A stretch of 39,896 nucleotides of DNA from Prevotella sp. (lineage in GTDB: Bacteria; Bacteroidota; Bacteroidia; Bacteroidales; Bacteroidaceae). The DNA lies in contig JAFVHN010000072.1 in assembly GCA_017474515.1 (NCBI GenBank), positions 1 to 39,896 of the forward strand, in the 5' to 3' direction. Below the pieces are notes generated by a model, which had not been told where the DNA came from, ran no database searches, and worked only from the letters and a program-made list of their open reading frames with translations. Positions 1-39,896 of the stretch are shown piece by piece. A program made the translations under genes and the position numbers. Each line of letters begins with the position of its first letter. Position 1 is the first letter of the stretch.

Positions 1-360
1 ACCAAGGCCCGCATCCTCTCTTTGCCAGAGGCATACGACCGTTACGAGGTGCTGCTCGTGGGGTGGGAGAATGCCGATTCGGAAACGCCGTACAGGAAAC
101 GTGTTGTGAAGGCGGTACGCCTTGACAACCCCTCCGACATTCAGCATGCCGGCCTCTGCCTCTTGGGGCCGGTGTTCCATCGGCCATACGGCGTCGCCAT
201 CCTTTTTGCCGATACCCGGCGCCCTTACGGGGGTGAATGGGAACCGTATGTGTATGATGAATTCTGGACCGAAAAAGAGCGCGAGGATTTCATCAAGTCG
301 TATGCCGGCCACATCGATGAAACGGTGGGAGACCGGGTTGTAAGACTGCACCATGAATGA
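1..360 (+). CDS. C-terminal part of an unrecognised protein
   Basis: The reading frame is open from the first base of the window to a TGA at 358-360, so the true start lies upstream. The TTG at 22 is only the first possible start codon inside the window and is probably internal. About 119 residues are visible. They are soluble in character, with several aromatic and acidic stretches (for example EWEPYVYDEFW) and no membrane segment. I do not recognise a family. It converges on dusB across a gap that holds family A repeat copy 1. Confidence 0.6.
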   Translation, partial: TKARILSLPEAYDRYEVLLVGWENADSETPYRKRVVKAVRLDNPSDIQHAGLCLLGPVFHRPYGVAILFADTRRPYGGEWEPYVYDEFWTEKEREDFIKSYAGHIDETVGDRVVRLHHE

Positions 361-445
361 TACAGGTCGGCATGCTCAAGGCATCAGGGGATTTCATCCT
401 TTTTTCTTTACTTTGGGATGGATAGCGAGCCGGGGGAAAATTGAT

Positions 446-648
446 GAAAAATCTTGACAAAACAAGCCTCTTTTGTGTTGGTTTTGTAAATCGCTGAATA
501 TCAATAGTTTGAAGATTGTCCAAAGTTTGACCGCAAATTTCGGGGAGAAAACTTCAAGATTCCTCCTCTCAATCTTCAAGATTTCTCCTTGAAATTTGCG
601 GTCAAACTCTTTTGAGGGTTAAAAAATCCTTGAAAAATCTTGACAAAA
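446..648 (+). repeat. Family A interspersed element, copy A1
   Basis: This 203-bp element begins and ends with the identical 17-mer GAAAAATCTTGACAAAA (446-462 and 632-648). Inside it the arm at 524-541 (AGTTTGACCGCAAATTTC) is exactly complementary to 591-608, giving an 85-bp hairpin with perfect 18-bp arms and partly pairing inner sequence. The left half contains the family block TTTTGTAAATYGYTGAAWATCA. It sits in the gene-free stretch 361-759 between two convergent genes. The rest of that gap is AT-rich, with short CTTTTCAC repeats near 720-765 and no gene. Five more copies occur in the window. Confidence 0.9.
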
Positions 649-759
649 GGGAACGCCCCGGCGCCTTTCACTTTTCACTTGCGGACGCGATACATCGCGT
701 CCCTATTTTGAGGCGAGAGATGGCGGTAGCCTTTTTCACCTTTTCACTTTTTCACCTTT

Positions 760-1749
760 TCACTCTCCAAATCGTTGGCGGCATTGCTCAAGGATGGGAA
801 GGAGGGTGTCGAGGGTTTCGGCGCGGAGCATGGCAATGCGGGTTGGCCTGAAGTCGGGAATGCCTTTGAAAAGGGGTGTGGCGGCCAGGTGGCGGCGCGT
901 GTGGAGGATGCCGGGGCGCTCGCCGATGCGCTCCACGTTGATGCGCAGCTGCTCAATGAGGATGTCGAGTTTCTCGGAGAAAGACATCTCGGGCAGCGGC
1001 TCGCCGGGGTGGGCGAGGAAATGGTTGATTTCGCTGAACACCCACGGCCGTCCGAAGGTTGCCCTGCCCACCATGACGGCGTCAACGCCGTAGTTTTCAA
1101 AGGCGCCGAGGGCCTGGGCGGGTGTGGTGATGTCGCCGTTGCCGATAATGGGGATGGTGATGCGCGGGTTGCGTTTCACCTCGCCGATGAGCGTCCAGTC
1201 GGCCTCGCCGGTGTACATCTGCGACCGTGTGCGCCCGTGGATGGTCAGGGCCTGAATGCCGCAATCCTGCAGCTGTTCGGCCAGGGTGGTGATGATGAGT
1301 TGCTCGTGGTTCCATCCCAGCCGTGTCTTCACGGTGATGGGCGTTTTCACAGCGTTCACCACGTTGCGCGTGATGTCGAGCAGCAGGGGAATGTTCTGCA
1401 ACATGCCGGCTCCGGCGCCTTTTCCGGCCACCTTCTTCACCGGGCACCCGAAGTTGAGGTCGATGACGTCGGGGTGTGCCTCGGCCTCCACTATCTGTGC
1501 GGCCTCCACCATCTGCGGCACGTCGCGCCCGTAGATTTGTATGCCCACGGGGCGTTCCGCGTCGTCTATCTGTAGTTTGCTGACGGTGGTTTTCACCGAC
1601 CTCACGAGTGCTTCCGCCGACACGAATTCCGTATAGACCATGGCGGCGCCGAAGCGTTTGCAGAGGTGGCGGAAACCGATGTCGGTGACATCTTCCATGG
1701 GTGCCAGGAAGACAGGGCGGTGGCCCAGGTCAATGGTTCCTATTTTCAT
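760..1749 (-). CDS. dusB: tRNA-dihydrouridine synthase, DusB type
   Basis: This is an FMN-dependent, NADPH-using enzyme that reduces specific uridines in the tRNA D-loop to dihydrouridine. The 329-residue product has the usual length. It opens with the flavin-binding block FLAPMEDVTD (14-23) and carries the catalytic cysteine in NFGCPVKKV (Cys102). Further TIM-barrel signatures are TVKTRLGW, TIHGRTRSQMYTG and IGNGDI, then the phosphate-binding GVDAVMVGRATFGRPW. The ATG at 1749 starts directly on the conserved N-terminus. The gene lies 45 bases after dprA on the same strand and is probably the last gene of that operon. The subfamily call (DusB rather than DusA/DusC) rests on overall resemblance to nifR3-type proteins. 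Confidence 0.93.
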   Translation of the reverse strand: MKIGTIDLGHRPVFLAPMEDVTDIGFRHLCKRFGAAMVYTEFVSAEALVRSVKTTVSKLQIDDAERPVGIQIYGRDVPQMVEAAQIVEAEAHPDVIDLNFGCPVKKVAGKGAGAGMLQNIPLLLDITRNVVNAVKTPITVKTRLGWNHEQLIITTLAEQLQDCGIQALTIHGRTRSQMYTGEADWTLIGEVKRNPRITIPIIGNGDITTPAQALGAFENYGVDAVMVGRATFGRPWVFSEINHFLAHPGEPLPEMSFSEKLDILIEQLRINVERIGERPGILHTRRHLAATPLFKGIPDFRPTRIAMLRAETLDTLLPILEQCRQRFGE

Positions 1750-1794
1750 TAAGTACAGGGGTTTTGATGTTTAGTGGAGCCGTTCTTTGTTTGC

Positions 1795-2940
1795 TTACAT
1801 GTTGTATAGATGATAGGTTCCGCCGGCGAGCGGCCTCACCAGGCCCTTCATTTCAAGCGAGAAGAGCAGTGCAGCAAGGGCAGGCACGGCAATGTTGGCT
1901 TTCACGGCGATGGTGTTGAGTTGCAGGTCGTTGGTTTTCTGCAACAGCTCCACCACGGCCCTCTCGTCGTCGGTGAGCTGGGGGAAGAGCTGGCGCTCAA
2001 TGCCTTTCTCGCGCGTTTTCTGCTTTTCGGCCTCTTCCTGCCATCCCATGGCGGCGGTGAAGTCGTCGGCCGAGGTGATGAGCGCCGCCACGTTGTCGCG
2101 GATGAGGTTGTTGCAGCCCTCGCTGTAGGGTGCCCCCACGGCCCCGGGGAAGGCAAACACCTGCCGGCTGTAGCTGTTGGCAATGCGCATGGTGATGAGC
2201 CCTCCGCCCTTTGCGGCACTTTCTATGAGGATGGTGGCGTCGGCCATGCCTGCCACGATGCGGTTTCGCTTCACGAAATTCACCTTGTCGGCGCGTGTCT
2301 GCGTCATGTATTCCGTCAGTATTCCGCCTTGGTTTATCATTGCCCGCGCCGTTTCGCGATGTTGCGGCGGATAGAGCTCGTCGATGCCGTGAGCCAATAC
2401 GCCCACGGTCTGCATGCCCTGGGCCAGTGCCTGCCGGTGTGCGCTGATGTCCACGCCGTAGGCCAGTCCGCTCACGATGATGGCATCGGGGCAGCTCTGC
2501 CGCAGTCCGGCCATGAAATTCTTCACCAGGTCGTGCCCGTAGGCCGTGCAATGGCGGGTTCCCACAATGCTCACGATGTGCGTGGCGTTCAGGTCGGCCG
2601 TGCCGCGGTAGTAGAGCACCACGGGTGCGTCGGGGCAGTCCCTCAACCGGGCGGGATAGGCGCTGCTGGCCGGCGTGAGCACCTGCACGCCGTGTTTGTT
2701 GGCAAACTCCATTTCGCTCTCGGCGCGCCTGAGGGCATCGCCCCAGTCTTTTAGTGCTGCGGCAAGGCGCGGCTGGCAGTTTTCCACGTTGTCTTCCAGG
2801 TGGTTGCGGTGCTCATACACCTGCCAGGCATCGCCGAAATGGCGGTAGAGCAGCAGCGCGTTGGTGAGGTTGAGGCCGGCCAGGCGCGACAGGGCCATGG
2901 CATAGAGGGCATCGTCGGCATGTACAGGTTGCGGTGTCAT
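1795..2940 (-). CDS. dprA: DNA-processing protein DprA (Smf)
   Basis: DprA loads RecA onto incoming single-stranded DNA during transformation. The 381-residue product has an N-terminal helix-hairpin-helix-like region (about 10-75), then a Rossmann-like domain with GTRHCTAYG (127-135), SGLAYGVDISAH (157-168) and FVKRNRIVAG (222-231). The block GGGLITMRIA (245-254) follows, and a C-terminal winged-helix segment (about 320-378). The open frame runs much further upstream, but that part is the shadow of the thioesterase gene. The ATG at 2940 gives the normal N-terminus and overlaps the thioesterase stop as ATGA, suggesting translational coupling. Presence of dprA does not by itself prove natural competence. 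Confidence 0.93.
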   Translation of the reverse strand: MTPQPVHADDALYAMALSRLAGLNLTNALLLYRHFGDAWQVYEHRNHLEDNVENCQPRLAAALKDWGDALRRAESEMEFANKHGVQVLTPASSAYPARLRDCPDAPVVLYYRGTADLNATHIVSIVGTRHCTAYGHDLVKNFMAGLRQSCPDAIIVSGLAYGVDISAHRQALAQGMQTVGVLAHGIDELYPPQHRETARAMINQGGILTEYMTQTRADKVNFVKRNRIVAGMADATILIESAAKGGGLITMRIANSYSRQVFAFPGAVGAPYSEGCNNLIRDNVAALITSADDFTAAMGWQEEAEKQKTREKGIERQLFPQLTDDERAVVELLQKTNDLQLNTIAVKANIAVPALAALLFSLEMKGLVRPLAGGTYHLYNM

Positions 2941-3356
2941 GGCTGGCGGTTCAGGTTTTCCATATAATTGTCGAAGGCTCGTTCGTAGTCCTCGCTCCTG
3001 GCCAGCTTGCCGTTGACCAGGCACACCAGCACCATTTCCCCGCGGAAGCAGAGGGCCTGGTCGCTGGCGCGGAAGATGTCCTGGTGGAACACATATTTGA
3101 TGCCTTTGCGCTCCAGGGCGAGCTTCGAGATAAATTCGTCGTCGCATCTGAGCGGCACCTTGAATTGCAGGTTCATGCGCGCCACCACGGCATCGGTGCC
3201 CCGGCGGTGCATGTCGGCAAAGCTGAGGCCGCAGGCTTTCAGGAAGAGGTGGCGCGTGTGTTCGGCATAGTGCAGGTAGTTGGCGTTGTTCACAATGCCT
3301 TCGATGTCGCACTCATAGTCGCGAACCATCATTCGCGTTTCGTAGATATAATCCAT
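2937..3356 (-). CDS. Acyl-CoA thioesterase, YbgC/4HBT hotdog family
   Basis: This is a 139-residue single hotdog-fold protein. Its N-terminal block VRDYECDIEGIVNNANYLHY matches the 4-hydroxybenzoyl-CoA thioesterase/YbgC signature, in which the Asp of the D-x-x-G-I/V-V-x-N motif is catalytic. The central part MNLQFKVPLRCDDEF is the usual second strand region. Family members hydrolyse acyl-CoA or acyl-ACP thioesters; the substrate here is unknown. Its stop overlaps the dprA start by four bases, and DUF2851 lies 94 bases upstream on the same strand. Confidence 0.88.
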   Translation of the reverse strand: MDYIYETRMMVRDYECDIEGIVNNANYLHYAEHTRHLFLKACGLSFADMHRRGTDAVVARMNLQFKVPLRCDDEFISKLALERKGIKYVFHQDIFRASDQALCFRGEMVLVCLVNGKLARSEDYERAFDNYMENLNRQP

Positions 3357-3450
3357 TTGTCGTTGAAATTCATAGCCCCATCATCCCCAATGAGGTGGAG
3401 CGGGGCTTTCTGTTTATTCACTTTTCCAAGGGGAAATCAGGGATGCGGCC

Positions 3451-4749
3451 CTACCTTTTCTTCAGGTATTCAAACCCAATGCGGCAGCGCAGGCAGTCGC
3501 GCCGGTCGCAGTACTGGCTTTTCAGCTGTATGAGCGCCTGGCTGCCCCCGGCGGTGGAGACGGTGAGGCCGCATTGTTGCCACATCCGCGTGATGTGGTT
3601 GTCCTCGGCCTTCATCTGTTCCAGCAGGTCGAAGGCGCGGTCGCACAGGGCCTCCTTCATGTGGTGGCGCCCGTAAGCGAAGAGCATCGGAATGGCGGTG
3701 TTGACAATCAGGAGGTTGACCGACGCATCCGACAACCGCCGCGTGCTCTGACGGGTGGCCCGGCCGAAGGCGTAGTGCGTTTCCCAATAAGGCGTGGTGG
3801 TGGTCTGAAAGAGCTTACGAAGCTCGTCAACCGTGGTACACTCTATCAACTGGCTCAGTCCGGCGCGGCGGTCGTGGTAGAGCATGGTCAGCTGCGACAG
3901 TCTGATGTGGGGGAAATTTTGCGGCCTCAGCCTCAGGAATCGCCATTGGGCGGCGTCCATGTGCTGCATCGAGAACTTGTGGGCCAGGTACTGGTATTCG
4001 TTCCTCAGGCGGTTGAAATAGTCATCGGCCAGCATGGCCTCGCGGTGCCGCTTTGCCGCGGCCTCCACGTCGAGCAATCCGGCCTGCCCCATGAAGATGG
4101 CCTCCACCTGGAAGGGGTCGTCGCGGTGGTGCACGGCGGCCTGCAGCGGCAATGTCAGCGCCCACGCCTCGAACGCGTCGCCGTTGACGCCGAATCCGAA
4201 ATTTCGTGCCAGCGTAACGAAATTTCCGTCCTCCCACGAGCCGTTGCATCGCTCCACGCGCTGCCTTATCTGCTCGGTCTTCTGCTCCAGGCGCTCCGTT
4301 TGCAGGGCGCTCAGCCACGCATGGAGGGTGAGCCGCGGCAATTCGGGAATGAGACGGTGGCACGGCGGATAACGGTCCTCGCGCAGCAGTTCCTCATAGT
4401 GGTCAACGACATGTTGCGGCACCTGCACCTCCACTTGTGGCGGCTGGTGGCCCGAGGCGGTGAGCACCGTGGTGTCGGCCTGGCCGCACACATGCAGCAC
4501 CACGTTGTCGTAGCGCGGGTCCGTCTGGTGCCCGTGGGCCTGCCAGTCGCTGGCACGCTGGTGGATTTCCACGTTTCCCACCCACAGCGTGCCGTCGATT
4601 TTCACTTTCGCGTTGAAGAAATCGGGACCGGCATGGCGGCGGTTGTACAATCCGGGGTCCACCACCTCCACGGCCCGCCCGTCGGTGGTGGTCAGGCCCG
4701 TTGGCGGCAGCAGGCGGTGTTTCCAGCAATAGTGCAGCAGCTGTTCCAT
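3451..4749 (-). CDS. DUF2851 family protein
   Basis: The 432-residue product matches the DUF2851 family, common in Bacteroidetes and of unknown function. Recognisable blocks are the N-terminus MEQLLHYCWKHRLLP, GLYNRRHAGPDFFNAKVKI, WVGNVEIHQRASDW, YDNVVLHVCGQAD and near the C-terminus WQQCGLTVSTAGGSQALIQLK. A short cysteine cluster RRDCLRCRIG precedes the end and could bind metal or contribute to a zinc finger-like end. No signal peptide or membrane segment is visible. It is the first of four same-strand genes (this gene, thioesterase, dprA, dusB). The ATG at 4749 is followed upstream by 530 bases of gene-free DNA. Confidence 0.85.
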   Translation of the reverse strand: MEQLLHYCWKHRLLPPTGLTTTDGRAVEVVDPGLYNRRHAGPDFFNAKVKIDGTLWVGNVEIHQRASDWQAHGHQTDPRYDNVVLHVCGQADTTVLTASGHQPPQVEVQVPQHVVDHYEELLREDRYPPCHRLIPELPRLTLHAWLSALQTERLEQKTEQIRQRVERCNGSWEDGNFVTLARNFGFGVNGDAFEAWALTLPLQAAVHHRDDPFQVEAIFMGQAGLLDVEAAAKRHREAMLADDYFNRLRNEYQYLAHKFSMQHMDAAQWRFLRLRPQNFPHIRLSQLTMLYHDRRAGLSQLIECTTVDELRKLFQTTTTPYWETHYAFGRATRQSTRRLSDASVNLLIVNTAIPMLFAYGRHHMKEALCDRAFDLLEQMKAEDNHITRMWQQCGLTVSTAGGSQALIQLKSQYCDRRDCLRCRIGFEYLKKR

Positions 4750-4995
4750 GCCACAAAACTACATATTTTTTTTTAATTGGTGAAAAAAGCCGCCGTTTTT
4801 TTTGCTTTTTTCCTTCATGTTCCGCCGAATCAGCCCCTTTTTTAGGAGCTGGCGCCTGGAGGCGCGGGCCAGGTTGTGAACAATATGTTCACGGATGGAG
4901 GGTGATTTGTTAAAGAATCTTGAGAAAACATGGGGCGGGAACGCCGGACTGCACTGCTGGAAAGGGGCTGAAGGAAGGGGTGGGCAGAAAAGAAA

Positions 4996-5195
4996 TTGTA
5001 AAGATTTTTCAAAAGGAAATTAAAGTATGGGAAAGCTTGACCGCAAATCTCGGGGAGAGATTTTGAAGATCGAGGGGAGAAATCTTGAAGATTGAGGAGA
5101 GAAATTTGCGGTCAAACTTATGGCCATTTTGAAGCCGCTGATTATCAACGAGTTATAAAAATGCCGGAAAACTGCCCGTTTTGTAAAGATTTTTC
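4996..5195 (-). repeat. Family A interspersed element, copy A2
   Basis: This 200-bp copy is in the opposite orientation to the other five. Its ends are degenerate versions of the family repeat, carrying CTTTACAA where most copies have CTTGACAA (reading the minus strand; 4996-5010 and 5179-5195). The hairpin arms are 5034-5051 and 5101-5118, with two mismatches. It lies in the gene-free stretch 4750-5282 upstream of the DUF2851 gene and downstream of the transporter gene. The remainder of that gap (about 4750-4990) shows only AT-rich sequence, a short hairpin near 4876-4892 (TGTGAACAATATGTTCACG) and no gene. Confidence 0.85.
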
Positions 5196-5282
5196 AACAA
5201 ACTTTGCCTGGGTTACACACGAAAAATGAGGGCAAAGCGGCCGCCTCGCCAATTTACATATTTTAAGAAATGGGAAGGGTGG

Positions 5283-5987
5283 CTATTCTCGTCTTTTGAA
5301 CACGGCGAAGATGTTGTAGCTGATGCCGGTGTCGTAGGCGTCTTCTCCCTCGTACTTCTTCACCCATTTCACCACGCGGACGGTAACCGGCAGGACGATG
5401 ATTTCATAGACGGTTTTCAGGACCAGTTGCGAGAGCATCATCAGCGGCAGCTCCTCGTTGGGCAGCACGCCGTAGAAGGCCAGCGGGAAAAAGATGACGG
5501 AGTCGGCGCCTTCGCCCCACACGGTGCTCATGATGGCCCTCAGGGGGAAGCGCTTGCCGTGGTCGGCAATTTTCATGCGGCTCATGACATAGGCGTTGAC
5601 GAAACTGCCTGCTATGAACGACACGAAGGAGGCCAGGGCGATGCGCGGCGTCAGTCCGAAGATGGCGTGGAAGCCGGCCTCGTTGTCCCAATAGGGTGCG
5701 CCGGGGATGGCATCGGCCAGCGACGCAATGGCCATGAAGAAGAAGTTGGTGAGGAAGCCTGTCCAAATCAATATGCCGGCGCGCCGGTATCCCCACACCT
5801 CGCACACCACGTCGTTGACGATGTAGGAGATGGGGAAGATGAGCAGGCCGCCCGTAAGATGTAGCGGCCCGAACACCATTTGCTTGGTTTCCAATATGTT
5901 GGAAGCTATCAGGCACACGGTGAAAACGATGCTGAGTTGCATGAACAGCACCGACACCATGGTCTTGGTTTTCTTTTTGTCGGTCAT
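5283..5987 (-). CDS. yhhQ: Queuosine precursor transporter (YhhQ/VUT family)
   Basis: The 234-residue product is a polytopic inner-membrane protein with about six hydrophobic segments. It matches the YhhQ family, which imports the queuosine precursors preQ0/preQ1 in E. coli. Visible family blocks are SNILETKQMVFGPL, GGLLIFPISYIVNDVVCEVWGYRRA and SRMKIADHGKRFPLRAIMSTVWGEGADSVIF is split across the later membrane segments. Length fits the family. It is followed on the same strand, about 140 bases upstream, by a thioesterase gene with a GC hairpin between them, so co-transcription is uncertain. Importing queuosine precursors would serve tRNA modification. Confidence 0.88.
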   Translation of the reverse strand: MTDKKKTKTMVSVLFMQLSIVFTVCLIASNILETKQMVFGPLHLTGGLLIFPISYIVNDVVCEVWGYRRAGILIWTGFLTNFFFMAIASLADAIPGAPYWDNEAGFHAIFGLTPRIALASFVSFIAGSFVNAYVMSRMKIADHGKRFPLRAIMSTVWGEGADSVIFFPLAFYGVLPNEELPLMMLSQLVLKTVYEIIVLPVTVRVVKWVKKYEGEDAYDTGISYNIFAVFKRRE

Positions 5988-6039
5988 GTTTTTTGGGAGT
6001 TTAGGAGTTTTAGGCGATAGGCGGGGGAGCCCACCCCGG

Positions 6040-6058
6040 CCCCTCCCGTAAGGAGGGG
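6040..6058. other. GC-rich hairpin in intergenic DNA
   Basis: CCCCTCC (6040-6046) pairs with GGAGGGG (6052-6058) around CGTAA. A second G/C run, CCCCCCC-TTT-GGGGGG, lies at about 6097-6113. Both sit between the transporter start and the thioesterase stop. A run of T follows at 6080-6087, so part of this could end thioesterase transcription, but the arrangement is not a clean terminator. Confidence 0.4.
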
Positions 6059-6125
6059 AGAACGGGTAGCCTTTCGTTTTTTTTTGCCATTTCCTCCCCC
6101 CCCTTTGGGGGGATGAGAGGGGGGC

Positions 6126-6593
6126 TCACTCTTCCACGTCGCAATGCAGGAACCCCATTTCCTTGGCCTTTTCTTCGCTCATCAGGTAGTAGATGGCCTC
6201 GCCCTCGTTGCACAGCTCGCCCTGGCTGTTGGTTATCTCGGCGCTGATATAGGCAAGGTTTCTCACTTGCCGTGAGACCTTCGCCCTGATGGTGAGTTCC
6301 GGCTCGGTGGTGGGCACGGCCTTTCGGAACTTCACGTTCAGCTGAACGGTGTAGCCGCTTGTCTGAAGTTTTCGTGTGACCACCCATCCGCACACTTCGT
6401 CAATGAGCGTGCTGAGGATGCCGCCGTGCATGGTGTTGACCCATCCCTGGTAATGGGTTCCGGGTTGCCACTTGCTTACGATATAGTCGCCGTCCTCATA
6501 GAACTCCATGTGGAGGCCGATGGGGTTTTCGGGACAACAACCGAAACAATGGTATTCCGGATGGTGGAGCCAGGGGTTGATGATTTTCCTCAT
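6126..6593 (-). CDS. PaaI-type hotdog thioesterase
   Basis: The 155-residue product is a hotdog-fold acyl-CoA thioesterase of the PaaI/DUF4442-like group. The N-terminus HPEYHCFGCCPENPIGL is the cysteine-containing opening seen in many of these proteins. The hallmark block is NTMHGGILSTLIDEVCGW, where the HGG and the later acidic residue shape the active site. VQLNVKFRKAVP is the usual central strand. No signal peptide is present, so it should be cytosolic; the substrate is unknown. The start ATG at 6593 is well placed. Confidence 0.87.
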   Translation of the reverse strand: MRKIINPWLHHPEYHCFGCCPENPIGLHMEFYEDGDYIVSKWQPGTHYQGWVNTMHGGILSTLIDEVCGWVVTRKLQTSGYTVQLNVKFRKAVPTTEPELTIRAKVSRQVRNLAYISAEITNSQGELCNEGEAIYYLMSEEKAKEMGFLHCDVEE

Positions 6594-6662
6594 GTTGTCG
6601 TGTGTGAAGAGATTCTTCTTTAAAAAACGATTATTTCAGTTTTGCATTTGCTCATTTTTTTT

Positions 6663-6786
6663 GGAGTTCAGGAGTACAGGAGTTTCAGTAGTTCAGACAT
6701 TAGTTCTGAAGGCTGCCTTATCGACCGTCTTTTTCGAAGTTGGGAGTATTGTCTGAACTCCTGTACTTCTGTAACTCCTGAACTCC
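6663..6786. repeat. Family C palindromic element, copy C1
   Basis: This element of about 124 bp starts with repeats of GGAGTTCA/GGAGTACA and ends with the reverse complement (CTCCTGAACTCC). Its core GTTCAGACATTAGTTCTGAA and AGTATTGTCTGAAC matches copy C2 at the window end in opposite orientation. It occupies part of the gene-free stretch 6594-7054; the rest holds AT-rich DNA and the promoter of the S41 protease gene. Shorter fragments of the same 8-bp repeat occur at 5995-6014 and 31178-31202. Confidence 0.8.
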
Positions 6787-6967
6787 ATTAACTTGCGCGA
6801 AAGTTTAAATCGATGATTTGTCCTCTCAAAGGCTTGTATCTTAATTTGGGGACAAAATTACTTGAATTATTTTTATTTTTTGCGCAATCGTCTTGAAAAT
6901 CATCGTAAAATATCTTGTACTTTCGTTTTTTTCTTCAAAAAAATCGGGAAATGTGCGGTTTATATTG

Positions 6968-6976
6968 TAATTTTGC
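6968..6976 (+). promoter_or_regulatory. Candidate -7 box of the S41 protease gene
   Basis: TAATTTTGC matches the Bacteroidetes -7 consensus TAnnTTTGC. No good TTTG box is seen about 20 bases upstream, so the call rests on the -7 element and its position 79 bases before the start codon. Confidence 0.5.
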
Positions 6977-6995
6977 AGCATGGTTGAAAGGCCAT

Positions 6996-7018
6996 CGCCC
7001 CGAAGGGCGTGTTTTTTT
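6996..7018 (+). terminator. Terminator-like hairpin in the S41 leader
   Basis: CGCCC (6996-7000) and GGGCG (7005-7009) enclose a CGAA tetraloop and are followed by TGTTTTTTT. It lies between the candidate -7 box and the start codon of the S41 gene, so it would be transcribed in the 5' leader. It could be an attenuator or simply a terminator for upstream transcription. Confidence 0.5.
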
Positions 7019-7054
7019 GATATTTACCCTTACCGATAAAACCAGAGAAAAGGA

Positions 7055-8707
7055 ATGAAGGAACGTATTGCCGTACTACTGCTCGCGCTGGCCTGTTGCG
7101 GCCCCCTGGCGGCTCAGGAAGATGCCGACCACAACTTCGAGGTGGGCAAGAACCTTGAGATTTTCAACACCGTGTATCGCAACCTCGACATGCTTTATGT
7201 CGATACGCTGGACGCGAAGCGCGTGATTTCCGACGGCATCAACCGCATGATGCAGTCGCTGGACCCCTACACCGTCTATTATGCCGACGCCAACGAGCTG
7301 GAGTCGTTCCTCTCGGGGAAATATGCGGGCATAGGGGCGCTCATACGCTATAACCTGAAGATTGGCAACGCGGTGATTGACCAGCCCTACGCCAACACGC
7401 CGGCCCAGGAGGCGGGACTGAAGAAGGGTGACATCATCCTGAGCGTGGACGACTCGACGATGGTGGGCAAGAGCACTTCCTACGTGAGCAGCCACCTTCG
7501 CGGCGACGCCGGCACCTCGTTCATGCTGAAAATCCGCCGGCCCTCCACGGGGAAGGTGATGCAGATGAAGATAACGCGCCGGCAAATACAACAGACGCCC
7601 ACCGTCCCCTACTACGGCCTGCGCCGCGACAGCATCGGATACCTGTTGCTCTCGCAATTCACCGATGGTTGCACACGCGAGGTGCGCCGCGCCTTCATCG
7701 AGATGAAGGACAAGGGCATGAAGGCCTTCGTGCTCGACCTTCGCGGCAATGGCGGGGGCAGCGAGGCGGAGGCGGCCAGCCTGGTGAACATGTTCGTGAA
7801 AAAAGGCGTCACCGTGGTTGAGAACCGCGGCAAGATGAAGCGCGCCAACCATGCCTACAAGACCACGGTGGAGCCCATCGACACGGTGATGCCCGTGGTG
7901 GTGCTCGTTGACGGCAACACGGCCTCGGCGAGCGAGATTACCAGCGGCGCCCTGCAGGACCTCGACCGCGCCGTGGTGGTGGGCACGCGCACCTACGGCA
8001 AGGGCTTGGTGCAACTGCCGCTGGACCTGCCATACAATGCGCAGATGAAGCTGACCACCAGCAAGTACTACATTCCCAGCGGGCGGTGCATACAGGCCAT
8101 CAACTACCGCCACGACGGCACTTATACGGAGCACATCCCCGACTCGCTGACGCATGAGTTCCGCACGCTCCACGGCCGTCCGGTGCGCGACGGCGGGGGC
8201 ATCACGCCCGACATCATCGTGAAGCCCGACTCGCTGCCGAACATTGTCTATTACCTGAGTGCCAGCGGCGTGGACTCCACGGAAGTGATGCACGAATACG
8301 AGGTGGATTACATCAGCCGCCACCTGTCGATAGCTCCGGCAGGGACGTTCGAAATCACCGACGCCGACTATGAGGAGTTCCGGCAGCGCGTGCTTCAGAG
8401 CGGCTTCAAGTATGACCCGGAAAGCGGGAAATACATGGAGAGCCTGAAAAAGGTGATGGAGTTCGAAGGGTACTACGAGGACGCCAAGGCGGAATTTGAG
8501 GCCTTGGAGCGCAAGCTCAGCCATAACCTGGAATATGAGCTCGACCGTCACAAGGACATCATTAAGGAAACGCTGGGGGCCGACATCGTGGAGGCCTACC
8601 ATTATCAGGCGGGTGCGGTGGAATATGCCCTGCGCTTCGACAACCAGATGAAGGAGGCCTGCCGCATCGCTTCCAATCCCACGGAATACTGGAAGCTGCT
8701 CAGGTAA
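7055..8707 (+). CDS. Exported S41 family C-terminal processing peptidase
   Basis: This is a serine protease of the CtpA/Prc (tail-specific protease) family acting in the cell envelope. The 550-residue product has a signal peptide (1-20, ending LAAQ). A PDZ domain follows (about 90-175, with the carboxylate-loop-like YAGIGALI and AGLKKGDIILSVD), then the S41 domain. LDLRGNGGG (228-235) is the oxyanion region. The catalytic Ser/Lys dyad is read as Ser291 in NTASASEI and Lys316 in TYGKGLVQ, 25 residues apart as in the family. A charged helical tail follows. The start is preceded by GAAAAGG. It is not in an obvious operon; it converges on the large regulator gene across a repeat cluster. Confidence 0.93.
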   Translation: MKERIAVLLLALACCGPLAAQEDADHNFEVGKNLEIFNTVYRNLDMLYVDTLDAKRVISDGINRMMQSLDPYTVYYADANELESFLSGKYAGIGALIRYNLKIGNAVIDQPYANTPAQEAGLKKGDIILSVDDSTMVGKSTSYVSSHLRGDAGTSFMLKIRRPSTGKVMQMKITRRQIQQTPTVPYYGLRRDSIGYLLLSQFTDGCTREVRRAFIEMKDKGMKAFVLDLRGNGGGSEAEAASLVNMFVKKGVTVVENRGKMKRANHAYKTTVEPIDTVMPVVVLVDGNTASASEITSGALQDLDRAVVVGTRTYGKGLVQLPLDLPYNAQMKLTTSKYYIPSGRCIQAINYRHDGTYTEHIPDSLTHEFRTLHGRPVRDGGGITPDIIVKPDSLPNIVYYLSASGVDSTEVMHEYEVDYISRHLSIAPAGTFEITDADYEEFRQRVLQSGFKYDPESGKYMESLKKVMEFEGYYEDAKAEFEALERKLSHNLEYELDRHKDIIKETLGADIVEAYHYQAGAVEYALRFDNQMKEACRIASNPTEYWKLLR

Positions 8708-8733
8708 CCACCGACTTTCTCGCGGTTTTTTTT

Positions 8734-9027
8734 ACCACGGACAAACACGGACTTTCACGGACTATCTTTTTTTTCCGTGTCAGTCCGTGTTCATCCTTGG
8801 CAATATTTTAACCACGGAAGGACACGGACTTTCACGGTCTTTCTTTATTTCCGTGTCAGTCCGTGTTCGTCCTTGGCAATATTTTAACCACGGAAGGACA
8901 CGGACTTTCACGGTCTTTTTTTTCCGTGTCAGTCCGTGTTCGTCCGTGGCAATATTTTAACCACGGAAGGACACGGACTTTCACGGACTATCTTTTTTTC
9001 CGTGTCAGTCCGTGTTCTTCCGTGGTT
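8734..9027. repeat. Family B tandem hairpin cluster, four units
   Basis: Four head-to-tail units of about 73-77 bp fill almost the whole stretch 8708-9040. Each unit opens with AACCACGGAMRRACACGGAC, has a T-rich centre and closes with CAGTCCGTGTTCNTCCKTGG, so each folds into a long hairpin. Units 1-3 are joined by GCAATATTTT. The cluster separates two convergent genes, where it might act as a bidirectional transcription stop. Two-unit versions occur at 17217 and 31215. There is no other gene in this gap. Confidence 0.9.
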
Positions 9028-9040
9028 AAAAAAATAATGG

Positions 9041-12000
9041 TTATTCGGGGTTGAAACTATCGATGCCCTTTCGGTAGTCGCTGGGCGATACGCCCATGAA
9101 CTTCTTGAAGACGCGGCTGAAATACTTGGGGTCGCTGAAGCCGGTGCCGTAGCATGCCTCTGACACGGTGAGCCCCTGCTCGCGCATCATCTGCGCCGCC
9201 CGTTCAATGTGATATTTGCGGTAGAAGTCGAGCGGCGAAAGGCCGGTCAGCGCCTTCAGCTTGTTGTAGAACAGCGTGCGGCTGAGGCCCAGGTGGCGGG
9301 CCAGGTCGTCGATGGCCAGGCTCTGGCTGAGGTTCTGCTCCATGTAGTCGCGCAACTGCTGCATCATCTCGCGGTCGGCCTGTTCCAGGCGCATGCCCAC
9401 GCCGCTGTTGTCCTTGGGCAGCTCCAGTTGCGTGGGGTTGTCGATGGGCGGCTGGGGAGCAGGCGTGGATTGGCCGTTTGGGGCAGGAGGCATGGCCTCG
9501 GAGTTGCGCATCTGCCACATCTGCCTGTTATACAAGATGGTACGGATGCGCATGAGCAGATATTCCGTGCTGAAAGGCTTCAGGATATAGTCGTCAACGC
9601 CCAGTGCGGCACCCTTCACGCGGTTGTCGATGGACGTCTTTGCCGTCAGCAGCACAATGGGGATATGGCTGGTTTCGGGGTCTGCCTTCAGCGTCTTCAC
9701 CAGCTGCCAGCCGTCCATGCGCGGCATGGCAATGTCGCTGACAATGAAGTCGGGCTGCAGGCGGCGCGCCAGTTCCAGTCCCTCCTGGCCGTCGGCGGCC
9801 TGCACCACATGGTATTCTTTCCCTAAAATCTCGCCCACGAAGGCGCGCATGTCGGCATCGTCTTCCACAAGAAGGAGGGTGACGGCTTGGAAATCGGTGG
9901 CCGGTGGTTTGGGGGTTTCGGGAATTTGGGTTTCGGTGGTTTGGGTTGTCTTCAGGCGGGTGGCCATTTCGCCGTCGGTGCCGCTCATGGTGTCCACCAG
10001 CTCGGCGTTGTGGCGGTCGGCCAGCTCGTCAACGAGTGCGAGCATGCGGTCGGCATTGCTCAGGATGACGTTGAGGTGGCGGCGGCTGTCGCCGGTGAGC
10101 GACTCGTCGGCGAGCATCTCGTGCGCCGGACCGCCAATGAGCGTGAGCGGCGTGCGCAATTTGTGGCTGATGTCGGTGTAGTACTCTTGTTTGAGCACGG
10201 CGGTCTTCTTCTCAAACTCCACATTCATGCGCAACCGGTTGATGTGCAGAATGATGCGTATGACGATGAAAGCCAGTGCCGCCAGCAACAGGGCATAGAG
10301 CACCTTTGCCCACGGCGTTTCCCAGAACGTGGGCTTCACGATGATGGTGAACGGCGCCACGTTGTCGGACCATGCGCGGCTGTTGTTGGTGGCCCTGATG
10401 ACCAGGGTGTAGGTACCGGCGTCGAGGTCGAAGAAACTGATGGTGCGCTCGGTGCCCAGGCGTGTCCAGTGTGAGGCATGGTTGCCAAATATATAGGCAT
10501 ACTCCACGTTGTCGGTGCCGTCCAGGCCGAGGGCGGCAAACTCCAGCGTGAAGTCGCGTTGACGGGCATTGAACACCAGGGTGTCGGTAGTCATGGGACA
10601 TGCCACCGACTCGCCGCGCACACGGAGGCCGGTGAGGCGGATGACGGGCCGTTCGCCGTCCTCCTTCAGTTGGTCAAGGCGGATGGCAATAAGGCCGTTC
10701 TCGGTGCCCAACAGCGTTTCGCCCGTAGTGAGCGGCACGGGGCTGACGTTTGTAAGAAACTTGTATTCAGGATGCAGCGAGGTGAGGAAATGGGTGGCGT
10801 GGGCTGCGTCGGGGAAGCGCGACAGGGCTTCTTTGAACACCACCCACAGGTGGCCGGTGCGGTCGGTGAACACGCGGTTGGCCTGGTCCGACGGTGCGCC
10901 GTCGGCCATGCTCCAGGAATCGAAACGCAGGTTGTGGTCGAGGAGGTTTCCTGAACGCAGGAAACACAGTCCGGTGTAGGATGTGCAGACAATGATGCCG
11001 TGGCCGTCAACCAGGTCCACGCTGGTTATCTCGTTGCTCGACAGGCTTCCGGCATCGTCGGGAATGCGGCGGCTGTGATAGAAGGTGGCACTTTGCGGCG
11101 GCTCGTCGGCACTGAAGGTATAGATGCCGTCGGAGGTGCCCAGCACGATGACGTTGCCGGCCTGCGTCATGCTACGGATGCAGTGATTTCGGTCGCACTC
11201 GGGAAAGTTGGAGCAGCGGTTGTTGCGGTTGAGGAAGACGGTGTTTCCGCCCTGCCGTTGCATGAGGTTGAGGCCGCCGGTGTAGGTGCCCACCCAGAGG
11301 CGGCCTTTCGAGTCGGTGAGCAGCGAGTAGATGTTGTCGTCGCTCAGCGTGAGGTTGTCGCCGGCCTGGTGGCGGTGGTTGGTAATGGTGAACCGCTGGC
11401 CGTCGGGGTGGAGTTCAAAAAGTCCGTCGCCGCGCGACCCCATCCATAATGTGCCGTCGCCCTTCCACTCGGTCATGCAGTAGATGCGCGAGAAGACCGT
11501 TTTCTGAGGGCTGACGGTGCCGTTGCGGGTCAGGTAACCGCGCAAGGTGCCGTCCTGGCGGCGCAGGGCCACGCTTCCGTCGTCGTTGGCCTGCCAGATG
11601 TTTCCCTGCTTGTCGGCATGCAGCACCTTGATGTTTTCGCCGGCATCCACCATGCGGTAGGGCTTTCGGCTAACGACAATGCGTTGCAAGGTGCCGTTTT
11701 CGGTGCCTCCCCATACGACGCCCTGCGCATCGGCGTAGGTTCGCGTCATTTTGTCGTGGGCCACGGTGCCTTTTTGCCCGGTGACGGGGTCGGTCCAGGT
11801 CAGCACGTTATCGACGATGCGCAGGTCGAATCCGTCGCGCATGAAGTGCTTGTTGAGCGAGCGGCGGCTGGTGTCGTGGCTGTCATCTATGGGCGGGCCG
11901 CTGCCTTTCGGATAGGCCGACATGTGGTCGAGGCTGCCCTCGTGGAGCAGGTAGCGGGTGCCGCCCTCGGTTTCCATCCACACTTGTCCGTTTTCCAGCA

Positions 12001-12400
12001 CGAAGAAGTTGACGATGTTGCCTTTGTCGCCAAATTTCTTGGCAATGCGGGCGTTGACGTCGAAGAAACGAGCCAGTGCAACGTCGAAGAAATAGATGTG
12101 GTCGTAGCTGCGCACCCAGAGGTTTCCGCGTGTGTCTTCCTTGACGTGGTCGGTGCGCGAGTTGTCGAGTTCGTTGCCGTCGCCCTGACGTATGCGGAAG
12201 CTCTTGAAGCGGTATCCGTCGAAACGGTAGAGGCCGCTCCAAGTTGACAGCCACAGGAATCCGCGGCGGTCGGTCAGCATGCTGGTCACCTTGGTGTTGT
12301 CCAGCCCGCTGCGCTCGTCAAATGTGGTGATGTCAACCTGCGGCTGCGGCCTTGCCACGGCCCACAGCATGGCCATCACAAAGAGGCAGACGTTCCTCAT
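9041..12400 (-). CDS. Hybrid two-component-type regulator lacking the ATPase domain
   Basis: The 1119-residue product has the layout of a Bacteroidetes hybrid two-component system, with one part missing. In order: a signal peptide (1-20); a periplasmic beta-propeller sensor (about 30-580, with repeats such as RGFLWLSTWSGLYRF and GRLWVGTYTGG); a Y_Y_Y domain (about 615-690); one membrane helix (699-718); a HisKA dimerisation helix pair (about 738-795, His746 in ISHKLRTPL); a receiver domain (840-955, acidic residues 846-848, phosphoacceptor Asp889, Lys941); and an AraC-type DNA-binding domain (about 1010-1115). Only about 45 residues, Thr- and Pro-rich, separate HisKA from the receiver. The HATPase_c domain, with its N and G boxes, is absent, and the usual Glu after the His is Lys747. 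It follows the pantothenate kinase gene by 29 bases. No SusC/SusD genes are nearby. Confidence 0.92.
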   Translation of the reverse strand: MRNVCLFVMAMLWAVARPQPQVDITTFDERSGLDNTKVTSMLTDRRGFLWLSTWSGLYRFDGYRFKSFRIRQGDGNELDNSRTDHVKEDTRGNLWVRSYDHIYFFDVALARFFDVNARIAKKFGDKGNIVNFFVLENGQVWMETEGGTRYLLHEGSLDHMSAYPKGSGPPIDDSHDTSRRSLNKHFMRDGFDLRIVDNVLTWTDPVTGQKGTVAHDKMTRTYADAQGVVWGGTENGTLQRIVVSRKPYRMVDAGENIKVLHADKQGNIWQANDDGSVALRRQDGTLRGYLTRNGTVSPQKTVFSRIYCMTEWKGDGTLWMGSRGDGLFELHPDGQRFTITNHRHQAGDNLTLSDDNIYSLLTDSKGRLWVGTYTGGLNLMQRQGGNTVFLNRNNRCSNFPECDRNHCIRSMTQAGNVIVLGTSDGIYTFSADEPPQSATFYHSRRIPDDAGSLSSNEITSVDLVDGHGIIVCTSYTGLCFLRSGNLLDHNLRFDSWSMADGAPSDQANRVFTDRTGHLWVVFKEALSRFPDAAHATHFLTSLHPEYKFLTNVSPVPLTTGETLLGTENGLIAIRLDQLKEDGERPVIRLTGLRVRGESVACPMTTDTLVFNARQRDFTLEFAALGLDGTDNVEYAYIFGNHASHWTRLGTERTISFFDLDAGTYTLVIRATNNSRAWSDNVAPFTIIVKPTFWETPWAKVLYALLLAALAFIVIRIILHINRLRMNVEFEKKTAVLKQEYYTDISHKLRTPLTLIGGPAHEMLADESLTGDSRRHLNVILSNADRMLALVDELADRHNAELVDTMSGTDGEMATRLKTTQTTETQIPETPKPPATDFQAVTLLLVEDDADMRAFVGEILGKEYHVVQAADGQEGLELARRLQPDFIVSDIAMPRMDGWQLVKTLKADPETSHIPIVLLTAKTSIDNRVKGAALGVDDYILKPFSTEYLLMRIRTILYNRQMWQMRNSEAMPPAPNGQSTPAPQPPIDNPTQLELPKDNSGVGMRLEQADREMMQQLRDYMEQNLSQSLAIDDLARHLGLSRTLFYNKLKALTGLSPLDFYRKYHIERAAQMMREQGLTVSEACYGTGFSDPKYFSRVFKKFMGVSPSDYRKGIDSFNPE

Positions 12401-12429
12401 GGTTGTTGTGGGGTTAGTATGTTGCGGCC

Positions 12430-13248
12430 CTACGGCTTATGGCAGAGGGCGGCGCCGATGGCGGTGCAGAACTGTGCATATTGCGGAATGAGGAACCTTA
12501 CTTTGTAGAGCTCCTCAAGGGGCGGGAAGACCTGGCGGCATTGCGGCAACAGCGTGAGGTTGCCAATGAGCACGAAGTCGCGGATGCCCGTGCCGAGCGA
12601 TGCCAGATAGGTGGCCGAGCCGATGGTCTGCAAGACGGTGCAGAGGAGTCCGGCGGCAATGTCCTCCAGCGAGGTGTTGCTCTTCACTTTTCCGAAGAGG
12701 CTGGCCGTGGCGTCGAGGGGCAGGCCGGGAATGGCCTCGGGGCAGATGTCGCCAATCTGCAGGTCCACGTTTCTAATGTCGCCTTTTTGTGCCATCAGCG
12801 ACACCTGCTTCATGTCGTCGGTGTTGAAGAGCACCTGCGAGAGGCCTTTCAGCGTGCCGCCGCCGATGCCCATGCCGCCGATGTGGCGGATGTCTTCGCC
12901 CTCCACTTTCACAAACGACGTTCCCGTGCCCATGCTCACCACGAGCATGCTGTCGAGCTGGCTTTCGTAGCGCGCGCCGAGGCCGTTGCTCATGAACTCC
13001 TCCACCTTGGTGGTGGGAAGGCCGTAGATGGGCTGGTCAACGTATGCTGCGCCCACTCCGGTGAGCATGACATGCTCGACGTCGCCGAGCGACACTTTGT
13101 TGTCGAAAAGATATTTGCCAAAGGCCCCGTAGAGCGACGTCACGGGGTCGGTGGCGCGGATGCACTCAGGGGCTGCCACGATGCCGTCGTGCAGTCCGAC
13201 AATTTTCGTGGTGCTGGTGCCCACGTCGATGCCAATGATAATGCCCAT
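12430..13248 (-). CDS. Type II pantothenate kinase-like protein
   Basis: The 272-residue product resembles the fumble/CoaW class of pantothenate kinases, which phosphorylate pantothenate in the first step of coenzyme A synthesis. It has the ASKHA-fold phosphate loop IGIDVGTSTTK near the N-terminus, a second phosphate loop VVSMGTGTSF, and the glycine-rich block HIGGMGIGGGTLKGL typical of type II enzymes. The open frame extends 39 codons upstream, but the ATG at 13248 starts at the conserved beta-strand and lies downstream of a good promoter at 13288-13320. It is the first gene of a likely pair with the large regulator. Activity is inferred from the family. Confidence 0.85.
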   Translation of the reverse strand: MGIIIGIDVGTSTTKIVGLHDGIVAAPECIRATDPVTSLYGAFGKYLFDNKVSLGDVEHVMLTGVGAAYVDQPIYGLPTTKVEEFMSNGLGARYESQLDSMLVVSMGTGTSFVKVEGEDIRHIGGMGIGGGTLKGLSQVLFNTDDMKQVSLMAQKGDIRNVDLQIGDICPEAIPGLPLDATASLFGKVKSNTSLEDIAAGLLCTVLQTIGSATYLASLGTGIRDFVLIGNLTLLPQCRQVFPPLEELYKVRFLIPQYAQFCTAIGAALCHKP

Positions 13249-13287
13249 TGCTTTTCTTTTCAGAGGTTTAAATAAAGATAGTCGCCT

Positions 13288-13320
13288 GCAAAAGTACACT
13301 TTTCCCGCCATAACTGCAAA
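13288..13320 (-). promoter_or_regulatory. Promoter of the pantothenate kinase gene
   Basis: On the minus strand TTTG (13317-13320) is followed after exactly 20 bases by TACTTTTGC (13296-13288). This is a full match to the Bacteroidetes -33/-7 arrangement, 40 bases before the start codon. Confidence 0.75.
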
Positions 13321-13381
13321 CAAAAGCCCATGAAATGCGAGAAAAAACGTGGTGCAGACGGTCATTACGGAAAATTATTCG

Positions 13382-13390
13382 TATTTTTGC
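13382..13390 (+). promoter_or_regulatory. Candidate -7 box of the SGNH hydrolase gene
   Basis: TATTTTTGC matches TAnnTTTGC and lies 43 bases before the ATG at 13433. Its presence argues that the upstream in-frame ATG at 13349 is not the start. The -33 region is weak. Confidence 0.55.
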
Positions 13391-13432
13391 ACCATCAACA
13401 ATATATTTCATGCAACGAAACCCCATACTGAC

Positions 13433-14269
13433 ATGAGTAAAAAGTTTTTTGCGCTGGCCCTGTGCCTGGCGCTGGCCCTTCCGGCCTTTTCGCAGAAGAA
13501 AGTGAAGAATGCAGCCTCGCCGGTGCTCTTCGAGCATCCCTGGCAGGGGCGGCGCGTGGCCTATTTCGGCGACTCGATTACCGACCCACGCAATAGCGGA
13601 TCGAAGACAAAATGGTGGCAGTTCCTGCACGACTGGCTGGGCATAGAGCCCTACGTCTATGCCGTGAGCGGCCGGCAATGGAACGACATTCCCAGGCAGG
13701 CCGACCAGCTGCTCGCCGAGCACGGTCAGGACTTCGACGCCATCCTGGTGTTTATTGGCACCAACGACTACAACGCGGCGGTGCCCATCGGCGAGTGGTT
13801 CGTGGAAACGGAAGACTCGGTGCTGGCCGCCGTCCACCGCGACAAGGCCATGACCCTGCGCCGCCACCGCCGGCCGTCGATGGACAGCGGCACCTATCGC
13901 GGACGCATCAACCGCGCATTGGAATACCTGAAAAGCACGTTCCCCACCAAGCAGATAGTGCTGCTCACGCCCATCCACCGCGCCTTCTTCTACGGCAACG
14001 AGAAGAACATCCAGCCCGACGAAGGCTATCAGAACGAATGCCACGAATGGTTCTCCAGCTACGTGGAGAGCGTGAAGCAGGCCGGCAACATCTGGGCGGT
14101 GCCCGTCATCGACTTGAACGCTGCCTGCGGCCTTTACCCCCTGCTTCCGCAGCACTTGCAATACAGCCACAACGAGCGCGACCTGCTCCATCCCAACGAC
14201 GAGGGGCACCGCCGCATGGCACGCACGGTGATGTATCAGCTGGTGGCACTGCCCTGCGTTTTTGATTAA
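13433..14269 (+). CDS. Exported SGNH/GDSL family hydrolase
   Basis: The 278-residue product has a signal peptide ending near LPAFSQ. It carries the SGNH landmarks in order: block I FGDSITD (nucleophile Ser), block III GTNDYN (Asn) and block V LLHPNDEGH (Asp and His). Such enzymes are esterases, often deacetylating polysaccharides or lipids in the periplasm or at the surface; the substrate here is not evident. The ATG at 13433 was chosen because it starts a clean signal peptide and lies downstream of the -7 box; the frame is open 28 codons further upstream. It is divergent from the pantothenate kinase gene and ends before a CTAG repeat. Confidence 0.88.
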   Translation: MSKKFFALALCLALALPAFSQKKVKNAASPVLFEHPWQGRRVAYFGDSITDPRNSGSKTKWWQFLHDWLGIEPYVYAVSGRQWNDIPRQADQLLAEHGQDFDAILVFIGTNDYNAAVPIGEWFVETEDSVLAAVHRDKAMTLRRHRRPSMDSGTYRGRINRALEYLKSTFPTKQIVLLTPIHRAFFYGNEKNIQPDEGYQNECHEWFSSYVESVKQAGNIWAVPVIDLNAACGLYPLLPQHLQYSHNERDLLHPNDEGHRRMARTVMYQLVALPCVFD

Positions 14270-14284
14270 GGGGAACTTTAGATT

Positions 14285-14347
14285 TTCTAGAAGTTCTAGA
14301 ATCTCTAGATTTTCTAGATTATCTAGAATCTCTGGAATCTCCAGAAT
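14285..14347. repeat. Family D 9-bp CTAG tandem array, copy D1
   Basis: About seven units of a 9-bp repeat, TCTAGAATC/TCTAGATTT/TCTGGAATC, lie between the SGNH gene and the DPP7 promoter. The array is dense in the tetranucleotide CTAG, which is usually rare in bacterial DNA. A second array occurs at 39221-39282. Confidence 0.85.
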
Positions 14348-14359
14348 AGCAAGGATAAA

Positions 14360-14392
14360 TTTGGCCTTTCAACCGATTATTAGTACCTTTGC
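14360..14392 (+). promoter_or_regulatory. Promoter of the S46 peptidase gene
   Basis: TTTG (14360-14363), a 20-base spacer and TACCTTTGC (14384-14392) form a complete Bacteroidetes promoter 38 bases before the start codon. Confidence 0.8.
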
Positions 14393-14429
14393 CGCGCCAT
14401 TTAAAATAATGTACATTTAAAATTATAAA

Positions 14430-16547
14430 ATGATGAAAAGAATTTTCTTTTTCTTACTAAGCCTCGTCGCACTTCTTCCCGCCAAGGCCGACGAAGGCAT
14501 GTGGACACTCTACAACCTGCCGCCGGCAGTCTATGAGCAGATGAAGGCCGAGGGCTTCATGCTGCCCTACAGCGACCTCTACGACAGCCCGCAGGCCATC
14601 AAGAACTGCGTGGTGAACTTCTCGGGGTATTGCACCGGCGTGGTGGTGTCGCCCAACGGACTGGTGTTCACCAACCACCACTGCGGCTTTGAGAGCATCC
14701 GCTCGCACAGCACCGTGGAGCACGACTACATGCTCAACGGTTTTTGCGCAAAGAGCTACGCCGAGGAGTTGCCCAACGAGAACATGTTCGTGAGCTTCAT
14801 GCGCTCCCAGCTCGACATCACCGACCGCCTGGAGTGGCTGGCCAAGAAGCAGGGCGTGAACGACGACGACTGGGACGGGCTCATCGACTCGCTTCAGACG
14901 GCCATGAACGACAGCGTGAAGCTCATAGACCCCACGCTGACCGTGGAGATTGACGCCTTCTACGAGGGCAACGCCTACTACGCCACCACCTACCAGCGGT
15001 TCAACGACCTGCGACTGGTGTTTGCCATTCCAAAGTCGATGGGCAAGTTCGGCGGCGACACCGACAACTGGATGTGGCCGCGCCAGACCTGCGACTTCTC
15101 CGTCTTCCGCATCTATGCCGACCCGAAGACCAACGGCCCGGCCGATTATTCCGCCGAAAACGTGCCCTATCATCCACAATCGTGGGCTCCCGTCAGCATG
15201 CAGGGCTATAAAGACGGCGACTTCTCAATGACCATCGGCTTCCCCGGCAGCACCTCGCGCTACCTGAGCAGCTTCGGCATCAAGGAGATGCGCAACGCCG
15301 AAAACACCACCCGCGTGCAGGTGAGGGGCGTCAAGCAGGCCGTCATGAAAAAACACATGGACGCCTCGGAGGCCGTGCGCATCAAGTACGACTCAAAATA
15401 CGCCCAGAGCGCCAACTACTGGAAAAACTCCATGGGCATGAACAAGTGCATCGACTCGGTGAACATCATCGGCCTGAAACAGCAGCACGAGGAGCTCATC
15501 AAGGCATACCAGGAAAAGACGGGCTTCCTGAAAGGCAAGCTCGACTTCACCAAGCTGCAGGACCTCTACGCCAGCCGCTATGAGCACATCCGCTCTTTCT
15601 ACTATTTCTACGAGAGCTTCATACGCACCAACGAGCTGGTGACCAGGGCCATGAGAGCCGTGAACGGCATGCCCCTGCAAGGCCCCGAGGACAACGACAA
15701 GAAGCAGTACTTCGAGTTCAAGGACAATAGCGACGAGTGGGACGCCGACCTCGACAAGGAGGTGCTGGCCGTGATGCTGAAGAACTATCGCGAGCACGTG
15801 GGAGTGCAGTATCTTCCCGACTTCTACGAAACCATCGACAAGAAGTTCAAGGGCGACTACCAGAAATATGTGGATTATCTCTACAAGAAGTCGGTGCTCA
15901 TGAAGGGCAAGAAAATCTACCCCGGCAAGAAGTCGTTCCTGAAAGACCCGGGCATAGCCGTCGGCATAGACCTTACCTCGGTCATTGCCACCTTGCAAAT
16001 GTATCTGGGCGGGTCGATGGCCGAGATTGAGGAGCAGGAGAAAATGCTCTGCGCCGCCAAGCTGCAGATGGAGCAAGACATGCCCCACTACAGCGACGCC
16101 AACTTCACCATGCGCCTTTCCTACGGACAAGTGGGTGAATACCTGCTCAACGGCCAGCCATCGGGATACTACACCACCGCCGAGAGCATGGTGGCCAAGA
16201 TGAAGCAGGCCGACCGCATTGCCGACTACTTCGCCGAGCCGGAGATGCACACACTGCTGGGAGCCAGCGACTTCGGAAAATATACCGACAAGGAAACGGG
16301 AAAGATGCAACTGTGCTTCCTTACCAACAACGACATCACCGGCGGCAACTCCGGCTCGCCCATGTTCGACGGAAAGGGACGGCTCATCGGACTGGCCTTC
16401 GACGGCAACTGGGACAGCCTGTCGAGCGACATCTTCTTCGACAAACAGCTGGCACGCTGCATTGGCGTGGACATTCGCTACGTGCTCTTCATGATGGACA
16501 AATGGGGACACGCCGACCGGCTGATAAGGGAAATCAATCCCCAATAA
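14430..16547 (+). CDS. dpp7: S46 family dipeptidyl-peptidase, DPP7 type
   Basis: This periplasmic serine exopeptidase removes dipeptides from peptide N-termini and feeds amino acid use in asaccharolytic and oral Bacteroidales. The 705-residue product has a signal peptide (1-20). The chymotrypsin-like triad is visible as His84 in TNHHCG, Asp222 in RQTCDFSVF and Ser641 in GGNSGSP. Residue 659, eighteen after the Ser, is Gly (AFDGNW). In Porphyromonas enzymes Gly here marks DPP7 (hydrophobic P1) and Arg marks DPP11 (acidic P1), so DPP7 specificity is inferred. A second Met follows immediately and could be the true start. The DUF4294 gene begins 23 bases downstream. Confidence 0.93.
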   Translation: MMKRIFFFLLSLVALLPAKADEGMWTLYNLPPAVYEQMKAEGFMLPYSDLYDSPQAIKNCVVNFSGYCTGVVVSPNGLVFTNHHCGFESIRSHSTVEHDYMLNGFCAKSYAEELPNENMFVSFMRSQLDITDRLEWLAKKQGVNDDDWDGLIDSLQTAMNDSVKLIDPTLTVEIDAFYEGNAYYATTYQRFNDLRLVFAIPKSMGKFGGDTDNWMWPRQTCDFSVFRIYADPKTNGPADYSAENVPYHPQSWAPVSMQGYKDGDFSMTIGFPGSTSRYLSSFGIKEMRNAENTTRVQVRGVKQAVMKKHMDASEAVRIKYDSKYAQSANYWKNSMGMNKCIDSVNIIGLKQQHEELIKAYQEKTGFLKGKLDFTKLQDLYASRYEHIRSFYYFYESFIRTNELVTRAMRAVNGMPLQGPEDNDKKQYFEFKDNSDEWDADLDKEVLAVMLKNYREHVGVQYLPDFYETIDKKFKGDYQKYVDYLYKKSVLMKGKKIYPGKKSFLKDPGIAVGIDLTSVIATLQMYLGGSMAEIEEQEKMLCAAKLQMEQDMPHYSDANFTMRLSYGQVGEYLLNGQPSGYYTTAESMVAKMKQADRIADYFAEPEMHTLLGASDFGKYTDKETGKMQLCFLTNNDITGGNSGSPMFDGKGRLIGLAFDGNWDSLSSDIFFDKQLARCIGVDIRYVLFMMDKWGHADRLIREINPQ

Positions 16548-16570
16548 CTCATCATATCTCCTTGACTCCC

Positions 16571-17206
16571 ATGCCCAAGAAACACCTCCTCCTCACAATG
16601 GCACTGGCCGCCATCACCCTGGCAGCCGGTGCCCAGAAGGTGGTACATCCCGAAGACCGCGAGGTGGACATGGACAATCCCACCTTCGTGCCGACATTCA
16701 AGGTGAGCAAGGTGCTCCACAACGGCGACAGCCTGCAATATGTGGAGCTCAACCCCGTGTATGTATATCCCCAGCCCGAGTTCAAGAACGAGAAGCAGCG
16801 ACAAGCCTACAACCGGCTGGTGTATAACGTCAAGAAGGTGCTGCCCATCGCCAAGGAGGTGAACCAAATCATATTGGAAACCTACGACGTGCTGGAGGGG
16901 CTGCCCGACAAGAAGGCCAAGGATGCGCACATGAAGAAACTGGAGCAGGGACTGAAAGAGGAATATGGGCCGAGAATGAAAAAACTGACCTACGCACAGG
17001 GCAAGCTGCTCATAAAACTGGTGCACCGCGAGTGCGACTCGTCGGGATATGAGCTCATCCAGGCATTCCTCGGACCTATGCGTGCCGGCTTCTACCAGGC
17101 CTTCGCATGGGCCTTCGGCGCCAGCCTCACCAAGAAATACGATGCCGAAAAGACCGACCGGCTCACCGAGCGCGTAGTTAGAATGGTGGAAAGCGGGCAG
17201 CTGTAG
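16571..17206 (+). CDS. Exported DUF4294 family protein
   Basis: The 211-residue product has a signal peptide ending near LAAGAQ. The core holds the DUF4294 blocks VYVYPQPEFKNEKQRQAYNRLVYNV is split by Gly/Pro-poor helices, then KLTYAQGKLLIKLVHRECDSSGYELI and FLGPMRAGFYQAFAWAFGASL near the C-terminus. The function of the family is unknown; it is confined largely to Bacteroidetes. The open frame runs upstream into the peptidase gene, but the ATG at 16571 starts the signal peptide and lies 23 bases after the peptidase stop, so the two are probably co-transcribed. Confidence 0.85.
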   Translation: MPKKHLLLTMALAAITLAAGAQKVVHPEDREVDMDNPTFVPTFKVSKVLHNGDSLQYVELNPVYVYPQPEFKNEKQRQAYNRLVYNVKKVLPIAKEVNQIILETYDVLEGLPDKKAKDAHMKKLEQGLKEEYGPRMKKLTYAQGKLLIKLVHRECDSSGYELIQAFLGPMRAGFYQAFAWAFGASLTKKYDAEKTDRLTERVVRMVESGQL

Positions 17207-17216
17207 GGCATTGTCT

Positions 17217-17353
17217 TAACCACGGATGAACACAGACAATCACGGACTTCCTTTTTTCCGTGCCAGTCCGTGTTCATCCGTGGTTTTATTTTACCTCGGA
17301 CAAACACGGACTATCACGGACTTTCTTTTTCCGTGCCAGTCCGTGTTCATCCG
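17217..17353. repeat. Family B tandem hairpins, two units
   Basis: Two units (17217-17285 and 17293-17353) of the CCACGGAT/CACGGAC hairpin follow directly after the DUF4294 stop codon. Each has arms that read CCACGGATGAACAC and GTGTTCATCCGTGG around a T-rich centre. They share the gap 17207-17689 with family A copy A3. Confidence 0.85.
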
Positions 17354-17405
17354 TTTTTTTCGTTTTGGCGGATTTGAGGTGGATAGACAGCAAGGTTTAA
17401 ATTGG

Positions 17406-17608
17406 TAAAAAATATTGACAAAATCGCCAATTTTGCGAGTGTTTTGTAAATTGTTGAAAATCAGCAGTTTGAAAAATGCCCGAGGTTTGACGGCAAATTT
17501 CAAGGAGAGATTTGCCAATTCTCTCCTCTCAAACTGCCAAATCTCTCCCTGAAATTTGCCGTCAAACTCTTTAGGGGAACAAAAATCCGTTGAAAAATCT
17601 TGACAAAA
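17406..17608 (+). repeat. Family A interspersed element, copy A3
   Basis: This 203-bp copy starts with TAAAAAATATTGACAAAA and ends with GAAAAATCTTGACAAAA. Its hairpin arms, GTTTGACGGCAAATTTC (17485-17501) and its exact reverse complement (17551-17567), carry CGG/CCG where copies A1, A2 and A6 carry CCG/CGG. The inner stem uses TTTGCCAATT rather than TTTGAAGATT. It is followed at 17616-17635 by GCGCTTCGCTAAATGATAAA. It lies between two convergent genes. Confidence 0.9.
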
Positions 17609-17689
17609 CGACCCCGCGCTTCGCTAAATGATAAAGGAAGCGGAAATAATTGTCCGGAACTCCGGAAGGAAGCGGAATATGTAAAAAGC

Positions 17690-18694
17690 TTATTCGGTCG
17701 TTTCGCTGAAAATCACTTGGATGATTGTTTGGCCCACGGCCTGCAGGGTGTGGGGGTCGAGGTGGGCCATGTCGTCGCTGACCGTGTGCCAGGTGGGACC
17801 GAAATTGCTCTGTTCGCAATCGGGGTAATAGGGGATGATGTCGATGGTGGGGATTTTCGCAATGTTGTTCACCGGCACATGGTCGTCGGTGATGTGGTTG
17901 CCGTTGCTCCTTGGGAAGAAGCTGCCGTATCCGGCGGTTTCTGCCGCCGCCCACACCTTATCGACCACGGAGGGTGCGTAGTTCATCGACAATCCCTCGC
18001 GGTAGAAGGCCGCGCCCTGTCCGCCCACCATGTCGAGCAGTATGCCGAACCTTGCGCTATAATCCTTCGGCTCAAGGTTCTCCGCCCAGTATTGTGAACC
18101 GAGCGCCCACGAGTTGCCGCTGTCGGGCGCATCGCTCCATTGGGGCACTCCCCAGTCTTCGGCGTCGAAGCAAACGAAGTCCACGCCGATGTTGAGCGAG
18201 TCGCTGGCTTGCAAAAGGCGTGCCACCTCCAGCATGACGGCCACTCCCGATGCGCCGTCGTTGGCGGCCATCACCGGCGTCTTCCATTTGGTGGAGTCGG
18301 GGTCGTTGTCGGCCCAGGGACGGCTGTCCCAGTGTGCGCACAAAAGGATGCGTGCCGCCAGGTCGGGCTTGTGCTGAGCGATGATGTTGGTGCTGCGCAA
18401 GGGCGTGCCGTCGTAGCCGGTGAGCGTCACCTGCTGCATGGTCACCAGGCAACCGAATTGCTCAAACTTCTGCCTGAGCCATTCGCCGCAGAGGTCGTGG
18501 GCCTTGCTGTTCATGGTTCGCGGCCCGAAGTCGCATTGCTTTTGGCAATAGGCCATTGCGCTGTCGGCGCGGAACATGGGCCCCACGGGGCGGGGCGTGT
18601 TGGTGGTGTCGGCCACGTCGGTCTTGTTGCTCTTGCATGAGCACAGGGTCGTGGTGGCCAGTGCCATGGCAATAATATAAAATAGGTGTTTCAT
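17690..18694 (-). CDS. Lipoprotein glutaminyl-peptide cyclotransferase (M28 family)
   Basis: This zinc enzyme is predicted to convert N-terminal Gln (or Glu) of exported peptides to pyroglutamate. The 334-residue product has a lipoprotein signal (lipobox around LCSC, Cys20). M28-fold landmarks are AHWDSRPW, the zinc ligand Asp146 in ANDGASG, CFDAEDWG with catalytic Glu179 and zinc ligand Asp180, Asp221 in LLDMVGG, and His303 in TWHTVSDD. The E-D pair and the SFFPRSNGNHITDDHVPV segment match the animal-type cyclases known from Porphyromonas and Prevotella. The frame is open far upstream, but only the ATG at 18694 gives the lipoprotein signal. It lies two bases after the fusion hydrolase stop, so the two are translationally coupled. 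Confidence 0.88.
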   Translation of the reverse strand: MKHLFYIIAMALATTTLCSCKSNKTDVADTTNTPRPVGPMFRADSAMAYCQKQCDFGPRTMNSKAHDLCGEWLRQKFEQFGCLVTMQQVTLTGYDGTPLRSTNIIAQHKPDLAARILLCAHWDSRPWADNDPDSTKWKTPVMAANDGASGVAVMLEVARLLQASDSLNIGVDFVCFDAEDWGVPQWSDAPDSGNSWALGSQYWAENLEPKDYSARFGILLDMVGGQGAAFYREGLSMNYAPSVVDKVWAAAETAGYGSFFPRSNGNHITDDHVPVNNIAKIPTIDIIPYYPDCEQSNFGPTWHTVSDDMAHLDPHTLQAVGQTIIQVIFSETTE

Positions 18695-18696
18695 GA

Positions 18697-20532
18697 TTAT
18701 TTGATTTTCCGTTGCGCGGCAGCCATGAGCCTGAGCCAGTTGCCGCCCCAGATTTTCTCTATGTCGCGTTCGTTGAACTTCCGTTTCATCAATTGCAGGG
18801 TGAAGTTGATGAGCTCGGAGCAGTTGGCCAGACCAATGATTCCTCCGTCGCCGTCGAAGTCGGTGCCCAGTCCCACGTGCTCCACGCCCATGATTTTTAT
18901 GGCGTGCTCCAGGTGGTTCATGGCGTCGAGGATGGTGGCTTCGCCCACCTGCCGCAAAAAACCGCCGTAGAGGGTGATGTGGCATAGTCCGCCGGCCTTG
19001 GCCAGTGCCCTCAGTTGCTGGTCGGTGAGGTTGCGCGGATGGTCGCACAGTGCGCGGCAGTTGCTGTGACTGCACACGATGGGCGTCTGGCTGATGTTGA
19101 GCGCATCGTAGAAACTCTTTTCGGCGGCATGGCTCAGGTCCACGAGGATGCCGTGCTCGTTCATGGCGTTGATGACTTTCTCGCCGAACTGGCTCACGCC
19201 GTTGTGGGTGTTGCAGCCCTTTGCCGAGTCGCAGATGTCGTTGTCGCCGTTGTGGCAAAGGGTGATATAGGTGACGCCGCGTTGTGCGAAGTGCTTCACG
19301 TTTTGCACGTCGTGGTTGAGGGCCAGGCCGTTTTCTATGGCGAACATGATGCTCTTGCGCCCTTTCCGCTTGTCCTCATAGAGGTCGGAGGGGGTGCGGG
19401 CGATGCTGAGGCAACGGCTGTTGCGCTTCACGATTTCCTCTATCTTGTTGAAAATCAGGTCGGCGTAGTCCATGGGGCTCGACACGTCGAAAGGCACTAT
19501 CTGCGAGAATTGCTCGCCGATTTTCGGTTGTGGCAGGTAGGCGGCCATGGTGACGGCGCTGAGCCTTCCCTCCGACATTTTCTGAAGGTCAACCAGTATG
19601 TTTTCGTCGCGGCTGTCGAAAGTGACGCCTTTTGAGAAAAACATGGGCGTGTCGCAATGGGTGTCGAGGGTGACGATGCGTCGGTGGAGGCGCTTGGCCG
19701 CGTCGAAGTTGGCGGCCTGTCTGACGAGCCACTCAAACAACGGCAGCCCGCTTTCCAGGCACTCGGGGTGCCATTGCACGCCGAGGATGGGTTTAAATTC
19801 GCTGCTCTCGATGGCCTCGGTCACCCCGTCGGGCGACGTTGCCACGACATGGAAGCGCTGTCCGGCCTCGCTGACGGCCTGGTGGTGGAAGCTGTTGACG
19901 TAGATGGTTTCTTTGTTATAGATGTCGAAAAGCGCCGACTGGCGGTCGATGTTGATGCTGTGGGTGAGCTCGCCCCTGCCGGCATCCTGGGCATGCTTGA
20001 TCATGGGTGCCCATTGTGGCTGCTGGGGTGCGTTCCTGTTTCCGAAGAGCTTGGTGCGCTCTTTCGTCACCACGACGCTCTGTTGCTGGCGTGCCTCGTA
20101 GATGTCCTGCGCCACCTTTCCGCCCAGTGCCACGGCCAGTGTCTGAATGCCGCGGCAAATGCCGAGGATGGGAATCTGGCGGTCGTAGGCCAGCCTTGTT
20201 ATGAGCAGTTCGGGAAGGTCGCGCTCCTCGTTGATGCGGTGCAGCTGTGGCGACGGTTCCTCGCCGCTCCACAGGGGGTTGAAGTCGGCGCCGCCGCTGA
20301 GCAGCAGGCCGTCGATGTGTTCCAGCGTGTTGGCCAGCACATGTCGGTCGGCCACGGGCGGAATGATGATGGGCGTGCCGCCGGCGCGCACCACCGAGTC
20401 GTAGTATCGCTTGCTCAGAGTGGCGTCGCCGTCGTTGAAGTTGCCGGTAATGCCGATGACGGGCTGTCGGTCGGCCTGCGGAAAATGTCGGTAGATGGCG
20501 TTTAGGTGTTCCTGAAGGTCAAATGTTTCCAT
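18697..20532 (-). CDS. Fusion of C26 gamma-glutamyl hydrolase and M19 dipeptidase
   Basis: The 611-residue product joins two complete enzymes. Residues about 24-275 are a class I glutamine amidotransferase-like gamma-glutamyl hydrolase (peptidase C26, PuuD type) with Cys126 in LGICRG, His255 and Glu257 in VQWHPE. Residues about 285-605 are a membrane (renal) dipeptidase-type M19 domain. All metal and substrate residues are present: His292/Asp294 in DTHCD, Glu400, His468 in DLSHA, His489 in CSHSN, Arg500 and Asp558 in GTDFDG, with spacings close to human DPEP1. No signal peptide is seen, so it should be cytosolic. It lies 54 bases after the lrp gene and two before the cyclase. Gamma-glutamyl peptides or glutathione are possible substrates (inference). 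Confidence 0.9.
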   Translation of the reverse strand: METFDLQEHLNAIYRHFPQADRQPVIGITGNFNDGDATLSKRYYDSVVRAGGTPIIIPPVADRHVLANTLEHIDGLLLSGGADFNPLWSGEEPSPQLHRINEERDLPELLITRLAYDRQIPILGICRGIQTLAVALGGKVAQDIYEARQQQSVVVTKERTKLFGNRNAPQQPQWAPMIKHAQDAGRGELTHSINIDRQSALFDIYNKETIYVNSFHHQAVSEAGQRFHVVATSPDGVTEAIESSEFKPILGVQWHPECLESGLPLFEWLVRQAANFDAAKRLHRRIVTLDTHCDTPMFFSKGVTFDSRDENILVDLQKMSEGRLSAVTMAAYLPQPKIGEQFSQIVPFDVSSPMDYADLIFNKIEEIVKRNSRCLSIARTPSDLYEDKRKGRKSIMFAIENGLALNHDVQNVKHFAQRGVTYITLCHNGDNDICDSAKGCNTHNGVSQFGEKVINAMNEHGILVDLSHAAEKSFYDALNISQTPIVCSHSNCRALCDHPRNLTDQQLRALAKAGGLCHITLYGGFLRQVGEATILDAMNHLEHAIKIMGVEHVGLGTDFDGDGGIIGLANCSELINFTLQLMKRKFNERDIEKIWGGNWLRLMAAAQRKIK

Positions 20533-20586
20533 GGTTAAAAACAATAATGGTCTGGGCAGGGGGCGGCACGTGCCTCCCCCTTGCTC

Positions 20587-21051
20587 CTATTCGCTGAGGT
20601 TGATGGGAATTTCGCGTTTCACGCTCTGCTCGAGCGAGATGAGCGTTTCGGTGGCCACCACGCCGGGAATGCCCTGCAACTGGTTGTTGAGCAGGTCCAT
20701 GAGCTGTTCGTTGCTGCGGGCATACAGTTTGATGAGCATGGTGTAGGGGCCGGTGGTGAAGTGACATTCCACGATTTCGGGAATGTGAATGAGCCTTCCC
20801 ACCACCTGTTTATACATGTTTCCACGTTCCAGGGTGATGCCCACGTAGGTGCAGATGGAATAACCGAGCGACTTGGGATTGATGTCGAAGCCGCTTCCCA
20901 TGATGATGCCGTCTTCCATGAGTTTCTGCACACGCTGGTGGATGGCAGCCCTCGAGACGTTACACTCCGAGGCCACGTCCTTGAAGGGTATGCGCGCGTT
21001 GGTTGAGAGGATACTAAGGATTTTCTTGTCCAGATTGTCAATTTTCTCCAT
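20587..21051 (-). CDS. Lrp/AsnC family transcriptional regulator
   Basis: The 154-residue product has an N-terminal helix-turn-helix (about 5-60: LDKKILSILSTNARIPFKDVA, with recognition region SRAAIHQRVQKL) and a C-terminal RAM/AsnC ligand-binding domain (about 70-145, with the block GPYTMLIKLYARSNEQL). Family members bind amino acids, form octamers and often regulate their own gene. The frame is open 46 codons upstream, but the ATG at 21051 gives the family N-terminus and follows a promoter at 21093-21125. It heads a likely operon with the C26-M19 hydrolase and the glutaminyl cyclase. Confidence 0.92.
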   Translation of the reverse strand: MEKIDNLDKKILSILSTNARIPFKDVASECNVSRAAIHQRVQKLMEDGIIMGSGFDINPKSLGYSICTYVGITLERGNMYKQVVGRLIHIPEIVECHFTTGPYTMLIKLYARSNEQLMDLLNNQLQGIPGVVATETLISLEQSVKREIPINLSE

Positions 21052-21092
21052 GATATGGTTGCTATTTTTTGTTGTCTTTCTCAAATGAGTTA

Positions 21093-21125
21093 GCAAAAAT
21101 AGCAAAATAAAACGAATTGTGCAAC
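21093..21125 (-). promoter_or_regulatory. Promoter of the lrp-type operon
   Basis: On the minus strand GTTG (21122-21125), a 20-base spacer and TATTTTTGC (21101-21093) form a Bacteroidetes promoter 42 bases before the start. The -33 box lies inside the left arm of the palindrome at 21116-21171. Confidence 0.65.
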
Positions 21126-21171
21126 ATTTTGCCCGAAAAATCTTGTTTTTCGTGTCAAAATGTTGCACAAT
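21116..21171. promoter_or_regulatory. Large perfect palindrome: operator and/or terminator
   Basis: ATTGTGCAACATTTTG (21116-21131) is repeated in exact inverse at 21156-21171. Inside lies a second inverted repeat, CGAAAAA (21134-21140) and TTTTTCG (21146-21152). It falls between the stop of the third FKBP gene and the start of the lrp gene and covers the latter's -33 box. It may be an Lrp-type operator, a terminator for the FKBP operon, or both. Confidence 0.6.
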
Positions 21172-21198
21172 AGGCGTTCTTTTGCCCAAAAACGGGGC

Positions 21199-22185
21199 TT
21201 ATCTGGTCTTTTTCTTTACAGCGGTGGGGGCTTTCTTTACGGGCACGGGCTTCTTCCCGGCAGCGGGAGCAGCCTCTGTTTTGGGCTCCTCGGCCTTTGC
21301 GGGCTCAGCCACCTGGATGTCCACCAGTTCCACGGTGAAGATAAGTGTGCTGAATGGCGGGATTTCCCCGGCCTGGCGTGCGCCGTAGGCGAGTTGCTGG
21401 GGGATGAAGAGTTCCCATTTGCTGCCTTTTTTCATGGCGAGCAGTGCCTCTGTCCATCCCGGAATAACCTGTGTGACGCCGAACGACGTGGTTGGCGGCT
21501 GGCGTTTATAGCTGCTGTCGAAGACGGTGCCGTCGATGAGCTTGCCTTCATATTTCACCACCACCTTGTCTTCTTTTGAGGGCGAGGGCCCGTCGCCTTC
21601 CTCCAGGATGCGATATTGCAGACCGCTGGGTGTGGTCATCACGCCGGGCTTCGTCTTGTTTTCCTCGAGGAACTGCTCTCCGGCCTTCCGTGTGGCTTCA
21701 GCCTTCTGTGCGGCTTTTTCCTGCTGCCATTGCCTAAAGAGGGGAGAGGCCTTCTGAGGTGTTGACAGGATGCTGTCGGCGTAGAGTCCGTCGCGGAAGC
21801 CCCTGTAGAAGAGTTCCTTGAGCATTTCGCCCTCAAATTCTTCCTGTACGCCCTTGAACATGCGGTTTTTCACGATGTCGGCCACCTGCAGTCCGGCCAG
21901 CACGGCCTTCAGCGAGTCGTCGCTGATGTTGGTCATGGCGTTTTCAAACGACTTCAGGAACACGGGCATTTCCTGTTCTTCCACGCCGAAGTTGTTCTTG
22001 AGGAAAGGCGTCAGCCCTTCGCACATGGCCATTCCCGACAGATAGCTCAGCGAGTCGGCGTGCGTGGTGAGCACCACGGGCGCCTTGGGCTGCTGCTGTT
22101 TTTTCTTGTCCTTTTTTCCGGCATTGGCCGTAAAGAACGAAGCACTCACCACGAGGGTGAGTGCCACGATGATAATTCTTTTCAT
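21199..22185 (-). CDS. Periplasmic FKBP-type prolyl isomerase
   Basis: The 328-residue product has a signal peptide (1-22, ending TANA) without an obvious lipobox. A helical FKBP_N dimerisation region follows (about 40-185), then a FKBP catalytic domain (about 190-290). Family residues are seen in VVKYEGKLIDGTVFDSSY, VIPGWTEAL and FIPQQLAYG. The last 40 residues form a Lys/Pro/Ala-rich tail. It is the third and last of three tandem FKBP genes, three bases after the second. The likely role is folding or protection of exported proteins. Confidence 0.92.
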   Translation of the reverse strand: MKRIIIVALTLVVSASFFTANAGKKDKKKQQQPKAPVVLTTHADSLSYLSGMAMCEGLTPFLKNNFGVEEQEMPVFLKSFENAMTNISDDSLKAVLAGLQVADIVKNRMFKGVQEEFEGEMLKELFYRGFRDGLYADSILSTPQKASPLFRQWQQEKAAQKAEATRKAGEQFLEENKTKPGVMTTPSGLQYRILEEGDGPSPSKEDKVVVKYEGKLIDGTVFDSSYKRQPPTTSFGVTQVIPGWTEALLAMKKGSKWELFIPQQLAYGARQAGEIPPFSTLIFTVELVDIQVAEPAKAEEPKTEAAPAAGKKPVPVKKAPTAVKKKTR

Positions 22186-22188
22186 AGC

Positions 22189-23091
22189 TTATTTCTCGAT
22201 GCCGAGCAATTCAATCGTGAAGATAAGTGTTGAGAAGGGTTTGATGGGTGAACCGGGCTGGGGGTTGCCTCCGTAGGCGAGCTGCTGCGGAATGACCACT
22301 TCCCATTTGCTTCCGACGGGCATGTGTGTGAGAGCCTCCTTGAATCCGGGCACCACCTGGTTGACGTTCATCTTGACGGGTTCGCCGCGCTTGATGCTGC
22401 TGTCGAACACGGTGTCGTTGATGAGCTTGCCCTCATAGTGTACGTTCACCTTCGAAGTGTCGGTGGGCACGGGGCCGTTGCCGACCTTGAGGATTTTGTA
22501 GAGCACGGTGCCCTTCACGTCGTCGTTGCCCACCTTCACCGAGCAGTCAATCTTGCCCACGCCTTCCTGGCTGCCATACTTGGCCTGGAAAGCCTCGCCC
22601 TCCTTGAGCACGTCGGCATAGAGGGATTTCTTCACCTGGTTGAGCAGGCGGTCGGCGTTCATGCCGGCATCCTCAGCATCCTTGAACACGTCGCTCTTTC
22701 CAAGCAGGTTGGCCATGATGCCCACGATGTAGTTGTTGGCCGAGAGGTTCTTCGTGCTGTCTTCGCCGAAGACCATGCGGCTATAGCCTTCGTATTGTTG
22801 TCCGTACTGCATGCCGAGGAGCACGCCGATGTAGTAGGCGCGTTCTTTCTTGTTCTCTTTCGAGGTGAAAGCGTCGAGCATGCCCTTGGCCATTTCGTCC
22901 ATGTAGGCGGTGTCGAGGTCAAGCTGTTGGGCAAGCATGCCTTTGTTGAGGTTGTAGGTGGAGGCCATGCCGATGGCATAGCTCAGGGAATCGACGTCGC
23001 TCTTCAGGTTGGCCTTGGGAGCGGACTTGCCACAGCCGAAGAAAGCGGCGGCCACAATAGCCATAACGGCTACAAATGCAAATTTTTTCAT
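22189..23091 (-). CDS. Lipoprotein FKBP-type prolyl isomerase
   Basis: The 300-residue product carries a lipoprotein-type signal with Cys20 after AAAFFG. A helical FKBP_N region follows (DSLSYAIGMAS onward), then a C-terminal FKBP domain with VNVHYEGKLINDTVFDSS, VVPGFKEAL and VIPQQLAYGG. The aromatic residue after VVPG is Phe instead of the usual Trp, which is tolerated in the family. It is the middle gene of the tandem trio, 49 bases after the first and three before the third. Confidence 0.92.
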   Translation of the reverse strand: MKKFAFVAVMAIVAAAFFGCGKSAPKANLKSDVDSLSYAIGMASTYNLNKGMLAQQLDLDTAYMDEMAKGMLDAFTSKENKKERAYYIGVLLGMQYGQQYEGYSRMVFGEDSTKNLSANNYIVGIMANLLGKSDVFKDAEDAGMNADRLLNQVKKSLYADVLKEGEAFQAKYGSQEGVGKIDCSVKVGNDDVKGTVLYKILKVGNGPVPTDTSKVNVHYEGKLINDTVFDSSIKRGEPVKMNVNQVVPGFKEALTHMPVGSKWEVVIPQQLAYGGNPQPGSPIKPFSTLIFTIELLGIEK

Positions 23092-23140
23092 TGTTGTTTT
23101 TTATTATTTTTGGGAATTATTTACGGGGTTGACGGTTTTA

Positions 23141-23746
23141 TTAAATCACCTTGAGCAGCTCAACGTCGAAGATAAGTGCTGCATAGGGCGGAATGCTGTT
23201 GCCGGCACCGCTGGGGCCGTAGGCCAGCAGGTAGGGAATGAAGAAACGGAACTTGGCGCCCTCCTTCATGAGTTGCAGGCCTTCGGTCCATCCTGCAATG
23301 ACGTCTTGCAATCCGAAGGTGGCGGGCTCGCCGCGCTGCACGCTGCTGTCGAACACGGTGCCGTCGATGAGGAAGCCCTCATAGTGGCAGCGCACGCTGT
23401 CGGTGGCCAGGGGCTGCCGGCCGTTGCCCTCGCGGAGCACCATGTATTGCAGTCCGCTCTTGGTCACCTTCACGCCCTCTTTCTTGGCGTTCTCGGCCAG
23501 GTATTGCTCTCCGGCCTCCTTGGCGGCCTTGCCTTTCTTCTCGCGCTCGGCGTTCAGTTTCTGCTCCTGCTGGTGGAAATATTGCTGCACAATGCGCTGC
23601 GCCTCACGGTGGTCCACTTTCAGCGGGTTACCGTTGAGCACGTCGCGGATGGCGGCTGAGAAATCGTCGATGTTCAGGCCCTCGATGTTCATCTGAGCCA
23701 GTTGCTGGCCGATGCCTAAGCCCAGGCCATAGCTAAGTTTGTCCAT
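23141..23746 (-). CDS. Cytosolic FKBP-type prolyl isomerase (FklB-like)
   Basis: The 201-residue product starts directly with MDKLSYGLGLGIGQQL, the FKBP22/FklB N-terminal dimerisation helix, and has no signal peptide. The catalytic domain shows CHYEGFLIDGTVFDSS, VIAGWTEGLQ and FIPYLLAYG; the usual Pro in VIPGW is Ala. It is the first gene of the tandem trio, with a candidate -7 box at 23778-23786. Together the three genes supply FKBP activity in the cytosol, at a membrane surface and in the periplasm. Confidence 0.92.
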   Translation of the reverse strand: MDKLSYGLGLGIGQQLAQMNIEGLNIDDFSAAIRDVLNGNPLKVDHREAQRIVQQYFHQQEQKLNAEREKKGKAAKEAGEQYLAENAKKEGVKVTKSGLQYMVLREGNGRQPLATDSVRCHYEGFLIDGTVFDSSVQRGEPATFGLQDVIAGWTEGLQLMKEGAKFRFFIPYLLAYGPSGAGNSIPPYAALIFDVELLKVI

Positions 23747-23777
23747 GATGATAAAATATATAATGTGTAAAAGCGGT

Positions 23778-23786
23778 GCAAAAGTA
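23778..23786 (-). promoter_or_regulatory. Candidate -7 box of the FKBP operon
   Basis: TACTTTTGC on the minus strand matches the Bacteroidetes -7 box, 31 bases before the first FKBP start. A TTTG lies 25 bases further upstream (23812-23815), a longer spacer than usual. Confidence 0.5.
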
Positions 23787-23894
23787 CTACATTTCTATGA
23801 CATTACGATGACAAAATGCAAAAAACTTGCACTTTTAGCACTTTTTTTCTTTCTCTCCGGCGTCGTGGAGTGATTTTCAGTTGGGTAAAACCAT

Positions 23895-24098
23895 GAAAAA
23901 TCTTTACATTTTCGGCATTTTTCGACCGTCTTTCGTAAGTTGTTGATTATCAATGACCTTGAAGCAGTCGTAAGCTTTGCCCTCAAATCTCGGGCCGAAA
24001 TCTACAAATTTTCTCCCCGAGAATTGGCAAATCTCTCCCCGAAATTTGCCGTCAAACCTTTTGGGGTGCATCAAAAATCATGAAAAATCTTTACAAAA
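23895..24098 (+). repeat. Family A interspersed element, copy A4
   Basis: This 204-bp copy starts with GAAAAATCTTTACA and ends with GAAAAATCTTTACAAAA (24082-24098). The right hairpin arm GAAATTTGCCGTCAAAC (24041-24057) is intact, but the left arm (about 23973-23990) has diverged, so this copy would fold poorly. It lies in the divergent promoter gap 23747-24233, between the FKBP and sirtuin promoters. The remaining bases of the gap hold those promoters and no gene. Confidence 0.8.
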
Positions 24099-24166
24099 TC
24101 GCTTCGCCTCGTTTTTTAATTTTTGTTAATTCTGCGGCTAAATGTCGTTTTGCGCCATTTTTCTTT

Positions 24167-24174
24167 TACCTTTG
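24167..24174 (+). promoter_or_regulatory. Candidate -7 box of the sirtuin gene
   Basis: TACCTTTG matches the Bacteroidetes -7 box and lies 60 bases before the ATG at 24234. This supports that start over the in-frame ATG at 24123. No well-spaced TTTG is seen. Confidence 0.5.
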
Positions 24175-24233
24175 TCCTCGAAATCGTTTTGCACGGTTTC
24201 CTGACTTATTTACTGAAAACTTTTACAGAACCA

Positions 24234-24938
24234 ATGGAGAAGAGAAAGAAAATGGTGTTTCTCACCGGCGCGGGCATGTCGGTGGAGAGCGGACTGAGAA
24301 CGTTCCGCGACGCCGACGGCATGTGGGAGAATTACCCCGTGGCCCGCGTGGCCACACACGAGGCGTGGGAAGACGACCCCGTTTATGTGAACAATTTCTA
24401 TAACATGCTGCGCAAGAAGCTCATAGAGGCCAAGCCCAACAAGGGCCACGAGCTGGTGGCGAAGATGGAGGAACGCTACGACGTGGTGGTGGTGACGCAA
24501 AACGTTGACAACCTGCACGAAATGGCCGGTTCCACCAACGTGGTCCACCTGCACGGCGAGCTGATGAAGGTGTGCTCGAGCCGCGACGTTGACGACCCGC
24601 GATACATCCGCACGCTGAAGGCTCCCGACCTCACCGTGGCACCTGGCGAGAAGGCCGGCGACGGCTCGCTGCTCAGGCCCTATATCGTGTTCTTCGGCGA
24701 AGGGGTGCCCAACATCTCACTGGCGGCCCAGCACGTCATGGAAGCCGACATCCTGGTCATCATCGGCACGTCGCTCGTGGTCTATCCCGCCGCCGGCTTG
24801 CTGCAATATGCCAGCCCCGGCACGCCCGTTTATCTCATCGACCCCAACCAGGTGACCAGGCGCTCCGGCGTGGAGCACATTCAGAAAGGTGCCTCCGAGG
24901 GCATGAAGGAACTTTGCCGCAAGCTCCTGGAGCCGTAA
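24234..24938 (+). CDS. NAD-dependent protein deacylase (sirtuin, SIR2 family)
   Basis: Sirtuins remove acyl groups from lysines using NAD+. The 234-residue product has GAGMSVESGLRTFRD (12-26), TQNVDNLHE (88-96), the catalytic His107 in HLHGEL, VFFGEGVP and IGTSLVVYPAAGL. The zinc-binding cysteine pairs normally after HGEL are missing; only one Cys (114) remains. The acyl-pocket motif, Tyr-x-x-Arg in desuccinylating CobB/SIRT5 enzymes, reads FYNML here, with Leu59 in the Arg position. It may therefore be a deacetylase rather than a desuccinylase (inference). ATG 24234 was chosen from the family N-terminus and the promoter position. The YitT gene starts 44 bases downstream. Confidence 0.88.
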   Translation: MEKRKKMVFLTGAGMSVESGLRTFRDADGMWENYPVARVATHEAWEDDPVYVNNFYNMLRKKLIEAKPNKGHELVAKMEERYDVVVVTQNVDNLHEMAGSTNVVHLHGELMKVCSSRDVDDPRYIRTLKAPDLTVAPGEKAGDGSLLRPYIVFFGEGVPNISLAAQHVMEADILVIIGTSLVVYPAAGLLQYASPGTPVYLIDPNQVTRRSGVEHIQKGASEGMKELCRKLLEP

Positions 24939-24982
24939 ACGCGCAAAGCCTTTCCCCCCCGGCACCGAAAACTATAAAAAAG

Positions 24983-25906
24983 ATGAAAATCAACAAACAA
25001 AACCTCTACCAGGAGGTCCACGACTACCTGCTCATCCTGGTGGGCCTTGTAAGCTACACCATTGGGTGGGTGGTCTTTCTTTTGCCAAACAAGATTGCCA
25101 CGGGCGGTGTGCCCGGCATCTCGAGCATCCTCTATTGGGCAGACGAGGTGCCCGTGCAGGCCACCTTCTTCGCCGTGAACGCCGTGCTCCTGTTGCTCGC
25201 CCTGAAAATCCTTGGGCTGAAATTTTGCCTGAAGACCATCTACGGCGTCGTGTCGCTTACCATCATCCTGTCGCTGTTCCAAAGCTTGGTGGGCGACATG
25301 CACCTGTTGCGCGACGAGCCTTTCATGGCCGCCGTGCTCGGAGGATGCTTCTGCGGCATCGGCATAGGGATGGGGCTGAGCTGTAACGGCTCGTCGGGAG
25401 GAACCGACATCGTGGCGGCCATCATCCACAAATACAAGGACATATCGCTGGGACGCATCATCCTGATGGTCGATTTGCTCATCATCACCTGCTCATACGT
25501 AGTGCTCCGCGACTGGGAGCGCGTCATCTACGGATATGTGGTGCTTTTCATCTCTTCTTTCGTCGTTGACCAGGTGGTCAACTCGGCACGTCAGAGCGTG
25601 CAATTCTTCATCATCTCCGACAAATACGAAGACATCGGCCACGCCATCAACACCGGGGCCCACCGCGGCTGCACCGTGGTGAACGCCACGGGCTTCTATA
25701 GCGGTCGCGAAACGAAAATGCTTTTCGTATTGGCAAAGAAGAGCCAGAGCCACCTCATTTTCCAAATCATCCACGAGATGGACCCCAACGCCTTTGTGTC
25801 GCAAAGTGCCGTCATCGGTGTCTATGGCGAGGGCTTCGACCGCTTCAAGGTGAAGTCAAACAAGAACTTTGCCAAGCGGAACGAGCAAATCAACCGTGAA
25901 CTTTAG
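24983..25906 (+). CDS. YitT family membrane protein (DUF161/DUF2179)
   Basis: The 307-residue product has about five to six membrane helices in its first 215 residues. Family blocks include FLLPNKIATGGVPGIS and the glycine-rich GMGLSCNGSSGGTDIVA. A soluble C-terminal DUF2179 domain follows (about 220-295, with ETKMLFVLAKKSQ). The transport or sensing role of the family is not established. ATG 24983 gives the conserved N-terminus. The gene lies 44 bases after the sirtuin gene, and its last 17 bases overlap the convergent PAP2 gene. Confidence 0.88.
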   Translation: MKINKQNLYQEVHDYLLILVGLVSYTIGWVVFLLPNKIATGGVPGISSILYWADEVPVQATFFAVNAVLLLLALKILGLKFCLKTIYGVVSLTIILSLFQSLVGDMHLLRDEPFMAAVLGGCFCGIGIGMGLSCNGSSGGTDIVAAIIHKYKDISLGRIILMVDLLIITCSYVVLRDWERVIYGYVVLFISSFVVDQVVNSARQSVQFFIISDKYEDIGHAINTGAHRGCTVVNATGFYSGRETKMLFVLAKKSQSHLIFQIIHEMDPNAFVSQSAVIGVYGEGFDRFKVKSNKNFAKRNEQINREL

Positions 25907-26855
25907 GCCGGGAAAGGAAGAAAAGGACGAAGTACACCACCACGCCCGTGACAAGGCCGGCAAGGGCGTCGATGACGTAGTGCGCCTGAATGTAAACCGT
26001 GGCAAGGCACAACAGCACAAACAGGGGCAGGAGGAGGAAGAACAGGCGGCGGTTGCCGCAATGCCACGAAAGGAGCATCAGCACCGTGGAAATGCCGACA
26101 TGACTGCTGGGAAAAGCCGCCGTAGGACGTTCGCCGGCGGCTTTCGCATCTTCCACCAGCCCGTAGAAAAAGCCTTCGTCCCAGCCAGGGGAAGGCAGGC
26201 ACAGCTGGTTGGTCTCAAAATAATGGCCCAAGTTGGGGAACACGCCGGCGGAAATGTCGTTCACCCCCACGGCACAATAGTAAAAAGTGGGCCCGGCCAC
26301 GGGGACGAAGATGAAAACGATGTAATAAATGAAAAAGGCCGCAAGGATGATGAACGCCGCACGGAGAAATTCGTCGTAACGGCGTACAAAATAAAACATG
26401 GCCACCAACGCTATCATCGGGTAATAGGAAGCGTAGCCCAGGTCCATCAGCTCGCTGAACCACGGCCACGGGCACGACTCGTGGAAGAGTAGTGCGGGCT
26501 GGCAACCGAAGAGCTGTTGCTCATAACCGGCAAACACATGGTCGAGGTTGGGAAGGATGCGGTTCAGCTCGTAAGTGTCGGGATACCACCACGACAGCAG
26601 TGCCATCTGCAGGACTGCCCGCGCCAGGCGGAAAAAGCGGCACGGAAGCATGCGATAGACGACGTAGAGAGCCGCCGTGGTGAACACGATGCGCACACGG
26701 CCTGCCACCATTTCGTCGGCATTGTGAAGGCGCAGGGAGCTGAAAAAAATAAGCACCAGGGTGAACACCAGATAGGCCAGCACCACCCATTCAAAGGCAA
26801 AAAGGCCCTTGAACGGTTTTTTCTCTATGCGGAACAGTTCTTTCAGGAATGACAT
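25890..26855 (-). CDS. PAP2 superfamily membrane phosphatase
   Basis: The 321-residue product has several membrane helices and the acid-phosphatase signature of the PAP2 superfamily. KAAGERPTA (238-246) is the first motif, FPSSH (248-252) holds the catalytic His of the second, and AHYVIDAL (291-298) has His292 and Asp296 of the third. Such enzymes remove phosphate from lipids such as undecaprenyl pyrophosphate, phosphatidate or inositol phospholipids; related enzymes also make inositol phosphoceramide. The substrate cannot be fixed here. ATG 26855 was chosen over a much longer open frame that runs through the epimerase gene. It is the last gene of the acpP-headed run, 35 bases after the epimerase. 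Confidence 0.86.
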   Translation of the reverse strand: MSFLKELFRIEKKPFKGLFAFEWVVLAYLVFTLVLIFFSSLRLHNADEMVAGRVRIVFTTAALYVVYRMLPCRFFRLARAVLQMALLSWWYPDTYELNRILPNLDHVFAGYEQQLFGCQPALLFHESCPWPWFSELMDLGYASYYPMIALVAMFYFVRRYDEFLRAAFIILAAFFIYYIVFIFVPVAGPTFYYCAVGVNDISAGVFPNLGHYFETNQLCLPSPGWDEGFFYGLVEDAKAAGERPTAAFPSSHVGISTVLMLLSWHCGNRRLFFLLLPLFVLLCLATVYIQAHYVIDALAGLVTGVVVYFVLFFLSRPKVHG

Positions 26856-26890
26856 GATGCTTCTTGGCGGCTGGCCGCCTTTTTTTTGTT

Positions 26891-27919
26891 CTACAACCAG
26901 CCCTGTTGGCGGTACCAGGCAATGGTTTCCTTTACTCCGCGCTCCAGCTGGTAGCGGGGGACGAAGCCCAGCTCCCGGCGTGCGTCGCTGATGTCGCACC
27001 GCCAGTTGCGTTGTTTCAGAATGTGATACTTGTCGTTGTTGAGGGCGCTGATGGAGCCCGTCAGGCGTCCGGTCAGTTCCCCGACGGCCGTGGCCACGCG
27101 CAACACCCAGAGCGGAGCCTTGATGCGAAGGCACCAGGGATGGCCCAGTTCGGAAATGATGAGGTCGCTGAACGCCGTGCTCTGATAGACTTCGCCGTCG
27201 GAGAGAAAATACTTCTTTCCGACGCAATCGCGCCATAAGGCCAGGAATACGGCCTGCACCACGTCTTTCACATAAACGAACGTGATGTCCTGCCGCCGGA
27301 ATCCCACGGCGAAGTCGGTGTGGCGGCTGATGCTGCGGGCCATGAGAAAATAGTCTTTCTCGCGCGGACCATACACGCCGGTGGGCCTGAGCATCACCCA
27401 GGGCAGCCCGTCCACAGCCTCCAGCGCCTGCTCGGCTTGCAACTTGCTTCGCCCGTAGCCGGTGTTGGGCCGCGGGGTGTCGGAAGGAAGGATGTCGGTG
27501 TGGGGCACTTCTTCGCGCACGGCGCCGAAAATGCTCAGGCTGCTCAAGAATACCAGCCTGAGCAGTTGCGGTTGCGTTTGTGCCACGGCCTGGGCCAGAT
27601 GGCGTGTGCCCTCGGTGTTGACGCGGAAGAAATCCTCCTGGTGAAGGGTCTTCGTAACGCCGGCGGCATGCACCACATAGTCGAACCTGTGGGCAGAAAG
27701 TTGCTCACGGAGCCGGTCGGTGTTGCCAAGGTCGAGCTCAATGAAATGGATGCGCGGGTCGCCGAGCCATTGCCGCGAGCTGCTCTTTCTCACCGCCGCC
27801 CACACGTCCATTCCCCTGTTGAGGGCCTCTTCCACGATGAAGCTTCCGATAAATCCCGACGCGCCGGTGACGAGGATGGTTTTCCCCTGCATCGACGGCT
27901 CACCCCCCTGCATGCTCAT
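26891..27919 (-). CDS. NAD-dependent epimerase/dehydratase (extended SDR)
   Basis: The 342-residue product is an extended short-chain dehydrogenase/reductase. It has the dinucleotide motif GASGFIG (19-25), VHAAGVTK, the Ser of FLSSLSIFG and the YxxxK pair in GYGRSKLQAEQ, then LRPTGVYGPREKD. The C-terminal domain is substrate-specific and not diagnostic; nucleotide-sugar or sterol-like substrates are possible. It starts at ATG 27919, overlapping the rnc stop by four bases, so it is coupled to rnc. A Met nine codons later is an alternative start. Confidence 0.87.
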   Translation of the reverse strand: MSMQGGEPSMQGKTILVTGASGFIGSFIVEEALNRGMDVWAAVRKSSSRQWLGDPRIHFIELDLGNTDRLREQLSAHRFDYVVHAAGVTKTLHQEDFFRVNTEGTRHLAQAVAQTQPQLLRLVFLSSLSIFGAVREEVPHTDILPSDTPRPNTGYGRSKLQAEQALEAVDGLPWVMLRPTGVYGPREKDYFLMARSISRHTDFAVGFRRQDITFVYVKDVVQAVFLALWRDCVGKKYFLSDGEVYQSTAFSDLIISELGHPWCLRIKAPLWVLRVATAVGELTGRLTGSISALNNDKYHILKQRNWRCDISDARRELGFVPRYQLERGVKETIAWYRQQGWL

Positions 27920-28980
27920 TCCTTGAATGCCGCCTCCTCGGCAGCAGCTATGATGTCCTCGCGTGAAGGTCCTTCCGAGGTGATGTCCGAGAGGTCGAAC
28001 TCATCCTTCTCGGCCGCTTTTTTCTCCGTGGGCCGGCTTGCCGTTTCGGGTTCGTCGGTGCCGTCGAAGCGTTCCAGTTTTGCGGCCTTCTGCTTTTTCG
28101 GCTTGACCTGCGGCATGGGGTGGGGGGCCGAGTCCTGAATGAAGTTGGTGGGCGTGGGCTCGTCGGTCACGGGAACGGCGGTGGTGGGCACCTCGTCCAT
28201 GCGTGTGCGCTCCGACTTTGCGGCAAACACCTTGTCGATGAATTGCGGTTCCTTCCTGAGCCGTTGCAGGGTGAGGCGCGACGCATTTTGTTGCGCCTCT
28301 TTCTTGCTATAGCCGTCGCCTTCCTCGCCGAGCACGGTGCCTTCCAGCACGGCCTGGTAGGTGAACTTCGGGCTGCCGTTGCTCTCGGCCTCTTGTTTTA
28401 TCAGCCTGAAGTCGAGTTTCACCTTGTTTTTCTGGCTCCATTCAATGAGTTTCGACTTGAAGTTCACCTCCTTGAATGCCACCTTGTCGATGTTGATAAG
28501 CTCCTTGAGGATGCGTTTCTCCATGAACCTCATGCAGGCGTCGTAGCCGCGGTCCAGGTAGATGGCGCCCACGAGGGCCTCGAAGGCGTTGCCGCCCACG
28601 TAGCTGTTGTGCGAATTGCCGTGGCCGTTGCTCACGATGAGCTGGCTGATGCCCATTTCCTTGGCCAGCCGTCCCAGGGTTTCGCGTTGCACGATTTTCG
28701 AGCGGGTGTTGGTGAGGAAGCCTTCTTTCTTTCCGGGGAAATGCTTGAAGACGATGTGCCCCACCACTGAGTCGAGCACGGCGTCGCCGAGAAATTCCAG
28801 CCGCTCGTTGTTCACCGGCTTGCCTTTCTCCTTGTGCCCCAGGCTCTTGTGCATGAGTGCCTGCTGGTAGAAGTGTATGCTTCTGGGGTAGAAGCCAATG
28901 ATTTTGCGCAATGACAAATAAAGCTCCTTCTCCTTGCGGAAAGGGAGCCTTATGATGTCCACGAGGTCGTTCATCTTCAT
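27916..28980 (-). CDS. rnc: Ribonuclease III with C-terminal extension
   Basis: RNase III cleaves double-stranded RNA in rRNA processing. The 354-residue product has the nuclease domain (about 25-165) with the signature NNERLEFLGDAVLD (catalytic Glu62 and Asp66) and NAFEALVGAIYLD (Glu134). Asn131 stands where E. coli has Asp114. A double-stranded RNA-binding domain follows (about 175-245). The last 105 residues form an extension rich in Pro, Glu, Lys and Thr, likely unstructured; standard enzymes are near 230-250 residues. It follows fabF by 48 bases, the usual acpP-fabF-rnc order of Bacteroidetes. Confidence 0.93.
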   Translation of the reverse strand: MKMNDLVDIIRLPFRKEKELYLSLRKIIGFYPRSIHFYQQALMHKSLGHKEKGKPVNNERLEFLGDAVLDSVVGHIVFKHFPGKKEGFLTNTRSKIVQRETLGRLAKEMGISQLIVSNGHGNSHNSYVGGNAFEALVGAIYLDRGYDACMRFMEKRILKELINIDKVAFKEVNFKSKLIEWSQKNKVKLDFRLIKQEAESNGSPKFTYQAVLEGTVLGEEGDGYSKKEAQQNASRLTLQRLRKEPQFIDKVFAAKSERTRMDEVPTTAVPVTDEPTPTNFIQDSAPHPMPQVKPKKQKAAKLERFDGTDEPETASRPTEKKAAEKDEFDLSDITSEGPSREDIIAAAEEAAFKE

Positions 28981-29028
28981 GTTGTGGTCGTGAAAGTGTG
29001 TTGACGGCAGGCCGCAAAGCCGCCGCCG

Positions 29029-30291
29029 TTATTCTGCATACTTCTTGAAGACGACACAGGCGTTGTGGCCTCCGAAGCCGAAGGTGTTGCTCATGGCGGC
29101 CCTCACGGTGCGCTTCTGTGCCTTGTTGAAGGTGAAGTTGAGGTCGTAGTCTATCTCCTCGTCGCGGTCGTCGTCGGCGTGGTTGATGGTGGGCGGCACG
29201 ATGTCGTTCTTCACGCTGAGCACGGCCACCATGGCCTCCACGGCACCGGCGGCACCGAGCAGGTGGCCGGTCATGGACTTCGTTGACGAGATGTTGAGCC
29301 GGTAGGCATGTTCGCCGAAGACCTCCTTGATGGCCTTGGCCTCCGAGATGTCGCCCACATGTGTCGATGTGCCGTGCACATTGATGTAGTCGATGTCCTC
29401 GGGCACCATTCCGGCATCCTCCAGTGCGGCCTCCATCACGAGCTTGGCTCCCAGTCCTTCGGGATGCGAGGCGGTGATGTGGTAAGCGTCGGCGCTCATG
29501 CCCTCGCCCACCATTTCGGCGTAGATTTTCGCACCGCGTGCCCTGGCGTGCTCCAGTTCCTCCAGGTTGAGGCATCCGGCACCCTCGGCCATGACGAATC
29601 CGTCGCGGCTGGCGCTGAACGGGCGGCTGGCACCGGCGGGGTCGTCGTTGCGCGTGGAAAGGGCCTTCATGGCGTTGAAACCGCCCACGCCGCAGGCGCA
29701 GATGGCGCTTTCGGCACCTCCGCCCACGATGATGTTGGCCTTGCCCAGGCGAATCAGGTTGAAGGCGTCGGCAAGGGCGTTGCTCGACGAGGCGCAGGCC
29801 GACGTGGTGGCGTAGTTGGGCCCGTGGAAGCCGAAGTGGATGGAGATATGGCCGGCGGCGATGTCGCTGATCATCTTCGGAATGAAGAATGGGCTGAACT
29901 TCGGTCCCTGCTCCTCGTTGCGGCCGTAGTATTTCACCTCGTCCTCGAAGGTACGGATGCCGCCGATGCCCACGCCGTAGATGACGCCGATGCGGTCCAG
30001 GTCCTCATGCTCCAGGTCGAGGCCGCTGTCGCCAACGGCCTGGATGGCACTGATGAGGGCCAGCTGTGTATAGCGGTCGAGCTTGCGCGACTCCTTCCGG
30101 TCCAGATAGTCGTTCACGTTCAAGCCCTTCACCTCGCAGGCGAAATGGGTCTTGAAGAGCGACGTGTCGAAGCTTTTGATGAAGTCGGCACCGCTGACGC
30201 CCGCAAGCAGGTTCTGCCACGTCTCTTCAGGCGTGTTGCCAACGGGAGTGACGGCGCCCAGCCCGGTCACCACTACTCTTTTCAATTCCAT
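29029..30291 (-). CDS. fabF: Beta-ketoacyl-ACP synthase II
   Basis: FabF performs the elongating condensation of acyl-ACP with malonyl-ACP in type II fatty acid synthesis. The 420-residue product has the catalytic triad Cys166 in TTSACASSS, His306 in NVHGTSTHVGD and His343 in KSMTGHLLGAAGA, plus the terminal NTFGFGGHNA. The open frame begins 17 codons earlier in a TATATA tract; ATG 30291, opening with MELKRVVVTGLG, is the family start. It lies 71 bases after acpP and 48 before rnc. Confidence 0.95.
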   Translation of the reverse strand: MELKRVVVTGLGAVTPVGNTPEETWQNLLAGVSGADFIKSFDTSLFKTHFACEVKGLNVNDYLDRKESRKLDRYTQLALISAIQAVGDSGLDLEHEDLDRIGVIYGVGIGGIRTFEDEVKYYGRNEEQGPKFSPFFIPKMISDIAAGHISIHFGFHGPNYATTSACASSSNALADAFNLIRLGKANIIVGGGAESAICACGVGGFNAMKALSTRNDDPAGASRPFSASRDGFVMAEGAGCLNLEELEHARARGAKIYAEMVGEGMSADAYHITASHPEGLGAKLVMEAALEDAGMVPEDIDYINVHGTSTHVGDISEAKAIKEVFGEHAYRLNISSTKSMTGHLLGAAGAVEAMVAVLSVKNDIVPPTINHADDDRDEEIDYDLNFTFNKAQKRTVRAAMSNTFGFGGHNACVVFKKYAE

Positions 30292-30362
30292 AATATATAT
30301 ATATAAACGAAAAATGAAGAACGGAGTGTCTTCGTTCTTCATCTTTCACTCGTTTTCAGAAA

Positions 30363-30599
30363 TTATTTGGAGTTCTCCTCAACATACTTGATGGCATCGC
30401 CCACGGTCTTGATGGTCTCGGCCTTGTCATCAGGAATGGAAACATTGAACTCTTTTTCAAAGTCCATAATCAGTTCAACGGTATCGAGCGAGTCGGCACC
30501 AAGGTCGTTGGTGAAGCTGGCTTCGGGTCGTACTTCTTCTTCATCCACACCCAGTTTGTCAACGATAATGGCCTTTACTTTGCTTTCAATTTCAGACAT
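30363..30599 (-). CDS. acpP: Acyl carrier protein
   Basis: The 78-residue acidic protein carries the phosphopantetheine attachment site [10 protein letters not shown], with Ser37 receiving the prosthetic group. Length and sequence are typical of bacterial ACP. It carries acyl chains for fatty acid synthesis in the cytosol and heads the run acpP-fabF-rnc-epimerase-PAP2. A promoter lies at 30652-30684. The 938-base gap upstream (30600-31537) contains family A copy A5, family B repeats and no gene. Confidence 0.96.
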
Positions 30600-30651
30600 A
30601 ATTGTAATCTTTAATTTGTTAATAATATTCTATTTTCATTAAAATTCGGGT

Positions 30652-30684
30652 GCAAAGGAACAAATATAAATTGAATTGTGCAAA
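30652..30684 (-). promoter_or_regulatory. Promoter of acpP, with TTGCACA boxes
   Basis: On the minus strand TTTG (30681-30684), a 20-base spacer and TTCCTTTGC (30660-30652) match the Bacteroidetes pattern except for one base of the -7 box. The -33 region reads TTTGCACAATTC. An 11-mer, GAATTGTGCAA (30673-30683), is shared with the lrp promoter. Further upstream TTGCACAT (30711-30718) and ATGTGCAA (30730-30737) form an inverted repeat of the same box. Confidence 0.6.
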
Positions 30685-30929
30685 TTATTTTGCGAAAAAA
30701 GCACCCAACCTTGCACATTGCACCCCCAAATGTGCAACTTTTCGGTGCTTTTTTGACATAGATTAACTGTTGGTAGCGTTAACAGCGCCACTTTTCCGCC
30801 CAAGAGAGAGGCGTGAGCTGCCCAAGGCGGGAACCGGTCAACGTGCCGTCTGAACTCCAAAAGTCAAGATTGAGGAACTTGTATTCATAATTACTCTTTC
30901 AGTCGGATAGCGGCATGGATATAAATCGG

Positions 30930-31133
30930 TAAAAAATCTTGACAAAACCGCCAATTTTCTTGGGTGTTTTGTAAGTTGTTGAAAATCAGTGGTTTGAAAA
31001 TCGCCCTTGGTTTGACGGCAATTTTCAAGGAGAGATTTGCCAATTCTCTCCTCTCAAACTGCCAAATTTCCCCCTGGAATTTGCGGTCAAGTCTCTTGGG
31101 AAATCCCAAATGCCATGAAAAATCTTGACAAAA
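30930..31133 (+). repeat. Family A interspersed element, copy A5
   Basis: This 204-bp copy starts with TAAAAAATCTTGACAAAA and ends with GAAAAATCTTGACAAAA (31117-31133). The left arm (31009-31026) carries the CGG form and the right arm (31077-31091) the CGG-pairing form of the other subtype, so arm pairing is weakened. The inner stem resembles copy A3. GCGCTTCGCTAAATGATAAA follows at 31139-31158. It lies between the divergent acpP and secreted-protein genes. Confidence 0.85.
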
Positions 31134-31214
31134 CCAAGGCGCTTCGCTAAATGATAAATGATTCAAGTGCATGCTTAAGGAGTTTAGGAGTTTAGTAGTT
31201 TTCGCGGCTTTCAG

Positions 31215-31347
31215 CCACGGACAACCCCGGACTGACACGAAATAATTTGATAGTCCGTGAAAGTCCGAGTTCATCCGAGGTTAAAAAAAACTACGGACAA
31301 CCCCGGACAGACACGGAAAAAAAGAAAGTCCGTGTTCTTCCGAGGTT
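31215..31347. repeat. Family B tandem hairpins, two units
   Basis: Two units (31215-31283 and 31291-31347) carry CCACGGACAACCCCGGAC or CTACGGACAACCCCGGAC on the left and GTCCGTGTTCTTCCGAGG-like right arms. They are more diverged than the cluster at 8734. They lie in the divergent gap upstream of the secreted-protein promoter. Confidence 0.8.
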
Positions 31348-31453
31348 AAAAAACTCCTTTAAAATTCCCGCTCCGTCACCTTTTTTTTTCTTGTAAAATC
31401 ATTATTTATAGGTAATCGCGCACAAATTGATGCCCCCTTTCGCAATAAACCGT

Positions 31454-31462
31454 TACCTTTGC
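31454..31462 (+). promoter_or_regulatory. Candidate -7 box of the secreted-protein gene
   Basis: TACCTTTGC is a perfect TAnnTTTGC match, 76 bases before the start codon. An ATTG at 31426-31429 gives a 24-base spacer, longer than the usual 19-21. Confidence 0.6.
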
Positions 31463-31537
31463 CGCCGGATTTTTCAGTCAGTAAGACAACTACTTATAGC
31501 CATTAATCCTAAATTATTAACATAAACCAAAACAATT

Positions 31538-33169
31538 ATGAAGAAAAATTTTACACTGAAATCATTATTGCTCTCGGCATGCCTGATGCTGGGCATGGGC
31601 GCGTGGGCACAGACAACTGTGGAGTGGGAATGTATAGAGCGTATCTCCACGGATGACTCCGGCACTTACACCACTAGTGACAGGGCAGGCAACAAATATG
31701 CCCTTGCCATCGCCGACCTGAGCGAGGTTGACGGCATTGCGTCCGCCGGAACCGTGACCATTAACTTCATCACCACCATTAACTCGGGCACCCGTTGGCT
31801 TATCGGTATCGGCGACAAGGCCACACGTGGCACCACGGCAGGAGAATCATCTAAGGCAGTATATACAACCGAAGGCTTGCTCATGCGCTTCGGAACATCC
31901 GACGGTAATTATTTCCGCGTCAATGGCGGCACCAACAACACTGATGCCTTTGGAGTGCCACTCAATGTTGAGGTCACTCTTGACCGCGACCACGGAACAT
32001 ATTCCTACACCATTTCCAACGTGATCGACGAAACGGTTTATTTCCAGGCCAGCGACCTCGAAGCTCCCGTAGCCAACGCCAATATAGTGGAGGCATACTC
32101 GTGGGCCAACAACACCTCTATCGACCTCGACCCCGTCAGCGTCACCATTACCGCTTCAGTGGAGGAGCATGCTACTTATACCGTTCTCTATAAAGACGCC
32201 AACGACAATGAAATTAAGGAATCCGAAGAGCGCGACGGCATCGTAGGCTCAACTCCGATGCTCCTTGCCAGCGATAAGGACCCCATCCGCATCGACAACA
32301 TCAAGTACGTCTATGACTACGACGACGCTGCCGACCAGGAAATTGCCAGCGACGGCTCAACAGAGGTCACCGTGTGGTTCACCGTGGCTGATACTTACAC
32401 CGCTGCGCTCAATTTCGTTGATGAATATGAGAACGTGATTGTGGAAAGCTATGGCGAGACACAGGCCTTTGAGGGCGACCAGGTGACAATTTACTATCCT
32501 CACTATATCTTCGACGGCTCCACTTACCTGGTAACCGAGCGCAATGCCGCCGAACCCTACTATGGCAAGAAATTCACCGAGGCCGGCACGCAGGACGTGG
32601 CCTACACCACTTCCGACATTGCCTACTTCACCGAGGTTGAAAACATGACATATACGCACCGCTGGGCTGCCGACGGCGGCGTGGTCGGACGTTATTCCAG
32701 CGGACGCGCCGTAAGGCTTTACAAGGACAGCTATTGCTACACAGAGCCCATTACCGAGGGCGGAACCTACACTCTGACACTTTGGGCACGCAACCAGTCG
32801 GGCTCGCAGACGGCTTCGCTCCCCATCTTCCTGCGCAAAGCCAGCAGCGGCGATTTGTTTGACCTCGGTCTGACCATCGGCGAATGGTCACCAGCAGGCT
32901 TCGGAGAAATGACCGTGGAAGGTGTGGAAATTCCCGAAGGATTCCAGCTCGTGCTCAACAACAACACCGAGTGGAACTCGAACCTGGAACTCGACTATCT
33001 CACACTGGTGAAGACCGGCGAGAACGCCACATTCCCCATCCCCACCGCCATCCAGGAGGTGAAGGAAAGCACGGCCGACGGCATGTACTACAACCTGCAG
33101 GGTCAGCGCGTAAGCCAGCCCCGCCACGGCATCTTCGTGAACAACGGAAAGAAGGTTATCGTGAAATAA
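31538..33169 (+). CDS. Secreted multidomain protein of unknown function
   Basis: The 543-residue product has a signal peptide (1-25, ending GAWAQ). The N-terminal half (about 26-210) is beta-rich and Thr/Ser/Asp-rich. The middle (about 212-370) has two similar segments beginning YTVLYKDANDNEIKES and YTAALNFVDEYENVIVES, resembling MucBP-type beta-grasp repeats. Residues about 375-495 look like a carbohydrate-binding-module fold (GGTYTLTLWARNQSG onward). The C-terminus, YYNLQGQRVSQP followed by GIFVNNGKKVIVK, is the tail seen on many Prevotella secreted proteins and may be a sorting or anchoring signal. I cannot assign a function; adhesion or glycan binding is possible. It has its own promoter and a strong terminator. 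Confidence 0.85.
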   Translation: MKKNFTLKSLLLSACLMLGMGAWAQTTVEWECIERISTDDSGTYTTSDRAGNKYALAIADLSEVDGIASAGTVTINFITTINSGTRWLIGIGDKATRGTTAGESSKAVYTTEGLLMRFGTSDGNYFRVNGGTNNTDAFGVPLNVEVTLDRDHGTYSYTISNVIDETVYFQASDLEAPVANANIVEAYSWANNTSIDLDPVSVTITASVEEHATYTVLYKDANDNEIKESEERDGIVGSTPMLLASDKDPIRIDNIKYVYDYDDAADQEIASDGSTEVTVWFTVADTYTAALNFVDEYENVIVESYGETQAFEGDQVTIYYPHYIFDGSTYLVTERNAAEPYYGKKFTEAGTQDVAYTTSDIAYFTEVENMTYTHRWAADGGVVGRYSSGRAVRLYKDSYCYTEPITEGGTYTLTLWARNQSGSQTASLPIFLRKASSGDLFDLGLTIGEWSPAGFGEMTVEGVEIPEGFQLVLNNNTEWNSNLELDYLTLVKTGENATFPIPTAIQEVKESTADGMYYNLQGQRVSQPRHGIFVNNGKKVIVK

Positions 33170-33198
33170 CCCTCCGCTCATACACATTATATAAATTT

Positions 33199-33229
33199 AA
33201 AGCCCGGCACCATCCGCCGGGCTTTTTTT
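33199..33229 (+). terminator. Rho-independent terminator of the secreted-protein gene
   Basis: GCCCGGC (33202-33208) pairs with GCCGGGC (33216-33222) around ACCATCC and is followed by seven T residues. It lies 30 bases after the stop codon. Confidence 0.9.
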
Positions 33230-33273
33230 AATGTTTTTCCACCCTTCATGCACATTAATTCAGATATTTTGAT

Positions 33274-33282
33274 TACTTTTGC
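33274..33282 (+). promoter_or_regulatory. Candidate -7 box of cysS
   Basis: TACTTTTGC matches TAnnTTTGC, 29 bases before the ATG at 33312. It overlaps the upstream in-frame ATG at 33279, which therefore cannot be the start. The -33 region is weak. Confidence 0.55.
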
Positions 33283-33311
33283 ACCGTTCTTTACATAAAA
33301 CCATTTTGAAC

Positions 33312-34823
33312 ATGCAACAGCCATTACTCATCTACAACACCCTGCACCGGCAGAAAGAACTTTTCACACCTCTGAACGCACCCAACGTGGGCATGTATGT
33401 CTGCGGACCAACCGTCTATGGCGACCCCCACCTGGGGCACGCACGCCCGGCCATCACCTTCGACATACTCTTCCGATACTTGCGCCACCTGGGCTACAAG
33501 GTGAGATACGTGAGAAACATCACCGACGTGGGGCACCTGGAGCACGATGCCGACGAGGGCGACGACAAGATAGAGAAAAAGGCGCGACTGGAGCAGCTGG
33601 AGCCCATGGAGGTGGCACAATACTACACCAACCGCTACCATGAGGCCATGGACAGCCTCGGAGTGCTCAGGCCAAGCATTGAGCCGCACGCCACGGGGCA
33701 TATCATCGAGCAGCAGCAGCTGGTGAAGGAAATCATGGACAACGGCTTCGCATACGTCTCCAACGGCTCGGTTTATTTCGACCTGGAGGCTTACAGCCAT
33801 AAATTCCAATACGGCAAATTGTCGGGGCGCTCGCTCGAAAACGTCATCAACGAGAGCCGCGAACTCGACGGCGCCGGAGAAAAACGCCATCCCTACGACT
33901 TCGCATTGTGGAAAAAGGCGTCGCCCGAGCACATCATGCGATGGCCGTCGCCATGGAGCGACGGATTCCCGGGATGGCATTGCGAGTGCACGGCCATGGG
34001 GCGGAAATACCTCGGGGCGCATTTCGACATTCACGGCGGAGGCATGGACCTCGTGTTCCCCCACCACGAATGTGAGATTGCACAGGCCACGGCATCGCAG
34101 GGCGACGACATGGTGCGCTACTGGATGCACAACAACATGATCACCATCAACGGACAGAAGATGGGCAAGTCGCTCGGAAACTTCATCACGTTGGAGCAGT
34201 TCTTCACTGGCAACCACGAGAAGCTCACGCAGGCCTATGCCCCCATGACCATCCGCTTCTTCATCCTCTCGGCCCATTACCGCAGCCCGGTGGACTTCTC
34301 AAACGAGGCATTGCAGGCCGCCGAGAAGGGCCTGGAAAGGCTGATGAACGCCATTGGCGACCTGAAGCGCATCAACGCCGCCGAAAAGAGCGACGCGCAG
34401 ACAGCAAAGGTGGTGGGCTCGCTCAGGCAGAAATGCTACGACGCCATGAACGACGACTTGCAGACGCAGGTGGTCATCAGCCATCTGTTCGAGGCTTGCC
34501 GGGTGGTGAACACGCTGCTCGACCACAAGGCCGCCATCAGCGCAGAGGACCTCGGGGAACTCTCGTCAACCATGCGGCTCTTTGCCCACGACCTGCTGGG
34601 CCTGCGCGCCGCAACAGGCGGTCAGGCGAATGCCGCCGACGACGGACCCGGACCGCGTGAGGAAGCTTTCGGAAAGGTGGTTGACATGGTGCTGGCCTTG
34701 CGCGCAAAGGCAAAGGCAGCAAAGGACTGGGCCACCAGCGACCAGATTCGCGACGAGCTGGCAGAGGCCGGATTCGAGGTGAAAGACACCAAAGACGGCG
34801 TCACCTGGAAACTGAACAAATAG
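33312..34823 (+). CDS. cysS: Cysteinyl-tRNA synthetase
   Basis: This class I enzyme charges tRNA-Cys. The 503-residue product has the zinc ligand Cys31 in [10 protein letters not shown], the HIGH-type motif HLGH (40-43), the zinc-site blocks WHCECTAMG and [10 protein letters not shown], and the KMSKS-type motif [10 protein letters not shown]. The C-terminal DALR and anticodon-binding parts follow, ending near DGVTWKLNK. Length is normal. Start chosen by promoter position (see 33274). It ends before a strong bidirectional terminator shared with the convergent rubredoxin gene. Confidence 0.96.
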
Positions 34824-34888
34824 CCCTCTCCCCCTGGGACGGTCCCCGCAGGCCGCTTTGTCAACGAATGCGGCCAATATAGCAAAAA

Positions 34889-34934
34889 CAAAAAAGCCCC
34901 GCGAAACAACGCTCGTTTCGCGGGGCTTTTTTTG
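34889..34934. terminator. Bidirectional terminator between cysS and rubredoxin
   Basis: AAAAAAGCCCCGCGAAAC (34890-34907) pairs with GTTTCGCGGGGCTTTTTTT (34915-34933) around a 7-base loop. A runs on the left and T runs on the right let it serve both convergent genes. Confidence 0.93.
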
Positions 34935-34959
34935 TTGCCGTAACAACTTCCGGAAGTTT

Positions 34960-35118
34960 TTATTCCTCGCTGAAGTCTTCTTTTCCCACACCGCAGAGGG
35001 GGCAAACCCAGTCCTCGGGCAGGTCTTCAAAGGCCGTGCCGGGGGCCACGCCGTTGTCGGGGTCGCCGACTTCGGGGTCATAGACGTAGCCGCAAGTGTC
35101 GCAAATGTACTTTTTCAT
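34960..35118 (-). CDS. Rubredoxin
   Basis: This 52-residue protein is a one-iron electron carrier. The start ATG is at 35118 and TAA at 34960-34962. The two Cys-x-x-Cys iron sites are Cys6/Cys9 in [12 protein letters not shown] and Cys39/Cys42 in [11 protein letters not shown]. The family core [20 protein letters not shown] lies between them. In anaerobes rubredoxin donates electrons to peroxide- and oxygen-detoxifying enzymes. It lies 38 bases after the GT9 gene on the same strand and ends 26 bases before the shared terminator. Confidence 0.95.
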
Positions 35119-35156
35119 AATGATTTCTTTGATTTAGAAGTTAATAATATTTGGGG

Positions 35157-36218
35157 TTAATGAGTTGAATGTGAAGCGTTGTTGATGACCTGCTCCAGCT
35201 TGTCGGCAACCGCGGCGGGACTGATGGCATGCAGGCAGGCATAGTCGCCGCGACGGCAAGGCTTGTTGCCGAAAATGCTGCACGGACGGCAGGGCAGGTC
35301 GGCCTGAAGCACATGGTCGGAAGGCTGTCCATAGCCCATAAAGCCGGCGTAGGGATGCGTGGCACCCCAGATGCTCACAACGGGCGTGGCGGTGAGCGAT
35401 GCCAGGTGCATGTTGCTGCTGTCCATGGTAAGCATGGCGTCAAGATGGCTCATCAGCACAAGTTCGTCGGCAAGGCCACCCAACTGTCCCGAGGCATTGA
35501 CGCACTGTGGAAAGCGTTGCTCCCATTGTGCGAAGGCATCCATTTCCGCCTTTCCGCCACCGAAGAGGAAAATGCGGCAGCCGGGACGCCGCTCAGTCAA
35601 CAGGGCAATCACCTGCTCCGTCAGCTCCGGAGGGTAGGTCTTGCCGGGATGGGCGGCAAAGGGCGCCACCCCAATCCATTCGCCTTCCTTCTGCCTGAAA
35701 GCCTCGGGAAGGGTTCCAAGGTCGCCGCCTTCCGGTGGGAAAATCGAACGGAAACGAAGGTCCACGGGATAGCCAAGTTTCTGGAACACCTCGCAATAGT
35801 TGTCAATCGACGTGGGCAACTGCTTCATGCGGCGGAAGCGGTTGCTCACCAGCCGCCGCTTCCCGTGGCGGTGCTTGTTGATATGTTCCACGCGGAAACG
35901 GCCCAGGTTGAACCTCATCCTGAGATATTCCGAGCGAAGCACATTGTGAAGGTCGGCCACGGCGGTGAAACGCTTGGCCGTCAATCGCCGGTAGAGGCGG
36001 TTGAGCCCCTTCACGCCGTGGTATTCCTGCTTCACGTCGGCCTCCATGAAGCTCACGTTGTCGGGCATGTGTTCAAAGAGCGGACGGGCAAAAGGCCGGC
36101 TGAGCACGGTGAAACGCACCTTCGGATACTGGCTGGCCAACGACCATACCACGGGCACGGCCATGGCCACATCGCCCAAAGCCGAAAAGCGTATGATGAG
36201 AACGTGCTCGCGTTTCAT
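35157..36218 (-). CDS. Glycosyltransferase family 9 (heptosyltransferase-like)
   Basis: The 353-residue product resembles lipopolysaccharide heptosyltransferases, which add heptose to the inner core at the cytoplasmic face. The N-terminus IIRFSALGDVAMAVPVVWSL is the GT9 opening. The donor-binding C-terminal half shows VAPFAAHPGKTYP, FLFGGGKAEMDA and the block LDAMLTMDSSNMHLASL, followed by SIWGATHPYAGF. A C-terminal Cys cluster (CRPCSIFGNKPCRRGDYACL) is common in GT9 proteins. It follows the DUF4254 gene by 17 bases. The actual sugar transferred is not evident. Confidence 0.88.
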   Translation of the reverse strand: MKREHVLIIRFSALGDVAMAVPVVWSLASQYPKVRFTVLSRPFARPLFEHMPDNVSFMEADVKQEYHGVKGLNRLYRRLTAKRFTAVADLHNVLRSEYLRMRFNLGRFRVEHINKHRHGKRRLVSNRFRRMKQLPTSIDNYCEVFQKLGYPVDLRFRSIFPPEGGDLGTLPEAFRQKEGEWIGVAPFAAHPGKTYPPELTEQVIALLTERRPGCRIFLFGGGKAEMDAFAQWEQRFPQCVNASGQLGGLADELVLMSHLDAMLTMDSSNMHLASLTATPVVSIWGATHPYAGFMGYGQPSDHVLQADLPCRPCSIFGNKPCRRGDYACLHAISPAAVADKLEQVINNASHSTH

Positions 36219-36235
36219 GCCTCAATCACCGACGG

Positions 36236-36844
36236 TTATTTTCCCTTGTTATAGAGCACCGGATTGGTGGCCGGGTCGTTGTACATTTTCATCTGACGAT
36301 ACACCTTCATGTAGATGCGGCCGGCCTGGATGTCCTCCAGCAGCTGGTCGATGGCCGTGGAGAGGTCCACCTGCTGTTCCAGGAGCACGGCCAGCTTCTC
36401 GCGGCAACGCGCCTTGTGCTCGGCGTCGGCGTCGGTGCGCTCGGCCTGCTCACGCATGTGGTAAATCTTCAGGGCCAGGATGCTGAGGCGGTCCACCGCC
36501 CACGCCGGGCTCTCCGTGTTGAGGCGCGCCTCGGGCAACGGCGTCACGTCGCTGTAAAGCTGGCGGAAGTAGCTGTCAATCTGCTCCACCAAGTCCGTGC
36601 GGTCCTGGTTCGAACGGTCGATGCGCCGCTTCAGCTGAAGGGCCTCCACGGGATTGATGTGCGGGTCGCGGATAATGTCTTCATAGTGCCATTGCACCGT
36701 GTCGATCCAGCACTTCAGGTAAAGGCGGTTTTCTATCGAACCCCGCTCATAAGGGTTGTTGATGGGTGTGTCGATGTTGTCCTTGATATGGTAATCAAGG
36801 ATGGCTTTGTTGAAAATCTCGTTGCAGAGTTGTGTAAATGACAT
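36236..36844 (-). CDS. DUF4254 family protein
   Basis: The 202-residue product matches DUF4254, an uncharacterised, mostly helical family of Bacteroidetes. Landmarks are FTQLCNEIFNKAILDYH near the start, NPYERGSIENRLYLKCWIDTVQWHYED and WAVDRLSILALKIYHM. No signal or membrane segment is visible. The ATG at 36844 was chosen over one 14 codons upstream, whose extra residues look non-coding (AT-rich). It is followed at 17 bases by the GT9 gene, a pairing that suggests a link to lipopolysaccharide core synthesis (inference). Confidence 0.85.
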   Translation of the reverse strand: MSFTQLCNEIFNKAILDYHIKDNIDTPINNPYERGSIENRLYLKCWIDTVQWHYEDIIRDPHINPVEALQLKRRIDRSNQDRTDLVEQIDSYFRQLYSDVTPLPEARLNTESPAWAVDRLSILALKIYHMREQAERTDADAEHKARCREKLAVLLEQQVDLSTAIDQLLEDIQAGRIYMKVYRQMKMYNDPATNPVLYNKGK

Positions 36845-37015
36845 GCTTTCGTTCGTTTTTTTATTTCTTTGCGCAAATATAGACATTTATTTTGAATTGA
36901 CAAACATTTTCGCACAAAATTCTGCCCCGCCCCGCCATTTCCATTTTTTTGCCGCCCAACAATCAACGCCCCGCACCCCATGCCCACGCCCCGGTTTCTT
37001 TCGCAAATTAGCCTA

Positions 37016-37702
37016 TTATTGGTGGTTCATCAGCCAGGCGAAGCCCTTGGCTGTTCTTTCGTCGGGGTGCTGGAAGTGGTTGCCGACATTCCATTCCAGA
37101 GTGGTGTTGACGGCCTGGGCGGTCAGCAGGTCGTGTTGGCGGCGGATGTTGTTGCCTACCTGGGCCATCACGACATTCCGCGTCTTTTCCTCCTTGTCGC
37201 CGAGGCTGAGATAGACGGCCGGGGCGAAGGGCCTGTGCGCCAGGGCATACTCCATCCACCGAGGGTACCATACTGAAGGCGATACGGCCGCTATTCCGTT
37301 GAACACCGGTGATTGATAGGCCGCCCAGAGTGCAAAGAGCCCTGCCAGGGAATATCCGCCCAAGAGGCAGGGCATGGTGTCTTTATGGTACAGCCCCGCC
37401 TGTTCGAGTTGCGCCATCAGCTCTCCCTCGATGAAGGCGAGCGTGGCAGGGGCCCCGTCGCCAAACGGCGTCTTTCCGAAAACGGCCGGAGCGGACCATG
37501 GCGTGAGCTCGCGTTGCCAGTCCTTTATCTGAAAGGCCACGAGCGTGAAGGGCCTTCGTGCCAACGACCGTATTGTTTCCACTTCTTGGTCGAGCACCTC
37601 CCGTTCGTGTTCGTCGGTGGGTTGAATCAGCAGGCATTCCGGCCGCTCAGACTTGTAAAGGGTGCAGGTCCTGCCAGCGGCCAACATGGTGTCTTTCTTC
37701 AT
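37016..37702 (-). CDS. Alpha/beta hydrolase, esterase-like
   Basis: The 228-residue product has an alpha/beta-hydrolase fold of the IroE/esterase-D-like group. The nucleophile elbow is GGYSLAGLFALW, with Ser as nucleophile; YLSLGDKEEKTRN is the usual strand before the acid; the catalytic His is probably in VGNHFQHP. No signal peptide is visible, so it is predicted cytosolic. The substrate is unknown. A divergent small gene starts at 37820; the short intergenic space contains TACATTTGC on the minus strand (37730-37722), a candidate -7 box. Confidence 0.8.
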   Translation of the reverse strand: MKKDTMLAAGRTCTLYKSERPECLLIQPTDEHEREVLDQEVETIRSLARRPFTLVAFQIKDWQRELTPWSAPAVFGKTPFGDGAPATLAFIEGELMAQLEQAGLYHKDTMPCLLGGYSLAGLFALWAAYQSPVFNGIAAVSPSVWYPRWMEYALAHRPFAPAVYLSLGDKEEKTRNVVMAQVGNNIRRQHDLLTAQAVNTTLEWNVGNHFQHPDERTAKGFAWLMNHQ

Positions 37703-37752
37703 ATTATATATAAATAATGTTGCAAATGTAGTGAATTCTGATGATTATTGTC

Positions 37753-37760
37753 TAACTTTG
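37753..37760 (+). promoter_or_regulatory. Candidate -7 box of the 50-residue ORF
   Basis: TAACTTTG lies 60 bases before the ATG at 37820 and matches TAnnTTTG. No convincing -33 box accompanies it. Confidence 0.35.
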
Positions 37761-37819
37761 TGGCGTAATTTGAGAATTATCAGTAAAAAAACTCCTGAAC
37801 TTCATATAATTATTGACTT

Positions 37820-37972
37820 ATGGCATATACAGACCGTTTCAAACAATCTGACGACGACCGTCGCGAAGAGCTTGTCCAGCGGATAGAGCGCTCGTTGAAG
37901 ACACTTACCCTTCAGGAGCTGGAAGCGCTCTATTACGACATGTCAACGAAGAACTACATCAACGAGCAATAG
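37820..37972 (+). CDS. Small acidic hypothetical protein (50 residues)
   Basis: An ATG at 37820 opens a 50-codon frame ending with TAG at 37970-37972. The product begins MAYTDRFKQSDDDRREEL and is charged and helical, with heptad-like leucines (RIERSLKTLTLQELEALYYDM). GC-rich codons match those of neighbouring genes, unlike the AT-rich flanks, which favours real coding. I recognise no family. It is divergent from the esterase-like gene and stands alone. Confidence 0.6.
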   Translation: MAYTDRFKQSDDDRREELVQRIERSLKTLTLQELEALYYDMSTKNYINEQ

Positions 37973-38058
37973 AGTAAAAATTGAAAAGTTGAAAAGGGTG
38001 TAAAATTCGTCGCCGTTGTTTTCATCTCAAAAAAAATTAGTGTTGAATTACAATTTTT

Positions 38059-38090
38059 TTTGTACTTTCACGGAATATTATTACCTTTGC
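38059..38090 (+). promoter_or_regulatory. Promoter of the small membrane protein gene
   Basis: TTTG (38059-38062), a 19-base spacer and TACCTTTGC (38082-38090) form a complete Bacteroidetes promoter 23 bases before the ATG. Confidence 0.8.
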
Positions 38091-38113
38091 ACTCGAAAAC
38101 GAAGGAATTTGTT

Positions 38114-38302
38114 ATGGCAGAAGAATTAAAAGGTTATCAGCCGTCGGCCCAGACCAGCCGCCGCCGCGCCCAGGACAAGAAGCGCTATGGCTACGGCAAC
38201 AACAAGAGTGAGCGCGTGCAGCGCTTGTTTTTCTGGCTCGTGGCCGCCGTGGCCGTCATTGTGCTGGCCTTGTGCGTGGTGATATATTTTCTTGACACAT
38301 AG
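38114..38302 (+). CDS. Small single-pass membrane protein (62 residues)
   Basis: The 62-residue product has a basic N-terminal half (SRRRAQDKKRYGYGNNKSER) and one membrane helix (about 38-59, FFWLVAAVAVIVLALCVVIYF), ending FLDT. By the positive-inside rule the N-terminus should be cytosolic. It has a perfect promoter and a strong terminator, so it is a single-gene unit. I recognise no family; its role is unknown. Confidence 0.82.
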   Translation: MAEELKGYQPSAQTSRRRAQDKKRYGYGNNKSERVQRLFFWLVAAVAVIVLALCVVIYFLDT

Positions 38303-38336
38303 CTTTCCCACGTAAGGCGACATTGCACGGTGGCTT

Positions 38337-38399
38337 GGCACCCGCGCCCCTGTATATGGGAATGAACCCGTATGCAGGGGCGCGGTGCGTTTTTTTTTG
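38337..38399. terminator. Rho-independent terminator between convergent genes
   Basis: GCACCCGCGCCCCTG on the left pairs with CAGGGGCGCGGTGC on the right (one bulged base), extended by GGG/CCC near the loop, and is followed by nine T residues. It lies after the small membrane protein gene and before the end of the convergent RDD gene. Confidence 0.85.
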
Positions 38400-38404
38400 T
38401 AAGG

Positions 38405-39124
38405 TCAGATGTTGTTGAACTCGTAGTAGTGGTAGTCGTGGAGCACCTTGTAGAGGAACCGCTCGTCGCTCAGGTCGGAGTTGACGGCCAGCACCTGCTT
38501 CACCTTCTCGGCCAGCAGCGAGATGCGCTCGGAGCGGTCGGCCGACAGGGGCTCCAGGGTGTTGGTGATAACCTGCGCCTGCGCCTCCGACAGGTCGGCA
38601 GCCTGCGGGAAGGTGGGTTTGTAGTCGTCGGTGAGGTAGGAATATTCCTCAAGGTTCAGCCGCCACGACTGTTGCTGGTTCTGCTTGATGACCATGGTTC
38701 CGGCGGCCATGTCGCCGAATCGCTGCGAGCTCTTCGTGGCCATGATGGGAATAAGCCCCATGAATCCCAGCATGGGCCCTTCCACCAGGAAGAGCAGCCA
38801 GCGCAGGAGGAAGTCGCCGATGCCTGGCATGGAGCCGTCAACCTTCACAACGCGCAGGTCCAGGAAGAATTTTCCGGGGCTCTGGCCGTTGTTGAACACC
38901 TCCCACAGCAGGTCGTAGGTGAGCATCGGTACATAGAAGATGAATGCGAAGACAACGCGCGCGTTGTCGCTGATGTTCATATTGGCAAAAAACACCAGCG
39001 TTGCCACCAAGTAGATGAACAGAATCACCATGTCGATGATTTTTGCCCGTATGCGGTCCCACACACTGGCCGGCACCTGGCTGATGCGCACAAACTGTCC
39101 GGTAACGATATTTGAATAGGCCAT
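38405..39124 (-). CDS. RDD family membrane protein
   Basis: The 239-residue product has an RDD domain in its first 150 residues. It opens with ASVWDRIRAKIIDMVILFIY, with helices around 28-48, 55-75 and 105-130, and the family block GQSPGKFFLDLRVV. A soluble, acidic helical C-terminal part (about 160-239) follows. RDD proteins are poorly understood; some act in transport. TATTTTTGC on the minus strand (39161-39153) is a candidate -7 box about 30 bases before the start. Confidence 0.88.
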   Translation of the reverse strand: MAYSNIVTGQFVRISQVPASVWDRIRAKIIDMVILFIYLVATLVFFANMNISDNARVVFAFIFYVPMLTYDLLWEVFNNGQSPGKFFLDLRVVKVDGSMPGIGDFLLRWLLFLVEGPMLGFMGLIPIMATKSSQRFGDMAAGTMVIKQNQQQSWRLNLEEYSYLTDDYKPTFPQAADLSEAQAQVITNTLEPLSADRSERISLLAEKVKQVLAVNSDLSDERFLYKVLHDYHYYEFNNI

Positions 39125-39220
39125 GAAAATGGGTCTTTTTGTTCTTTCGGCTGCAAAAATACATAAAAAGAATGAATTTAATGGCTTGGGGGCGGAAAAA
39201 CTGATGATGGGGGGGAGGTT

Positions 39221-39282
39221 TTTCTAGACTCTCTAGATATTCTAGAGTCTTTAGATTTTCTAGATTTTCTAGATTTTCCAGG
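39221..39282. repeat. Family D 9-bp CTAG tandem array, copy D2
   Basis: About seven units of TCTAGATTT/TCTAGACTC/TCTAGATAT follow one another with a 9-bp period, as in copy D1 at 14285. It is the first of four repeats that fill the gene-free stretch 39125-39896. Confidence 0.85.
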
Positions 39283-39339
39283 CCAAAAGGTTCGATTTTG
39301 GGGGCCGGAAAGGTGGGTAGTGGAAGGGGGTAAAATTGG

Positions 39340-39542
39340 TAAAAAATATTGACAAAAGTGGCAAAATTTTGCCGGTTTTGCAAGTTGTTGAAAATCAGCG
39401 GCTTGCAAACCCCTTTGGTTTTGGCCGCAAATTTCGGGGAGAGATTTTGAAGATTGAGAGGAGAAATCTTGAAGATCTCTCCCCGAAATTTGCGGTCAAA
39501 CTCTTTCGAGGGACCAAAAAATCATGAAAAATCTTGACAAAA
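39340..39542 (+). repeat. Family A interspersed element, copy A6
   Basis: This 203-bp copy starts with TAAAAAATATTGACAAAA and ends with GAAAAATCTTGACAAAA (39526-39542). The hairpin arms are the longest of the family: CCGCAAATTTCGGGGAGAGA (from 39425) pairs exactly with the reverse complement ending at 39495, and pairing continues inward through TTGAAGATT. It is followed by a tandem GCGCTTCGC repeat. Confidence 0.9.
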
Positions 39543-39548
39543 GGAAAT

Positions 39549-39603
39549 GCGCTTCGCTAAATGACAAATGCGCTTCGCTAAATGACAAATGATAAATGAT
39601 AAA
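39549..39603 (+). repeat. Tandem GCGCTTCGCTAAATGA repeat
   Basis: GCGCTTCGCTAAATGACAAAT occurs twice in tandem (39549-39569 and 39570-39590), then TGATAAATGATAAA. The same motif stands once at 17616-17635 and 31139-31158, each time 6-8 bases after a family A element, so it behaves as an optional 3' extension of the family. Confidence 0.75.
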
Positions 39604-39728
39604 GCCGGCTGCTTTTTTCCTTTTCCCCTTTTCAATTTTTCCCCTTTTAAAATTGTGTGGTTCGACATTTTTACACCAAATAACGACAGATTTTAACTGA
39701 AAGACCATTGTTTCATAAAAAAATTGAG

Positions 39729-39736
39729 TACTTTTG
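39729..39736 (+). promoter_or_regulatory. Candidate -7 box, downstream gene outside the window
   Basis: TACTTTTG matches the Bacteroidetes -7 box with a TTG (39708-39710) 18 bases upstream. No gene follows before the window ends, so the target is unknown and the call is tentative. Confidence 0.3.
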
Positions 39737-39779
39737 TAGGTGAATTTAAAATGTAACTCAACTTTCTCAAGTTGATGTA

Positions 39780-39896
39780 GTTCAGGAGTTACAGGAGTTC
39801 AGGAGTTCAGACAATACTTCCAACCTCTGCAAACTGACGAATAGGGAGCCTTCAGGACTAATGTCTGAACTCCTGTAACTCCCGAACTCCTGTAAC
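39780..39896. repeat. Family C palindromic element, copy C2 (runs to window end)
   Basis: The left end has three 8-bp units (TTCAGGAG, TTACAGGAG, TTCAGGAG) and the right end their reverse complement (GAACTCCTGTAACTCCCGAA). The core, GTTCAGACAATACTTCCAAC and CCTTCAGGACTAATGTCTG, matches the reverse complement of copy C1, which shows it is a dispersed family and not a chance palindrome. Confidence 0.8.

Follow-up and report, generated by a model that had tools for sequence, protein, structure and literature searches.

A dispersed intergenic DNA element of near-fixed geometry and with a lower limit of spacing in a Prevotella genome

Dispersed intergenic repeats are usually taken for relics of selfish DNA, and whether interspersed repeats organise the bacterial chromosome or merely parasitise it is a long-standing question. 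The BIME-1 (RIB/RIP) repeats of Escherichia coli are BIMEs with an IHF site, and RIBs are located at the 3' ends of transcription units. To our knowledge, no hard minimum spacing has been reported for RIB/RIP. Described repeats are also found in Porphyromonas gingivalis, which belongs to the same broad group of bacteria as Prevotella. The BIME-2 repeats of E. coli contain gyrase sites, and the accessible part of the source mentions no hard minimum spacing for BIMEs (PMC6379681). Correia/NEMIS of Neisseria is a small repeat with many copies, having a 155-bp form with an IHF site, 24-bp terminal inverted repeats, TA termini and a target duplication; ERIC/RU-1 has 7-bp terminal inverted repeats and TA termini, with no terminal direct repeats listed in the accessible part of the same paper (PMC2229807). 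BrickBuilt and other MITEs of P. gingivalis are dispersed intergenic non-coding elements. BrickBuilt has terminal inverted repeats, which were compared with IS ends, and internal 23-nt tandem repeats, and eight of its 19 copies are without the leader, the tail or both (PMC4596501). For Mu in vivo, the number of insertions increases steeply at about 5 kb beyond the ends of the phage (PMC7350765).

The element analysed here forms a family whose copies are seemingly conserved individually at the base level and keep a minimum distance of about 4.5 kb, and the question of organisation or parasitism is now directly testable. No description of it was found in the accessible part of the open literature.

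The window, which is the whole analysed stretch of 39,896 nucleotides, holds six copies, all at the places given in a preliminary description of this DNA. Each is bounded by two direct repeats, DR1 and DR2, and contains a palindrome built on TTTGAC-SGCAAATTTC, as had been described. Two features are added here: a dyad site between DR1 and the palindrome, and a left extension that is found in many copies.

418..648, plus strand: copy 1 (DR1 to DR2, 445-648); left extension 418-444, DR1 445-462, dyad 488-510, palindrome 525-607, DR2 631-648; only the right-hand gene neighbour lies within the contig.
4994..5196, minus strand: copy 2 (DR1 to DR2, 4994-5196); DR1 5179-5196, dyad 5132-5154, palindrome 5035-5117, DR2 4994-5011; weak left extension at about 5197-5218, minus strand; tandem gap flanked by DUF2851 and Vut_1 genes.
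17379..17608, plus strand: copy 3 (DR1 to DR2, 17406-17608); left extension 17379-17405, DR1 17406-17423, dyad 17448-17470, palindrome 17485-17567, DR2 17591-17608; convergent gap.
23894..24098, plus strand: copy 4 (DR1 to DR2, 23894-24098); DR1 23894-23911, dyad 23937-23959 with its right half altered, palindrome 23974-24057, DR2 24081-24098; left extension not recognisable; divergent gap flanked by FKBP and Sir2 genes.
30903..31133, plus strand: copy 5 (DR1 to DR2, 30930-31133); left extension 30903-30929, DR1 30930-30947, dyad 30973-30995, palindrome 31010-31092, DR2 31116-31133; divergent gap.
39313..39542, plus strand: copy 6 (DR1 to DR2, 39340-39542); left extension 39313-39339, DR1 39340-39357, dyad 39382-39404, palindrome 39419-39501, DR2 39525-39542; only the left-hand gene neighbour lies within the contig.

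The left extension is recognisable at 446, 17406, 30930 and 39340 (12-15 of 20 consensus positions), weak at 4996 (9/20) and absent at 23895 (5/20). The gene calls place the copies at 23895 and 30930 in divergent gaps, that at 17406 in a convergent gap and that at 4996 in a tandem gap, and those at 446 and 39340 each lack one neighbour at the contig ends; two convergent cases had been counted earlier. A role purely as terminator had been judged unfitting, and rightly so.

The source genome is estimated to hold about 270 copies; at least 150 full-length copies were found, and 61 copies lie in an 801 kb sample of the genome. Allowing up to one mismatch, the end repeat has 295 matches in the genome and none in the reversed control, so that the element is far above chance. 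Few other copies, or an origin as remnants of a larger known transposon, had been named as grounds for giving up the preliminary description; the copies are many, and the sequence covered by the analysis showed no such transposon.

The geometry was measured in 95 unique copies, without duplicates, copies cut by the end of a stretch and matches that span less than 190 model positions. The diverged C27 copy was left out, and two low-scoring C94 copies were kept. The core is arranged in the order DR1, dyad site, 83-bp palindrome, DR2. Both ends have a similar sequence of about 18 bp in direct orientation, and the distance between DR1 and DR2 is 186-187 bp in 85 of the 95 copies. The dyad, AA-N4-YTGA-N3-TCAR-N4-TT, is 23 bp long and situated 14 bp from the palindrome arm in all 95 copies, and the palindrome has a length of 83 bp in 94. 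The spacer lengths are conserved while the spacer sequence drifts. The left extension, GGATAGCG..CATGGG, occupies about 27 bp to the left of DR1; in 21 of the 95 copies it matches the consensus at no more than 8 of 20 positions.

Outside the matched copies, five stretches resembling the end repeat occur in the 801 kb: one lies 30 bases from a contig end, two are beside the diverged C27 copy, of which one is on the opposite strand, and two are isolated, with one mismatch each. Solo end repeats as empty attachment sites were rejected. A promoter role of the repeats, judged by eye alone, was dropped.

The copies are kept apart. The smallest of 52 spacings in the 801 kb sample is 4.55 kb. When copies were assigned to intergenic gaps, which placed 55 of the 61 and gave 46 spacings, none was below 4.5 kb as against 9.0 expected. 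Among the at least 150 full-length copies, one pair is 3.7 kb apart. Related species have elements of similar layout and different sequences. Other species rich in the dyad include G053, G058, G065 and G454. A DNA search of six relatives with one copy as query gave one weak match (G012, 39 bases). In one of these, G016, a species of the same genus, 1 of 67 spacings is below 4.5 kb as against 25.6 expected, and one weak pair is 0.8 kb apart. The copies listed for G016 have no replichore polarity. The lower limit is situated near 4.5-4.8 kb in the two species. A control repeat that occupies gaps of this kind showed no exclusion (4 observed, 2.1 expected); four further control repeats were too sparse to judge. 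In the sample, 66% of the inter-copy DNA lies within 5 kb of a copy. The exclusion of further copies near a copy has the pattern of Mu/Tn7/Tn3-type cis-immunity, although the cause may differ.

Constraint was assessed in 44 pairs of nearest-neighbour copies that are 78-85% identical. Differences affect 21 of 748 positions in DR2 (2.8%) and 58 of 748 in DR1 (7.8%), 46 and 56 of 660 in the outer palindrome arms (7-8.5%), and 55 and 47 of 396 in the inner arms. The linkers differ at 336/834, 182/396 and 341/990 positions (34-46%) and the right flank at 103/176. Within the dyad, the ten fixed columns differ at 4 of 440 positions (0.9%) and the N4 columns at 146 of 352. The motifs are thus spared about 4- to 16-fold, and the left extension is not constrained. 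Ten closer and 21 more distant pairs gave the same order of constraint with smaller ratios, and TTGTAAA and the fixed bases of the dyad are mostly spared in G016 as well. When 25% extra substitutions were introduced into the conserved columns, the copy was still found in 93 of 95 simulations, with a median of 85 bits, whereas three of the 61 real copies score below 100 bits. Detection bias is therefore unlikely, and the copies seem to be individually under selection.

The best reading, held tentatively, is that of a fixed-geometry, putative protein-binding DNA element, probably of chromosome architecture. A multi-protein complex would assemble on a dispersed DNA site of near-fixed geometry. 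The dyad is made up of two cores set back to back that are similar to the IHF consensus WATCARNNNNTTR, for which a length of 13 bp is reported; this consensus, which comes from other bacteria, is matched exactly on the plus strand in 34 of the 95 copies, shuffles giving 1.9, and on the minus strand in 28. A protein of the IHF/HU type may bend the dyad, so that proteins on the direct repeats would meet those on the palindrome; the palindrome itself could form a cruciform when negatively supercoiled. The complex would act locally, over a few kb, as a site of chromosome architecture or supercoiling; any further copy inside that reach would be redundant or excluded, which is proposed to set the spacing limit. 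The copies would have spread by a copying process, as the linkers remain alignable, and would then have been kept copy by copy by selection. The nucleoid or structural option raised earlier thus fits best, at the level of DNA.

Several observations weigh against the architectural reading. The proposed IHF-type binding depends on the consensus of other bacteria. The exact end repeat is absent from 377 of 398 genomes of the genus, so that a function in this form is not general. Element positions are in common with G016 on 4 of 169 sides, not beyond chance (odds ratio 1.37, P 0.40); a smaller earlier comparison had given one partly syntenic case only. Among the matches listed for G016, from at most 150 scored candidates (135 of 137 matches were used, two second matches at already listed sites being dropped), only short distances are missing; the intervals are uneven overall (CV 1.16, null 0.99), and regions as long as 190 kb show no detected copy. 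The enrichment in divergent gaps seen here is absent there. A limit near 4.5 kb is equally expected from transposition immunity.

The main rival, doubtful but a serious one, is a family of non-autonomous transposable elements whose transposase, together with an AAA+ protein for target capture like MuB or TnsC, would impose cis-immunity over about 5 kb. The transposase would act at the direct repeats and the palindrome, with the dyad as an IHF-type bend site, and every species would have a family of its own. The limit near 4.5-4.8 kb in two species is close to that of Mu in vivo, as given in the accessible part of that report (PMC7350765). The families are species-specific with an end motif in common, and their positions are not common between species. 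The gap between the FKBP and Sir2 genes is 490 bp here, as against 117-316 bp in 20 of 21 syntenic relatives and 953 bp in the other, these relatives being too distant for a base-by-base view of the empty site; no end repeat is found upstream of sir2 at 29 relatives' loci. Like a MITE, the element is short, intergenic (in 59 of 61 copies any overlap with a predicted gene is 60 bp or less), devoid of coding capacity and present in many copies. However, its ends carry direct rather than terminal inverted repeats, one G017 locus with seemingly inverted ends apart. Furthermore, 60 of the 61 matches in the 801 kb extend over 190 or more of the 211 model positions, and no gene-carrying element was seen there, although short split halves could escape detection. 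Immobile copies should decay evenly, yet the motifs are spared and low scorers are few. No match was found on plasmids and phages at E 0.01; the 17-base repeat occurs in 25 viral contigs, but no convincing element was found in any of them (best E 0.09), a dyad scan of viral contigs being set aside as too unspecific. The earlier suggestion of a non-autonomous mobile element is partly supported, by the species-specific family, the differing positions and the alignable linkers, but mobility alone does not account for the constraint seen copy by copy. Should immunity be the cause, the family would record transposition immunity naturally across a whole genome.

An unlikely reading is that of a transcriptional insulator or regulator site preferring gaps between divergent promoters. 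Copies occupy 24 of 50 divergent gaps as against 5 of 48 convergent (Fisher 5e-5) and 26 of 233 tandem gaps, and this holds in gaps with at least 300 bp beside the element (20/33, 4/22 and 17/56, respectively). On inspection, the copy in the FKBP-Sir2 gap lies between two sequences resembling the genes' own promoters, in favour of this reading. G016, however, shows no divergent enrichment (16/67, convergent 19/63), both orientations are found, and distances to genes vary widely.

Less probable still, the copies may be immunity beacons: selection would maintain them as decoy transposon ends, each of which shields several kb on either side from insertion. A transposase bound to a copy would strip its target-capture ATPase from neighbouring DNA. 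This would explain together the spacing limit, the per-copy constraint and the near-fixed geometry, as well as the species-specific sequences, through an arms race, and the turnover of positions.

A structured RNA, either a small RNA or an RNA processing element, is very improbable and was rejected on pair statistics. The copy at 17406 folds as RNA far better than shuffles (z -8.3), and the palindrome has 2843 Watson-Crick cells as against 2716 in shuffles (z 8.8), although a DNA palindrome would show the same. The pair cells contain 147 G:U as against 170 A:C; mismatches without a G:U excess point to DNA rather than RNA. Two other putative stems have little or no covariation (z 2.3 and 0.4), Rfam gave no match at the gathering threshold in the window, and there is no clear orientation rule, 8 of 26 copies in tandem gaps running with the genes (P 0.08). 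The small RNA source and other RNA options of the preliminary description accordingly find no support. A REPIN-like element mobilised by a RAYT transposase is scarcely credible and largely refuted: one gene of the genome exceeds the Y1_Tnp cut-off, but it is flanked by a different, GTAG-tagged repeat rather than the element's own, its 3.3 kb locus has no copy, and such a gene was detected in 7 of 9 genomes that have the end repeat as against 8 of 11 chosen without it.

Among known systems, ERIC/RU-1 is likewise a dispersed repeat with long stem-loop potential, but its known effects act through RNA. Correia/NEMIS has inverted ends, whereas those of the element are direct repeats. BrickBuilt is also dispersed, intergenic and non-coding, but has terminal inverted and 23-nt tandem repeats. 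The element resembles Mu in the exclusion over about 5 kb around each copy, as in cis-immunity; Mu, however, is a 37-kb phage with a transposase and MuB, while the element carries no gene. RIB/RIP (BIME-1) is similar in being intergenic, palindromic, present in many copies and provided with an IHF-type site, here a candidate one: judged by sequence, an IHF-consensus-like dyad appears conserved inside the palindromic intergenic repeat. RIB/RIP is also thought to contribute to genome organisation. By description rather than by sequence comparison, RIB/RIP is set apart as short REPs without terminal direct repeats, and the siting of RIB at 3' ends is not matched by the occupancy of convergent (5/48) and divergent (24/50) gaps. 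The near-fixed geometry, the limit of about 4.5 kb and the same limit in a relative with different sequences suggest that the element is an unrecognised kind of chromosome-organising or self-spacing element.

The six similar intergenic elements of the preliminary description are all genuine copies of uniform build. The end repeat GAAAAATCTTKACAAAA has 295 matches with at most one mismatch in the genome, a 3.51 Mb draft in 118 contigs of which the window is one complete contig; the reversed control has none. The genome-wide model search proposed earlier found the copies to be numerous. A model built from 43 copies identified at least 150 full-length copies, each spanning the first to the last model position; this is a lower bound, scoring having covered 150 of the 1698 candidates from the first look. 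A sample of nine contigs including the window (801,445 bases) contains 61 copies, or one per 13 kb, from which about 270 copies would be extrapolated for the genome. At least 190 of the 211 model positions are matched by 60 of the 61; the remaining, diverged copy on contig C27 matches partially.

The anatomy was established on 95 unique copies and comprises, from left to right:

Left extension, about 27 bp: left of DR1, present in most of the 95 copies
DR1, right of the left extension: terminal direct repeat
Dyad, AA-N4-YTGA-N3-TCAR-N4-TT: 23 bp in 95/95 copies
Palindrome: 83 bp in 94/95 copies, with an interchangeable tip of TTCAAG or GCCAA type
DR2, right of the palindrome: terminal direct repeat

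The dyad lies 14 bp from the left palindrome arm in all 95 copies. The distances from DR1 to the dyad (24-25 bp) and from the right arm to DR2 (22-24 bp) are each kept in 93 copies, and the DR1-DR2 distance is 186-187 bp in 85. Since the N4 positions of the dyad lack stem-like covariation, it resembles a site for a dimer, or else two IHF-type cores placed back to back. TCAR-N4-TT forms a portion of the IHF consensus WATCARNNNNTTR, known from other bacteria. Exact consensus matches occur on the plus strand in 34 of the 95 copies (1.9 in shuffles) and on the minus strand in 28. The two tip modules (alignment columns 138-172) switch in both arms together, and some copies carry the tip inverted.

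The median identity of copies to their nearest neighbours is 78%, and neighbours at 90% identity or more exist for 4 of 95 copies (all columns) or 8 of 95 (core); the sequences thus give little sign of recent copying. Constraint was assessed mainly in 44 nearest-neighbour pairs at 78-85% identity. Here 34-46% of linker positions and 59% of right-flank positions differ, against 2.8% in DR2 and 7.8% in DR1. Within the palindrome the difference is 7.0 and 8.5% for the two outer arms, 13.9 and 11.9% for the two inner arms and 10.1% for the tip. Of the dyad cells, 4 of 440 differ in the ten fixed columns and 146 of 352 in the N4 columns. The corresponding values for DR2, DR1 and linkers are 8.7%, 16.0% and 45-54% in 21 more distant pairs, and 3.5%, 7.1% and 22-24% in the 10 closest. 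Of the 95 copies, 88 have no more than one mismatch among 15 DR2 positions. After simulated decay (25% random extra change in conserved columns) 93 of 95 copies were still detected, with a median of 85 bits; 3 of 61 real copies score below 100 bits. Immobile transposon relics should not show the motif conservation observed. The constraint on each copy and the near-fixed geometry suggest that the element has a function on DNA, and a chromosome-architecture site is, tentatively, the first-ranked reading.

Copies lie between genes: 59 of 61 have no overlap above 60 bp with any predicted gene, and the remaining two reach into the predicted 5' ends of genes, a region in which start-codon calls are uncertain. 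Occupied gaps are 24/50 divergent, 5/48 convergent and 26/233 tandem, divergent gaps being favoured over convergent ones (Fisher 5e-5). There is no clear rule of orientation relative to genes, because 8 of 26 copies in tandem gaps are co-oriented (P 0.08).

The window holds further repeats: imperfect palindromic CACGGACTTTCACGGAC repeats, some in tandem (8726-9035, 17211-17366, 31206-31353), 9-bp tandem repeats of TCTAGATTT type (14261-14368, 39207-39296) and inverted AACTCCTG-type repeats (6662-6795, 39768-39892). Three of the six window copies have GCGCTTCGCTAAATGA repeats immediately on their right (17610-17639, 31133-31162, 39543-39593), as though there were a mutual preference between the families.

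The sample yields 52 spacings averaging 13.3 kb (CV 0.59), the shortest being 4,553 bases. For the null, gaps were drawn at random, weighted by length, 4000 times, with each gap class (divergent, convergent, tandem) represented as often as in the data. Among 46 spacings of gap-assigned copies none is below 4.5 kb against 9.0 expected, a result reached in 0/4000 draws, and the CV is low (0.56 versus 0.77, P 0.0045). The limit is not absolute, since a pair 3.7 kb apart on contig C89 was noticed by eye as the closest among the at least 150 copies listed. The inverted AACTCCTG-type repeat, a dispersed control found in 26 gaps of the sample, shows no avoidance (4 close spacings, 2.1 expected); for four more control repeats, sites or spacings were too few to compare.

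The sequence TGAAWWATCTTKACAAAA is present in 21 of 398 same-genus genomes, own genome counted; the control matched once. Loci in seven relatives (G066, G132, G188, G014, G298, G122, G318) carry elements of about 300-430 bp with direct end repeats and different interiors, the second end being more diverged and identified partly by eye in the last three. Two fetched loci (L048, L130) have a single end only, and one locus in relative G017 has the other end motif inverted. The dyad is more widespread than the end repeat: 60 of 159 genomes contain it (control total 7), and two genomes from other families of the order give 25 and 15 matches, both strands of the near-palindrome being counted.

The same-genus species G016 (one 3.17-Mb contig) carries a family that combines end repeats of its own (TTGTAAA..TTAACA) with the dyad and palindromic arrays. 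Between its nearest neighbours the fixed dyad and TTGTAAA bases are mostly spared, and adjacent columns differ at about 0.4-0.5. A 957,011-base sample, picked because it bears copies, contains 93 copies and 67 spacings. A single spacing falls short of 4.5 kb: it measures 838 bases, between copies scoring 47 and 35 bits, and the second smallest is 4,742. Uniform placement predicts 25.6 such spacings, and each of 4000 draws gave at least 14. The matches listed along the full contig, drawn from at most 150 scored candidates, give 135 spacings, one of them shorter than 4 kb (20.9 expected, 19.8 on a gene-like grid), and large-scale spacing is uneven (CV 1.16, null 0.99). Stretches of 87-190 kb on this contig, C1, have no copy among the matches listed; they may be islands of recent DNA or may reflect the limit on scored candidates. 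Divergent gaps are not favoured there (16/67 divergent, 19/63 convergent, 48/250 tandem). Positions are not common to both species: the 169 comparable gene sides (88 ortholog pairs) comprise 4 with a copy in each species, 39 with a copy in one and 126 without any (OR 1.37, P 0.40).

The divergent FKBP-Sir2 gap, which holds a window copy, measures 490 bp including the element, 117-316 bp in 20 of 21 syntenic relatives and 953 bp in the remaining one. The end repeat is absent upstream of sir2 in all 29 relatives' sir2 loci, though one of these loci shows one match, on the opposite side. In another species, G053, hairpins and a dyad-like site were seen by eye in the region upstream of sir2 (locus L094). 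Copying, lineage-specific gain sites and the short-distance limit suggest a transposition process with cis-immunity. A mobile element of this immunity type is ranked second, a possible but less probable reading than the architecture site, and the two may be joined in one. One copy found no match in plasmid and phage records at E 0.01. A RAYT partner was rejected: the sole RAYT-like (Y1_Tnp) gene found in the genome (L189:1200-2140, near 23184 on contig C24) is accompanied by another repeat. Palindromes of the form GTAGGGACATAC..GTATGTCC lie on either side of it, and the REPIN-RAYT-like pair so formed is not related to the element.

The palindrome probably acts as DNA rather than as RNA. Its Watson-Crick cells number 2843 versus 2716 in shuffles (z 8.8), and A:C mismatches (170) are as frequent as G:T (147); for the two further candidate stems z is 2.3 and 0.4. 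The single copy tested folds well as RNA because of the palindrome, and Rfam has no match at the gathering threshold within the window.

In the literature searched, as far as its accessible text extends, no description was found of an element that unites terminal direct repeats, constraint on individual copies and a minimum spacing. For phage Mu, a cis-immunity boundary at about 5 kb is reported (PMC7350765). Dispersed intergenic repeats that are palindromic and contain an IHF-type site are themselves a known kind of element.
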